Source: Microglena sp. YARC (taxonomy: Eukaryota; Chlorophyta; Chlorophyceae; Chlamydomonadales; Chlamydomonadaceae). From it: a DNA stretch of 64,000 nucleotides. The notes below the pieces were generated by a model that saw only the letters and a list, made by a program, of their open reading frames with translations, did no database searches and had not been told where the DNA came from. Below are positions 1 through 64,000 of this stretch, in pieces; the first letter of the stretch is position 1; each line of letters begins with the position of its first letter. Location: NCBI GenBank assembly GCA_022414725.1, contig CM039462.1, forward strand, positions 130,783,262-130,847,261, written 5' to 3'. The position numbers were made by a program, and so were the translations under genes.

Positions 1-155
1 CCGACGGGAGGACCACCCCCGTGGCCATGTCAGCGACAGGTCTCGGAAAATCGAGATCCGAGAATCGCTGCCGCCTGGGCGATAGGTCAGCAAAATATGA
101 AACCAAAGACCCAACTGCCTGCAGGCATGCCTGGGCCAAAATGGCTAGCATCTGA

Positions 156-827
156 GGGTGTGTTTCCACAGAGATTTTCGCGTCCCCGGAAACAAAAAGT
201 AAACCCTCCCCGGTGCCAGGTAGGCAATTTTGTTTCCACAGGGGTTCCCCGGAGTTTCCCTGGAGAATCCCCGGAGTTCCAGGTCGGCAAATCTTCGCGA
301 CAGGTCGTCGAATCTCTACCCCTGGGTATGTTTGAATATTTCGAAATATTTACGGAAAATGTCGGTTAAAAGTACAAAACGGACGATTAAAGACTTTCCC
401 CTGGCTTTCCAGGAGAAAAGTTTCGGGGGAACATGCCGCCCACCCCTGGAGATTTTGGAGTCTTCCCGGAGTCCACATCAGCATTTCCCGGAGTCCACAT
501 CAGCATCCCAGGAGAATCGCCGCAGGGTCGACACACAAAATCGACAAGGCGTGTCATTGTTAGCGTTGTGACAACTTCATCTTTTACTTCACAGCGGCTA
601 TCTCTTTTGTTCTGTCGCTTGGGCTTCCCGTGGATTGGGTTCCAGCAATTGACCTGTCAGCTCAACTGAACCCAACCGACCCCCCCCCGGAGAATCCCGA
701 AGTCCTTCGGGCGAATCAAGGACTTCGGGATTCTCCGGGGATTGTCAGTTGGGTTCAGTTGAGCTGCCAGGTCGACTCCTAGAACCTAATCCACGGGAAG
801 GCCAAAAAGTCCTGTGGAAACACACCC
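156..827. mobile_element. MITE-like element, copy 1
   Basis: Both ends carry a perfect 16 bp terminal inverted repeat, GGGTGTGTTTCCACAG and its complement CTGTGGAAACACACCC. It is flanked by TGA at 153-155 and 828-830. The same site without the element (CTAGCATCTGAGCCCGTCG, single TGA) is present at about 977, 1626, 1804 and 2811, and almost unchanged near 23155, so the TGA is a real 3 bp target duplication. Length 672 bp with no coding capacity. The 3 bp duplication and G-rich terminus resemble PIF/Harbinger-type elements; that family assignment is inference. Confidence 0.8.
623..802. repeat. Long internal hairpin within MITE copy 1
   Basis: Two arms of about 85 bp (623-706 and 717-802) are inverted copies of each other with a few mismatches and a roughly 10 nt loop. 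The innermost part, around GAATCCCGAAGTCCTT and its complement, is perfect. The same hairpin occurs in the copies at 1980-2648 and 3802-4461. It could be a folding structure of the element or the relic of a nested palindromic insertion. Confidence 0.85.
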
Positions 828-1979
828 TGAGCCGTCGCGACGGGAGGACCACCCCCGTGGCCACGTCAGCGACAGGTCTCGGAAAATCGAGATCCGAGAA
901 TCGCTGCCGCCTGGGCGACAGGTCAGCAAAATATGAAACCAAAGACCCAACTGCCTGCAGGCATGCCTGGGCCAAAATGGCTAGCATCTGAGCCCGTCGT
1001 CCGACGGAGGACCACCCCTGTGCCACGTCAGCGACAGGTCTCGACCCCCGTGGCCACGTCAGCGACAGGTCTCGGAAAATCGAGATCCGAAAACGGGTTA
1101 CTCCGTAACGGTTATCCCGAAACCACTGCCCTGGCCACTTCAGCGAACGGCAGTCAGCGAGCGGGCAAGAGTGCGTGAGAGCGCAGGAGAAGGCCAAGGG
1201 AATGCTGCGACGGGGGGAGTTGCATGCGAAGTTATTGACAGGGGCAGCGAAAATTGTGGGAAAGAGTTTGGGCTGACAAAGAGAGGCTTCACCGTTGAAT
1301 ATAGCGGGACTGAGGCAGCGAGCACCGAAAATAGCTGAAGTGCGAAGGAAAATTCGCGTATCATAACGGCTAGGCTCAGGAAATGCAGTGCCAAGCAGCG
1401 CACCAAGCCGGGTAACCTTGGACGGGTGCGGGTGCAGGTGGGTGGTCGGCAGAGAGGCAGTCGTTCCTGTGGCTGCGCCGAACAATCGAGATCCCAGACT
1501 GGCTGCCACCTGGGCGACAGGTCGGCAAGATGTGGAACCAAAACCCCAAGGTGCTAGGCCAAAAGGGGTCGACCACGCGCCGGGCACACGCTAAACCGCT
1601 GACATGCTACTTTATATAATAAGACTAGCATCTGAGCCCGTCGTCCCGACGGGCGGACCACCCCCGTGGCCACGTCAGCGACAGGTCACAGAAAATCGAG
1701 ATCCGAAACCACTGAAACCAAAAGCCCAACCGCCTGGGCCAAAAAGGCTAAACCATATCACGGCCATGCTACTTTATATAATAAGATATATCCATATATT
1801 ATACTAGCATCTGAGCCCGTCGTCCCGACGGGAGGACCACCCCCGTGGCCATGTCAGCGACAGGTCTCGGAAAATCGAGATCCGAGAATCGCTGCCGCCT
1901 GGGCGACAGGTCAGCAAAATATGAAACCAAAGACCCAACTGCCTGCAGGCATGCCTGGGCCAAAATGGCTAGCATCTGA

Positions 1980-2648
1980 GGGTGTGTTTCCACAGAGATT
2001 TTCGCGTCCCCGGAAACAAAAAGTAAACCCTCCCCGGTGCCAGGTAGGCAATTTTGTTTCCACAGGGGTTCCCCGGAGTCTCCCTGGAGAATCCCCGGAG
2101 TTCCAGGTCGGCAAATCTTCGCGACAGGTCGTCGAATCTCTACCCCTGGGTATGTTTGAATATTTCGAAATATTTACGGAAAAATGACGGTTAAAAGTAC
2201 AAAACGGACGATTAAAGACTTTCCCTGGCTTTCCAGGAGAAAAGTTTCGGGGGAACATGCCGCCCACCCCTGGAGATTTCGGAGTCTCCCCGGAGTCCAC
2301 ATCAGCATTTCCCGGAGTCCACATCAGCATCCCAGGAGAATCGCCGCAGGGTCGACACACAAAATCGACAAGGCGTGTCATTGTTAGCGTTGTGACAACT
2401 TCATCTTTTACTTCACAGCGGCTATCTCTTTTGTTCTGTCGCTTGGGCTTCCCGTGGATTGGGTTCCAGCAATTGACCTGTCAGCTCACTGAACCCAACC
2501 GACCCCCCCCGGAGAATCCCGAAGTCCTTCGGGCGAATCAAGGACTTCGGATTCTCCGGGGATTGTCAGTTGGGTTCAGTTGAGCTGCCAGGTCGACTCC
2601 TGGAACCTAATCCACGGGAAGGCCAAAAAGTCCTGTGGAAACACACCC
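1980..2648. mobile_element. MITE-like element, copy 2
   Basis: Same terminal inverted repeats as the copy at 156-827, with TGA at 1977-1979 and 2649-2651. Length 669 bp. It sits at the same position in the tandem unit, so it was multiplied with the array rather than inserted independently. Confidence 0.8.
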
Positions 2649-3801
2649 TGAGCCCGTCGTCCCGACGGGAGGACCACCCCGTGGCCACGTCAGCGACAGG
2701 TCTCGGAAAATCGAGATCCGAGAATCGCTGCCGCCTGGGCGACAGGTCAGCAAAATATGAAACCAAAGACCCAACTGCCTGCAGGCATGCCTGGCCAAAA
2801 TGGCTAGCATCTGAGCCCGTCGTCCCCGACGGGAGGACCACCCCTGTGGCCACGTCAGCGACAGGTCTCGACCACCGTGGCCACGTCAGCGACAGGTCTC
2901 GGAAAATCGAGATCCGAAAACGGGTTACTCCGTAACGGGTTATCCCGAAACCACTGCCCCTGGCCACTTCAGCGAACGGCAGTCAGCGAGCGGGCAAGAG
3001 TGCGTGAGAGCGCAGGAGAAGGCCAAGGGAATGCTGCGACGGGGGAGTTGCATGCGAAGTTATTGACAGGGCAGCGAAAATTGTGGGAAAGAGTTTTGGG
3101 CTGACCAAAGAGAGGCTTCACCGTTGAATATAGCGGGACTGAGGCAGAGCGAGCACCGAAAATAGCTGAAGTGCGAAGGAAAATTCGCGTATCATAACGG
3201 CTAGGCTCAGGAAATGCAGTGCCAAGCAGCGCACCAAGCCGGTAACCTTGGACGGGTGCGGGTGCAGTGGGTGGTCGGCAGAGAGGCAGTCGTTCCTGTG
3301 GCTGCGCGAACAATCGAGATCCCAGACTGGCTGCCACCTGGGCGACAGGTCGGCAAGATGTTGGGAACCAAAACCCCAAGGTGCTAGCCAAAAGGGGTCG
3401 ACACGCGCCGGGCACACGCGTAAACGCTGACATGCTACTTTATATAATAAGACTAGCATCTGAGCCCGTCGTCCCGACGGCGGACACCCCGTGGCCAGTC
3501 AGGCGACAGGTCACAGAAAATCGAGATCCGAAACCACTGAAACCAAAAGCCCAACCGCCTGGGCCAAAAAGGCTAAACCATATCACGGCCATGCTACTTT
3601 ATATAATAAGATATATCCATATATTATACTAGCATCTGAGCCGTCGTCCGACGGGAGGACCACCCCCGTGGCCATGTCAGCACAGGTCTCGGAAAATCGA
3701 GATCCGAGAATCGCTGCCGCCTGGGCGACAGGTCAGCAAAATATGAAACCAAAGACCCAACTGCCTGCAGGCATGCCTGGGCCAAAATGGCTAGCATCTG
3801 A

Positions 3802-4461
3802 GGGTGTGTTTCCACAGAGATTTTCGCGTCCCCGGAAACAAAAAGTAAACCCTCCCCGGTGCCAGGTAGGCAATTTTGTTTCCAGGAGTCTCCCTGGAGA
3901 ATCCCCGGAGTTCCAGGTCGGCAAATCTTCGCGACAGGTCGTCGAATCTCTACCCCTGGGTATGTTTGAATATTTCGAAATATTTACGGAAAATGACGGT
4001 TAAAAGTACAAAACGGACGATTAAAGACTTTCCCCTGGCTTTCCAGGAGAAAAGTTTCGGGGGAACATGCCGCCCACCCCTGGAGATTTCGGAGTCTCCC
4101 CGGAGTCCACATCAGCATTTCCCGGAGTCCACATCAGCATCCCAGGAGAATCGCCGCAGGGTCGACACACAAAATCGACAAGGCGTGTCATTGTTAGCGT
4201 TGTGACAACTTCATCTTTTACTTCACAGCGGCTATCTCTTTTGTTCTGTCGCTTGGGCTTCCCGTGGATTGGGTTCCAGCAATTGACCTGTCAGCTCAAC
4301 TGAACCCAACCGACCCCCCCCCGGAGAATCCCGAAGTCCTTCGGGCGAATCAAGGACTTCGGGATTCTCCGGGGATTGTCAGTTGGGTTCAGTTGAGCTG
4401 CCAGGTCGACTCCTGGAACCTAATCCACGGGAAGGCCAAAAAGTCCTGTGGAAACACACCC
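3802..4461. mobile_element. MITE-like element, copy 3
   Basis: Same ends, with TGA at 3799-3801 and 4462-4464. Length 660 bp; it lacks about 13 bp near 3883 that the other copies have (the CAGGGGTTCCCCGG part). Confidence 0.8.
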
Positions 4462-4741
4462 TGAGCCCGTCGTCCCGACGGGAGGACCACCCCCGTGGCC
4501 ACGTCAGCGACAGGTCTCGGAAAATCGAGATCCTATAGATACAGGCGGGAAACGGACTGGAAACAGGTGTAGAAGGGGGGGCGGCCCGGACTGTCCGCGG
4601 ACTAGTCAAACGGCCAGAATCCCAGAAAGGCAGTCCGGACATCATCCAAACTTCCATATGACTCTGAAGCCCTATTTTTCGTAATTTCTCTATTTTTCTC
4701 TATTATCCCCTTTTTAAGCAATCAATTCGCCAGACGAAGTA

Positions 4742-4891
4742 ATGGAGGGCTCGGGGCTAGTTCGCGACGATGGAGCTGTGAAGAATGCTGATTTGAGCTG
4801 GGAAGAGATTCAGGAGCTTGGCGAGGCAAAAGCGAAGACTAAGCGGGCTTCCACTGTCGCTGCTTACGAGTCCCGCTTGGGGAAGATCAAG
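4742..4891 (+). CDS. Candidate first exon, unknown product
   Basis: An ATG at 4742 opens a 50-codon frame ending exactly at AAG|GTATGT, a good donor in phase 0. The peptide starts MEGSGLVRDDGAVKNADLSW and ends in a basic, amphipathic stretch (STVAAYESRLGKIK). That stretch is reminiscent of the N-terminal core-binding segment of tyrosine recombinases, but it is too short to assign. A noisy, frame-broken copy lies near 15510-15600. No downstream exon was found before the minisatellite. It could equally be a fragment of a mobile element. Confidence 0.35.
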
Positions 4892-4959
4892 GTATGTTCG
4901 TCGTTCGAATTTTAAGTTCAAGTTTCTGCTCGACAATCTTCACAACAACCTCACTGGCC

Positions 4960-5640
4960 ACGTCATCTGGACGAGCATGCTTTTGGGCGATGATTATGCA
5001 TGGGTGTTTGTGGAGTGACTCACATGCATGTCGTGGGCAGGAGGCATGCATGTGTGCGAAGGGACTTGCATGCATGTGGGTGGCGTGCAGCACTGAAGTG
5101 GAGGGAAGTGCATGCATTTGGGAGATAATTAGGCATGGGTGTTTGTGGAGGGACATGCATGCTTGTGGTAGGTAGGAGGTATGCATGTGTGTGAAGGGAC
5201 GTGCATGCATGTGCATGGTGGTGGGGATGCAATCATGAACTTGGGTGGAGGGACGTGCTTGCATGCAGGGCAGGGAAGCATACATGTTGTAGGGACGTGC
5301 ATACACGTGGGGGCATGCAGCAATGCACTTGGGTGGAGGGACATGCATGCCTTTGGGGGTTGATTAGGCATGGGCGTTTGTGGAGGGACGTGCATGCAAG
5401 TGGAGGGCAGGAGGCATGCATGTGTGCGAAGGGACGTGCATGCACGTGGGTGGCATGCAGCCATGTGCGTGGGTGGAGGACGTGCATGCATTTGGGGGAT
5501 GCAGCCATGTACTTGGGTGGAGGGACGTGCATGCATGTGGAGGGCAAGAGGCATGCATGTGTGCGAAGGGACGTGACTGCATGTGGTGGGGATGCAGCCA
5601 TGTACTCGGGTGGAGGGACGTGCATGGAGGAGGTGGAGGA
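4960..5640. repeat. CATGCATG-rich minisatellite
   Basis: Degenerate tandem repeats of about 70-110 bp built from GGGACGTGCATGCATGTGG, GGCAGGAGGCATGCATG and TTAGGCATGGGTGTTTGTGGAG. Alternating purine-pyrimidine GCATGC is present in almost every unit. Several open frames cross it on both strands, all of them Cys/His/Met-rich repeats produced by the DNA repeat. Confidence 0.85.
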
Positions 5641-5662
5641 CAGAACCAACACTCTCTCTTTT

Positions 5663-5688
5663 ACACACACACACACACACACACACAC
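5663..5688. repeat. (AC)n microsatellite
   Basis: Uninterrupted AC dinucleotides. An interrupted counterpart lies at about 17339-17362 in the noisy copy. Confidence 0.9.
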
Positions 5689-5929
5689 TATGACTGCTCC
5701 AGCACCATCATCACTCTCGCATCCACCCAACCACTCACACACTAACATCCATGTATTACATTATCATGTGAACTTGGTCTTGCCTACCCCCCCCACTCTC
5801 CCACCTGTTGTTAACGTTACCCCCAGAAATAGCCAAACCCTGGAGTAGTGGAGTCACAATTAGCCCGCCCTAAAGTCATTGTTAGCCACGATTAGCCCAC
5901 CCTGGAGTAACAATGATCAAACTGTGCTG

Positions 5930-6085
5930 CTATGTTGTGCTGATCTGTGCTGCTGTGTTGTGCTGAACAAGGCTGCTGTGCTGTGCTGAATTGTGCTGCT
6001 GTGTTGTGCTGAACTGTGCTGCTGTGTTGTGCTGACCTGTGCTGTGCTCTGAACTGTGCTGCTGTGTTGTGCTGCTGTGCTAAAA
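5930..6085. repeat. TGTGCTGCTG tandem repeats
   Basis: Short degenerate repeats of the form CTGTGCTGCTGTGTTGTGCTGA. A degraded counterpart lies at about 17690-17920. No gene is visible between 5700 and 6540. Confidence 0.8.
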
Positions 6086-6544
6086 ACTAAAAATCAAACA
6101 AAGTAACATGTACGTGTAACATAAATCTTCAAACTTACAATGTTTCGATACTTTTTTTCATTTGAGGAGCCTGCAGGTAAGTATGATCAAGATCCCATGC
6201 TTAATGATGATGATTGCGTCTCCCTAGTGCCCGCCTGTATACACATCTGGCGCTAGTCTGAGTCCATGTTATACCAAAGAGAGAGAAAGATTTTGTGTGT
6301 TTGTGGGTGATTGGGGGGGGGGGGGGGGCTGCATGTATGTGTTTAAGTGAGTAAGTTTTGCGATTGTTGATATGGAAGACTTATGTATTACACCACCATC
6401 ATGCAGTGGCACATCCAGAGGTGACGGCTGGGTGGCCGCTTTGTCTGGCAAAGAGTTTTTGCTTTTGCAGAAAGCATTGCAGACGGGCGCCGGCACCATG
6501 CCAAAGCATCACCAGTATAGTTCTTGTGTTAAGGACTAGGGTGC

Positions 6545-9500
6545 ATCTGTGTTCAGAGGATGGGGGGGAGCTGTGTTTCAGTGAAGTGGGGGGGTGGGGG
6601 GGCAGCTGTGGTTCAGTGCACCTGTGGTGCTTTGGGTGGGGCGGATGGGGGCAGCTGAGGTTCAGTGCACCTGTGGTTCAGTGGGGTGGGTGGGTGGGGG
6701 GGCAGCTGTGCTTCAGTGCACCTGTGGTTCAGTGGGGTGGGGGGGTGGGGGAGGGCAGCTGTGCTTTCAGTGCACCTGTGTTCAGTGGGGGCGGTGAGGG
6801 GGGGGGGGGGGTGTGCTTGTGTGTGGGGAGTGCAGCTGAGGTTCAGTGCACCTGGTTTCAGTGGGGTGGGGGGGGGGGGGGGCAGCTGTGCTTCAGTGCA
6901 CCTGTGGTTCAGGGGTGGGGTGATGGGGGGGGGGTGCAGCTGAAGCGTTCAGTGCACCTTGTGGTTCAGGGGTGGGTGGGGGTATGGGGTGGGGGGGGCA
7001 GCTGGGTTCAGTGCACCTGTGGTTCAGCTGGGTGGTGGGTGGGGGCAGCTGTGCTTCAGTGCACCTGTGGTTCAGTGGTGGGGCGGAATGGGGGCGGCAG
7101 CTGAGGTTCAGTGCACCTGTGGTTCAGTGGGGTGGGGGTGGTGGGGGTTCAGCTTGTAGTTCAGTGCACCTGTGGTTCAGGTGTTCGTGTGTGGTGTGGG
7201 GCTCAGTGTGGTGTTAGATGTGTTGGGGGGGGGCAGCTGAGGTTCACTGCACCTGTGGTTCAGTGGCGGGGTGGGGGGCAGCTGTGCTTCAGTGCTGGAT
7301 CAGTGCAGCAGGCACCTGTGTTCAGTGGGTGGGGTGGGGGGCAGCTGAGGTTCAGTGCACCTTTGTGGTTCAAGTGGGGTGGGGGGGTGTGAGGCTGCAG
7401 TGCACCTTCAGTGGGGCAGTGGTGGGCTGAGGTTTCCAGTGCGCACTGTGCGTGTCAGTGGTGGGGTGTGCTGTGCTTCAGTGCACCTGTAGGTTCAGTG
7501 GGCACTAGGTCAGCAGTGGGGTGTGCGAGTGGGCGGGGGCAGTGGGTGGGCTGGGCACTGGGGGGTGGGCTGGCACCTTGGCAGTGGTGGTTTTTTGGTG
7601 TGTTGGGGTGGTGTGCTTGTTCAGTGGGGGGGGGGCACCTGTGCTTCATGTGGGGTTGGTTCAGGGGTGGGATGGGTGGTTGTGTGAGGTGGGTTCAGTG
7701 TGGGTGTGGCGGGACCTGTGTCAGTCCACTGTGTTCGGGGGGGGCAGCTTTCTTCAGTGCACCTGTGTTCAGCTGTCAGGCAACTTGTGTGGGGGTGTGG
7801 CGTGGGGCAGCTGTGGTTCAGTGCACCAGTTCAGTGGGGTTGGAGGGGGCAGCTGGTTGTCACCTGTGGTTCAGTGGGGGGGGGGGTGGGGGGGGCAGCT
7901 GAGGTCAGTGCACCTGTGGTTCAGTGGGTGGGTGGGGGTGGGGGGGGCAGCTGTGCTTCAGTGCACCTGTGGTTCAGTGGTGGCGGGGTGGGGGCAGCTG
8001 AGGTTCAGTGCACCTGTGGTTCAGTGGGGGGTGGGGGGCAGCTGTGCTTCAGTGCACTGTGTTCAGTGAGGTGGCGGGGGGCAGCTGAGTTCAGTGCACC
8101 TGTGGTTCAGTGGGGTGGGGGGGGTGGGGGGGCAGCTGAGGTTCAGTGCACCTGTGGTTCAGTGGGCGGGGTGGGGGGCAGCTGTGCTTCAGTGCACCTG
8201 TGGTTCAGTGGGGGTGATTGTGGTGGGGGGGGGGGGCACTGAGTTCAGTGCACCTTGTTCAGCGGGGCAGCTGTGCACCTTAGTTTAGTGTCGGGGGTGT
8301 ATTGGATGGTGGGGGGGGCAGCTGTTCATGCACTGTGTTCGTGGGGTCACGGGATGGGGGGGGCAGTGGAGTAAGGGGTGGGGGGGTGGGGCAGCTGTGC
8401 TTCAGTGCACTGTGGTTCAGTGGGGTGGGGCGGGGAATGGGGGGGGGGGCAGCTAGGTTCAGTGCACCTCTGTGGTTCCAGGGGTGGGGCGGTACTGGTG
8501 TGGTGGGGGGGGGGGGGCAGCTGTGCTTCAAGTGCAGCTGTGGTTTTCAGTGGGTGGGGGGGGTGGGGGGGCAGCTGTGCTTCAGTGCAACTGTGGTTCG
8601 TGGGGTGGGGTGGGGTGTGTGTGTGTGTTGTGGGGGGGGGGGGTTGCAGCTGAGGTTCAGTGCACCTGTGGTTCAGTGGGGTGGGGGCGGTGGGGGGGCA
8701 GCTTGAGGCTTCAGTGGACCTCTGGTTCTGGGGGAGTGCGTGTGTGGATCGCTGGGGGGGGGCGGCGGCAAGCTGTGCTTCAGTCACCTGTGGTTCAGTG
8801 GGGTGGGGGGGGGGGGAGGGGGGGCAGCCTGAGGTTCAGGTGCATCCTGTGGTTCAGAGGGGTGGGCGGTGTTGGTGTGGGCAAGGGGGGGTGGGTTCAG
8901 GGGGCGCTGTGCTTCAGTGACCTGCTGGTTCAGCTGGGAGAGTGGGGCGGCATGGGAGGGGGCAGCTTGATTGCTTCAGTGCACCTGTTGGTCCCTGTGG
9001 GTTTTTTTTGTCCAGTGGGGTGGGGGGGCAGCTTGAGTTCAGTGTGTGTGTGTGGGGGGGGGGGGGGCAGCTGAGGTTCAGTGCACTGTGGTTCAGTGGG
9101 GTGGGGGGGGTGGGGGGGAGGCTTATGCTGTGGTTGTGGGGTGGGGGGGTGGGGGGGGAGTGTGCTTCAGTGCAACTGTGTTCAGTGGGTGGGGCGGATG
9201 GGGGGGAGCTGAGGTTTAGTCCTGTGGTTCAGAGGGTGGGGGTGGGGTGGGGGCAGCTGGTTGGGTTAGTGCACTGTGGTAGTGGGGGGGCGGATGGGGG
9301 GGGCAGCTGAGGTTTTCAGTGAGCCTGTGGTTTCAGTGGGTGGGGTGGGTGGGGGGGGCAAGCTGTGCTTCAGTGCCTGTGGTTCAGTGGGGTGGCGGGG
9401 GTGGGGGGGGGAGCTGTGCTTTCAGTCACCTGTGGGTTCAGTGGGTGGGGTGTTGTGTGTGTGTGGGGGGGGTGCAAGCTGAGGTTAGTCACCTTGTGGG

Positions 9501-10053
9501 TTCGTGGGGTGGGGGGGGGGGGTGGGGGGGGGCGTGTGCTTCGTGCCCTTGGTTTCAGTGGGGTGGGTGTGTGGCTGAGTGTGGGGGGGGTGCAGCTGAG
9601 GTTTTAGTTACTGTGGTTCAGTGGGGGTGGGGGGGGTGGGAGGGGGGCTGAGGTTCAGTGCATGTGGTTCAGTGGGGTGGGGGGTGGAGGGGGCAGCTGT
9701 GCTCAGGTGCACTGTGGTTCAGTGGGGTGGGGGGATGGGGGGGAGCTGAGGTTCAGCTGACTGTGGTTCAGGGGTGGGGGTGGGGTGGGGCCGCTGTGCT
9801 TGCAAGTGCACTTGGTTCTGGGGGGGGCGGATGGGGGGGCAGTGAGGTTAGTACCTGTGTCGTGGGTGGGGTTGGGTGGGGGGGCCTGTGTTCAGTGCAG
9901 CCTGTGGTTAGTGGGGTGGGGGGGGTGGGGGGGGGCAGTGTGCTTCGTGTACCCTGTGGTTCAATGGGGTGGGGTGTGTGTGGGGGGGGGGGGGGGGGTG
10001 CAGCTGAAGGTTCAGTGCACTGTGGGTTAGTGGGGGGGGGGGGGGGGGGGGGG

Positions 10054-10130
<77 letters not shown>

Positions 10131-11468
10131 GTGGCTTAGTGATGTGGTTCATTGTGGGGGTGGGTGTGTTTGTTTGTGTGTGTGTGGGGGGGGGGGTGAG
10201 GTTTAGTGACTGTGGTTAGTGGGGTGGGGGGGGTGGGGGGGGCAGCTGAGGTTAGTGCATGTGTTTGTGTGGGGGGGGGGGTGGGGGGGAGCTGTGTTCT
10301 CACCTGTGGTTCAGTGGGGTGGGGCGGATGGGGGGGGAGTGAGGTTGTGCACCTGTGGTTCCAGAGGGGTGGGGTGGGGTGGGGGGCAGGTGGTTAGTGA
10401 TGTGTTGTTCAGTGGTGTGGGGGCGGATGGGGGGGGCAGTGTGGCTTTCAGATGATGTGTTCGTGGTGGGTGGGTGGGGGGGGCGGGCGGTGGTTAGTCA
10501 TTGGTTCGTGGTGGGCGGAATGGGGGGGAGTGGGTTAGTGCACTGTGGTTTTCAGATTGGGGTTGGGGTGGGGTGGGGAGCTGGTTGGTTTCAGTGATGT
10601 GTTAGTGGGTGGGGGATGAGGGGGGGCGTGTGGTTAGTGTGTGGTTAGTGGGTTGCGGTGGGGTGGGGCTGTGTTCTGCCCGTGTGGTTGTGGGGTGGGG
10701 GTGGGGGGGAGTGAGGTTAGTGGATTGTGTTAGTGGGTAGGGGTGGGTTGGGGGGTGTGGTTAGTGATGTGTTCGTGGGGTGGGGCCGGCTGGGGGGTGG
10801 TTTGCAGTGGTTAGGGGGTGGGGGGGGGTGGGGGGGGGGTGGGGGGGGGGCGCTTTGGTTCAGTGACCGACTGGTGTTCAATGTGGTGGGTGGGGGGGTC
10901 CGTGGGGGGAGCTTGCTTTCCAGGTTGAGTTTACCTTGTGGTCTTCAGGGTGGGGTGGGGTGTGTGTGTGTGTGGGGGGGTGGGCAGAATGAGGTTTATT
11001 GATGTGGTTTCAGTTGGGGTGGGGGTGGGGTGGGGGAGATGAGGTCAGTGATGTGGTTGTGGGGTGGGGGGTGGGGGAGTGTTGCCTTAGTACTGCTGTT
11101 CGTGGGTGGTGCGGTGGGGGGCAGTGAGGTTTGCATGTGGGTTTAGGGTGGGGTGGGGTGGGGGAGCGCTGTGGTTAGTCAACCTGTGGTTAGTTTTGGG
11201 GGGATGGGGGGGCAGTGAGTTTTTGTCTGGTGGTGTGGGGGTGGGGGGGGGTTTGGGGGGGGAGTGTGTTCAGTGACTGTGGTTTAGTGGGGTGGGGGGG
11301 TGGGGTGCGGGGGCGCGTGAGGTTAGTGATGTGGTTCAGGTGCCTGTGTTGTGGGTGGGGGGGGGGGGGGTGGGCGCTGTGGTCTAGTGGGTGGGGGTTG
11401 GGGGGCAGCTGAGTTCAGTCACCTGTGGTTCAGTGGGGGGGCTAGGGCTGGGGGGGCAGCTGGCGTAT
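6545..11468. repeat. G-rich minisatellite, block 1
   Basis: Units of roughly 55-70 bp read GGCAGCTGTGCTTCAGTGCA then CCTGTGGTTCAGTGGGGTGG, followed by variable G runs. Early units (6545-9000) are well conserved. From about 9100 onwards bases drop out at random until the motif is barely readable near 11400, which looks like declining base-call quality. Open frames here encode only Gly/Val/Cys/Trp repeats. Confidence 0.9.
10032..10127. repeat. About 96 nt G homopolymer
   Basis: Only one A (10056) interrupts the run. A homopolymer this long inside a noisy section is likely unreliable in length. Confidence 0.85.
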
Positions 11469-11485
11469 CTCTCTCTTTTTTTTTT

Positions 11486-12485
11486 NNNNNNNNNNNNNNN
11501 NNNNNNNNNNNNNNNNNNNNNNNNNNNNNNNNNNNNNNNNNNNNNNNNNNNNNNNNNNNNNNNNNNNNNNNNNNNNNNNNNNNNNNNNNNNNNNNNNNNN
11601 NNNNNNNNNNNNNNNNNNNNNNNNNNNNNNNNNNNNNNNNNNNNNNNNNNNNNNNNNNNNNNNNNNNNNNNNNNNNNNNNNNNNNNNNNNNNNNNNNNNN
11701 NNNNNNNNNNNNNNNNNNNNNNNNNNNNNNNNNNNNNNNNNNNNNNNNNNNNNNNNNNNNNNNNNNNNNNNNNNNNNNNNNNNNNNNNNNNNNNNNNNNN
11801 NNNNNNNNNNNNNNNNNNNNNNNNNNNNNNNNNNNNNNNNNNNNNNNNNNNNNNNNNNNNNNNNNNNNNNNNNNNNNNNNNNNNNNNNNNNNNNNNNNNN
11901 NNNNNNNNNNNNNNNNNNNNNNNNNNNNNNNNNNNNNNNNNNNNNNNNNNNNNNNNNNNNNNNNNNNNNNNNNNNNNNNNNNNNNNNNNNNNNNNNNNNN
12001 NNNNNNNNNNNNNNNNNNNNNNNNNNNNNNNNNNNNNNNNNNNNNNNNNNNNNNNNNNNNNNNNNNNNNNNNNNNNNNNNNNNNNNNNNNNNNNNNNNNN
12101 NNNNNNNNNNNNNNNNNNNNNNNNNNNNNNNNNNNNNNNNNNNNNNNNNNNNNNNNNNNNNNNNNNNNNNNNNNNNNNNNNNNNNNNNNNNNNNNNNNNN
12201 NNNNNNNNNNNNNNNNNNNNNNNNNNNNNNNNNNNNNNNNNNNNNNNNNNNNNNNNNNNNNNNNNNNNNNNNNNNNNNNNNNNNNNNNNNNNNNNNNNNN
12301 NNNNNNNNNNNNNNNNNNNNNNNNNNNNNNNNNNNNNNNNNNNNNNNNNNNNNNNNNNNNNNNNNNNNNNNNNNNNNNNNNNNNNNNNNNNNNNNNNNNN
12401 NNNNNNNNNNNNNNNNNNNNNNNNNNNNNNNNNNNNNNNNNNNNNNNNNNNNNNNNNNNNNNNNNNNNNNNNNNNNNNNNNNNNN
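11486..12485. other. Assembly gap, exactly 1000 N
   Basis: The run of N is exactly 1000 bases, a usual placeholder length rather than a measured distance. Open frames that read through it are meaningless. Confidence 0.98.
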
Positions 12486-15276
12486 ACCTGTCCACCGAAA
12501 AGAGATTATGCTCGGCTGATGGTGGGTCGGCAGTGTCTGACCTTGTGCAACAATTGGCACTGCCATTAGGCCGGGTGTCGGAAAGGGGCTCGGCAAACAT
12601 TGTTTTAGCAGGAATTGTTGTTTCACTGTGTTACCCAAACGCGAAGGAAATGCCATCCATCGTGTACTGTTTGGGCTGAATAATTCATGCTCTAAGCAGT
12701 TTAAATCAAAGGAAGTGGGCGTGTTATAAGGTCAAAAGTGTACCTCAAGCTAGCATCAGAATTCCACAGGGGCTTGGTGGCAATTTAGAAAGATCAAGGT
12801 CTCTTACTTGCACTTGTTTCGGTTGGAGAATATCGGGAGATACCGGTAGTATCAGATCAATTTAGCATCAGACGTTCAAATGTGTCGGATGTTCCAGTGT
12901 GTCAGATATTCAGACATTCATATGTGTCCATATGTTCATGAAGATCCAGAATTAAAATATAAGATGTTTCCAGATGTCAGCATAGAAATTGGCAGATTTG
13001 GTATTGGGGATCCAGCATCCCCATTGGCTGATTGAGGAAAAGACACTGGATCCCAGAGCTCAGCAGCGGGGGCTAGGTAGGCCTCCCAGGCTGGGGAGAT
13101 CTGAGACCAGTATCTGAGGTGGATTCGAGGCCTAGTGCACAAGGAATATCTCTAGCCTGTAATAACTCTTCAGGGGCACGCGCCTGCGCCACCCTCTCAC
13201 ACCCACTACCCCCCCCTCTCTCACATCGGAATATTAATGGACAACTGAATGCGCCTTTTACCCCAGCCAATTTTCTGAGTGCTAACCCAAAACTGCTCAC
13301 ATATGCACCATCTCTGCCGTAACTTGCGGCACTCCCCCGATCCTCCACACCCCCACGAGACCCCGTACCCAAACCTCGCACCTCATGAGACCCCGCACAC
13401 TTGAACCGTGAAACCCGCAATGCACACCATCAACCATGCCCAACCCAACCGCGAAACGTGAACTCTGTTCGTCTACACGCTCTCCCCCTCTCCGATCGTC
13501 TACCCTCGATCTGGAGTGATCCAACCGAACAGGAAGCTCGTGCACGACATTATAAATACCATATTCCGAATGGCTTGATTAGCCTCCCCATCGGAAATGA
13601 GGTGAAAGCCCGAACTAATTCGAACACCAATCTCCGACCAACTTCGGCGCAGGAATATGTGCGAACGATTTTTCTTTTGCATTTATTCGAAGACCATGCC
13701 TTATAGCCCCCTCAATCTCAACTGGCGTCTCCCGAGCCCATCTGCGCAAAACCCCACTGAGGTAAAAAGATTCTCAGAGTTTAACTACGGTAATGTCATT
13801 TGGCCTACTACTGTTTATTTATTACCTGCGGGGCAGGGGCGGGGTGGGGCGGGCGGAGCGCGGCTAGCGCTCTCCCCAACACATCCAACACCACACCCAC
13901 CCCACCCCCATCTTAAGACACCCCACAAACACGGTTTGTTTCCTCCCCCCTACTTGGAAAGGGGCAACCCTACAGCTGCCCTCCCCCCACCCCCCCACCG
14001 CCACTGAACCACAGGGTGCTCCCCACGTTGAAACCTTCCCCTAGCGCGCCCCGTCGCTTCACCCTGTTCAAGGCCTCTCTCGCCCGCCAACAGAGAACAT
14101 TGGACAAAGGCAGAACAAAACCCGTGGCAACCGCGCGACGGTGAAAAGCCCCTGTCTAGGGTGCCCCCCCACCACCTCTCCCCCACGCGCCACTGAACGC
14201 ACGCCACAGGTGGACTCCCACCCCTTCACCCACCAGTCCTCCAATCGAAACAACCGCCCTAGCGTCCCCGGCCTCCCCTAAACCCAAAGCAAACAACACA
14301 TCCCGCCCAGACCAGGCAAATAAATGCCCAGAATGCCCCGAATCCAAGACTAACGACCCGTCCCAACCATGAATGGAACGAGGTTGGGACGTGCCCAGAG
14401 TGGGAGCACTACGTGATCCAAGTCAGAGGCCCCTACGAATCGCTTGGACTGCGAGCATCCCCATATGCGACACACATCACGCCATGACCGTACCGCCCAA
14501 TTACTTCAAGGCGTTATGCCGAACAGCGAGCCACCCAAAACGGAGAGAACGGCTGCATTCTCGCCCCCCAGTGACAAAGCAAATGCGCTGCACAATAGCT
14601 TGATCCCTAGTCAGACGCTTTATCACACCCGTCGCCCGCACCGCCTAAAAACAAAACAGCTGAGCGTCACCAAGCAAATTCCACACTTGAACACCCCGAC
14701 ACGTTGCCAAGTTGCCTAAATCAGGGTTGCCGTAGCGTAGGGGAGAGGGGCGGAACACACAAGCCCTCCCAGACTAGCGACCGCCGCTCCCCTAAAAGCA
14801 GAACTCCGATGCTCTCTTGGCCCCACAAGCAACCCCTACTGACCTTTCCCGATGGACATAGAGCAGTAAAGTCTGACGCCGCAGAGAAGAATCTGCATAC
14901 GCGAGGAGGATGCAGCTGGAGAAAGAAAAGTTGCGGCACTCAAACCGGAGTTGTCGAGGCCTCGCCCACCCCTGCCAACCGAGCGCCCGCAAACCCCTAC
15001 ACACCTGATCATCGCGCAGTGGAAATACGGATGTGTTAAATGACCTGAATTGACCTAATCTGCACTGATAGTGAACCAACAATTTGCACTGAGCGGAAAG
15101 AATCCGATACGAGCACCTCTCCCTCGAGCCTCACGCGTTCCTGTCAGTTCCCTCCCACCACCGAGTCGTTCCCGAGGCTTCATCTAGCGACGTATCTCAG
15201 TAGTACGCTCGAGCCACCAAACTGGAATGTTCCAGGCAGAGCGCGACTGCCACAGCCCAGTCCAAGGCCAGGATCC
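12486..15276. other. Unassigned, probably low-accuracy sequence
   Basis: No convincing gene, RNA or mobile element was recognised. A short reversed fragment of the G-rich minisatellite unit (CCACTGAACCACAGGGTG) lies near 14000, and the surrounding 13830-14240 is C-rich. Frames are short and none is recognisable. Confidence 0.5.
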
Positions 15277-18200
15277 TGTAGATAGCAGGCGGGAAACGGA
15301 CGGAAATAGTGTGTAGAAGGGGCGCGGCCCCGGACCTGTCACGCGGACTAGTCTAACGGCCCAGAATCCCAGAAAGGCCCAGTCCCGGAACATCACTCCC
15401 AAACATTCCCCATATGACCTCCGAGCAAGCCCTATTTTCTCGCCTAACTCTTCTCTATTCTCCACCCTTCCAGTCCCCTAAGGCAACAATAAATTCGCGA
15501 CCGACACAGTAAATCGTGTAAAGCCAGGATCCTGAGCGAGGCTGATGCTAGTTCCGCCCGACGAATGGAGCTGTGAAAGATGCCTGAATATCTTGAGGCG
15601 TGGGCAGCAAGAAACTGGACCCCCCTCCCACCCCACCCCCAGAGCCTCTCACTGCAGAAGGCCAACCACACAGCGGAAGAGTGCTAAACTGGACGGGCCT
15701 AGCTACCACCGTCAGCTCTGCTTACCGCCGCTCCCGCGCCCTGACGGAACCATCCCCGGCACAATCGTTCGTCTCCCACTTTTCTGAAAATTTCAACGAT
15801 CTTAGAGAAGTTTTCTGCATCGCTACGAAATAACTCTCCAGCTGCCCCACACCACCCAAATCCCGGCCACCTCACGCCAACCGCACCGCGCATCCTACTG
15901 GGTGCAACGCATGGAACATGCTCTACTTAGGCGTTCCGCGCCCCCCCCCACCCCTCCTCCCCATCTCCATCTGCAAATGAAGCGCTATGCATTCTCTCGC
16001 CCGCGACTCACCTACTGAAATAGCGATCCGATGTGCGACCAGGACCCGGCTCCTATTGCACATGTGAGATGCTGCCGGAAGGCCACATAGTGACAATGCA
16101 TGTTAGCCAGGCACTGAAGTGTAGATACGTGAAGTGCATGCATGTATGACATTTGGGCGATTATATCTAGGTGCCGATCGGGCTGGTGTCGCGGAGGGAC
16201 CATGGCGCTTGTGTCCGGTCTGGAATGCTAGTAGGTCTTGCCCATGTTTGATGGATGATGGAAACGTGCATACGAGGACAAATGTGACAACTGGTTCTCA
16301 GAGCGAGGAAGCGGACCCACCCGAGGTTCGTACATCCCATGAACCTTGGGGATGGTAGGGAGCCGAGCTCGTTTGCGAGTGCAGTGGATGGTCTAGTAGA
16401 TGGCATACAATGTTTTAGTTAGAAGGTAACTGCCACATATCCTAGGGGTCTGCTCACATTATCCATGCAAGCCCAAATTCACCGGGTATCTGGAGGGACA
16501 CATGCAATGACCCTCTTACTTCACTTATGGAACGAGGCCATGTTATGCTATAGGCCATGGGCCGGCCTTCGTGCGACCCGGCACCCCCCGCCTGCCCTCT
16601 CCGTGCCCCCTCTCCCCCTTATCACCCAGCAAAGCGGACACGGAGCAAAATTCTGTTCTCATACTGCTTGTTCGTCGATGGGATATAACTATGCACTCGA
16701 CTAGCGCCAGATGTGATAACAGGCCGGGCAACTGGGAAGACGCAATCATACATTAGTTAATGCCTGGATTGCACTCTGGTGGAATCATACTGTACTCTGC
16801 AGGCGCGATCCTCAAGCCATATGAAAAAAAGTATATGCGTGTGCGGAAGGCATCTTGGTAAGTTGATGAAAGAGGGTGGTTATGGTGTACACACCGGTGG
16901 CACTGCAAATTGTTTTGACTTTGTTTGGAGGGTTTTTTACGTTTCTTGTCTCGAGGCCACAGGCACGCCCACACCACAACACAGTCTACTTCTGACGATT
17001 TCAGAGCACAGCACAGTTCGTAGGCAAAACACCAGCAGCCAGCAGAGGACTTGCATGCCACAACCATTGCATGTAGCAGCACAAATTCAGCCGAGACAGC
17101 ACAGGCACGCCATAGATGCGGCTTTCGCAAGTGCGGCATCGATAGCCGAACGGGAAGCGCAGCACTAAGCAAGTGATTCGGATGCGGAGCGGAACATATG
17201 CGCAGCAGCCACAGTTTTTAGACATCGGCGTGTCGTTGTTACTCCAGGGTGGGCTAATCGTGGGCTAACAATACAGGGGGTTTAGGTGGCGGATGGAGGC
17301 GTGTAGGTGAGAGGACAGAACCAACACTCTCTCTCTTTACACCACACCACCACACACACATCCTATGGTACTGTCGTGCCACACCATCATTCACTATCGC
17401 ATCCACCCAACTCACCCCACCACACCTAACACTCCAAGTGCTTATTAAACCCAGATTAGTTCCATTGCTAAAAGCTTGGTTCTGGCCTCTATACCTCCCC
17501 CACCCCTCTCCCACTTGTTAACGGGTTTGAGCCCAGAAATAGCCCAACCTGGGTCGCTTTCCCCACCTCTCCCCAGGTCTAGTCGAAGTAGTGGAGTCAC
17601 AATTAGGCCGCCCCTTAAATCATTGTTAGCCCGACCGGATTAGTAACCCCCCACCCTGTTGAAACAAGTAACAACAGATGTGATCCAGACTGTGACTGAG
17701 CCTAGTGTGGGCTGATCTTGGTGCCCTGCCCTGGTGTGGTGTGGCTGAACAAGGGTAGCCTGCATCTCTCGTGCCCTGCAATTCGCTAGGACCCTAGAGC
17801 TTACTGTGTTGCATGAATTGTGTAAGACAGGATAGGCTGAACTGTGCCCTGCTGTGTTGTGCTTGAAACTGCTGCTGTGCCTCGAAATGTGCTGCTGTGT
17901 TTGTGCTGCTGTGATCTAAAGGAAACTAAAAAACTGTGAAACAACGGGATGCGAAGAGAACATGTACGTGTAACAAAATCTTAAAACTTACAATGGCTTT
18001 CGATACTTTTTTTCATTTTGAGGATGCCTGCAGGTAAGTATGATCAAAGACCCCATGCCTTAATAATGATTGATTGCGTCTCCCTAGTGCCCCCTGTATA
18101 CACATCTGCGCTAGTCTGAGTCCCATGTTATACCAAGAGGAGAGAGAAAGATTTTGTGTGTTTGTGGGTGATAGGGGGGGGGGGGGGGGGGGGGGGGGTG

Positions 18201-18480
18201 GGGTGGCCTGCATGTTTTTCTGCTGTTTAAGTTGTCCATAAGTTTCTTGACCGCTGATTTCACTGTGAAGACTTATTATTACACAACCATCATCCGCGGT
18301 GGCACATCCAGAGGTGACGGCCGGCGTGGGCCGGCTTTGTCTGGCAAAGAGTTTTTGCTTTTGCAGAAAGCATTGCCAACCGCAGCCTGCCGCCATGCCA
18401 AAGGCACTCACCCAGGTATAGTTCTTGTGTTAAGGACTAGGGGTGCATCTGTGTTTCAGAAGATGGGGGGGGCAGCTGGC
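15277..18480. repeat. Noisy second copy of 4533-6560
   Basis: 15277-15600 matches 4533-4810, and 17280-18480 matches 5635-6560, in the same order and orientation. Single-base insertions and substitutions are scattered throughout; for example AGGCGGGAAACGGA and GACTAGTC are kept while intervening bases change. The middle (15600-17250) matches only in small islands such as CATGCATG near 16140. The indel-rich divergence looks more like uncorrected long-read sequence than an old duplication. Confidence 0.7.
18180..18198. repeat. Poly-G run
   Basis: Near-pure G tract matching the shorter G run at about 6312-6328 in the cleaner copy. Confidence 0.8.
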
Positions 18481-20850
18481 TTCAGTTGAACTGTGGTCAG
18501 TGTGGTTGGATGGGGGGGTGGGGGGGGCAGCTGTGCTTCAGTGCCCACCTGTGGCTCAGTGGAGGTTGGGCGGCGATGGGGGGGGCAGCTGAGTGTTCAG
18601 GCACCTGTGGTTCAGTGGGGTGGGGTGCGGGTGGGGGCAACTGTGGTTCAGTGCCCTGTGGTTCAGTGGAGTGGGGCGGATGGGGGGGCAGCTGAGGTTC
18701 AGTGCACCTGTCTGTTCAGCTGTGCCTTCAGTGCACCTGGTGGGGTGTGTGGGGCAGCTGAGGGTTTCAGTGACACCTGTGGTTCAAAAAAGTGGGTGGG
18801 GGGTGGGGGGGCAGCTGTTGCTTCAGTGCACCTGTGTCAGTGGGTTGGGTGGGTAGTGGGGGGGGCAGCTGTGCTTCATTGCACCTTGTGGTTCAGTGGG
18901 GTTGGGGGAGGGGTGGGGGGCAGCTGAGTTCAGTGGGTGGGGGTTGGGGGGGCAACTGTGTTCAGTGTGGTTGGGGGAGGGGTGGGGGGGCAGCTGTGGT
19001 TCAGTGCACCTGTGGTTCAGTTGGGTGGGGCGGTATTGGGGGGGCAGCTGGGTTCAGTGCACCTGTGGTTCAGTGGGTGGGGTGTGGGGGGCAGCTGTGC
19101 TTTCAGTGCACCTGTGGTTCAGTGGGGTGGGGGGCGAGTGGGGGGGGCAGCTGTGCTCAGTGCACCTGTGGTCCAGTGGGGTGGGGCTGGTTTGTGGGGG
19201 GGGGGGGGGCAGCTGTTCAGTGCACTGTGGTTTCAGTGGGGTGGGGGGGGTGGGGTGGGCAGCTGTGCTTCAGATGCCACCTGTGGTTCAGTGGGTGGGG
19301 TGTGTGTGTGGGGGGGGGGGAGCAGCTGAGGTTAGTGCACCTTGTGGTTTCAGTGGGGTGGGGGGGGGCAGCTGTGGTTCGAGTGGGTGGAGGGATGGTG
19401 GTGGGTGGGCACCTGCTGCGTTTCAGTGCACCTGTGGTTCAGTGGGGTGGGCGTGAGGGGGCGCACCTGTGGTCAGTGGGTGGGGGGGGGGGTGGGCGGG
19501 CCAGGCTGTGCTTCCAGTGCACCTGTGTTCAGTGGGGTTGGGTGAAGGCGGTGGGGGGGCAGCTGTGCGCCCAGTGCACCTGTTGGTCAGTCGGGTTGGG
19601 TGGGGGGTCGGGGGGGCAGCTGTGCTTCAGTACACCTATGTTCAGTGGGTTGGGGGGGGTGGGGGGGACAAGCTGTGCTTCAGTGCACCTGTGGCTCAGT
19701 GGGGGTTGGGTTGGGGGGGGGACAGCTGTGCTTTCAGTGCACCTGTTGGCTCAGTGGGGTTGGGTGGGTTGTGGGGGCAGCTGTGCGTCAGCTGCACCTG
19801 TGGTTTAGTGGGTTTGGGTGTGGGGTGGGGGGGCAGCTGCTGCTTCAGTGCACCTTTGTTCCAGTGGTTGGGGGAGGGGTGGGGGGGCAGCTGGGTTCAG
19901 TGGGGTGGGGGTGGGGGGCAACTGTGGTTCAGTGGGGTTGGTGGGAGGGGGTGGGGGCAGCTGTGGTTCAGTGTAGGGGGGGGTGGGCAGCTGAGGTTCA
20001 TGCACCTGTGCGTTCAGTGGGGTGGGGGAGGGGTGGGGGGGGCGCTGACGGTTCAGTGCACCTGTGGTTCAGTAGGGCGTGGGAGTGGGGGGGGGCAGCT
20101 GAGGTTCAGTGCACCTGTGGTTCAGTGGGGGGTGGGGGGGGTGGGGGGGGGCAGCTGTTGCTTACAGTGCACCTGTGGTTCAGTGGGGTGGGGGGGGGGG
20201 GGGCAGCTGTGGTTCAGTGCACCTGTGAGTTCAGTAGGGTCGGGGGGATGGGGGGCGGCAGCTGAGGTTCAGTGCACCTGTGGTTCAGTGGAGTGGGGGT
20301 GAGTTCAGGGTGGTGGGGGTTGGGGGGGGGGGCCAGCTGAGCGTTCAGTGCACCTGTGGTTCAGTCAGGTGGGTGGAGTGTGTGTGGGGGGGTGGGGTGG
20401 GCAGCTTGCTTCACTGCACCTGTGGTTCAGTGCGGGTGGGGGGCAAGCTGTGCTTCAGAGCACCTGTGCGTTTCAGTGGAGTGGGGGGGGGGGGGGAGGG
20501 GGGGGGGGGGTCCGGGGGCAGCTGATGCGTTCAGTGCACCTGTGCGTTCAGTGGGGGGGGGGGGGCACCTGTGGTTCAGTGGGGTGGGGGGGGGTGGGGG
20601 GGCAGCTGTGCTTCAGTGGGGCGGTGGGGGAGGGGGTGGGGGGCAGCTGTGCTGTGTGGTTCAGTGGGGTGGGGGTGGGCGAGGGCACTGAGGTTCAGTG
20701 CACCTGTGGTTTCAGTCGGAGTGGGGGTGGGGTGGGGGGCAGCTGTGGTTCAGTTGGGGGGGGATGGTGGGCGGCAGCTGTTTGTTCAGTGCACATGTGG
20801 CTTAGTGGGGGGGGGGGGGGGGGGGGGGGCAGCAGCTGTGATTCAGGGGA
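18480..20850. repeat. G-rich minisatellite, block 2
   Basis: Same unit as 6545-11468 (CAGCTG, TTCAGTGCACCTGTGGTTCAGT, G run) and clearer than the end of block 1. It ends at about 20850, where non-repetitive flanking DNA begins. Blocks 1 and 2 may be the two ends of one array. Confidence 0.85.
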
Positions 20851-22850
20851 CCTGCATAAATGCTGCAAATAACAGCCTAGAATTAAAGCCGATGCTTCAT
20901 ACTAGCCCCGTTCACTTCACCTATTATCGGCCTCCAATTTTGCGAAGGGACATGCTATGTATGACTTGTTTGTACCTAGCTTAGAGAAGACTACTACAGT
21001 CCATTGACTACCCGCAGCAAAACCGAATTATATCTACGTTCGGGGGAGTAGACTTGAACCTTCTGGATTTTTGACTTGTTTGACCAGAAGTCTGTGCATT
21101 ATCATTCTTGAACTTTCACTTGGTTCGACATGGCTCCAGACTGCAATTTGGTTGCTCGCTGTCGAGCGCATTAAAAACAAACTTAAAAGTTGGCTAAAGT
21201 GTTTATGAATACGTTACCAAAACAATTAATCTACCGGTTATTACTTGTAGCATTCATATCTACTGGAGACAGATTGCCCTTTGTGGCTATATGGTAGCAG
21301 CTGGTTCTAGGGTCTAGTCAGCCTTCCCGGATTTCCCAGTCCTTCCCGTAGCCTGGAGCTAGCTATTGAGTCTGAATGTTGACATGATAGGCATCTCCAC
21401 TTACAGCTGCAACCTTCGCGGGGTTAGCCCGAGTGGGCAGGCTAATGGAGCTGGCAGGAAACTGCAACAAGTATCCAACACAATTGGAACATTGGAAAGA
21501 GACGGGTAGGTGTCGCCAATCCTTTCTGAGCGATTCTAGGATAAACAAGGGTAAGCTTCGGCATGCCTTCCACTTCTGGATTTCACATTCCCAGATGGAG
21601 ATGTTGAGATCGACAAGAACCATTTTCTATCAGATTGGATCAGGTTTTTGATTATTTCCTCTCGAGGGGAACTCCGATAGGGAAGTCCATAACGATAGAT
21701 TTAAGGGGGCAACATGTATTCAAGTGCCTACGTTAAGTTCAAGCTGTATTATAGACTTAAATCAGCGTATGCAACCTCCCTTCTCGCAATTAGTTAATAG
21801 CAAGGAGCACCGACTATAAATAAACGCAGAGTATTGCAAACTGTATTTAACGGCTAAACCTTTGCGTCAGTACTGCTATGAGTACTTGGAGCACGACAGA
21901 GACAAAAGGAGACAGAGATTAGAAAGAGAGACGAATCAAAGCCTGGGGGCGTATTTACATCGTGAGGAAATTTCAATGTATGGTACACAGTTATAATTAA
22001 AATATTGATGACATTTATCCTAGATATGGGTGTAGGTAATACCCAACTAAGCTAGAAGACATAGCAAGCATCGAATGCTCCGGGAAAGGTATAGTTTTGG
22101 GACTAAAGCATGGGCTGATTCTCTGGGTCGTGTTTTAGAAACACTTCTATGGCATAGTTAGTGAGCCCCAGCGTTGGAGTTAATATACCATTGGGCACAT
22201 GGCAGCATGTGAGGCCCCCGGCGACTGATAGCGCTTGGGTACGCGGGCTCCAGCCCTGAGCACCCGCACTGCATGCGTGTGGCAAAAGCATTCGCTGAGA
22301 CGCTACCGCACTGTGGGCGGACTTCGAGTGCGCAAGTTGCGCCAGGAGCACCGCCCTCTGAGCGGCGAGGGCATCATGGTCTATCATCAAAGATCGCCGA
22401 GGGGGAAAGCCCATAATGCTGCAGGCATTGCTTGGGGGATTGATTGGGGGCCGCGAGTTAGATGCATGCATGATTGACAGAACGGCTACGGGGCAGCGCA
22501 ATGAGGAGCGAAAGTTAGATGCATGCATGCATGTATTGATAGGACGGCTGCCGAGGCAGCGTAATGAGGAGGAAAGCGCCAGGGCGCATTTGTCTTTACA
22601 TGCACGAACATTGGGAGAAACGGTTCAGAAGCAACGCGATGTAGCAGGAAATAGCCGGGAAAGAGCGCATCTTTCTTCGCATGCATACAATACAACTCGC
22701 AAAGTCACTTAACGGCCTGCACGAATTGACCGCATCGCGCACTTGCCATTGCCTTGTTCAAAATGTCCAGAAGCAGAAATCGGGTGAAAAAGTGTAAAAG
22801 CTTCTCCCCTAGAATAGGCCCCCAACCCCCCCCTCCGACGCCTTAAACTC
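20851..22850. other. Intergenic DNA, nothing recognised
   Basis: Non-repetitive, with near-average composition. The longest frame (22103-22528, minus) has no recognisable motif. The only structure seen is the short tandem duplication at about 22455-22572. Confidence 0.6.
22455..22572. repeat. Tandem duplication of about 58 bp
   Basis: Two adjacent copies of GTTAGATGCATGCATG...GGACGGCT...GCAGCGCAATGAGGAG. Both include CATGCATG, like the minisatellite at 4960-5640. Confidence 0.75.
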
Positions 22851-23063
22851 CCGTGACCCTAATGCGCTTTTTTCAGTTGCTGGAGCATTTGTTGGGAAAG
22901 GAAGCTGCACAGTTTCTCACTCTATCGTCGACCGGCGCTTCTGAGTGCTGTCGACTTGTACCGCAGGGCGGGCGGAGGCCCCTCGCCCCCCGGGGAGCAG
23001 GAGTCCGGAGGGAGGAGTCCGGACGCGATGGGGGGGCGGCGTCCCACAGTCTGGCCCCTTTGT

Positions 23064-24165
23064 AGATCCGAGAGTCGCTGCCGCCTGGGCGACAGGTCAG
23101 CAAAATATGAAACCAAAGACCCAACTGCCTGCAGGCATGCCTGGGCCAAAATGGCTAGCATCTGAGACCGTCGTCCCGAGGGGAGGACCACCCCCGTGGC
23201 CACGTCAGCGACAGGTCTCAAAGACACCGGCTTCATGCATTATAGCAGTGCAAAGCAGCGCAGGGAATGAACGGGTGGTCGGCGCAGGAAAATTCGGGCA
23301 CCACTCAAGCCGGGTAACCTTGGACGGGTGCGGGTGGCAGGTGGGGTGGTCGGCAGCAGACAGGCCAATAATCGTTCTGTGGCTGCGCCGAGAAATCGAG
23401 ATCCCAGGCTGGCTGCCACCTGGGCGACAGTCGGCAAGATATGGAACCAAAACCAAGCGGCTAGGCCAAAAGGCGACCACCCCGTGGCCACGTCAGCGAC
23501 AGGTCTCGACCCCCGTGGCCACGTCAGCGACAGGTGTCGGAAAATCGAGATCCGAAAACGGGTTATCCTGAAACCACTGCCCCTGGCCACGTCAGCGAAT
23601 GGCAGCCAGCGAGCGGGCAAGAGTGCGTGAGAGCGCAGGAGAAGGCCAACGGAATGCTGCGACAGGGGGAGATGCATGCGAAGTTATTGGCAGTGGCAGC
23701 GAAATTTGTGGGAAAGAGTTTGGGCAGATGGACAAAGGGAGGCTACACCGTTGAATATCGGGGGACTCAGGCAGCGAGCACCGAAAATAGCAGAAGTGCG
23801 AAGAAAAATTCGGGTATCAGAACGGCTAGGCTCAGGAAATGCAAGAGAATTCCACGCAGGAGCAGTGAGGAGGAGTCGAAAACGACACCGGCTTCATGCA
23901 TTATAGCAGTGCAAAGCAGCGCAGGGAATGAACGGGTGGTCGGCGCAGGAAAATTCGGGCACCACTCAAGCCGGGTAACCTTGGACGGGTGCGGGTGCAG
24001 GTGGGTGGACGGCAGCAGACAGGCAATCGTTCCCGTGGCTGCGCCGAGAAATCGAGACCCCAGACTGGCTGCCACCTGGGCGACAGGTCGGCAAGATATG
24101 GAACCAAAACCCCAAGTGGCTAGGCCAAAAGGCGCCGACCACGCGCCGCGCACGCGCTATACCGC
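23064..24165. repeat. Partial copy of the 1.82 kb unit
   Basis: From 23064 the sequence follows the unit at 1-4532, including an empty MITE site near 23155-23165 (CTAGCATCTGA followed by CCGTCG). The segment around GACACCGGCTTCATGC occurs twice, 661 bp apart (23223 and 23884), so this locus has its own internal duplication. No MITE copy is present. Confidence 0.85.
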
Positions 24166-24184
24166 TGACGCTCTTACTTCGCTC

Positions 24185-24380
24185 TACTTTAAATATACTG
24201 ATAAAGATATCAAATATAAAGATATAAAAAGATATATAAAGATATCATATATATATATAAGGTATCATATATATATATAAGATATCATATATATATAAAG
24301 ACATCATATATATATAAAGAAATCATGGTCGTGGTCGTGGTGGTCGTGGTGGTCGTGGTGGTCGTGGTGGTCGTGGTGTT
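24185..24380. repeat. AT-rich repeat followed by (GTCGTGGTG)n
   Basis: Units of ATATCATATATATATATAAG up to about 24320, then about six GTCGTGGTG units to 24378. Downstream (24400-24480) short CGCCCAGCCAATTC repeats follow. Confidence 0.85.
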
Positions 24381-24767
24381 GTCATCGGCGTAACCGACTT
24401 AACCGACTTCCGCCCAGCCATTTCCCGCCCAGCCAATTCCCGCTTAGCCAATTCACGCTTTTAATTCCTCCTACTTCAACTTCTGCCTGATTGACCTCCT
24501 GCGAATTCTGCCTTATGCAACCTTCGCTTCCTGCGTATTCTACCTGTTGCGCATCCCGCCCGATTTCTCCTTTTCCCGCCTGAGTTCATCCACCTGATTT
24601 CGGTAGCGCTACAGTTTCATCTTCCTACACAAGCTTTTCCCCCTGCATCTCTGCAAGACCTTTCCCTTGCCGTCAAGAGACCTGTCGCTGCGCACAACGG
24701 GAGGTGACGTGGTGAGTCAGCGGACCTGTCAGAAATGTCCGAATTGCATCCATCCCATGTCACAAAC

Positions 24768-25000
24768 TTGACTGCAAATTCTTCCCACTGTATTGAGAAC
24801 ATGTCGCTCGTCGCATTGTGGCATAGCAAGTACGCATCAAAGTTGACCGAATGAAAAATCTCGCTGAGCATTCTCGCCCTAACTTGACCGAACCATCTCA
24901 AATCAGCAACTTGACTGTAAATTTCTTCCCACTGCATCGAGAAACATGTCGTCGCTGTGCGTTGTGCTATAGCGAGCACGCCGAAAAGTTGAAATGGATG
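24768..25000. repeat. Two-copy tandem duplication, 143 bp apart
   Basis: TTGACTGCAAATTCTTCCCA and TTGACTGTAAATTTCTTCCC head two similar segments. On the minus strand both copies read FSMQWEE / FSIQWEE within one open frame (24617-25018), so this may be a duplicated short exon. The product is not recognised. Confidence 0.55.
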
Positions 25001-25494
25001 ACCTAGCGATGTTTCCAAGTCCCAGATCGAGTTGACTTCGGGAGCAGTTGCGGTGAACAGGATTGTTCTTCGGCCGAACTGAATACATGCTCGCTAAGAA
25101 GAAGCTTTAGTTATATACAGTTGCGATTGCGCAGGTTCAGCCTTTTCAGTGGGGTCGACTATCAATCACAGCTGAGGTGGCAGGGAAGCAGGTTCCGATG
25201 CTTTTAGCGGAGTCGATGATGCGCAAACGTTGTCGATGCTTATCGTCCCGTTTGCCTTTCAGCTATGGCAAAGCCCACAGCTGAAGTGGAGGGGGGCAGA
25301 TATGGAGTATGTGTGTGCTGGTGGGTGCGTGTAGGAGGGAGGGGAAGGATGAAGAGTGGGGAGAGGTGGGGGCTGGTGGGATGGCTGGGGTGGGGGAAGG
25401 GGATGGAGTCAGGAAATATGTCAGGAAGATTAAGGGAGTATGTTTGTGGGCGGGGGTACATGGTTGGGGTGGGGGTGGAGATAGATGGGTGGGT

Positions 25495-25495
<1 letters not shown>

Positions 25496-25534
<39 letters not shown>

Positions 25535-25549
25535 CGGGGGGGGGGGGGC
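25496..25549. repeat. Poly-G tract
   Basis: Near-pure G run of about 50 nt. A second shorter run is at 25826-25857. Between and after them TGTGGCCA-containing segments recur at about 25680, 25792 and 25873. Confidence 0.85.
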
Positions 25550-25917
25550 GGCGGAGTACGGTGGTGTTTGTGTGCTTTGGTGCACGAGGGAGACCATCGC
25601 AAGGGATATGCGTCCGTCAATGTTTTAAGTTGCATGTACTGCAGAGAAAAACCGTTTTGCAACCCAGCCCAAAACAGGTGTGGCCAACGGGAGGGAAGGG
25701 GGGAGGGGGCGGATAATGGTTTGGTGGTGGTGGTGTGTGAATGGGTGGGGGCTTCAAGTGTAAACCATTATGTAACCAGCCCCAAATAGGTGTGGCCAAA
25801 GGCCAAACGGGCACCGTACTATGATTGGGGGGGGGGGGGGGGGGGAGGGGGGGGGTCTTCGTGAGAGTAGATGTGGCCACCGGCCACACGGGCTACCGTG
25901 TATATATATATATATAT

Positions 25918-26368
25918 AGAAGGAGTCAAGGACCCCTATCTCAGTATTCTGAAGTCCATGTATAATCATGTTGTTTTCCAAGTTCGCCTACATGGGGACA
26001 TTGGATCCTCCTTTCCATCCCTTGTAGGAGTTAAACAAGGAGACCCCCTATCCCCACTCCTATTCGGTCTGTTCATTGATAGAATTGAATCGTTCCTCCA
26101 ATCCAAGCTCCCAAATGTAGGGGCTGAGCTTAGGGGAAAGATTCTGCAATTGTTACTTTATGCTGATGACCTAGCTATAATGGCAGAATCCCCGGCAGAT
26201 ATGCAAGCGATGCTTGACTGCCTGAGAGATTTCTGCGAGGCTACTAAGATGGCTGTGAATATCAAGAAAACTGAGATTGTCGTTTTCAACAAGCAATTCT
26301 GTGATGAGGCCCGTATGGATCCTGATTACAAATTTGTCTATGATATAGCACAAAAGATAACTTTGTAG
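25918..26368 (+). pseudogene. LINE-A reverse transcriptase, central part
   Basis: The frame shows hallmark LINE reverse transcriptase motifs: GVKQGDPLSPLLF (about 26030) and YADDLAIMAES with the catalytic YADD (about 26160). The N-terminal part (endonuclease, start of RT) is missing because the element is 5'-truncated. The frame is destroyed at 26303-26423 by a perfect inverted repeat and stops at 26366. Confidence 0.85.
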
Positions 26369-26423
26369 AAAGCTGTGCTATATCATAGACAAATTTGTAA
26401 TCAGGATCCATACGGGCCTCATC
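26303..26423. repeat. Perfect 50 bp inverted repeat inside LINE-A
   Basis: The arms 26303-26352 and 26374-26423 are exact reverse complements with a 21 bp spacer. The left arm is normal coding sequence (DEARMDPDYKFVYD); the right arm is its inverted copy. After the right arm coding resumes with LIYLGSLFVDG, a segment that normally follows in LINE RTs. Confidence 0.92.
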
Positions 26424-26885
26424 TACCTGGGATCCCTCTTTGTGGATGGTGACTCAAGCAATCGTGCAAAAGCTGCTTGTTCTAGGATGCTCGCGAAGGC
26501 CCAAAAGGCTCACCACATGCTCCGTAGGCGATGCCATACTATGGAGATATACAATATTGATATTCTCACCCACCTGTTTGATTCTCTTGTACAACCTATC
26601 CTGATTTTTGGCTGTGAGGTGTGGGCTCCTTCTATTCTGAACAACACACTTATCTCAAATGACCATGCTTGTGAGAAATGGCATAGAGGTATACTTAAAC
26701 AAATGTTGGGTGTTTGCCAATCTACTACATCTAATATTATCATGGAAGAGCTGGGTAGAACCCCGTTGTGTTTTGCTTGGCTTAAACAAGCTTTGCGCTT
26801 CTGGAACAAGACCATAGATAAAGAACCTGAGGGTCTCATTAGAATGGCTCTTGAGGAATCTTTTGATTCCAACACTGGCTGAGTT
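26424..26885 (+). pseudogene. LINE-A RT thumb and downstream region
   Basis: Starts at IYLGSLFVDG and includes LVQPILIFGCEVWAP and a GxC..ELGR.PL-type segment typical of the part downstream of the RT in LINE ORF2. The frame reaches a stop at 26880-26882, at the Copia insertion site. The target GAGTT is read through in a different frame on the far side. Confidence 0.75.
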
Positions 26886-27113
26886 TGTGAATGTAAGATT
26901 GTTACAACGGCATAGGCTCGATAGAGGAGAAGATACGATTAAGCGCAACAGGCGCAATCATATAGAATAGAGATGTGTACTGCAGGGTACTGCAGTCACG
27001 TGCAGGCCACAGCTAGTCGGTGGCCTGGCGGCAGGCAACGCGGTACCAGGAGGGAAAGGTACCGGTGTGCATTATGCCGAATCAGAGACTGATATATAAA
27101 TCAGTCAATAACA
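26886..27113 (-). repeat. Left (3') LTR, 228 bp
   Basis: Direct copy of 31666-31890. It differs by a few substitutions and about 3 bp of indels near its right end. Confidence 0.9.
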
Positions 27114-27117
27114 TCCC

Positions 27118-27762
27118 CCCCAATTCAAGGTATTCTTGAGCTCAAGAATTCCTGGAATTAACTGAGGGGCATAAGAAATTTAAAAAATATAAAAGCTAGG
27201 GAGACTTTGGGAATTTCTAGGAGCTGAAAGGGAGGAATCACTTTAGCAGGGGTCTTCAAAGAAAAGTCAGTCTCCTGGGGTAGCCGGCTAGGTAAGGGAC
27301 ACTGCAGGTAGGCTGCAGGCTAAGTAGCAGAAAGGCTGCTGAGAAGGTGCAAGGAAACTGCAGGTAAGCTGCAGGCTAGGTGGCAGAGAGGCTGCTAGGA
27401 GGGTATAAGGAAACTGCAGATAGGCTGCAGGCTAGGGCAGATATCTGCCATGGGGCTGGACTAAGTGCTGCAGAGGGCTGCAGATAGGCTGCAGGGAGAC
27501 TGCTGGGAAGCTGGGGACAGGAAAGCCCAGGCTTGGTTAAGGCAGGTGAAGATGTCCTTGGTTACGAGAAGTGGCATGATTCGAGACTAGAGGATTTGTC
27601 TTTTAGACATGATGTCTGGACTAGTCCCCCCATAATTTGGGTGAGCTACATTATGTAGGCCCTAAATTAAAACAAAGACATCAAGGAGAGACTAGAAGAA
27701 TTCTAAATTCAAAAGGGGTGCTGCCTGTGGAAGTACATGGGGCAGTACACTAGGCAGGTGGT
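27118..27762. other. Non-coding 3' interior of the Copia-like element
   Basis: Contains four to five degenerate repeats of about 75 bp around AGGCTGCAGGCTA and GGCTGCTGA (27290-27510). No reading frame is seen. It ends at the polypurine tract next to the LTR. Confidence 0.6.
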
Positions 27763-29268
27763 CTAAAAAATTCTAGAGTGTTCAAGTCTATCCAAAAGAT
27801 GAAGAGCAATGTAGGAAACTGAATTAAGTGTTTGGCTGGTTGGGGAAGCCATCAAGGTCAAGTTGCTGGCAGACCTGGGCAAGGAACTGGTCAATGACTT
27901 GGGAGCTAGTAGGGGGGGTAAGAATGTTGATAAATGTGAAGTCGCATGGGGGCTCCAGGTCATGCTGAGGTGGTTGACACATAGCAATTTGCCTCCAGGA
28001 TGTGCACAGCTCCTGGGGTCCATGATCATCTTAGGCCTGAATGAGAGTGTGTGAGCATGTGCATTGACCATGGCAGCTTGGAGACAAATGGCCCACTGTA
28101 GAGTGGGTCTGGCTGTGGTAGAAACAGTGGGGTAGGCTTGCACCATTTGCTGGAGTCTGCTGTTGTGCTTGATGATAGGGCTGCAGGCATCAGATGGCTC
28201 CTTGTGCATTGACCTGTGTGGGAACTGCTCTCTTTCAGAAGCCAGCAGGGTAGGTAACTTGCTGGTGAATGCTGTGATGAGCTTGGACAGTGGAGGCCTG
28301 GGCTTGATGTTGAAAGCTGGTGAGGCAGGCCTGCTGTTCAGGTGGTGTAGGGTGCATCCAAAACGTGTGAGACTAAGGGTGGAGTTGTTGGAGAAGTGGA
28401 TGTGGTTGACATTCTGATTAACTTCTCCCAGTGGTAGTCCAATGTCTGGTGACCTGTTGACCAGTATCCATTGGTCCCATGTAGTTGCTGTGGCTAGATC
28501 AGATGGCTTGAGTGGCCCATCTCCATCTATTGGACCATCATAGTCCTCATAGTTGGTCCTGATCTGGTCACTGAGGAGTTCCATCTCTGCTCTGGCTCGT
28601 TGCAGGCCCAGGTTGTCCAGCTGTTGTTGGAGGTCTGGAGTGGTTTCAGGAGGGTCATCTACTCCTAGTTCAGGGTCATCCTGGGGCTTGTGTACCTCTG
28701 GGTGAATGAGCTCTGGCATGTCATCACTGTCAGTATCATCAGAGTCTTCCAGATTGTCTGCATTGGAAGGGGAATGGTACTGGCAGATAGGGGGAGGATG
28801 GTCCTGGAGGTCTTGGTCTGCCTCCACATGAGTGGGTGTGTACTGCCCTGTCTCAGAATCAGTGTGGGGTGCAGATGGAGCAGAAGTAGAGGGGAAGTCC
28901 TGGAGGTCTTGATCTGCCTCCACATGAGTGGGTGTGTACTGCCCTGTCTCAGAATCAGTGTGGGGTGCAGATGGAGCAGAAGTAGAGGGGTGGCAGTCTT
29001 GATCAGCTCTACTGGGGGAGGTCTCATGAGTGGGTGGGTACTGCCCTGTCTCAGAGTCAGTGTGAGTTGATGGCGGCTTGGTAAACATCATGATGTAGGC
29101 AATGGTAGGGTCCATTGGGATAGAGGTATTACTGGCAGGGACTGGTGAAGTTTGGGTAAGGTAGAGTCCATGCCTTTTGGGGCATGAGAGGAGCAGTTTG
29201 GTACCAGATGGTCTTGGGATGGAGACGGGGCTTGAGTCTTGGACAGGTGAACTTGGAGGTCTGGGCAC
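27763..29268 (-). CDS. Unknown ORF of the Copia-like element
   Basis: A frame of up to 501 codons overlaps the end of the gag-protease frame in another phase (29088-29268). The region 28795-29070 encodes three repeats containing TDSETGQY.PTH, rich in Asp/Glu/Pro/Thr/Ser and probably disordered. The remainder shows no integrase HHCC or DDE and no RT motif. The start codon is uncertain; expression may need a frameshift from the upstream frame. It could be a decayed remnant of pol or a captured sequence. Confidence 0.5.
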   Translation of the reverse strand: MPRPPSSPVQDSSPVSIPRPSGTKLLLSCPKRHGLYLTQTSPVPASNTSIPMDPTIAYIMMFTKPPSTHTDSETGQYPPTHETSPSRADQDCHPSTSAPSAPHTDSETGQYTPTHVEADQDLQDFPSTSAPSAPHTDSETGQYTPTHVEADQDLQDHPPPICQYHSPSNADNLEDSDDTDSDDMPELIHPEVHKPQDDPELGVDDPPETTPDLQQQLDNLGLQRARAEMELLSDQIRTNYEDYDGPIDGDGPLKPSDLATATTWDQWILVNRSPDIGLPLGEVNQNVNHIHFSNNSTLSLTRFGCTLHHLNSRPASPAFNIKPRPPLSKLITAFTSKLPTLLASEREQFPHRSMHKEPSDACSPIIKHNSRLQQMVQAYPTVSTTARPTLQWAICLQAAMVNAHAHTLSFRPKMIMDPRSCAHPGGKLLCVNHLSMTWSPHATSHLSTFLPPLLAPKSLTSSLPRSASNLTLMASPTSQTLNSVSYIALHLLDRLEHSRIF

Positions 29269-30167
29269 AGGCTGGTGGCTGCATGAATGCTAATGATGTT
29301 GGTCATGTTGCAGTCAGCAAGAAGTACATTGTTCAGGATGATCAGAGTCCTGCCATGGCCCTTGATCTTGGCCTTTCCTATCTGCTTGCATAGGATAGGT
29401 GGAGAGTCCTGATCTGCCAGCTGCAGCCTAATAGGCTGTTGGAGGTCCTGAATGTCATGCAGATGGGAGATGTTACTTGTTGCATGAGAGTGTGCTGCAG
29501 TGTCTATGATCCATTCTGTCTGCAGTGCTGCCTGAAAAACTTCTCCATCTTCTATAGTGCATTCATCATCAGCACTTATTTGTCCAAAGAATGCTGTATC
29601 AGCCAGGGGGTCAGGTGGCAAGGCAAAAGAAACAGACTTGCCTCTGGTTGGTGTAGCAAAAGTCATGGGCTGGAGGTTGTCCTCATCCAGTGGCAGGGAC
29701 AGGAAGTTGTGTTGTTCACCCTCACTGTCAGAGGTGGAGGTGGACTGATCACCATCAGCAACATGTGCATGGCGTCCCTTGCTTGGGTACCTCCTTTGAC
29801 GTCCTCTGGCTGGACTGGTCTTCTTGGGGTCCTTCCTGTCATGATCCTTGTCATTCCTATCTCTAGGAGGTGACTTAGATCCATGGTCAGCTTCATCTGA
29901 GTCTGCTGGCCTGAAAGCCAGATTGGTGTCATCACTGATGCACTCTCTGGAGTTGTGGCCTATTCCCCCACAGTTCCAGCAGATCATCGACTTTTTGTCG
30001 AATTTCCTGTCTCTGAATGGGAGGTGCTTGCTGTTGTAAGGCCTCCTGTTCCTGTAGGCTGCAGCTGCCAGCTCTTGTTCTTCGGGAGATGGTGCAGGGT
30101 CTACTTGCTTCACTAAAAACCAGTTGAAGAGGGCTCTTTGGAGCATAGAAAAGGTGGTGATAACAGT
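29088..30167 (-). CDS. Copia-like gag C-terminus with zinc knuckle and protease-like motif
   Basis: Continues the gag frame interrupted at 30168-30555. It carries one CCHC knuckle (CWNCGGIGHNSREC, C-x2-C-x4-H-x4-C) near 29940-29985, a basic Arg/Lys/Asp-rich stretch, then WIIDTAAHSHAT near 29480-29525. The last lies where Copia proteases have WxxDSGA..H, but here the triad reads D-T-A, so catalytic competence is doubtful. The frame stops at 29088. Confidence 0.7.
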   Translation of the reverse strand, partial: TVITTFSMLQRALFNWFLVKQVDPAPSPEEQELAAAAYRNRRPYNSKHLPFRDRKFDKKSMICWNCGGIGHNSRECISDDTNLAFRPADSDEADHGSKSPPRDRNDKDHDRKDPKKTSPARGRQRRYPSKGRHAHVADGDQSTSTSDSEGEQHNFLSLPLDEDNLQPMTFATPTRGKSVSFALPPDPLADTAFFGQISADDECTIEDGEVFQAALQTEWIIDTAAHSHATSNISHLHDIQDLQQPIRLQLADQDSPPILCKQIGKAKIKGHGRTLIILNNVLLADCNMTNIISIHAATSLCPDLQVHLSKTQAPSPSQDHLVPNCSSHAPKGMDSTLPKLHQSLPVIPLSQWTLPLPTS

Positions 30168-30555
30168 AACCTTTATGAATGGAAATGGCACTAAGTCTTT
30201 TTGGAGCAACCTAGCCGACTATCTTTCTACTTGTAGAAGAGCAAGACAGGAAGCCCTGGACTGCTTAGTGGCACCGTAATTTATTATCCCTTTTTTTCTT
30301 CTTGTGACTTCTCATTTGTTAGCTTCTTACCTCCGCCACTGCAAGTGGTTGAGATCTGGGTCCTGCTCTAGGGGGTTTAATACCTACGCCACCAAAACGG
30401 TGGTTGGGAGTTTGGTTTGTTTGTCCTCGACACACCCCTGATGTAATGGTTTTTTTTGCTTTGTGGGTGCTTTTTCTTTTTGTTTAAAGCACAGAGTCTC
30501 ATACACCCTCGCGGTGTCAAGTAGACTTTAACATGTAATGTAATGTAATGTAATG
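30168..30555 (+). mobile_element. LINE-A 3' end fragment inserted in Copia gag
   Basis: Nearly identical to about 34045-34425: the last ~35 codons of the LINE ORF (NGNGTKSFWSNLADYLSTCR then the stop) plus the 3' UTR. It ends in (TAATG)n at 30536-30555. Orientation is opposite to the host element, and it splits the gag frame between ...NQFNPTT and the following coding part. I did not find a clear long target duplication. Confidence 0.85.
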
Positions 30556-31165
30556 TAGTAGGGTTGAACTGATTGATGTAGCCATCATATTCAGAGCGGG
30601 AGTTCAGTCCCTTGACAATGAGGTTCAGATAGTTGCTGATGGAGACGATGTGGAGATTTGCTATCTTGGGAATCTGGGAGTACAGGTCAGCTGCCCTGGA
30701 GAGGTGTGTCTGCAGGGATTCAGTAGGTGTCATACGTAATCCCATGATGGCAGCCAGGGTGGTATGTTCTAGCCTGCTACCATCCTCAGAGTACAGGGCA
30801 TCTAGGAACCTGAAAGCTCTAGTGGCCATATCTGTTTGGGCATGGATGGCCTGCTGGATCCCATCTGATACATGGTCTATGATGATCTTGAAGGCCTTGT
30901 TGTTCTTCCAGGTCGAGATCCTGTTGGGGACACCAATCCTAGGGGCAGCCGGTACAGCTGGGTCAGCAGCCGCAACAGGAGGGTAACTAATATCATCAGC
31001 AGGGTAACCATCAGAGTCATTAGGCTCGCCAGCGACGACCGCTTGTTGGCAGTCGAAAGCAACGGCAATGGTATCCCTATCTGATTTGAGGGCAAGGTGG
31101 ATATTCTGCCTGGCGCTGCGCCAGGTGTAGAGGTTGTTACCGGTGAATATTCTGGGAGGTTGCAT
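30556..31165 (-). CDS. Copia-like gag N-terminal part
   Basis: ATG at 31165, peptide beginning MQPPRIFTGNNLYTWRSARQ. It contains a gag-like helical region (AFRFLDALYSEDGSRLEHTT, then LRMTPTESLQTHLSRAADL) resembling the UBN2/retrotrans_gag type of Copia gag. The frame is cut after NQFNPTT by the LINE fragment, beyond which it reads LINE 3' UTR. Together with 29088-30167 it forms one broken gag-protease gene. Confidence 0.7.
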
Positions 31166-31665
31166 TGTGAGGTCTTCTGTGTAGGAGTCTTGGCGTTGTA
31201 GGTCGGAGTGTTGGGTAAGGGAGAGTTACGAGGGCGGGGCAGGGGAAGAGGGGAGGGAGTGTGTGTGGGAAGCGGCGATCCAAAGGGATCCAGCGGATTA
31301 CCGGAGGGTGAACGGTGCCAAGCGGCAATGTTCGACGACAGAAGCTTCTGTTAAGCTGGAGGCGTAGACAAATTGATCGTCTGAGATCAATACAGCACTG
31401 TGTGGGTCTCGGTGAGGGCGTCGTCCTATACTCACTTCATAGATTTCGGTGACTTGTGGTCGCTCTTGCTTGCTCCAGTCGTACGACGCAGTGGCAGATC
31501 CAAGGAGTCTTGGTAGGAAGCGGCAGGCGGAGCAGCGGGAAGTAGGATCCGCACAGGGAGTCCAGGGGCTTAGTTAAAACTCGGGCCTTCGACAAGTCAG
31601 AGGGGAACTGAATCCGAACGTGGAAATCAGCGGCTGTTCTTCGTCTAAAGATGGCGCACATAACC

Positions 31666-31890
31666 TGTGAATGTAAGATTGTTACAACGGCATAGGCTCG
31701 ATAGAGGAGAAGATACTATTAAGCGCAACAGGCGCAATCATATAGAATAGAGATGTGTACTGCAGGGTACTGCAGTCACGTGCAGGCCACAGCTAGTCAG
31801 TGGCCTGGCGGCAGGCAACGCGGTACCAGGAGGGAAAGGTACCGGTGTGCATTATGCCGACTCAGAGACTATATAAATCAGTCAATAACA
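31666..31890 (-). repeat. Right (5') LTR, 225 bp
   Basis: Direct repeat of 26886-27113. The sequence just inside (read on minus, GGTTATGTGCGCC) would be the primer-binding region; it does not match the usual initiator-Met half-tRNA site by eye. Confidence 0.9.
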
Positions 31891-31895
31891 GAGTT

Positions 31896-32296
31896 CATGA
31901 CTAACGTTGTGCTCTCCACAAGCTAGGATCCAGTAAAAACCTCAACATTTTGGAGGCTGTCGATGTCGAAGGTATTATGTCTGAAGTTTTTGAGTCATGG
32001 AGGTTTAAGTACCCAAGTGACACCAATGCAGTCAGAGACATACCTGATGAGAGAAGGGTTGGCTTTAAACGCCTCCGATACCAGAAATGGTTCGCAGCCA
32101 ACAGCAATGATGAGAATGGCTTGATTCCCTTTACATCTGCCTTACATAAGCAGGATCAGATTCGTTCTGTAGCACAGTTTAGAATGGGTTCCCATTGGCT
32201 GAACACAGAAAGAATGAGGGTGGTGGATAGAGCACACATCCCTCGTTCAATGAGACACTGTCAAATGTGTGGGTTCCAAAAACCTGAGGATGAAAT
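31896..32296 (+). pseudogene. LINE-A ORF2 segment between the two insertions
   Basis: The open frame from about 31914 reads KLGSSKNLNILEAVDVEGIM... and ends in CQMCGFQKPEDE at the second insertion. Joined across it to MHMFEC at 33909, this gives a C-x2-C-x9-H-x3-C knuckle. A frameshift near 31917 separates this frame from EFMTNVVLS just after the Copia insertion. Confidence 0.75.
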
Positions 32297-33897
32297 TGAA
32301 ATTGAAATTGAAATTGTTACATCCGTGTAGAACCGTTACTCACAGGACGTGAAGTTAAGGACAACATAGCGTAAGCCGGAGCTAGCTATAGTCACCGTAG
32401 GGCCATCTCAGTAAAAAGAATTACCACCGATGCCTGACCGGCAGGCACCGTAGCCACATCATGCCAGTGCAGCTTAATACGGGGGTTTTTCACCCCGGTT
32501 GGGAAGCACCGACACAATGCAGCTGGCAAGACAAAACCTGAGAGGGGGGACGGTCTGTGTGCTAGTCCCCGGGTATCGACCCGGGGTGTGCTTCCATAAA
32601 ACGTCTGCACTGTAAAATACTCTGAAAGCTAGTGATGGTGTGGGAGTGGACTGTGTCCGCCAGTTTGAGGGCACATGATCTCTGAAGTCCAAGAGTGGTC
32701 ATAGAAGTCAAAGAAGAGGTTGGAATAGTACCAGTTGTTCCAACGGTGATAACTTCATAGTGAACGAGGTATCCAGCCGATCTAAGGCCATTTACTAATT
32801 CAACATGCTGGGCGTGTTTAGTGATAAACTTAGTAGCATGGTTGGTATCAGAGCAGTATCCAAGCTCAAGAACCCAGAGTTCTTTATCAGACATACAGGT
32901 AGGAGAGTCTATGTCAGGTAGGACGGCAAGATCAGGTCTCATTCTCTTCCAGTCCGCTACAGTAATAGTGGAGGGGCGTAACCAGTCAGGGAGACGTTTG
33001 CCCAGGACCCCCCTGGGGAGGTCCTCTTCCTTGCCAGCGTCCATGATCATTCTGCGGGGTCCCAGGGCTCCGGTGCAAATGGCCTTGTGGATGAGTCGCA
33101 CTGCGGCGTCATGTCTCTTGATATAGAGCCCTTGAAAGTCCGGTGTGTGCAGCCCGCCAGGATGTGGCCCGCTCCGTCCTCACAGGTGTGGCAAATGGGG
33201 CATAGGGAGTTCGTGGGTGGGTGAGTGCTTGTAATATAAGGGAGTTTCCAGCGGAATGCAAGTTTTACGGTTCCACAGTCTACCCCAGCGGGCTTTAAGG
33301 ATGTGGAATTTAGTTTTATGTTGGATAAGGGTTGAGGTCCAAAATTTGTTATTTGCATGAGGAAGTTGGTGGGGAGTGTTATCAGCCCAGGTGGTTGCAT
33401 AAATCCCTTTAAGAGGGTGTTGGCCAAGGTGGCAGCTAGTGGGCAGGTTAGAGGTGATACCTTGTGTAAGGTTAGGTGCTAGGATGCGTGGGGGAATATC
33501 TCCCATGGGTGTGCGAGGAGGTTGAACTGTGGGCCAGTAGACATTGTGGCGGGGGATTTCCCCAGTGTTGTCAGTAAAATTGGTGGAGGCAGGGTGCTCA
33601 GCTGCCTTGAGTGCCAGAATGTCTGCCCTGTCATTTCCAAGGATACCTGTGTGGGAACGGACTTTACAAAGAGTGGTGTGTGAGCCATGCAGGATGCGTT
33701 GAATGAGGTGTTTTCGAATTGATTGCAGAAGTTCAGTATGAATGGAACGGGTTGTTGTGGTAGGGTCATGAATCATTTTTTTAATAAGTTGAAGAGAGCA
33801 GAGGCTGTCTGTATGGAGTGTAAGGGATTTGTCGTAGTCAATGTTGAGAAGGGCTTGGTGGATGGCTACCAGTTCTGCCCTGTTGTTAGTTTTGGTG
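32297..33897 (-). mobile_element. Second LINE family (LINE-B), 5'-truncated insertion
   Basis: Inserted into LINE-A with an 11 bp duplication GAGGATGAAAT (32286-32296 and 33898-33908). Read on minus it starts inside an RNase H domain and ends in a (TTTCAA)n tail at 32297-32316. The 3' UTR is 32297-32561. A second 3' end of the same family is at 37431-37650. The element is about 1.6 kb. Confidence 0.88.
32562..33897 (-). pseudogene. LINE-B RNase H and C-terminal region
   Basis: The truncated frame begins TNNRAELVAIHQALLNI (the E-containing RNase H motif) and LHTDSLCSLQLI (the D motif). It continues into VRSHTGILGNDRADILA (the HxGxxGNxxAD motif, 33600s). Next come CPICHTCEDGAGHILAGCTH, a Cys/His knuckle (about 33150-33210), and a C-terminal domain with RPDLAVLPDI (32560-33100). 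The three frames (33180-33776, 33047-33427, 32562-33101) imply at least two frameshifts. Confidence 0.8.
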
Positions 33898-33908
33898 GAG
33901 GATGAAAT

Positions 33909-34158
33909 GCATATGTTTGAGTGCCCTTTTTATAATGATATTCGCCTCCGCTACCAGAAGCTGTTTACAGATATTTATAGGCATGTCCATGAGGATACCG
34001 ACTTAACCGTATGGAATGTGGAATTCTGCGATTCCACATTCAGAACCTTTATGAATGGAAATGGCACTAAGACTTTCTGGAGCAACCTAGCCGACTATCT
34101 TTCTACTTGTAGAAGAGCAAGACAGGAAGCCCTGGACTGCTTAGTTGCACCGTAATTT
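33909..34158 (+). pseudogene. LINE-A C-terminus
   Basis: Resumes the LINE-A frame after the LINE-B insertion with MHMFECPFYNDIRLRYQKLF and ends ...CRRARQEALDCLVAP before TAA at 34156. It completes the Cys/His knuckle begun before the insertion. Confidence 0.8.
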
Positions 34159-34436
34159 ATTATCCCTTTTTTTCTTTTCTTCTTGTGACTTCTCATTTGT
34201 TAGCTTCTTACCTCCGCCACTGTAAGTGGTTGAGATCTGGGTCCGGCTCTGGGGGGTTTAATACCTACGCCACCAAAACGGTGGTTGGGAGCTTGGTTTG
34301 TTTGTCCTCGACACACCCCTGATGTAATGGGGTTTTTTGCTTTGTGGGTGCTTTTTCTTTTTGTTTAAAGCACAAAGTCTCATACACCCTCGCGGTGCCA
34401 AGTAGACTTTAACATGTTATGTAAGTATGTATGTAA

Positions 34437-35202
34437 GTGTCTGCAGCAGGTGGAGTTAACATGGGCAGTCTAATAATTAATACACACTAATGCACCTCAC
34501 TCCTGAGTACATAATTCAATCAGATGGATGTACACAATTATTATATTCCTAACTATCTATTGTTATATCTTGACACCAGGGGCTGCTGAGCTGCTCGCCT
34601 CCTTCGCTGTGTAATACGGGCATACGGTAATGCAATTGGCAATTTGGCATTGGACGTGAACCTAAGTCTCCATGGGTGCTTGTAGCTCCGACCAGATGAA
34701 CTGCCTGCTTCCTACGTGCTGCACCACCTTCCCCCTTGGGATTTGTGCTGGATACGTGGCACGCGCGCAGCCGGGATGCCCTGGGCTGAGTGGAACGAGG
34801 ACGGGGACGGGGGGCCTCCGCGTACTCGTACGCGCAGCTGTTCATTCCCTTACCAGTCGAAGGGATTCTACTGAACGTGGCTGACAGCAGGGGCTGGCTG
34901 AGAGTCTGGTTCTCGCTGGTACCGGAGCTGCTCAAATCAAAAACCAATGCACGCTGCACGGGAGGGTAGGAAGTCGAAAGACCAACTGAGTTCAAACCGA
35001 ATTTGGCGGCGGTTTCACACGTGGACCTCAAGTACACGTGTGCGATGTGCGTGTGTGATACAAAACGTGATGATGATGCCAGAGCATACTTCCAGGTTAC
35101 CAATCTCTCGGAACGAGAACCACCACCCCATCTATCGACTTATTCCTCGTTGCGAGACCCTTGTTCACATTCTAGAAAATTCCTGAGATATCTAGCAGCA
35201 TT
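34437..35202. other. Upstream region of the PNPOx-like gene
   Basis: Between the LINE-A 3' end and the ATG at 35203 I see no coding region, no repeat and no unambiguous core promoter. Any promoter and 5' UTR of the downstream gene should lie here. Confidence 0.5.
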
Positions 35203-35516
35203 ATGAGGTCCCTCATCAATCCCCAATTGTCTGCCCACCAGCCGAAGCAGATTGCACACACACGCGCGGCTACACGCGCGGCTACACGTGCGGCAGCGAG
35301 AGCTTCCAAGCCTTCCACCCCAACTGCGGATAGCTTCGCAAGTCTCGACGAGGGCCACTTCGTCAACTTTAAATTCCCCGAAGACTTGGGTGAGACCTCC
35401 GAGAAGGCGAGGCAAGCGGCCTTTGAGGAATTGACTGCCCGGGCACGCCAGACCATCCGCACCACTGGCCTGTACAGGGCGCCGCTATCGGGAGGCGTGG
35501 CGAATGCTACATTGAA
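35203..35516 (+). CDS. PNPOx-like gene, exon 1
   Basis: Starts at ATG 35203 (MRSLINPQLSAHQPKQIA) and has three short RAA(T) repeats at residues 22-34. The donor GTAAGG at 35517 leaves two bases (AA). The next exon supplies G to give ...ANATLK|FDLPEP. Without splicing the frame would end two codons later, which explains the apparent 105-residue ORF. Confidence 0.75.
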
Positions 35517-38500
35517 GTAAGGCACCCGTGGGAGCTAGCTTAGAAGCCCATGCTCCCCCATGCATGGGCCCATGACCAAGTGGACCTCCTGGTTCCCCCG
35601 TGCTCCCAAGTCGGCATTCGGGACCAGATTCGGGACGCCCGACCACGGCGAGCCTTTTCATTTCCCCAACTCCAATCCCTACCACTCCTACCCCCTACCC
35701 CTCACCCGCATCTAATACCTTCAAGGTTCCCAAATCCCCATGCCCAGGCCAGGATTTGAAGTTTTTGCTCGGCCCCGCTCCCTACATAGGATGCATCATG
35801 GCGACTGGACAATTTATTTGCAGCTAGCATGCCTAGTCTAGCATTCTTCATATTTCATAGCTCGGACGGTCCTGGTGTGGAAATTGGGAGCAGTTTTGTT
35901 CGATTTTTCGATATCCACGATGGGGCCCGATGATGTGTTGAGCTCGAGCTGCTTCTTTGCGTGCCTGCTCCCACGTACGCAATCCGAGAATGTCCACCAG
36001 ATCGCTCTCTTTCCATCTCCTCGTTTTTGAAACCCTGCTGCATCTGATTCCTTCTTGTCCATGCATGTCAGTGTCGCATGAGATAAACGGTCCTTTTTCT
36101 TTTCCGTCTGCCACACATCGAGAAGCATGACTGTCCTGCGCGCATCCTGAGTCCTCGGATGCCCCAACACTCTGATGCAAATCCATCACTGTCTCTGCCA
36201 GAAGATCCACGCCTCAGATGGTCGATTATGCTATTTCCCATCTGTTCATTCCCCATCTGTCCATTTCCCACGTCATCCTACGGCAGCCTGCACCCTGCTC
36301 AGGTTGTTAAACAAGTGTTGAAAACCTGTTTATGTACATCATTGGTTCAACACGTAGATGTTGAACAGGTGTTTAAAACCCTGGACACCTGTCTAACAAC
36401 CCGAATAAGTGCAGGCTGCAGTATGTACTTCTAGCAATATTCAAGCCCATCTCCCCGTCAGTGAAAAGAGAAGGGATTGGATACCAGACTGTTGTCCAGA
36501 TTGTCCGAATATCCGGATTGATGCTTGCGTTTTTGTTTTTCTTGTCACGGTGGGCTGCACATGGGTTTTCTGTTTGTCGATGGAATGGTCGCAGGTGTGT
36601 GTGTGTGTGTGGTGGTGGTGGTGGTGGTGGTGGTGGTGGGGGGGGGGCAGAGGAGCTACACTAACCAGACCATCCATATTACCCCCACCCTCCTCCACCA
36701 CCCTTGCTGAACCATGGCGGTGCTCCCACCACCGCCCTCAACTGAACACAGACACCCTTACTTCCACCACTCTTGCCGATCTTTGCCCCCACGCTTGCCA
36801 TCTGCAGGTTTGACCTTCCTGAACCTGCCGTGTCTGTCCGCAACCTGGTCGAGTATGCACAGTACGGCCACCTGTGCACCCAGATGGGTCCTCTCCACCA
36901 CCGCCGCACTGGCTACCCCTTCGGCAATATGGTAGACTTTGCGGTGGATGGAGCTGGGTACCCCATATTTGGACTTTCTCAGCTGACCATCCATGCAAGG
37001 TGCGAAACATTGTTACATTATTTATTTTTGTTTGTATCATTTATCTTGACTCATGTTAGATAAGTTATCATGTAAGATTAGTAATTATGTGTCAGATCAA
37101 TTATAATTTATCTTGACTAATGTTAGATAAATAGTTATCGAGATTGTAAGTTACTAGAAATACTAATTTGGTAGACTTTGTAGTGGATGGAGCAGGGTTC
37201 CCCATCTTTTGACTTTCTCAGCTGACCATCCATGCAAGGTGCGAAACATTATTACATTATTTATTTTTGTTTGTATCATTTACCTTGACTCATGTTAGAT
37301 CAGCAGTTGTGTGTTAGATAAGTAATCATGTTAGATTAGTAGTTATGTGTCAGATCAATTATAATTTATCTTGACTAATGTTAGATAAGTAGTTATCGAG
37401 ATAGGAAGTTACTAGGAATACTAATATGGTAAGTTGCATTGGCATGATGTGGCAACGGTGTCTGGGGCTTGCCTAGGGGCTTGCCTAGGGGCTTGCCTAG
37501 GGGCTTGCCCGTGGCACCGTTGATCTTTTCTTAATGAGGTGGCCCTATGGTGACCACTGCTAGCTTCGGCTTACGCGGCGGTGTCCTTAACTTCACGTCC
37601 TGGGAGTAACTGCATTACACGGATGTAACAATTTCAATTTCAATCTCAATGGTAGACTTTGTGGTGGATGGAGCTTGGTACCCCATCTTCGTACTTTCTC
37701 AGCTGACCATCCATGCTAGGTGCTAACCATTACGTTATTTTATTTTATTATTTGTCTTGACTCATGTTTGATCAGGCACCCCATCTTCGGACTTTCTCAG
37801 CTGTCCATCCATGCAAGGTGCGAACCATTATGTTCTTTTATTTTTATTATCTGTCTTGACTCATGTTAAATGCGTTATCATGTTAGATTAGATGGTGCAG
37901 TTGAGGGAGATGATGGTGGTGACCACTTCATTTTTTTTGTGCGACGCGTCGCCAATTCTTCGCTGCATTGCGACGCATGGGTCTGGCTAAACTAGTCAGA
38001 TATGCTGTTCCCTACTTATAACCCGCGCATCAACTTGATGGAGGTGTCACGTGCATCCCCAGTGGTGCAGAAGCTAAATTATACACCTTGGTGTATTAAG
38101 GGTCAGGGCGGGGTCAGGGATATTTTTCCGGAATATATTCCGATCAGAATACGAGACCCCGTTTTGGCTAAAATTGCCGGAATAAGAAACCTAGAAAACA
38201 AAGTTTTTTTTTACTGAAATTGACTAAAAATGACCCAAATCGGCCCAAATCGGAATAAGGATCCTGTTTTGGGAGGAAAAAAGGGAGGAACAAAATAAAA
38301 AGGAATAAGATTTCCTCTTATTGATTTGAAAAACAAATCCTGTTGAGGATGCTACTTGGGGAGTTATTTTGGGCCCCCCAAAAGCTGCTAGTAGCACTCG
38401 AAAAGCTTTCCTAAGAAGAAAAAAACCCGATCCCAACATGATAGAACTCTGAGCAAAGAAAAGACAAAAAAGCCGCGTGCCTCCCAGGTGGTGGGGGCCC

Positions 38501-41500
38501 AAAGCTACGAGTAGCACTCGAAAAGATTTCTAAGCAGAAAAACCCGATCCCAACACTGTGATAGAACTCTGAGCAAAGAAAAGACAAAAAAGCCGCGTGC
38601 CTCCCAGGTGGTGGGGGCCAAAAAGCTACCAGTACTCTAGTAGCAGTTGAAAAGCTTTCGTTACAAAAACACCCTGATACCAGCATGATGGAGCTCTGTG
38701 CAAAGAAAAGACAAAAAAGCTACCAGTAGCTAAATTGTGCACCTTGATGTATTGAGGGTGCTACGTGCTAGAGCCTTGTGGGGTTTCGTTTGGGCGCCCA
38801 AAAAGCTCCTAGTAGCGCTCCAAAAGCTTTCATAAAAAAAGAACTGATCCCAACATGATAGGACCCTGGGGGAAAAAAGCCGCGTGTGTTCCTGGTAGTG
38901 GGGACCCAAAAGCTACTAGTAGCACTCCAAAAGCTTTATCTAGAAAAACCTGATCCCAACATTATGGAACCCTGTGCCCCCCCCACCCCCCCACCCACCC
39001 ACCTACCCACCCACCCACCCCACACACCCCACACACACCCACACACACGCAAAAAGCCGCGTGCCTCCCTGGTGGCGGGGGCCAAAAAGATAGTAGTAGC
39101 AATTGAAAAGCTTTCCGTAGAAAAACACCCTGATCCCAACACTGCAGGAACTTAGTGGAGGACCCACACGCCTCACTGGTGTTGCAGAAGCTAAATTGTG
39201 CACTTTGATGTATCGAGGGTGCTATCAGTATGTTGGAGCCTTATGGGGGTTCGTTTGGGCGCTCAAAAAGCTATCAGCAGCACTCCAAAAGCTTGCCTTA
39301 GAAAAACACCCGATCCCATCATGATAGGTATGATCCCAACACTGTGCACACCAAAAAAAGGCTGCGTGCCTCCCTGGTGGTGGGGCCCCAAAAGATGTTA
39401 GTGGCACTCCAAAAGCTTGCCTTAAAAAAACACCCTGATCCCAACTCTGTGCAAAGAATTATTGTCTTTTTGGGCCCCCAAAAGCTACTAGGAGCAATTG
39501 AAAAGCTTTCCGAAGATAAACACCCTGATCTCAGCACTGCAGGACCTTAATGGAGGAGCCGCACACCTCGATGTTGGTGCAGATGCTAAATTATGCACCT
39601 TGGTGTATAGAGGGTGCTACGGAAGGGCTTCCCAGGGTTTCTTTTGGGCGCCCAAACGGCTGCTAGTAGCACTTTAAAAGCTTTCCCTAGCAAAAACCTG
39701 TTCCCATCATGATGGGTATGATCCCAACACTGCGAATACAAAACAAGGCTGCGTGCCTCCCTGGTGGTGGGGGCCAAAAAGCTAGTAGTAGCAATCGCAA
39801 AGATTTACTTAGAAAGTACCCTGTCACAACGCTGCAGGAACTAAATGGAGGAGCCATGCGCCTCACTGGTGGTGCAGAAGCCACATGATGCACCTTGATG
39901 TATTGAGGGTGCTACTTCGGGGGCTTCTTGGGGGGGGGCCAGAGCTACTAGTAGCACTCAAAAAGCTTGACTTACAAAAAACATACTGCTCCCAACACTG
40001 CAGGAATTTAATGGAGGAGCCACGCGCCTCACTGGTAGTGCAGAAGCCACATTATGCACCTACATATATTTACCGTGCTATTTTGGGGGCTTCTTGGGGG
40101 GGGCCCAGAGCTACTAGTAGCACTCAAAAAGCTTTACTAAGAAAAAACATACTGCTCCCAACACTTCAGGAATTTAATGGAGGAGTCACGCGCCTCACTG
40201 GTAGTGCAGAAGCCACATGATGCACCTTGATGTATTGAGGGTGCTACTTTGGGGGCTTCTTGGGGGGGGCCCAGAGCTACTAGTAGCACTCAAAAAGCTT
40301 TATTCAGAAAAAACATACTGCTCCCAACACTGCAGGAATTTAATGGAGGAGCCACGCGCCTCACTGGTAGTACAGAAGCCACATTATGCACCTACATATA
40401 TTTGCCGTGCTATTTTGGGGGCTTCTTGGGGGGGGCCCAGAGCTACTAGTAGCACTCAAAAAGCTTTACTATGAAAAAACATACTGCTCCCAACACTTCA
40501 GGAATTTAATGGAGGAGTCACGCGCCTCACTGGTAGTGCAGAAGCCACGTGATGCACCTTGATGTATTGAGGGTGCTACTTCGGGGGCTTCTTGGGGGGG
40601 GCCCAGAGCTACTAGTAGCACTCAAAAAGCTTTATTCAGAAAAAACATACTGCTCCCAACACTGCAGGAATTTAATGGAGGAGCCATGCGCCTCACTGGT
40701 AGTACAGAAGCCACATTATGCACCTACATATATTTGCCGTGCTATTTTGGGGGCTTCTTGGGGGGGGCCCAGAGCTACTAGTAGCACTCAAAAAGCTTTA
40801 CTATGAAAAAACATACTGCTCCCAACACTTCAGGAATTTAATGGAGGAGTCACGCGCCTCACTGGTAGTGCAGAAGCCACATGATGCACCTTGATGTATT
40901 GAGGGTGCTACTTCGGGGGCTTCTTGGGGGGGGCCCAGAGCTACTAGTAGCACTCTAAAAGCTTTCCTTGAAAAAAAACTGATCCCAAGATGATGGAACT
41001 CTAAGTTAAGAAAAGACAGAAAGTTACTAGTAGCACTCCAAAACCTTTACTAAGAAAACACCCCGATCACAACACTGCAGAAACTTAATGGAGGAGCCAC
41101 GCGCCTCACTGGTGGTGCAGAAGCCAGGCTGGACAAGCCTCTCCAACGTCCGCGCTACTATCTTTGGTGAGGTGCAGATGCTCCCCGAGGCGCAGCAACT
41201 TGCTGCGGCTGAGCTCTTCCACTGTAAGCACCGAGGCGAGAGCTCACAGCGATTAATCGCAGGCAACTGCTTTTACTACCGGTATGTATTCTTTTATTAT
41301 TTCTACAGGGATGTATAATGTATTCTTTTATTATTACTACAGGGATATTTTATGTTATTATTATTACTACAGGAATGTATGTATTTTATTATTATTATTA
41401 CATGTATGTATTATGTTATTATTATTACTACAGGAATGTATGTATTTTATTATTATTATTACATGTAATGTATTATGTTATTATTATTACTACAGGAATG

Positions 41501-41661
41501 TATGTATTTTATTATTATTATTACATGTATGTATTATGTTATTATTATTACTACAGGAATGTATGTATTTTATTATTATTATTACATGTATGTATTATAT
41601 TATAATTATTACTACAGGAATGTATGTATTATGTTATTATTATTATTACATGCATGTATTA

Positions 41662-41700
<39 letters not shown>

Positions 41701-43389
41701 TACATATATATATTATGTTATTATAATTACCACATGTATGTATTATGTTATTATTATTACTACATGTATATATTATGTTATTATTATTATTATTATTATT
41801 ATTGTTACTACAGGCAGGTAGAACTCGACTACGTGTATGTATTATATTATTATTACTACAGGTATGTATGTATTACTTTATTATTTCTACAGGTATGTAT
41901 TACTTTATTATTACTACAGGTATGTATGTATTATTTTATTATGTTTTATGCGAAGAGAATCGCATAAGTGGTTGATCACTGTAGAACGAACTCAGAGCCT
42001 CCGTCGGTAAAACTGGTTTTACTGCAGGTGTGTTAAAAAGTGGGATGAGAATCGTAAAATTATAATGATAACGCCTGGTGGGGCGTGGTGTTAAGGGAGC
42101 CCGTCGTACGCGGGTGGGGAGCGGTCTCCTACCTCAACTGGACAAGCTACCATCGCGGTTGACGACGACCTGCAACGATCGTGAAATTAATTTATCACTG
42201 TAGAATGAACTCAGAGCCCCCGTTGGTAAAACGATTGTTTGGGGTTCAGTTCATCAGTGCTTTTTCTGTTTAGCCCCTCCTGCTATCATGGTCGGGCAAG
42301 GCCCTTTAGCCTATTTGGCTACCCCTGGACTGTAACCTGCACCAGTCTGAGCACCCCTGGACTGTAACAAACACCAGTCTGAGAATCCCAAGGACGCATG
42401 GGGCATAGCTGTGTGAGGTGGATGTACTATGTACGCTATGGACTGTAACAAAATATATACAGACTCACCTTCGTTTGAGCTTGCTCTACTGCCACCACGT
42501 CTGTTTCATCTGCGCCCGCTATGGGAGAACGTAGGATGTTGAGGTAGCCGCCTTTCTCCCTTGTGATGACAATGCAAGTGTTCAACATGCAACTGATTGT
42601 ACTACTGGATGAACAAGATCACAGAAGTACTTTTTACTACAGGAGGAGCAAGATCGCAGGCATATACTTATACTCTTTTACGCTTTTACTACAGGATGAG
42701 CAAGATCACTTACATACACTTCTCTACTTGTACGCTTGTACTATAGGATGAACAAGATCACAGAAGTACTTTTTTACTACAGGATGACCAAGATCACAGA
42801 CATATACTTATACTCTTTTCCACTTTTACGCTTTTACTACAGGATGAACAAGATCACTGACATACTTTTTACGCTTTTACACTTGTACTACCGGATGAAC
42901 AAGATCACGGATGTACACTTCGTCGGTGGTTTTGGTACTGTGCAGTGGATCAGCAAGGAGGATTACTTGAGCAATTCACCTGATGACATCGCCTTGGTGG
43001 ACACCTTTGCTGCACTCAAGGTGGGTGTCAGTATCCGTGGTTTAGGTTCTTTGGTTTTGGTACTTTGGTGAACACCTTTGCTGCACTCAAAGTGGGTCTC
43101 AGTATCCGTCAGACCCCGCCTCCCATCCTCAGCCCCCCTCCTTAGTTAGAGAGAGTGTTGAGTGATGAGTGAGTGTCGACCAGGTTGGAGAGAGTGTAGA
43201 TCGATTGTTAGTTGCGGGGTCCCTTCAGCCTATTTGGCTACCCCTGGACTGTACAAATACATACTTGTAGGTTGCAGGGTGGTGTCATTTGACTGTTTTT
43301 CTAGGTCATAAACGCTTATCATGAAGGCGCTTTCCCGTGCAACAACCAGGAAACCCGCAACAACATGCATATTTAAGTATATTAAAAAA

Positions 43390-43421
<32 letters not shown>

Positions 43422-44466
43422 GTTGCCTGGTCACCTCACCTAAGTGTCGACCAGTTTGTTTTGGGCAGAGCCCCCCTTCTGTGGGGCAGGTCACGGTCAC
43501 CCCGTTGTCCGTGTGTCCGTTTGTGCGACTGACACGTGTGGGGCCGAGACAAAGCCTGACACATCAGCCAATGGTCTCGTAACTAACTGGCTTCGGTCCG
43601 CTCAATTCCGTTGCCAACACTCCGCCAATTTTCCGCATCGCTTTCAACGTTTCCTAGGACTTGTTTTCAGGAAAGGGACAGGTGTCGCTACGTAGCACCA
43701 TGGTGCTCCTAGTAACCTTTGGGGTGCCACTAGCAGCTGTTTTACCCAACCCATCGTACCCCCCCCCAACCCCAACCTCATCCTACCTCAACCCATCCTA
43801 CCCCCCCCAACCCAACCCAACCCAACCCAACCCAACCCAACCCATCCTACCCCCCCCCCCCCCCCCCCCATCCTACCCCAATTCCCCCCCCCCCCCCCCT
43901 CAAAAGCAACCCCAGATGGCTCTAATGTAGCACCCACAAAACACCAAGGCACGGCATCTGCAGACTTTGTCCAAGACCTTTTCCCACGATTTGACCCAGC
44001 TCCTCTCCACCACTCACCCCACCACCACCACCATCACCACACCAACCTGGACAACCAGATCTGTCACCTCCCCACCTGCAGACTCTGTCCAAGACCTTTT
44101 CCCACAAGTTGATCCAGCTCCTCTCCACCACTCACCACCCCACCACCATCACCCCCACCACCATCACCCCACCGACCTGAACAACCAGATCTGTCACCTC
44201 CCCACCTGCAGACTCTGTCCAAGACCTTTTCCCACGACTTGACCCAGCTCTTCTCCACCACTCACCACGAGGCGGACGATATCATCTTCGTGTCCCTTGA
44301 CTCCATGGGCACCGATGTACGAGTGCAGACCGGCCAGGATTTCGACGTCTATCGCATTTGCTTCAAGAGCAAAGTGACCGATGTCCGACAGGCCATCAGC
44401 GCGATGCACACTGTGTTGGATGACATCCGGGAGCCTATCCAATGCATCATGCGCCCGTACCAATAA
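35203..44466 (+). CDS. PNPOx-like / HugZ-type split-barrel protein (five exons)
   Basis: Hand-built gene, exons 35203-35516, 36808-36999, 41081-41281, 42843-43020 and 44212-44466. These join in consistent phase (2, 2, 2, 0) into 379 codons plus TAA. The product matches the plant family annotated as pyridoxamine 5'-phosphate oxidase-like/FMN-binding split barrel, which includes HugZ-like heme-degrading proteins. Visible blocks are SVRNLVEYAQYGHLCT, GYPFGNMVDF, EPRASLVVQKPGW, SNVRATIFGEV, KITDVHFVGGFGTVQW and SLDSMGTDVRV. The Ala/Arg/Thr/Ser-rich N-terminus (to about residue 45) could be a plastid transit peptide. Whether it binds FMN or heme cannot be told from sequence. An AATAAA overlaps the stop codon (44462-44467). 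Confidence 0.85.
36283..36419. mobile_element. Small palindromic MITE-like element in intron 1
   Basis: The ends GCAGCCTGCAC and GTGCAGGCTGC are inverted copies. The similarity continues inward for about 38 bp (GGTTGTTA-AC on both sides), so nearly the whole 137 bp folds back. The flanks show no clear target duplication. Non-coding. Confidence 0.6.
36598..36648. repeat. (GT)n(GGT)n(G)n microsatellite
   Basis: GT repeats pass into GGT repeats and then a G run, within intron 1. Confidence 0.9.
36808..36999 (+). CDS. PNPOx-like gene, exon 2
   Basis: Acceptor CTGCAG at 36802-36807, donor GTGCGA at 37000. It encodes FDLPEPAVSVRNLVEY...GYPFGNMVDFAVDG...LTIHA plus AG of the next Arg codon. This is the first half of the split barrel and is well conserved in the family. 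Its last 40-70 bp, with the donor, are repeated three times downstream. Confidence 0.88.
37170..37238 (+). repeat. Copy 1 of exon 2 3' end with donor
   Basis: Repeats 36931-36999 (GGTAGACTTTG...CCATGCAAG|GTGCGAAAC) but has an indel giving TTTTGA, an in-frame stop, so it is not a usable exon. The following 150 bp (TGTTAGATAAGT etc.) also repeats the start of intron 2. Confidence 0.9.
37431..37650 (+). mobile_element. LINE-B 3' end fragment in intron 2
   Basis: Matches the reverse complement of 32297-32470, including GGCATGATGTGGC, GGTGTCCTTAACTTCACGTCC and the CAATTT tail (37628-37647). Inside it GGGGCTTGCCTA is repeated about four times (37463-37508). It interrupts the array of exon 2 copies. 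Confidence 0.85.
37651..37719 (+). repeat. Copy 2 of exon 2 3' end with donor
   Basis: GGTAGACTTTGTGGTGGATG...CCATGCTAG|GTGCTAAC. It keeps a potential GT donor at 37720 but carries substitutions, including GCTAG in place of GCAAG. Confidence 0.9.
37776..37817 (+). repeat. Copy 3 of exon 2 3' end with donor
   Basis: Shorter copy: GGCACCCCATCTTCGGACTT...CATGCAAG|GTGCGAACC. Confidence 0.88.
38030..41080 (+). repeat. Array of exon 3 5' end copies with acceptor (about 18)
   Basis: The true exon 3 start, CACTGCAG|AAACTTAATGGAGGAGCC then CGCGCCTCACTGGTGGTGCAGAAGCC, is repeated upstream. Clear copies are near 39145, 39537, 39831, 40001, 40166, 40334, 40499, 40667 and 40832. More degenerate ones, recognisable by GCCGCGTGCCTCCC, are near 38473, 38592, 38880, 39058, 39363 and 39750. 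Period is about 165 bp at 39880-40950, with alternating A/B variants giving a 333 bp higher-order unit. Many copies keep CTGCAG or CTTCAG in the acceptor position. AAAAGCTTT...ACTAGTAGCAC blocks separate the copies. Confidence 0.9.
38983..39052. repeat. (CCCAC)n / (CACA)n tract
   Basis: C-rich and CA-rich simple sequence within intron 2. Confidence 0.85.
41081..41281 (+). CDS. PNPOx-like gene, exon 3
   Basis: Acceptor CACTGCAG ends at 41080; donor GTATGT at 41282. AG+A completes Arg, then NLMEEPRASLVVQKPGWTSL, SNVRATIFGEVQMLPEAQQL and ...NCFYY + CG. This matches the middle of the family (EPR/DPR..LVVQ.PGW.SLSN.R.TIFGEV). The end TACTACCG|GTATGT is the seed of the repeats in intron 3. Confidence 0.88.
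41290..41950 (+). repeat. Intron 3 ATT-rich array of CTACAG/GTATGTA units
   Basis: Repeats of TTATTATTATTACTACAG followed by GGATGTA, GAATGTATGTA or GTATGTATGTA, each 45-60 bp. Late units (41850-41915) read CTACAG|GTATGTA three times, i.e. a 3' splice site fused to a 5' splice site. The 228-codon Tyr/Ile/Leu-rich open frame here is a by-product of the microsatellite. Confidence 0.88.
42065..42185. repeat. Dispersed repeat (SINE-like body), copy 1
   Basis: Shares about 120 bp with 61935-62050: AACGCCTGGTGGGGCGTGGT then GTTAAGGGA...GACAAGCTACCATCGCGGTT...GACCTGCAACG. This copy lacks the tRNA-like part that follows at 62052. It lies in intron 3. Confidence 0.75.
42600..42880 (+). repeat. Array of exon 4 5' end copies with acceptors
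   Basis: Units of TTTTACTACAG|GATGAACAAGATCAC (with GATGAGC, GATGACC and GAGGAGC variants) occur at about 42609, 42643, 42695, 42747, 42783 and 42843 before the final TACTACCGGATGAACAAGAT at 42886. The last three are in the same frame as exon 4 with no stop. Confidence 0.88.
42843..43020 (+). CDS. PNPOx-like gene, exon 4
   Basis: The shortest model uses the AG at 42841-42842 and reads CG|G MNKITDILFTLLHLYYR then MNKITDVHFVGGFGTVQWIS...DDIALVDTFAALK. The donor GTGGGT is at 43021. The segment KITDVHFVGGFGTVQW is strongly conserved in the family. The copy directly at the conserved part (TACTACCGG, 42886) has no AG, so splicing must use an upstream acceptor and retain at least one extra YYRMNKIT repeat. 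Acceptors ending at 42782 or 42746 would also stay in frame and add 20 or 32 residues. Confidence 0.8.
43065..43091 (+). repeat. Copy of exon 4 3' end with donor
   Basis: TTGGTGAACACCTTTGCTGC ACTCAA followed by AGTGGGTCTCAGTATCCGT, a repeat of 42994-43040. It carries a second GTGGGT. Confidence 0.9.
43385..43418. repeat. (TA)n microsatellite
   Basis: AT dinucleotide run in intron 4. Confidence 0.9.
43440..43690 (+). repeat. Dispersed ~230 bp repeat family R1, copy 1
   Basis: Shares with 49665-49830 and 54885-55115 (same strand), and with 52990-53180 (reverse), the blocks AGCCTGACA..TCAGCCAA, GGTCTCGTAACTAACT, CCAATTTT..GCGTCG and GACTTGTT. No coding capacity. It has inserted repeatedly in introns, so it is likely a short non-autonomous element. 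Confidence 0.7.
43745..43912. repeat. (CCCAA)n and poly-C in intron 4
   Basis: CCCAACCCAACC repeats and long C runs; pyrimidine-rich on the sense strand upstream of exon 5. Confidence 0.88.
43964..44160 (+). repeat. Two copies of exon 5 5' end with acceptor
   Basis: CTGCAG|ACT(T/C)TGTCCAAGACC followed by TTTTCCCA occurs at 43964 and 44082, 118 and 130 bp before the same sequence in exon 5 (44212). Each copy is followed by (CACCAC)n. The copies diverge where exon 5 continues with GAGGCGGACGA. Confidence 0.92.
44212..44466 (+). CDS. PNPOx-like gene, exon 5 (last)
   Basis: Acceptor CACCTGCAG ends at 44211, phase 0. Encodes TLSKTFSHDLTQLFSTTHHE, ADDIIFVSLDSMGTDVRVQT and ...IMRPYQ, TAA at 44464-44466. 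The DSMGTDVRV...F...V...R.AI block resembles the C-terminal (DUF2470-like) domain of HugZ-type proteins. Confidence 0.88.
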   Translation, partial: TLSKTFSHDLTQLFSTTHHEADDIIFVSLDSMGTDVRVQTGQDFDVYRICFKSKVTDVRQAISAMHTVLDDIREPIQCIMRPYQ

Positions 44467-44499
44467 ATGAGTTAATGTGATGCTTATTGTCACACCACC

Positions 44500-44580
44500 A
44501 CATACCACACCGCACCACCACACACCACCACCACACACCGCCACGCCACGCCACACCACCACTCACCAGACCACCACTTC
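44500..44580. repeat. (CACCAC)n-like simple sequence
   Basis: CACCACCACACACC and similar, just 3' of the gene. Confidence 0.85.
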
Positions 44581-44904
44581 ACCTCATGCAGAATGCTTTG
44601 TTACAACATTTAAAATTTGAATTGTTACGCCTTGCCACGGGGCGTGAGATGTGCTTTAGATTTAGGATGCATGAAAACATTTCTGCAAATTAAAACGAAA
44701 TACACGTGTCCGGTTTAAAATTCAGTTTTGGTTTCTCTTTTTTTGTGATTTAGGGTTTATAGGGTTTATGGTTAGTACCCTGAACCCTATTAACCAACAA
44801 GCCTACCTGAGTTGACCACACAACCACATTGACGCACATGTGCATGTTGCAAAGTTGCATATATATGAGACTGCACTGCATGTTGGGTACCAAGGAGAAG
44901 CCAC

Positions 44905-45120
44905 TTGTCGACGATTTTACATGGGCTGTGTCGTCCTGTGGTTTGGGATTGTATTCCCCACCCCCACCCATTGACAAAGGCTAAGTCGTGCTGTGGTTCA
45001 GGGATTAGACCCCCCCCCCCCCCCCCCTACCCCTACCCCTACCCCTACCCTACCCCCAAGTTTAGAAGGGCTAGGTCGTCCTGTTTTATTCTTTATTTAG
45101 GAGTATATCCCCCCTTTTCA
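44905..45120. repeat. Three degenerate ~80 bp repeats with C runs
   Basis: GGCTGTGTCGTCCTGTGGTT, GGCTAAGTCGTGCTGTGGTT and GGCTAGGTCGTCCTGTTTTA each precede a GGGATT/GGAGTA and C-run segment. Confidence 0.7.
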
Positions 45121-48100
45121 TAGCTTTTCTTTTCAGCGACGAGCAGCAGCTTCTGTGCAGCTCCCCTGACTGGCTATTGAGCCAAGCCAACCTAGTGCAC
45201 CTTGAAGCTGACGCAAGCTGCTGTCCAGAACTACTGAGATGTTTGGGTGTAGCTAAGTGGCTGGCGTGAGGAGCTGCCTAGAAGCTACTGCTCGTAGTCC
45301 AAAAGGAAGCTCTGCCCCCTTCAGAATACAATAGGCAGAAATTGACAGCAATTGACAGCAGTGTTGTTGCGTGACTCGATAAGAATGAATATAGTTTATC
45401 AGCAATTATTTTAGGTCCCATGGTTTTTGATTCTCTTTTTCCGCTTCATTAAATCCCTTCACTTGTATCCAGCAATGGCAAGCAAGCTTCCTTTTGATAT
45501 CAATATGTAGTGATTAAATACAAACACATTCAGGTTTTTCAGACCCCAGGCAGGGCACACGTTCAGTTTGATGGTTAATGGTTTTTGGAGGGTTCATGTT
45601 GCAATTTTGCTTTTTGACATGTTGAGGGTGCGCTGAGAGACTTAAGTAGGGATCGGCAATATGATATCATATGATATCATGTCATCATATGATATCATAT
45701 GATGTCGGCGGTCTGACTAGGCTACTTTGGCCTGAGGCATCATATCATATGATATTAAATCATATGATTTTTGTATGCTATCATATGCTATCATACTCGT
45801 CTTTTGTCAACATTATATGATTTGCCGTTCCCTAGACTTAAGACATGTAGGGGATGCACTGGGCGTTCTGGTGCAGCGCATGTCTTGCTTGCTTGCTTGA
45901 TTATGCCCATCTGGATTCGAGCCAGGCATAAGAATAATGTAACAATCATCATTGATGTCATATGTGACAGGACGCTGGTCATAAGGATCCATTGCTCCAG
46001 CCAAGTTGCAGCTGCTCCGAGGGTCGAGGAGAAAATGAACTTGGTTACATAGCTTCATCCAGCAATTTGGCTGCTCGCCGTCTTCGACAGTAAAACAATG
46101 ATTACCAGGAAAGTGTAAACTCGAACAAATCACTTTTCCAAATTTTCCTTTACTCATCATCTTCTGGACGAAAAAAGGGTACAAAAAATAACCTGTTCAT
46201 ACCTGTAAAACAAATACTTGATCCAGTCTCTTGGTCGGCCCGTAGGAAGCTGACCTATGCGATAGGAACTGAGAAATTGGTCGAAATTTTGGTTAATTAA
46301 ACGTCAATTGGTCGTAAAAACGGTTGGGACGGTCGAAAAACATCACAGAGAAACTGTTGGCGAATGAGATTGCTAGTTATATTGCCTGTTAGAACGGTTG
46401 ACCATAAAGCCGGAGATGGGCGAACAGTCCGTTGGAATTGTCAGAAATTCAGTTTAATTGGGTCCGTCGAAGCTGGTTAAACAATACAACCAACCCGTGA
46501 CTGTTGCCGGCGGCGTGAAAGTTGCTGGACGAAACGAAGTCATTAGGTCCGACTTAGATGCAAGCGCTGAATGATTGAAGGGCATAAACGTCGAATTCCT
46601 AGAAGCCCAATCTGGCGTCTCATTTTTCCGTCCTGCGTCTTGCGACCTTCGACTCGCCTCCCCTTCCCGATTGCGACATGGCTGCCCTTGCCTAGGTTCT
46701 GCGAACTGCCTGCCCGCCTGTCTTCGCTCATTTCAACCCTTGGGCCGACCACCGCAGGGGCCCTTAGGGCACCCTACTATTTATACATTCATGGATGAAC
46801 AAAGGAAGCCTCTCTCGCCCTTCAACTTCTGGATTGCGCATCAGATAATGTAGTCGAAGAGAAAGCGCCCAAAGTGCGCTGTTGGTTTGGCTAGGGTGGA
46901 CAAGTCTTTAAACTGTATAATCAGCTGTGTGCTACCTGTCTTCCGAGGCTATCGCACGGGGGGGGTCTTGGAATTGGCAGAAGGTGAGCAGCCCAGAGTT
47001 GGCTTGAGAACCATGTAACAATTTAAATAGGGTGCAGAAATAAATATTATGACTCATGAACTCATCTAGCCGAGTTTTGTAAAATATTGTCGAAGTATAA
47101 AATCCCTTATAAAAGTCCCTGCTTGGAATTGGAAGACGGTGCGCATACCAGAGTTGGCTGAAATACCGTGTAACAATCCAATCCGAATTCTTCTTGCAAA
47201 GCCTGTAGAGTGATGCAGGGTGCCACGTGCCACTACCACCTTTTGATTAAGGGCGCCTGGAGGCGCGTCCCGATTGAAATGAAAATAATTATGATTTTAA
47301 TTTATTTAATGTTGTGTTATTTAATTCGACTTTATTCCATTCAATTAAATTTATGCAGGGTGCCCCGTGCCACTACCACCTTTTGACAGCTTACAGAAAT
47401 TGTCCATCTCTCTAAGGTACCTCTACCTACGTCCATTTAACGAGGTGGAGCCTTTGCTTTGTTCAAATTAACTAAGCCATGTAACCAAGTTCAAGTTCAA
47501 AGTTACCAACCTGAAAGGGGGTTGGGGCAGCTGACATGAGGTTCGAAGACTTTTGACAGCTTACAGCAAGGTTACCATGTATAATGGGGTGGGTAGATGC
47601 AAGAGAAGAAAGCAAGTGATGAAGCTCTAAGCTCAGGAGCACTGTTTGTTTTCCTCCGACGACTCGTCGCCATCCAGTCGCTGCATGGGTCTTGCTAAAC
47701 TAGTCAGAAATGCACCCCTAAAGGACAGTGCGTCATACTAGGGTCGAACCGAATTGCTAAATTTGCGATGCCTCGCAAAAAAAACAGAGTTAAACAGTGC
47801 AAAAAAAGCAGGAGTGAGGTGTAGAAGTTTGCTACCCTAGTATACGAGTCGTAGTAGCATACAAACCCAGGGTATTATATTTTAGCAAATTAATCTTTTC
47901 ATGTAATAGTTATAGCAATTTGGCGCAATTTGGCTCTAATGTGCCAGCACTGGCCTGTGTAAGACGATGTACTGTAATATTTCTAGCAAGTTGAGCAAGT
48001 TATCACTTGATAAGAAGTGATAACTTGTGAAGTGAACTTTAAGAACTCATAGTGAACTGAGCCAACATGGAAACAACACAAGCAGCTTTGCATAGCATAG

Positions 48101-48300
48101 CTGCTTATGGCCTCTGGCCTTCAGTGAAGAGCGTGGGGTTAATAATTTAAAAGACCCTAAACCCAAGAAAGTCCAGGAAACAATGCCTCATCATATGCGA
48201 GGTTTTGACACATAGCAGTCAAGGTAAAAGTGACCTAGTCTAATTTTGAACTTGTGTGAGGTAGCAAGTAGGGTCCTGGCGCCAGGTCCAGTCTAGTCTA
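45121..48300. other. Intergenic region, no gene recognised
   Basis: Short frames only. Items seen: an AT palindromic repeat (45655-45800), a short repeat beginning ATGCAGGGTGCC(A/C)CGTGCC at about 47214 and 47352, and a segment near 47655-47710 (TCGTCGCCA..GCATGGGTCT.GCTAAACTAG) shared with 37925-38005 in intron 2. The 45813-46184 minus-strand frame has no motif I recognise. Confidence 0.5.
45655..45800. repeat. ATATCATATGATATC palindromic repeats
   Basis: Repeated CATATGATATCATATGAT, self-complementary in many registers. Likely forms hairpins; no gene. Confidence 0.8.
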
Positions 48301-48305
48301 TGGTG

Positions 48306-48368
48306 GCTGTGGTCTTCAAGCTAACCCGAGGTAGTCACTGCCTCTTCCCCCCCTCTCATCGTGCCAAT
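48306..48368 (-). repeat. Copy of the last exon end of the glycosyltransferase gene
   Basis: GTGGTCTTCAAGCTAACCCGAG, split here as GTGGTCTTCAAG and CCCGAGGTAGTC, resembles 48799-48860 (the last exon and its stop). It lies on the far side of the 68 bp array. Confidence 0.8.
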
Positions 48369-48369
48369 G

Positions 48370-48777
48370 GACTGAACTTTCCCACAACGACCGACGAGGT
48401 CGAGTTAAACGACGAGGTCGAGTCCAATCACTGTGACGACTGAACTTTCCCACAACGACCGACGAGGTCGAGTTAAACGTTGAGGTCGAGTTCAATCACT
48501 GTGACGACTGAACTTACCCACAACGACCGATGAGGTCGAGTTAAACGTTGAGGTCGAGTTCAATCACTGTGACGACTGAACTTTCCCACAACGACTGACG
48601 AGGTCGAGTTAAACGACGAGGTCGAGTCCAATCACTGTGACGACTGAACTTTCCCACAACGACCGATGATGTCGAGTTAAACGACGAGGTCGAGTCCAAT
48701 CACTGTGACGACTGAACTTTCCCACAACGACCGATGATGTCGAGTTAAACGACGAGGTCGAGTTCAATCACTGTGAC
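48370..48777. repeat. Six tandem 68 bp units
   Basis: GACTGAACTTTCCCACAACG starts near 48370, 48437, 48506, 48574, 48642 and 48710. Each unit holds GACGAGGTCGAG twice, a partly palindromic motif, and CAATCACTGTGAC. It lies just 3' of the glycosyltransferase stop codon, between two copies of its last exon. Confidence 0.95.
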
Positions 48778-48810
48778 GACTGAAATTTGAGGGCGGCTGT
48801 GGTCTTCAAG

Positions 48811-48924
48811 TTACCCCGAGGTAGTCTCGGCCTCTTCCTCCCCTTTCATCGTGCCAAGGACCATAGGGACCCGGGACAACAACTTGGCGCCTCGGATAAA
48901 GGAGGTGCGGCCCTTGGTCACCTC
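48811..48924 (-). CDS. Glycosyltransferase exon 10 (last)
   Basis: Acceptor CACGCAG, phase 0. Encodes EVTKGRTSFIRGAKLLSRVP and MVLGTMKGEEEAETTSG, then TAA. Basic then acidic tail. A second copy of its start lies at 49397-49432. Confidence 0.65.
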   Translation of the reverse strand, partial: EVTKGRTSFIRGAKLLSRVPMVLGTMKGEEEAETTSG

Positions 48925-50051
48925 CTGCGTGACAAAGTGATGATGATGATGATGATGATGATGCCATTTGCCATGTGCCCTACTGGAGGGATGGATGTTA
49001 TCTCATTTTGGTAAGCTCACTTGCTGCTGTTGCTGCTGCTGATGGTAAAATTCTTCCTGGTGCCCTACTGGACTCCAAGGTTGCCCGTGGCTTGACAGAG
49101 TCAAGAGGGGATTATGAACATTGTTATCGTACCTCAAACCAAATGTGATATATGAGGGCTATACAATTTGTTGTGTGTCAGGCAGCAGAGCTGGGGGTCC
49201 TCCTGAAGTACCCTGATGAGATGCATGAGTGCTATCACTCTATCAGCTCAATATGAATTTGAATTCAAGCGCCAATGAGGGCAGGCACTAGCCCAGTTAG
49301 AATTTGAATTCAAGCGCCAATGAGAGCAGGCACTAGCCCCATTTGAATTTGAATTCAAGCGCCAATGACGGCAGGCACTAGCGATGCTGACTTTTTGCCT
49401 CTGATGAAGGAGGTGCGGCCCTTGGTCACCACCTGCAGGACAGAAAGCATTTGTTTCGTATAAGTGCTATACGTGAAGTAAGCATGTGTGATATGTGTCG
49501 TATGAGTGCTATAAGCTCAATCTGAATTCGAATGAGATTTTGAAAAATGAATGTATGGAGGAGGACCCTCCAGGCTATCTGGCACTACCTTTGGTTGGTC
49601 CAAATAATAATAAATATAGGTTTGACCCCCCCACCCCCACCCCCACAAAAAAAAGATAACACCCGGAGCACAAGAAACCTTGGCCCTTACTGGCCTCTGG
49701 CTCTGTCGTAAACCCTGGCTTCGGTCTGCTGCACTCGATTCCAGTGCCACCTGTCGCTTCGATAGCCAATACTCTTAGTCAATTTTTTCGCGTCGTGTGC
49801 GACGCGCCTACGACTTGTTTTCAGGTGCATGTATGTACATAGCACGCACCTACATACACATAGCATACACACACATAACATACACACACGCAGACATAAC
49901 ACACATAATATACACATACACACATACATAACATAATTACACACATACATATACACACATACATATCAAAAGGCGTCATCTCACATTGGCATCGATCATG
50001 GTGGTGCCCGTTCTGAAATATTTAATGTTCATAAATGCAACTTTCACCAAT

Positions 50052-50095
<44 letters not shown>

Positions 50096-53000
50096 TGATG
50101 GTCTTGTGTAGCTCCTTTTGAAGTTTTGTTATGTTTTTTGTTTTGTTTTTAGGGTTGGTAGATACAAAAAATAAATCATGCCCCCATCTCACATTTGCAT
50201 CGCTCATCGTGGTGCCTTGTAATGCACTGATGGTCTTGTGTAGCTTCTTGTGAAGTTCTAGCATGGTAGGTGTGGGTGCCTCGCTTGCCATCCAATGGTC
50301 ATTGGCCTGCAGGAGAAAGGGGCAGGGAGAAAGAGGCTCACAATGTCACCGACCAGGAGAAAGAGGCTCACAATGTCACTGACCAGGAGAGAGGAGCTGG
50401 GAAGAAATGGGTCATGATGTCACTGACCAGGAGAAAGAGGCTCACAATGTCACTGACCAGGAGAAAGAGGCTCACAATGTCACTGACCAGGAGAGAGGAG
50501 CTGGGGAAAAATGGGTCATGATGTCACTGACCAGGAGAAAGAGGCTCACAATGTCACTGACCAGGAGAAAGAGGCTCACAATGTCACTGACCAGGAGAGA
50601 GGAGCTGGGAAGAAATGGGTCATGATGTCACTGACCAGGAGAAAGAGGCTCACAATGTCACTGACCAGGAGAGAGGAGCTGGGAAGAAATGGGTCATGGT
50701 GTCACTAACCAGGAGAAAGAGGCTCACAATGTCACTGACCAAGAAAAAGTAGCTGGGAAGAAATGGGTCATGATGTCACTAACCAGGAAAAAGAGGCTCA
50801 CAATGTCACTGACCAAGAAAAAGTAGCTGGGAAGAAATGGGTCATGATATCACTAACCAGGAGAAAGAGGCTCACAATGTCACTGACCAAGAAAAAGTAG
50901 CTGGGAAGAAATGGGTCATGATGTCACTAACCAGGAAAAAGAGGCTCACAATGTCACTGACCAGGAGAGAGGAGCAGGGAAGGAGAGGGTCATGATGTCA
51001 CTGACCCATCGAATACCGGTAGAAGAGGGTCTCGATATCACAGACCCACTGAGTAGCAACAGAAGAGAGTGAGGTTTAGGCTTAAGGGTTGGTGGTTTGG
51101 GGTCTTGTGTCACTCACCACAGATTGAGAGAGCCAGCCACACACGGCCTTCAGTCGGACTCTCACGTGTGGGGTTTAGGCTTTAGGGTTGGTGGTTTGGG
51201 GTCTTGTGTCACTCACCACAGATTGAGAGAGCCAGCCACACACGGCCTTCAGTCGGACTCTCACGTATGGGGTTTAGGCTTTAGGGTTGGTGGTTTGGGG
51301 TCTAGGTTCACTCACCACAGATTGAGAGAGCCAGCAACATGCGGACTTCAGTCGGACTCTCACGTGTGAGGATTAGGCTTTAGGGTTGGTGGTTTGGGGT
51401 CTAGGGTCACTCACCACAGATTGAGAGAGCCAGCCACACACGGCCTTTAGTCCGACTCTCACGTGTGGGGTTTAGGATTTAGGGTTGGTGGTTTGGGGTC
51501 AAGGGCCACTCACCACAGATTGAGAGAGCCAGCCACACGCGGCCTTCAGTCGCTTCCTCTCGCAGGGGGTAGGCTTTAGGGTTGGTAGTTTGGGATCTGA
51601 GGTCTAGGGTCTTTAGGTTGGTGGTTTGGGGTCTAGGGCCACTCACCACAGATTCGGAGAGCCAGTCACATGCGGCCTTCAGTCAGACCCTCACGTGTGG
51701 GCTTCAGGCTTTAGGGTTGGTAAATTGGGATCTGAGGTCTAGGGTCTAGGGACACTCACCACAGATTCGGAGAGCCAGTCACACGCTGACTGCAGTCACT
51801 TCCTCACGCAGGGGGGGTAGGCTTTAGAGTTGGTGGATTGGGGTCTCCTGCCACTCACCACAGATTCGAAAGCCAGTCACACGCTGCCTTGACTCGGACA
51901 CTCACGTGTGGGGTTTAGGCTTTAGGGTTGGTGGTTTGGGGTCTAGGGTCACTCACCACAGATTCGGAGAGCCAGTCACACGCTGACTGCAGTCAGACCC
52001 TCACGTGTGGGCTTCAGGCTTTAGGGTTGGTAGATTGGGATCTGAGGTCTAGGGTCTAGGGTCACTCACCACAGATTCGGAGAGCCAGTCACACGCTGAC
52101 TGCAGTCTGTTCCTCACATGCGGGTTCTCATCCATGTGCAAGAGAAGCTCCTTGTTATACCAGCACAGGGACCTGGGGTTGGGTGGGGTGGGATGGGGTG
52201 GGGTGGGATGGGGTGGGGTGGGATGATGGGTGAAGGGAGGGTTGGGGTGGGTTGATGGGAAGGGGTAGGGCAGGGTTGGTTTGATTGGTTTGGGTGGGAT
52301 GATGGGTGAAGGGGGGTTGGGTTGGGTTGGGTTGGGTTGGGTTGGGTTGGGTTGGGTTGGGTTGGGTTGGGTTGGGTTGGGTTGGGTTGAGTTGGGTTGG
52401 GTTGGGTTGGGTTGGGTTGGGTTGGGTGGGATGATGGGAAGGGGTGGGGCAGGGTTGGGTTGGGTTGAGTTCTCCATCATGTGCAAGAGCAGCTCCCTTT
52501 TTGTATCAGCACAGGGACCTGGGGTTGGGTTGGGTGATTTGTGAAGGGAGGGTTGGGTCGGTTGATTGGGATGGAATGGTGGGAAGGGGTGGGACAGGGT
52601 TGGGTCAGTTTGGCTTGGGTTGAGTTCTCGTCCATGTGCAACAGCAGCTCCTCATTATAGCAGCACAGGAACCTGGGGTGGGATGCGATGGAGGGGTGAT
52701 GGGTGAAGGGAAGGATGGGCTGGAATGATGGGAAGGGGTGCGACAGGGTTGGGTTGGGTGGGATGATGGGAAGGGGTGGTACAGGGTTGTGTTGAGTTGG
52801 GTTGGCTTTTTGCGTGGTAGTCCAAGCTCAGGAACAGAAGCGGTCTGTGAAACCAAATCCCATTTTAGTAACCATTCCCCAGTGCAAGCGTACGGGAAGG
52901 TTCCTTCAACCTCACGCCCCGTGGCAAGGCGTATGACTTTCCATTTTTGTGAAATAAGTTAATCGATATATAAATATGTGTATGTAAGTAAATAAATGAA

Positions 53001-53805
53001 TGAATAACAAGTTCTATGCAGCGTCGCAAGCGACACAAAAAACTGGCGGAGTGTGTTGGCTGACGTGTCAGGCTTCTATCTTTTGGTCGGTCGGTCGGTC
53101 TGTTGGTCGGTCGGTCGGTCGGTCAGTCGGATAACCGGACAATGGAATAACCCTGGAGGCTCCCGCCTTCAGGGTTATCTCATGGCTTATCTGGGCTGCG
53201 CCAAAAAAATGTTCTCACCGGAGGAAAGCTTGCTCGCATAGCCAGTAGAAGTCACACTTTCCAGTCTCTAGGTACGCAAGGTATTCATGTGGCTTGGGGC
53301 CGTGGTAGTGCACAATCACAGCATTGCCAATCTGGTCGTTGTACGGCTTGCTGTTGTACTTCTGGTCCAGGACTTTCTCCTTCAGCTGCGTCTCATAGAA
53401 CTGGTTGAAGGCGCCCTGGGTGTGTGTGTGTGTGAGCGTGTGTATGTGTCAGCGCGTGTGCCCTCGCTAGTGAGAGAGAGTGATTTGTGTATGTGTGTGT
53501 GAGAGATTTGTGTGTGTGCTTGTGTAGCTGGGTCTTATGTAACTGGACGAAGGTGCCCTGGGGGTGGAGTGTGTATGTGTGAGTGTGTGTGTGTATGTGT
53601 GTGAGTGAGTGAGTGAGTGAGTGTGTGTGAGTGTGTGTGTGTGTGTGTAAGAGTGCCTGCTGGTGTAGTCCCAGTCTAGGAATCTCTTCTTTAGCTGGTC
53701 TCATACAAGTATAGAAATGGTTAAGGCGACCTAGGGGTGGAGTGTGTATGTGTGTGTGTGTGTGTGTGAGAGTGTGTGTGCATGTGAGATAGAGAGAGCG
53801 GGGGA

Positions 53806-53874
<69 letters not shown>

Positions 53875-56800
53875 TCACAACAGCGCCCCTCCCCTTCATC
53901 CAGATCAGATCAGACAGCCTGCCCCTGGCCAACTACTCTGTAAACAATCTCTACCCTACTACCTTCTCACCTACCCTCCCACCCACCCCACATAAACCCA
54001 TTACCTACCTTCTCACCTACCCTCCCACCCACCCACATAAACCCTTTACCTACCTTCTCACCTACCCTCCCACCCACCCCACATAAACCCATTACCTACC
54101 TTCTCACCCACCCTCACCCCTCACCCACCCCCACCTACACCCGTGACCCACCCTCTCACCCCTCACCCACCCCACCTACACCCGTGACCTACCTTCTCAC
54201 CCACCCTCTCACCCACCTACCCCCTCACCCACCCCACCCCCCTCACCTACCCTCTCACTAACACACACCCCTCACCTGATCAGCAGGTCCGTAACTGCCA
54301 AAGTGGACCCCGTTCTGGTTTGAGAAGATGAAGGCCAGGAGCTCATGGTAGGAGGCACGCAGTTCAGTATGAGGCACGCAGTTCAGTATGAGGCACGCAG
54401 TTCAGGTACGTCCTACAACCCTCTGACCCACCCCAACCACCCCCCTCACCTACCCTATCACCCATTCACCCCCCTCACCTGATCAGCAGGTCCGTAGCTG
54501 CCAAAGTGAAGCCCATTCGTGTTTGAGAAGATGAAGGCCAGGAACTCATGGTAGGAGGCACGCAGTTCAGGTAGATTCATGAGCATGATGCCTGCGTTGT
54601 AAGGGAACTGGTTCCGAAACTCCCAGGCCATGGACAGGACGTTGGGAAGGGGAAGGCCTACAGACAAGGGCAGTGGGTGGTGTTGGTGTTGGTGATGATG
54701 CTGGTGATGATATTAGGGAGGAGTCGAGGAGAACCAAGCTTAAGATGATGAAGTTGATGACGATGATGCTGATGTTGGTGTTGATGCTGATGGGGAAAAG
54801 TATTAAAACGTTTTAGTGCTTTGTATCGCTTTTAGTAGCTTTTTAGGGCCATTTTAGGGAAGAACGAAAAAACCCCCAAAAAACACCCTGGGGGCTCCCG
54901 CCCCCCCTTCTGGGGGGCGGGAGCCCCCAGTGTTACCCATTTGTCCGTCCGTCCAACCATCCATCCATCCGTCTGACCGTGATGAAGCCTGACACGTCAG
55001 CCAACGGTCTCGTAACTAACTCGCTTCCATTGCCACCTGTCGCTCCCTCGCGATCACTCTCAGCCAATTTTTAGCGTCGCAGGCGACGCTGCATCGAACT
55101 TGTTGTACTTTTGTTTGTTTTTTATTTTGCTGAAACGGGGTCAAACTAGCGATTGCAGTATATAACAGAAAAATCTCCCCAGAGAGTCCCCAGAGGCTGG
55201 TGTGTGACAATGTTTGAGGAATTGAGCTTAGGACTAGCAAAGCGGGCTATGCAACAAGTTGCTCGAAGCATCTATGCAGTTGAGCTCATTATTTTTCTGT
55301 ACCGCTATTTTATGTTCTATATGATACGAAATCATCAAGGCTGATGGGACCACGGAAGCAGATGTCAGCGTCCGTGTACAGTACGCAAGTGGACTGGTTC
55401 AGCATGGGGACTGTGGAGACATGTTGTTATCATGGCATTGTTAAGTTTATGATTTCCCGTATTTTTGTATCTTCTATATGACACGCACCGAAATCATCAA
55501 GGCCGATGGGACCACGGAAGCAGACGTCAGCGTCCGTGTACAGTACGTATGTGTACTGGTTCAGCATGGGGACCACCGAGACGTCAATCCTCTGAAAGGT
55601 CGACATCAACATGTCTGCTGACTTGTAGAGGTGGCTGTGGAAGACGTTCTCCTACAGCAGGATGTGGTAGGGGTAGGGTGGGTGGGTGGGTGCTGGGGGA
55701 GGTGGGGGTAGGGGCAGGGTGGGTGGGTGGGTGGTGGTGGGGGTGGTTGGGGTGGGGTGGGTAGGGTCAGGGAGGGTGGGTAGTGGGGGTGGTGATGTCT
55801 TGTAGAGGTGGCTGTGGAAGACGTTCTCCTGCAGCGGGATGTGGTAAGGGTAGGGTGGGTGGGTGGTGGGGGTGGGGGTAGGGGAAGGGTGGGTGAGTTG
55901 TGGGGGGAGGGCAGGGTGGGTGTGTGGTGGGGGTAGTGGGGGTTATGGTGGCGCTATCAACATGTCTGCTGACTTGTAGAGGTGGCTGTGGAAGATATTC
56001 TCCTACAGCGGAATGTGGTAGGGGTAGGGGCAGGGTGGGTGGGTAGTGGGGATGGGGGTGGGGTGGGTAGGGCCAGGGAGGGTGGGTAGTGGGGGTGGTG
56101 ATGTCTTGTAGAGGTGGCTGTGGAAGACGTTCTCCTGCAGCGGGATGTGGTAAGGGTAGGGTGGGTGGGTGGTGGGGGTGGGGGTAGGGGAAGGGTGGGT
56201 GAGTTGTGGGGGGAGGGCAGGGTGGGTGGGTGGTGGGGTAGTGGGGTAGTGGGGGTTATGGTGGCGCTATCAACATGTCTGCTGACTTGTAGAGGTGGCT
56301 GTGGAAGACATTCTCCTACAGCGGGATGTGGTAGGGGTAGGGGCAGGGTGGGTGGGTAGTGGGGATGGGGGTGGGTGGGTAGGGCCAGGGAGGGTGGGTA
56401 GTGGGGGTGGTGATGTCTTGTAGAGGTGGCTGTGGAAGACGTTCTCCTGCAGCGGGATGTGGTAAGGTTGGGTGGGTGGTGGGGGTGGGGGTGGTGGGGG
56501 TAGGGGCAGGGTGGGTGGTGGGGGTAGGGGCAAGGTGGTTGGGTAGTTGGGGTGGTAGGGTAGGGGCTGGGTGGGTGAGTAGTGGGGCTGGTGAGGGTAG
56601 GGGCAGGGTGGGTGGGTGGCGGTGGTAGGGGCAGGGTGGGTGGGTAGTGGGGATGGTGGTGGTAGGGGCAGGGTGGGTGGGTAGTGGGGGTGGTGGTGGT
56701 AGGGGCAGGGTGGGTGGGTAGTGGGGGTAATGGGGGTAGGGGCAGGGTGGGTGGGTAGTGGGGGTGGTGGGGGTAGGGGCAGGGTGGGTGGGTAGTGGGG

Positions 56801-59800
56801 TGGTGGGGGTAGGGGCAGGGTGGGTGGGTAGTGGGGGTGGTGGGGGTAGGGGCAGGGTGGGTGGGTGGTGGTGATGGCAGGGACAGGGTGGGTGGGTTGG
56901 TGGTGGTGGCGGTAGGGGAAGGGAGGATTGGTGGTGGTGGTGGGAGCAAGGTGGGTGGGTGGTGGTGATGGTGGGGACAGGGGGGGTCGGTGGTGCTGCT
57001 CTTGGTAGTGGTGTTGGCAGTGTTGGTGTTGGTTGTGGAAGTGGTTGTGGAAGTGGTTGTGGGAGTGTTGGTTATTTTGGTGGTGAAGATTCTAATAATG
57101 GTGATGACAACGGTGATGATGATGATGATGAGAAAACAGTGGAAGATTACGATCACAGTCACCAACAAGGCTGCAAATTAACGTTAGGTGGATGTATGTG
57201 TGGTTGGACGGATGGATGTGTGGGCGGACGGATGCATGTGTGTCTGGATGGAAGGATGTGTGGGCGGGTGTACGGATGGATGCATGGATGTGTTGGTGAG
57301 AGGGTGGACAGATGGATGGATGTGTATGAGTGAGAAAGAAAGGAAGGATGGATGGATGATCAATTGTATACTATTTCTGGACTGTACTGAACCCACAAAA
57401 CCTCACACCAGTCTGCCCTCTCCTGCCCCATCAAGCCCTCTCCTGCACTGCCCTATCCAATCATGCCCTGCCACTTCCTGGCCTCTCCTGCCCCTTCATT
57501 CCTGCACCTTAATGTTCTCCTTAGCCTTCTCCACCAGCAGACCACCCCAGGAGGGCTTTCTATACTTTACTGAATCTACAGAACCTCACACTCTCAGTCT
57601 GCCCTATCCTGCACTGCCCCATCCTGCCCTATCCTGCACCTTCATGTTCTCCTTAGCCTTCTCCACCAGCAGACCACCCCAGGAGGGCTTTCTATACTTT
57701 ACTGAATCTACAGAACCTCAAACTCTCAGTCTGCCCTATCATACACTGCCCCATCCTGCCCTATCCTGCACCTTCATGTTCTCCTTAGCCTTCTCCACCA
57801 GCAGACCACCCCAGGAGGGCTTTCTATACTTTACTGAATCTACAGAACCTCACACTCTCAGTCTGCCCTATCATGCACTGCCCCACCCTGCCCTATCCTG
57901 CACCTTCATGTTCTCCTTAGCCTTCTCCACCAGCAGACCACCCCAGGAGGGCTTTCTATACTTTACTGAATCTACAGAACCTCACACTCTCAGTCTGCCC
58001 TATCATGCACTGCCCCACCCTGCCCTATCCTGCACCTTCATGTTCTCCTTAGCCTTCTCCACCAGCGGAACACCCCAGGAGGGCTTTCTATACTCTACTG
58101 AATCTACAGAACCTCACACTCTCAGTCTGCCCTATCATGCACTGCCCCACCCTGCCCTATCCTGCACCTTCATGTTCTCCTTAGCCTTCTCCACCAGCAG
58201 CTCACCCCAGGAGGGTTTGTGGTTGATGAGGGTGACGTTATGGTCGGCTAGCCATTGGTAGATCGTTGACGTCTTATTTCCGCTGAAGATGCAGTACGGC
58301 TTGACAGACTTGTACTGCACACGAGCGGGGTCACATTGAGGTCAAAGTGAAGGTCTCAACCAGTTGTGGGTAAACACCGGGAGTTAGTATGATGTTGTTG
58401 GTGGTGTTGATGGTGGCGGTGTTGATGGTGGTGGTGATGATGGTGGTGGTGATGATGGTGGTGGTGATGATGGTGGTGGTGTTGATGGTGTTGATGATGA
58501 TGGTGGTGTTGATGGTGGTGTTGATGGTGGTGTTGGTGGTGTTGATGGTAGTGTTCATGTTGGTGTTGATGTTGGTGTTGATGTTGGTGTTGATGTTGTT
58601 GGTGATGTTGATGATGGTGGTAGTGATGATAGTGGTGGTTGCATTATCCTGGTGCCTGATTGGACTATAAATGCACCTGCAGCTTGACGGTGCTAAGGGG
58701 GACTGATGGTTAGCATCACACAGGCATCACACTACACAAGAAAATGACACTGCGCACTGCCACCTGGAGCATGTATATATACTATAATCATAGGTGAACA
58801 TCAAATTACTTTTCACATATTTCAGTGCCCCTTTAAAATAGTATTAATATTATTAATGATAATCATAATAATAATAATAAATTTGATTGTGTGGGGTCCT
58901 ACATTGAGCGCACTGCATAATGCCACCTTGAGAATGTAGTCATAAGAAATGCTACATGAGTTGTAGGTGTACACCGATTTTCGAAATTTTAATTGTGGGG
59001 TCCTACATTGAGCGCACTGCGTACTACCACCTTGAGAATGTAGTCGTAAGAAATGCTACATGAGTTGTGGGTGTACACCGATTTTCGAAATTTGAATTTT
59101 AATTGTGGGGTCCTACCTTGAGCACACTGCGACCTGCCACCTTGACAATGTAGTCGTAACAAATGCAACACGAGTTGTGGGTGTACACTGATTTTCGAAA
59201 TTTGAATTTGAATTGTGGGGTCCTACCTTGAGTGCACTGTGTACTGCCACCTTGAGCATGTATTCGTAAGAAAGGCTCCATGAGTTGTGGAAGAACGCCG
59301 ATTTCAAGGTTCGTTTGTACATCTCAACATCAATTGGAATTTGAATTTGAATTGGGCAGCCCTACCTTGAGCGCACTGCGTACTGCCACCTTGAGCATGT
59401 AATCGTGTGAGGGGCTCCATGAGTTGTAGGTGAAAACCGATTTCAATTTCATTCCTACTTCTCAACATCAATTTGAATTTGAATTTAAATTGGGCAGCCC
59501 TACCTTGAGCGCACTGCGTACTGCCACCTTGAGCATGTAATCGTATGAAGGGCTCCATGAGTTGTAGGTGAAAACCCACGGCAGCCTATGCAGCCCTCGC
59601 AGGAAAGCGGTGATGGGCACATTGCCTGATACACGCAAGACAAAGGATAGTCAGATACAGTTAGAATATAATGTATAAGTTACAGAATGCTCTTGAATGC
59701 GGTGATGGGCAGATTGCCTGATACACGCAAGACAAAGGATAGTCAGATACAGTTAGAATATAATGTATAAGTTACAGAATGCTCTTGAATGCGGTGATGG

Positions 59801-62757
59801 GCACATGCCTGAGAAAAGCAAGACAAGTGATAGTCAGATACAGTTAGAATATAATTAATAAATGACAGAATGCTCTTGAATGCGGTGATGGGCACATTGC
59901 CTGTGAAAAGCAAGACAAAGGATAGTCAGATACAGTTAGAATATAATGTATGAGTTACAGAATGCTCCTGAATGCGGTGATGGGCACATGCCTGAGAAAA
60001 GCAAGACAAGTGATAGTCAGATACAGTTAGAATATGATTAATACATTACAGAATTCTCCTGAATGCGGTGATGGGCACATGCCTGAGAAAAGCAAGACAA
60101 GTGATAGTCAGATACAGTTAGAATTTAATTAATAAATGACAGAATTATCTTGAATGCAGTGGTGGGAAGATTGCTTGAAACACGCAAGACAAGGGATAGT
60201 CAGATACAATGATGATATTATGAATAAATAATTGTGTACTATTATCATAAATTATAGAATGATCATGAATGCAGTGGTGGACAGATTGCCTGAAACACGC
60301 AAGACAAGGAATACTAAGATAAAATTATGATACCGGTATAATGTATAAATAATTAATATTCAATCATATTTCAATAATATTCAATATAATTATAAATTAT
60401 AGAATGATCTTGAATGTGGTCATGGTCACATTGCCTGATTCATGCAAGACAAGGAATAGCCAGATACAATTATAATATAATGTATAAATAATGATTCAAT
60501 ATAATTATAAATGATTGAATGATCTTGAATGCGGTGATGGGCACATTGCCTGATTCACGCAAGACAAAGAATAGCCAGATGCAATGATACAATAATGAAT
60601 ACATTATTATATATTATCAGTTTAAACGATATAATGCATTTGAATGGGGTGATAGGCACGTTGTCTGGTACACGCCAGACAGGGGATAGCCAGGAATCTC
60701 CGATTGCCCAAGAACAACGAATTCACACTTTGGGGGGGAGGGGGGGGGGGGGGGGGGGGGGGGTTATACGGAATACAGCTTCCAGATAGCTCCACCAGCC
60801 AGCCAGTGGGTCAATCCCACAGCTTTAAGCTTTTTCAAATGGAGGATGTTCACCTCAAAGGCAGGGTCTATATTGGAAAGCTCGTCATGCCAGCTTTCAG
60901 AATCAATAGCTAGCTTCAGGTTCGCCCCACGGGCGGGTGAAGGGAGCTGGCTACAAGCTACTACCAGTAGCCAAAAATAAAACAGTGGAATTACAATGAC
61001 TGATACAATTGTCATAGGCAAGCCAGTGTTGACCCAAGACAAGCCCACACCACGACATACTACAGGTACACATACATTGGAGTGCTTGTGCCCTGCCCTG
61101 CCCTGCAGGGGCTTTAAGCTTGATGGACTGCTCAACACAGCTCACATGCAAACATTGACTATTATAATTGTCATAGGCAGCCCCGTGTTGACCCAAGACA
61201 AGTCCACACCACAACTCCCGGGGGGGGCTTCCAACTGTCCTCTCTTCATCAACAGAATGTAGTTATGATGCTGATGATGCTAATGATGGTGCTGCTGCTG
61301 CTGATGATGATGTTGATGTTGGTGCTGATGTTGATGATGTTGATGATGGTGCTGATGCTGCTGCTGATGTTGGTGCTGATGCTGATGCTGATGATGTTGA
61401 TGATGGTGCTGATGCTGATGATGTTGATGATGGTGCTGATGCTGCTGATGATGTTGATGTTGATGCTGATAATGATGATGCTGATAATGATGATGCTGAT
61501 AATGATGATGCTGATGCTGATAATGATGCTGATAATGATAATGCTGATGTTGATGTTGATGTTGATAATGATGATGCTGATGTTGATGATGCTGATACTG
61601 ATTATGATGCTGATGATGATTTCGATGCTGATGATGTTGATGCTGATGTTGGTGATGATGATGATGCTGATGATGATGCTGATGTTGGTGATGATGATGC
61701 TGATGATGACATTTTTCCTGGTGCCCTACGAGACATCTAATGTGCCTGCAGCTTGCTGAGCCAAGGGAGACTTATACGTACGCAGAGAGGTATAAGGAAC
61801 CACATAATTGATAATCACTCTAGGTAACGAAAACGCCTGGTGGGGCCGCGTTAGGCCCCCAACCGCTTTTAGGGTTGCGTTGGGGCCCCAACCGCTTTTG
61901 GGGTTGCAACTGCTGCTAGTAGCACCCCTAAGGTAATGGTAACGCCTGGTGGGGCGTGGTGTTAAGGGATCCTGTCGTACGCGGGCAGAGAACGGTGTAC
62001 CACCTCGACTGGACAAGCTACCATCGCGGTTGACAACGACCTGCAACGCTAAGGATGACCATAAGGGGAATCGAACCCCCGACACTTTGTTGTTAAAGCG
62101 ATTTGGCGTACCACTAGACCAATCGTATCATTGAAATGGGCTATAACCACTCTATGTATGAAGGAACGACACAGTTTATGAAGGACCCACACAATTTTGG
62201 TTATAAGTACAGTTACTTATTGACTGGTGAACGAACCCCATCTGTGCTGTAGCCCATCGGCTGTGGCAGATAAAGGCAGCTGCCTAGAAGCTGCTACGAG
62301 TAGTTACAGACAGAAACAGTCGAATGCACTTCACCTGTGTCGTAGTACGCCACCCATCGGCTGTGGTACCGACGTTCTAACACTGCAATAGCTGAAAAGG
62401 TGGGGACACTGTTGTACTTCACCAGTGTTGTAGTACGCCGCCCATCGGCTGTGGTGCCGACATTCTAGCATTGCAATAGCTGAAAAGGTGGGGACACTGT
62501 TGTACTTCACCTGTGTTGTAGTACGCTGCCCATCGGCTGTGGTGCCGACGTTCTAGCATTGCAATAGCTGAAAAGGTGGAGACACTGTTGCCAATGAACT
62601 TGTGCGCCGACAAAGCGATGTAGTAGTCCATAAGGGCTCGGTGCTCACGTTTGAGCGTGCCGTCAAGTTCTCCCATGATTGAGGGCAGCGTGACAACCTT
62701 GTAGTTGGCCAGGCGCAGGCGTTCCATGATGGATGTGTTCAGGCGAGAGTCGACATC
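48811..62757 (-). CDS. Putative two-domain glycosyltransferase, ten exons, 5' incomplete
   Basis: Exons on minus, in order: 62757-62511, 60909-60796, 59625-59504, 58314-58168, 55651-55489, 54657-54479, 53415-53219, 52172-52070, 50306-50193, 48924-48811. Phases agree at all nine junctions; 499 codons plus TAA. The first visible exon resembles the C-terminal end of GDP-fucose O-fucosyltransferase-like proteins (LSAHKFIGNSVSTFSA). The rest resembles GT8-type GT-A enzymes: YVLYTDADVCFRG with DxD, NAGIMLMNL, GPADQGAFNQ, and HYHGPKP (compare the HxxGxxKP of GT8). The first phase-0 acceptor implies more coding exons beyond the window. It is probably a Golgi enzyme by family, but no membrane segment is visible in the part present. 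Confidence 0.75.
48940..49110 (+). repeat. (GAT)n and (GCT)n tract plus CCTGGTGCC element
   Basis: (GAT)n, then GCTGCTGATGG and TTCTTCCTGGTGCCCTACTG. The same order (GAT/GCT microsatellite, then CCTGGTGCC) recurs at 58385-58720 and 61265-61780. Confidence 0.65.
49240..49385. repeat. Three ~55 bp tandem repeats
   Basis: AATTTGAATTCAAGCGCCAA followed by TGA.GGCAGGCACTAGC, three times at about 49253, 49306 and 49344, within intron 9. Confidence 0.85.
49397..49432 (-). repeat. Copy of exon 10 5' end with acceptor
   Basis: On minus CTGCAG|GTGGTGACCAAGGGCC then GCACCTCCTTCAT, matching the exon 10 start at 48924 (GAGGTGACCAAGGGCC). It could serve as an alternative acceptor. Confidence 0.85.
49665..49830 (+). 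repeat. Dispersed repeat R1, copy 2
   Basis: Shares CCTGGCTTCGGTC, CACCTGTCGCTTCGATAGCC, CAATTTTTTCGCGTCG and GACTTGTTTTCAGG with 43560-43680. Followed by a CACATACA-rich tract to about 49970. Confidence 0.7.
49978..50009 (-). repeat. Copy of exon 9 3' end with donor
   Basis: On minus GGCACCACCATGATCGATGC then CAAT|GTGAGATG; exon 9 ends GGCACCACGATGAGCGATGC and AAAT|GTGAGATG. Confidence 0.85.
50053..50092. repeat. Poly-C tract
   Basis: About 40 C in a row; G run on the sense strand of the glycosyltransferase gene (intron 9). Confidence 0.9.
50094..50130 (-). repeat. Copy of middle of exon 9
   Basis: On minus CAAAACTTCAAAAGGAGCTA then CACAAGACCATCA, matching exon 9 (CTTCACAAGAAGCTACACAA, GACCATCA). 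With 49978-50009 it forms one exon 9 copy split by the poly-C tract. Confidence 0.85.
50193..50306 (-). CDS. Glycosyltransferase exon 9
   Basis: Acceptor CTCCTGCAG, phase 0; donor AAAT|GTGAGA, phase 0. Encodes ANDHWMASEAPTPTMLELHK and KLHKTISALQGTTMSDAN, a helical C-terminal segment outside the catalytic core. Confidence 0.7.
50318..51030. repeat. Intron 8 minisatellite
   Basis: Units of about 30 bp (GAAAGAGGCTCACAATGTCA CTGACCAGGA) alternate with a longer variant (GAGGAGCTGGGAAGAAATGG GTCATGATGTCACT), giving a higher-order period of about 104 bp (for example 50407 and 50511). These are not exon copies. Confidence 0.92.
51075..52064 (-). repeat. About nine copies of exon 8 3' end with donor, plus TTTAGGG motifs
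   Basis: CACTCACCACAGATT(G/C) followed by (A/G)GAGAGCCAG(C/T)CACA repeats at about 51111, 51210, 51309, 51405, 51505, 51644, 51755, 51852 and 51950. It is the reverse complement of the exon 8 end CTGGCTCTC...ATCTGTG|GTGAGTG, and almost every copy keeps the donor. Spacers read GTTTAGGCTTTAGGGTTGG. Period is about 95-135 bp. Confidence 0.93.
52070..52172 (-). CDS. Glycosyltransferase exon 8
   Basis: Acceptor ACCCCAG, phase 2 in (CG|G = Arg); donor CTGTG|GTGAGTG, phase 0. Encodes (R)SLCWYNKELLLHMDENPHV RNRLQSACDWLSESV. Copies of its start lie upstream at 52471-52520 and 52626-52673, copies of its end at 51075-52064. Confidence 0.75.
52180..52470. repeat. (GGGTT)n / (GGGGT)n array
   Basis: About twenty GGGTT units at 52316-52425 with GGGGTGGGAT variants. 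On the gene sense strand this is (AACCC)n, a long pyrimidine-rich region before the exon 8 acceptor. Confidence 0.92.
52471..52520 (-). repeat. Copy of exon 8 5' end with acceptor
   Basis: CATGTGCAAGAGCAGCTCCC and CAGCACAGGGACCTGGGG, the reverse complement of CCCCAG|GTCCCTGTGCTG...CTTGCACATG. Confidence 0.9.
52626..52673 (-). repeat. Second copy of exon 8 5' end with acceptor
   Basis: CTCGTCCATGTGCAACAGCA and ATAGCAGCACAGGAACCTGG; on minus CCAG|GTTCCTGTGCTGCTAT. Confidence 0.9.
52990..53180 (-). repeat. Dispersed repeat R1, reverse copy
   Basis: Reverse complement of family R1: ACAAGTTCTATGCAGCGTCGC, split as ACAAGTTC and GCAGCGTCGC, then GTTGGCTGACGTGTCAGGCTTC (in parts), a (GGTCGGTC)n tract at 53088-53128, and GGAGGCTCCCGCC. 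Confidence 0.7.
53219..53415 (-). CDS. Glycosyltransferase exon 7
   Basis: Acceptor CACCCAG, phase 0; donor CTCCG|GTGAGA, phase 2. Encodes GAFNQFYETQLKEKVLDQKY, NSKPYNDQIGNAVIVHYHGP and KPHEYLAYLETGKCDFYWLC plus EQAFL. It joins exon 6 as ADQ|GAFNQ, the usual DQ..FN block, and contains HYHGPKP, the metal/nucleotide-binding motif region of GT8-like enzymes. If unspliced, a TGA follows directly; the phase match to exon 8 favours splicing. Confidence 0.8.
53515..53735 (-). repeat. Two diverged copies of exon 7 5' end with acceptor
   Basis: 53520-53563 on minus reads CAGGGCACCTTCGTCCAGTT ACATAAGACCCAGC. 53666-53735 reads CTAGGTCGCCTTAACCATTT CTATACTTGTATGAGACCAG C. Both follow exon 7 (CAGGGCGCCTTCAACCAGTT CTATGAGACGCAGC). 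(GT)n tracts separate them. Confidence 0.85.
53740..53872. repeat. (GT)n followed by (GA)n
   Basis: Long dinucleotide runs in intron 6; on the gene sense strand they are (CT)n then (AC)n. Confidence 0.9.
53940..54275. repeat. C-rich repeats CCTACCTTCTCACC
   Basis: Degenerate repeats of CTACCTTCTCACCTACCCTC and CCACCCACATAAACCC, each 55-60 bp, in intron 6. Confidence 0.85.
54283..54402 (-). repeat. Copy of exon 6 3' end with donor
   Basis: CTCACCTGATCAGCAGGTCC to GAGGCACGCAGTTCAG duplicates 54475-54572. Within it TATGAGGCACGCAGTTCAG is itself repeated three times. Confidence 0.92.
54479..54657 (-). CDS. Glycosyltransferase exon 6
   Basis: Acceptor CTGTAG, G|GC phase; donor GATCAG|GTGAGG, phase 0. 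Encodes GLPLPNVLSMAWEFRNQFPY, NAGIMLMNLPELRASYHEFL and AFIFSNTNGLHFGSYGPADQ. NAGIMLMNL is the typical FNAGVMLxNL-like block of GT8/GT-A enzymes. Confidence 0.82.
54885..55115 (+). repeat. Dispersed repeat R1 with a perfect hairpin
   Basis: Starts with GGGGGCTCCCGCCCCC and its complement GGGGGCGGGAGCCCCC around a short TTCT loop (54890-54928). Then come (CCGT/CATC)n, GCCTGACACGTCAGCCAACG and GGTCTCGTAACTAACTCGC, CCAATTTTTAGCGTCGCAGG and CGACGCTGCATCGAACTTGT. It lies in intron 5. Confidence 0.75.
55325..55425 (-). repeat. Copy of exon 5 3' end with donor region
   Basis: GAAATCATCAAGGCTGATGG...GTACAGTACGCAAGTGGACT GGTTCAGCATGGGGAC duplicates 55490-55573 (glycosyltransferase exon 5). The flanking intron sequence is duplicated as well. 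Confidence 0.9.
55489..55651 (-). CDS. Glycosyltransferase exon 5 (DxD)
   Basis: Acceptor TGTAG, phase 0; donor TTTCG|GTGCGT, phase 1. Encodes ENVFHSHLYKSADMLMSTFQ RIDVSVVPMLNQYTYVLYTD ADVCFRGPIGLDDF. Y-T-D-A-D is the DxD metal-binding motif of GT-A glycosyltransferases, expected at this place between the nucleotide-binding half and the acceptor half. Confidence 0.82.
55660..56960 (-). repeat. Five copies of exon 5 5' end with acceptor, in GGTGGG repeats
   Basis: CTTGTAGAGGTGGCTGTGGA AGACGTTCTCCT(A/G)CAGC recurs at about 55797, 55971, 56104, 56285 and 56416. It is the reverse complement of the exon 5 start (55651). Between and beyond them lie GGTAGGGGCAGGGTGGGTGG repeats up to about 56960. 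The 403-codon Pro-rich minus frame over this region is repeat-derived. Confidence 0.92.
57184..57360. repeat. GGATGGATGTGTGGGCGG repeats
   Basis: (GGATG)n-related simple sequence in intron 4 of the glycosyltransferase gene. Confidence 0.85.
57500..58110 (-). repeat. Five copies of exon 4 3' end with donor
   Basis: CTGCACCTTCATGTTCTCCT TAGCCTTCTCCACCAGCAG then ACCACCCCAGGAGGG occurs near 57501, 57634, 57766, 57897 and 58031, with a period of about 131 bp. It matches the exon 4 end (58168). All keep CAC at the donor (GTGCAG on minus). The 357-codon plus-strand frame over them is an artefact of the repeat. Confidence 0.95.
58168..58314 (-). CDS. Glycosyltransferase exon 4
   Basis: Acceptor GTGTGCAG, phase 0; donor ATGAAG|GTGCAG, phase 0. 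Encodes YKSVKPYCIFSGNKTSTIYQ, WLADHNVTLINHKPSWGELL and VEKAKENMK. This belongs to the nucleotide-binding half of the GT-A fold (LKPYCIF.G...I..WL...V.LI). Confidence 0.8.
58385..58720 (+). repeat. (GGTGAT)n tract plus CCTGGTGCC element
   Basis: GGTGATGATGGTGGT-type repeats to about 58640, then TATCCTGGTGCCTGATTGGA, GCACCTGCAGCTTGACGG. Homologous to 61712-61780. Confidence 0.75.
58735..59480 (-). repeat. Five to six copies of exon 3 3' end with donor
   Basis: TACCTTGAGCGCACTGCGTA CTGCCACCTTGAGCATGTA then TCGTA...GCTCCATGAG starts at about 58900, 59004, 59113, 59222 and 59362, with a degraded copy at 58748. It is the reverse complement of the exon 3 end (59504 upward). CTTGAG|GTA-like donors are kept. 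Intron pieces (CCGATTTTCGAAATTTGAAT) are duplicated along. Confidence 0.93.
59504..59625 (-). CDS. Glycosyltransferase exon 3
   Basis: Acceptor TATCAG, G|GC; donor CTCAAG|GTAGGG, phase 0. Encodes (G)NVPITAFLRGLHRLPWVF TYNSWSPSYDYMLKVAVRSA LK. WVFTYNSW...Y..ML..A..S.L is the first beta strand and helix of the GT-A-like domain. Confidence 0.8.
59690..60690 (-). repeat. About ten copies of exon 3 5' end with acceptor
   Basis: GCGGTGATGGGCACATTGCC TGAT(A/T)CACGCAAGACAA occurs near 59699, 59791, 59881, 59975, 60065, 60157, 60271, 60415, 60528 and 60645, each followed by GATAGTCAGATACAGTTAGA. On minus each reads CAG|GCAATGTGCCCATCACCGC, the exon 3 start, or a variant of it. Period is about 90 bp near the exon, longer further away. 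Confidence 0.93.
60732..60764. repeat. Poly-G tract
   Basis: Near-pure G run in intron 2 of the glycosyltransferase gene, directly downstream of exon 2. Confidence 0.9.
60796..60909 (-). CDS. Glycosyltransferase exon 2
   Basis: Acceptor GAAGCTAG and donor GGCTG|GTGGAG give phase 1 at both sides. Encodes (A)IDSESWHDELSNIDPAFE VNILHLKKLKAVGLTHWLA. It links the fucosyltransferase-like segment to the GT8-like domain. The acceptor is the only one I found that keeps the frame; its pyrimidine tract is weak. Confidence 0.6.
61005..61225. repeat. Two-copy duplication in intron 1
   Basis: ATTGTCATAGGCA(A)GCC followed by GTGTTGACCCAAGACAAG(C/T)CCACACCAC occurs at about 61006 and 61166. Confidence 0.88.
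61265..61790 (+). repeat. (GATGCT)n tract plus CCTGGTGCC element
   Basis: About 445 bp of GAT/GCT/GTT triplets, then TTTTCCTGGTGCCCTACGAG and TGCCTGCAGCTTGCTGAG. The triplet run gives a 164-codon Met/Leu frame that is not a gene. Confidence 0.85.
61935..62128 (-). repeat. tRNA-derived SINE candidate
   Basis: On minus it starts with a tRNA-like head (62125-62052), continues into a body shared with 42065-42185 and ends near GTTACCATTACC. A tRNA head plus a dispersed body is the structure of a SINE. Confidence 0.6.
62052..62125 (-). tRNA. tRNA-like sequence (probable pseudogene or SINE head)
   Basis: Read on minus it has an A-box-like TTGGTCTAGTGGT, a perfect B box GGTTCGATTCC within a good T arm, and an anticodon-like stem (CGCTT/AAGTG) around TAACAACA, which could place AAC as anticodon. 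The acceptor stem pairs poorly and the anticodon loop is one base too long, so I do not call it a functional tRNA. Confidence 0.35.
62220..62503 (-). repeat. Three copies of exon 1 3' end with donor
   Basis: TGTTGTAGTACGCCGCCCAT CGGCTGTGGTGCCGAC...GCTGAAAAGGTGGGGACACT repeats at 62335 and 62423, exactly 88 bp apart and 88 bp from the exon copy at 62511, with a degraded copy from about 62245. Each copy keeps CTTCAC, i.e. the GTGAAG donor on minus. Confidence 0.95.
62511..62757 (-). CDS. Glycosyltransferase exon 1 of those visible (fucosyltransferase-like)
   Basis: Acceptor CCTCCAG, phase 0; donor ACACAG|GTGAAG, phase 1. Encodes DVDSRLNTSIMERLRLANYK, VVTLPSIMGELDGTLKREHR, ALMDYYIALSAHKFIGNSVS and TFSAIAMLERRHHSRWAAYY. 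The D..I...A..FIGNSVSTFSA block resembles the last conserved motif of GDP-fucose O-fucosyltransferase-like proteins. An acceptor at its start shows it is not the first exon of the gene. Confidence 0.72.
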
Positions 62758-62779
62758 CTGGAGGGGGGTGAGTACGGAA

Positions 62780-62935
62780 TGGGATGGGTTGGATGGGTTG
62801 GATGGGATGGGATGGGTTGGAAGGGATGGGATGGGTTGCGTTTGGCTGGAGTTATTCTGTTTTGTTCTGTTTTGTTCTGTTCTGTTATGGTTTGTTATGC
62901 TTTGTTATTATGTTTTGGTTTGCACATGATGGAGG
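62780..62935. repeat. (GGATGGGTT)n and (TTCTGTTTTG)n simple sequence
   Basis: GATGGGTTG repeats and then TTCTGTTTTGTTCTG repeats. The same pair recurs at 63025-63115 and 63220-63290 with each exon copy. Confidence 0.85.
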
Positions 62936-63450
62936 GGTGTGTATGGATCTTATGGTTGGCCAGAAGCATGGGTTCCATGATGGAGGTGTTCAGGCGAGAG
63001 TTGACATCCTGCAAGGGGGTGAGTGCGGGGATGGGATGGGATGGGATGGGTTTGGCTGGGGTTATTCTGTTTTGCTCTTTTCTGTTCTGTTTTGTTCTGT
63101 TGTTGTTTTGTTCGTACATGATGGAGGTGTGTGTGCCTCTCTTATGGTTGTCCAGAAGCATACGTTCCATGATGGAGGTGTTCAGGCGAGAGTCGACAGC
63201 CTGGAGGGGGGTGAGTGTGGGGACTGGCTTGGTTGGGTTGGGTTGGTTGGTCTGGATAAATCATGTTTTCTTTTGTTCTGTTTTGGTGCTCCCATGATGG
63301 AGGGGAGTGTGACAATCTGATGGTTGGCCAGAAGCATGTGCTACATGATGGATGCGTCCAGGCAAGAATCGACAGCCTGGAGGGGGGTGAGTCGACAGTC
63401 TGGAGGGGAGTGATGGTTGGCCAGATGATGGATGCATTCAGGCAAGGATC
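62935..63450 (-). repeat. Four copies of exon 1 5' end with acceptor
   Basis: GTTCCATGATGGAGGTGTTC AGGCGAGAGT.GACA.CCTG then (G/C)A(G/A)GGGGGTGAGT occurs near 62972, 63164, 63341 and (shorter) 63417. It is the reverse complement of the exon start at 62757. Copies also include the preceding coding sequence (GACAATCTGATGGTTGGCCA). Period is about 175-190 bp. Confidence 0.93.
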
Positions 63451-63900
63451 AAGAGCTCCTCAATCGACAATATACTAAACATATATATAATAAATATAAT
63501 ACATATATATAATAAATTTATATACTAAAACCAATCCTGACAATTTGTACCAATTCTGACAATAAACAAATTCTGACACCACTATATGCACAAGCCCACC
63601 AAGGTCACACACGTGACCACAGATCCACTCCCGTGGCAACAAGAGGGGCATGCTACACTGATCAACGTGCTATATCACTTTGGTCATGTGTTGTGTGTGC
63701 AGTGCAATTGATCGTGAGAGCTCCTCACTCGACAACATATATATATATATATAAGATTCATGTAATGTACTGTAATGTCCTGTACTGTTTTATGATGTTT
63801 GTATGCTTTATACTGTTGAGAGTGAAATTTGATAATGTCAGTGCAATTGGTCGTGAGAGCTCTGCACTAGACAATACATATAAATGTGTTTTGTGCACAG
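63445..63900. repeat. Repeated GAGCTC...CGACAA with (AT)n
   Basis: GAGCTCCTCAATCGACAATA, GAGCTCCTCACTCGACAACA and GAGCTCTGCACTAGACAATA occur at about 63451, 63718 and 63857, each followed by AT-rich DNA. No gene is seen to the end of the window. Confidence 0.65.
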
Positions 63901-63912
63901 TGTACTTGAACA

Positions 63913-63980
63913 TGATGGCTCAATGGCAGAGCTCCTTCAACGACATAGGTGCCGGGTTTGAATCCCCACAGGTGCGCTTA
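63913..63980 (+). other. tRNA-like sequence with A and B boxes
   Basis: TGGCTCAATGGCAGAGCTC resembles a D arm, and GGGTTTGAATCCC a T arm with B box. The anticodon and acceptor stems are weak. It probably derives from a SINE or tRNA pseudogene. Confidence 0.3.
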
Positions 63981-64000
63981 AGTGTTTGCGGTCGCTGTCA

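What the first reader, a model, noticed from the sequence alone, without database searches (positions are those of the whole stretch)
35203..63450. Exon edges with their splice sites are tandemly copied into nearly every intron of two unrelated genes
In the PNPOx-like gene (+) and the glycosyltransferase gene (-), copies of exon 3' ends with the GT donor lie directly downstream of the exon, and copies of 5' ends with the AG acceptor lie directly upstream of the next one. I see this for exons 2-5 of the first gene and exons 1 and 3-10 of the second, with 1 to about 18 copies. The copies include 30-100 bp of coding sequence plus adjoining intron. This fits repeated tandem duplication centred on exon-intron boundaries, growing introns inward from both ends. 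The copies are decoy splice sites the cell must ignore, or could use. I know of no described mechanism that predicts both edges of most introns being multiplied.
Basis: seen in the sequence. Interest (0 to 1): 0.9.

Follow-up and report, generated by a model that had tools for sequence, protein, structure and literature searches.

The report
Exon-edge repeats filling algal introns
In this green alga, short tandem duplications have copied the edges of exons, splice sites included, into the neighbouring introns of the two genes read here and of eight other genes; it is likely a harmless by-product of a genome that duplicates short stretches everywhere, and it matches the 'mirage' repeats already described in lancelets.

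Summary
In the two genes, 19 of 25 splice edges are copied into the adjacent intron. All 64 same-strand exon copies in the window lie beside their source: 32 exon heads upstream, 28 tails downstream, 3 fragments downstream, and 1 copy across a stop codon, so a splice site is not required. Elsewhere in the 568-Mb genome, 26 of 52 exon matches in 11 chaperonin genes have such copies. A boundary-centred mechanism is not supported: chaperonin exon ends are crossed by local duplications about as often (27 of 82) as random points (92 of 339), while exon midpoints are spared (4 of 40). Best reading: tandem duplication everywhere, with selection removing copies inside exons and tolerating those that leave the outermost splice sites in place. 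The phenomenon has a name, lancelet 'mirage' minisatellites, and repeats near intron ends are reported in Chlamydomonas and Volvox. New are the lineage, the density, and one exon whose own acceptor reads CG, so that an in-frame copy 51 nt upstream is predicted to be used. The two genes exceed the chaperonin sample (18 of 24 versus 27 of 82), probably because they were picked for the pattern.

The parts
35203..44466 (+). PNPOx/CREG-like gene: exons 35203-35516, 36808-36999, 41081-41281, 42894 (or 42843)-43020, 44212-44466
   Evidence: joined frame open; Pfam PF13883 E 9e-16; tblastn with P0003
48813..62757 (-). O-FucT/GT8-like gene, nine exons: 62757-62511 (Ga), 59625-59504 (Gb), 58314-58168 (Gc), 55651-55489 (Gd), 54657-54479 (Ge), 53415-53219 (Gf), 52172-52070 (Gg), 50306-50193 (Gh), 48924-48813 (Gi, ends at the stop codon); further exons beyond the window
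   Evidence: joined frame open; weak PF01501 and PF10250; tblastn with P0038
37165..37891 (+). 3 copies of the exon 2 donor edge
   Evidence: exonic part 43-74 nt, GT kept in all 3
38032..41080 (+). 10 copies of the exon 3 acceptor edge, mostly 166 bp apart
   Evidence: identity of the exonic part 81-96%
41282..41942 (+). array of the exon 3 donor edge (7-9 nt exonic, unit about 30 or 61 bp)
42597..42893 (+). array of the exon 4 acceptor edge; the exon-proximal site itself reads CG
43065..43109 (+). 1 copy of the exon 4 donor edge
43955..44211 (+). 2 copies of the exon 5 acceptor edge
62758..63446 (-). 3-4 copies of the Ga acceptor edge
62325..62510 (-). copies of the Ga donor edge, period 88 bp
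59626..60693 (-). copies of the Gb acceptor edge, period about 91 bp (9 alignments, 6 exon-only hits)
58748..59503 (-). 5-6 copies of the Gb donor edge
57508..58167 (-). 5 copies of the Gc donor edge, period 132 bp
55652..56446 (-). 5 copies of the Gd acceptor edge
55308..55411 (-). 1 copy of the Gd donor edge (GT not kept)
53959..54367 (-). 1 copy of the Ge donor edge followed by a 46-bp intronic array
53416..53798 (-). 2 diverged copies of the Gf acceptor edge (found with the extended query only, 67-71% identity)
   Evidence: not found by the exon-only search
52173..52808 (-). 2 copies of the Gg acceptor edge
51069..52069 (-). 9 copies of the Gg donor edge
49977..50125 (-). copies from the Gh donor side
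49397..49442 (-). 1 copy of the Gi acceptor edge
48302..48372 (-). 1 copy of the stop-codon edge of Gi, placed in the 3' flank beyond a 68-bp array

Best explanation
The copies are tandem duplications of short stretches (about 50-500 bp) that straddle an exon edge, and they most likely accumulate because this alga's genome duplicates short stretches everywhere while selection keeps only those that leave the outermost splice sites in place. A duplication across a donor gives exon - intron start - exon tail - intron start, so the first donor still ends the same exon and the extra copy becomes intron; across an acceptor the last AG still starts the exon (the anatomy is shown; which sites are used is inferred from the open frames). 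Duplications wholly inside an exon mostly damage the protein and are removed (inferred from their scarcity). Each survivor lengthens the intron, and the exon edge, which cannot be lost, keeps serving as a source, so copies pile up inward from both ends. Growth started, by inference, from introns of roughly 100-250 bp. The cell is predicted to splice from the exon-proximal sites and to ignore the copies, as reported for lancelet 'mirages'.
For: All 64 same-strand copies in the window lie next to their source on the side that tandem duplication demands; in 8 of 11 chaperonin genes, 45 upstream copies all hold the 5' part and 54 downstream copies all hold the 3' part of the exon match, none antisense. 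Chaperonin exon ends 27/82 versus random points 92/339 (P = 0.34), exon midpoints 4/40 (P = 0.02 against the same points). By segments: exons 26/52, intron segments 94/154, gene flanks 21/48, seven unrelated loci 44/70, L010/L012 26/40. A copy spans a stop codon. Uniform-placement simulation from 150-250 bp introns gives 16.6-20.2 of 24 edges, 18 of 24 seen; with 35% inserted DNA, 100-200 bp gives 17.0-17.7. Median introns of six relatives 198-343 bp (PMC8226300, passages). Identity to the exon declines with distance (one-sided P = 0.03, 9 arrays).
Against: In the two window genes edges do exceed intron points (18/24 versus 58/150, P = 0.0015) and chaperonin exon ends (27/82, P = 0.0003). The simulation needs short starting introns and nearly full tolerance: 300 bp with 35% inserts gives 12.9 edges, and 30% tolerance gives 6.6-13.8; without inserts it predicts more crossed intron points (0.54-0.77 for 150-250 bp) than the 0.41 seen. 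The exonic share of the unit is not uniform (mean 0.38, KS P = 0.003). Single-copy intron sequence today has a median near 600 bp. The stretch between the genes is poor in duplications (6/150; 6/80). No transcript evidence.
Confidence: 0.75

Rival explanations
1. A mechanism aimed at exon-intron boundaries, for instance transcription- or splicing-coupled breakage and repair, duplicates the edges themselves.
For: In the two window genes 19/25 edges versus 61/150 intron points; 18 of 32 repeat families hold a splice edge, and families with an edge (stop included) make up 9681 of 11673 repeat bases.
Against: No excess at chaperonin exon ends (27/82 versus 42/154 intron points of the same genes, P = 0.37); a stop-codon edge is copied too; the two genes were picked for the pattern. 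The chaperonin ends are HMM match ends, which could hide a modest excess.
Confidence: 0.12
2. The arrays are kept because they do something: extra splice sites enforce or regulate splicing, or serve as spares.
For: Copies keep GT in 32 of 36 and AG in 37 of 39; mismatch at the dinucleotide 0.07-0.08 versus 0.11-0.12 in exonic and 0.16-0.18 in intronic parts. In exon 4 of the first gene the own acceptor reads CG and in-frame AG copies lie 51, 111 and 147 nt upstream.
Against: The exonic part is also closer to the source than the intronic part, as expected because the exon itself does not change, so the dinucleotide figures (6 of 78 and 5 of 72) need no selection; 8 of 11 chaperonin genes have copies and 3 have none; no transcript data.
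Confidence: 0.07
3. The introns were born by tandem duplication of coding segments that hold AG|GT (the model of Rogers and later authors).
For: Intron between exons 3 and 4 of the first gene: its two junctions align with score 22, next best own intron 16, mean of mismatched pairs 11.3; overall permutation P = 0.046.
Against: 11 of 12 introns show no such clear likeness; tail copies lie at the intron start and head copies at its end, the reverse of what that model predicts.
Confidence: 0.04
4. Assembly artefact or wrong exon models.
For: The scaffold holds a run of N near 11.5-12.5 kb, and exact copy numbers in arrays may be wrong.
Against: Exonic parts of the copies are 75-97% identical to the source, not identical; the pattern recurs in 8 of 11 chaperonin genes; exon models are open and homologous.
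Confidence: 0.02

Closest known systems
'Mirage' minisatellites of lancelet genes (Adh3, globins BflGb6 and BflGb9, troponin C, PGBD5; PMC3087553 and PMC3902484, passages read)
   Same: Tandem repeats that span an exon-intron boundary, at 5' or 3' boundaries, units of about 10-160 bp, many copies with intact AG/GT.
   Different: Green alga instead of lancelet; 19 of 25 edges of two genes and 8 of 11 chaperonin genes rather than single genes; splicing and length instability not tested here.
Tandem repeats enriched near intron-exon junctions of Chlamydomonas reinhardtii and Volvox carteri (PMC3887541; abstract, passages and one results section read)
   Same: Same broad group; introns carry the highest repeat density; more repeats near intron ends.
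   Different: In what I read that study does not say that the repeats contain exon sequence or splice sites.
Intron gain by tandem duplication of AGGT-bearing exon segments (Rogers model; potato case PMC4974935 seen in a listing with its abstract start only)
   Same: Tandem duplication inside a gene with splice sites in the unit.
   Different: There the new intron starts with a copy of the downstream sequence; here the intron start holds copies of the upstream exon's end. One intron of 12 is a candidate.
Introners (recalled; PMC9860276 seen in a listing with its abstract start only)
   Same: Intron sequence multiplied in protists.
   Different: Introners are dispersed; these copies sit beside their own exon.

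Membership tests
mirage minisatellites | tandem repeat unit spans an exon-intron boundary | tested here: met
   19 of 25 edges
mirage minisatellites | either the 5' or the 3' boundary of an exon can be involved | tested here: met
   10 of 12 donors and 9 of 13 acceptors
mirage minisatellites | many, not all, units keep the splice dinucleotide | tested here: met
   GT 32 of 36, AG 37 of 39
mirage minisatellites | regular splicing of the mRNA is not disturbed | not testable with these tools
   no transcripts; open frames only suggest it
mirage minisatellites | array length is unstable between alleles or cells | not testable with these tools
   one assembly, no reads
intron gain by tandem duplication of coding DNA | donor and acceptor neighbourhoods of one intron are copies of each other | tested here: not met
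   11 of 12 introns without clear likeness; the intron between exons 3 and 4 of the first gene is a candidate
introners | related sequence dispersed among introns of different genes | tested here: inconclusive
   0 of 64 same-strand exon copies lie away from their source, but only the window was searched for them

The most novel reading that the evidence does not exclude
Edge copies are a standing reserve of splice sites that genes fall back on: in exon 4 of the PNPOx-like gene the true acceptor has decayed to CG and an intronic copy 51 nt upstream has taken over, adding 17 in-frame residues, so that genome-wide edge duplication drives intron sliding and protein growth in this alga.
Probability: 0.25. 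Interest if true: 0.65.

Novelty: new member of a known kind. Interest (0 to 1): 0.45.

Why it matters
It shows that the lancelet 'mirage' pattern also occurs in a green alga, at a density that makes it countable. One can ask across thousands of exons how often a copied splice site is ignored, used or takes over, and how much of a large genome's intron length is plain tandem duplication. It also warns that gene prediction in such genomes will meet many decoy splice sites and partial exons.

Tried and rejected
Boundary-directed duplication was rejected as the main cause after the chaperonin control. An earlier control inside the window had made introns look special against most other window DNA; the wider sample did not bear that out. 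Intron gain: one candidate of 12. Sides with and without copies did not differ in distance to the next exon match (medians 1414 and 1033, P = 0.36). Genes differ: chaperonin genes CCT4, CCT5 and CCT7 have copies at 0 of 11 exon matches, the other eight at 26 of 41 (heterogeneity P = 0.02); I have no explanation. Rfam and tRNA scans of the window gave nothing. Of the 64 family matches listed I used 52, in 11 clusters of 3 or more, and dropped 12 isolated or intronless ones; 12 of the 52 have a stop inside and were left out of the midpoint control. Exon ends there are HMM match ends, not annotated splice sites. The random points in L002-L008 and L010/L012 are of unknown coding status, and L002-L008 were fetched because they share a repeat with intron 1. 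The figures for exonic share were typed in. No report of such exon-edge repeats in algae was seen in the listings of searches of an open-access library; the founding lancelet Adh paper is not held and is known to me only through two papers that cite it.

Full report
What is there. The window holds two unrelated nuclear genes of a green alga. The plus-strand gene (35203-44466) encodes a PNPOx/CREG beta-barrel protein (Pfam E 9e-16). The minus-strand gene (48813 to beyond 64000) encodes a protein with weak O-FucT and GT8 matches, below the curated cut-offs. The best-scoring named homologs of both are Chlamydomonas, Edaphochlamys, Volvox, Haematococcus and Sanguina, which I recall as Chlamydomonadales. 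I built 5 and 9 exons; both joined frames are open through 12 introns, and Chlamydomonas schloesseri proteins align exon by exon over most of them. Every donor is GT and every acceptor AG except that of exon 4 of the first gene, which reads CG.

The copies. Exons searched against the window gave 64 same-strand copies: 32 exon heads, all in the upstream intron (for the first exon in the window, Ga, the upstream flank); 28 tails, all in the downstream intron; 3 interior fragments, also in the downstream intron; and 1 that spans the stop codon and lies in the 3' flank. None was elsewhere. The both-strand version added two weak antisense matches. Extended into the intron, copies affect 19 of 25 splice edges, 10 of 12 donors and 9 of 13 acceptors, with offsets of about 50 bp upwards and about 7-92 nt of exon. 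Copied splice sites are mostly intact: GT in 32 of 36 and AG in 37 of 39.

More than chance. With one test, 19 of 25 edges were crossed by a local duplication, against 61 of 150 random intron points, 6 of 150 points between the genes, 8 of 150 at 22-34.5 kb, 0 of 150 at 12.6-18 kb, and 86 of 150 in the G-rich stretches at 5-11.3 and 18.1-20.9 kb. Of 32 repeat families in the two gene spans, 18 hold a splice edge, 1 the stop codon, 12 no coding sequence and 1 exon sequence away from an edge; a complexity filter lost the Gd acceptor family.

Is the edge the target? The window alone suggested so. The whole genome (568,105,699 bases in 2390 contigs) gives a fairer sample. I took 11 chaperonin genes on five large contigs. 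26 of 52 exon matches, in 8 of the 11 genes, have copies nearby; all 45 upstream copies start in the first quarter and all 54 downstream copies end in the last quarter of the exon match, and none is antisense. When flanking sequence was added to the query, 42 of 60 downstream and 36 of 50 upstream alignments ran more than 15 nt past the end of the exon match. So the pattern is general. But with the same point test 27 of 82 exon ends are crossed, against 42 of 154 intron points of these genes, 30 of 105 points in seven loci fetched for another repeat, 20 of 80 points in DNA flanking the window, and 41 of 193 points at 1-34.5 kb; only 4 of 40 exon midpoints are. Exon ends do not differ from random points (27/82 versus 92/339 for the first three classes, P = 0.34), while midpoints are spared (P = 0.02). 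Local tandem duplication is thus common throughout the sampled DNA, with exon interiors as the exception. The window genes stand above the chaperonin genes (18/24 versus 27/82, P = 0.0003); I ascribe this to their having been picked for the pattern, which is untested.

Mechanism. A tandem duplication across a donor or an acceptor leaves the outermost splice site and the message unchanged, so it can survive, and the copy becomes intron. That yields the head-upstream, tail-downstream rule without any aiming device. In a simulation with uniformly placed duplications, introns that grow from 150-250 bp to their present lengths get 16.6-20.2 of 24 edges copied; 18 of 24 are seen. With 35% inserted single-copy DNA, a start of 100-200 bp gives 17.0-17.7, and 300 bp gives 12.9, too few; if only 30% of edge duplications are tolerated, the count drops to 6.6-13.8. 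Median introns in six relatives are 198-343 bp (PMC8226300, passages). Against a simple version: without inserts the simulation predicts more crossed intron points than seen; the exonic share of units is not uniform; and today's single-copy intron lengths exceed the inferred start. Identity to the exon declines with distance (one-sided P = 0.03 over 9 arrays), as expected if the exon keeps seeding copies.

Exon 4. Its own acceptor reads ACCG|G, while most copies upstream read AG|G. Splicing to the nearest one (exon start 42843) keeps the frame and adds 17 residues; two further copies are also in frame and open. Either a copy has taken over, or a CG acceptor is used, or one base is wrong; only cDNA can tell. 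The same intron is the one of 12 whose two junctions clearly resemble each other.

What is known. [quoted passage not shown] Tandem repeats are enriched near intron-exon junctions in Chlamydomonas reinhardtii and Volvox (PMC3887541, abstract, passages and one section). I file this as mirages in a new lineage; two defining features, undisturbed splicing and length instability, could not be tested.

Noticed in passing
36275-36400: A stretch of intron 1 of the PNPOx gene has relatives (80-86% identity) at about 40 other places in the genome, a lower bound; many match on both strands, so it looks like a short palindromic (MITE-like) element.
   Followed up: partly
42890-42894: The acceptor next to exon 4 reads CG; in-frame AG copies lie 51, 111 and 147 nt upstream.
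   Followed up: partly
5000-11300 and 18100-20900: Long G-rich arrays with units of about 50-130 bp and a shared, CAG-bearing core; the two stretches also share short translated motifs. They may be introns of an unrecognised minus-strand gene.
   Followed up: no
25871-34155: Open frames that look by eye like LTR- and LINE-type retroelement proteins (motifs recalled, no family search).
   Followed up: no
35260-35294: A 12-bp unit repeated 2.9 times inside exon 1, so frame-keeping repeats within coding sequence do occur.
   Followed up: no
L046, L047-L048, L050: Three of 11 chaperonin genes (0 of 11 exon matches) lack edge copies while the other eight have them at 26 of 41.
   Followed up: no
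62060-62140 (-) and 63930-64000 (-): tRNA-like stretches by eye; ARAGORN and Rfam report none.
   Followed up: no
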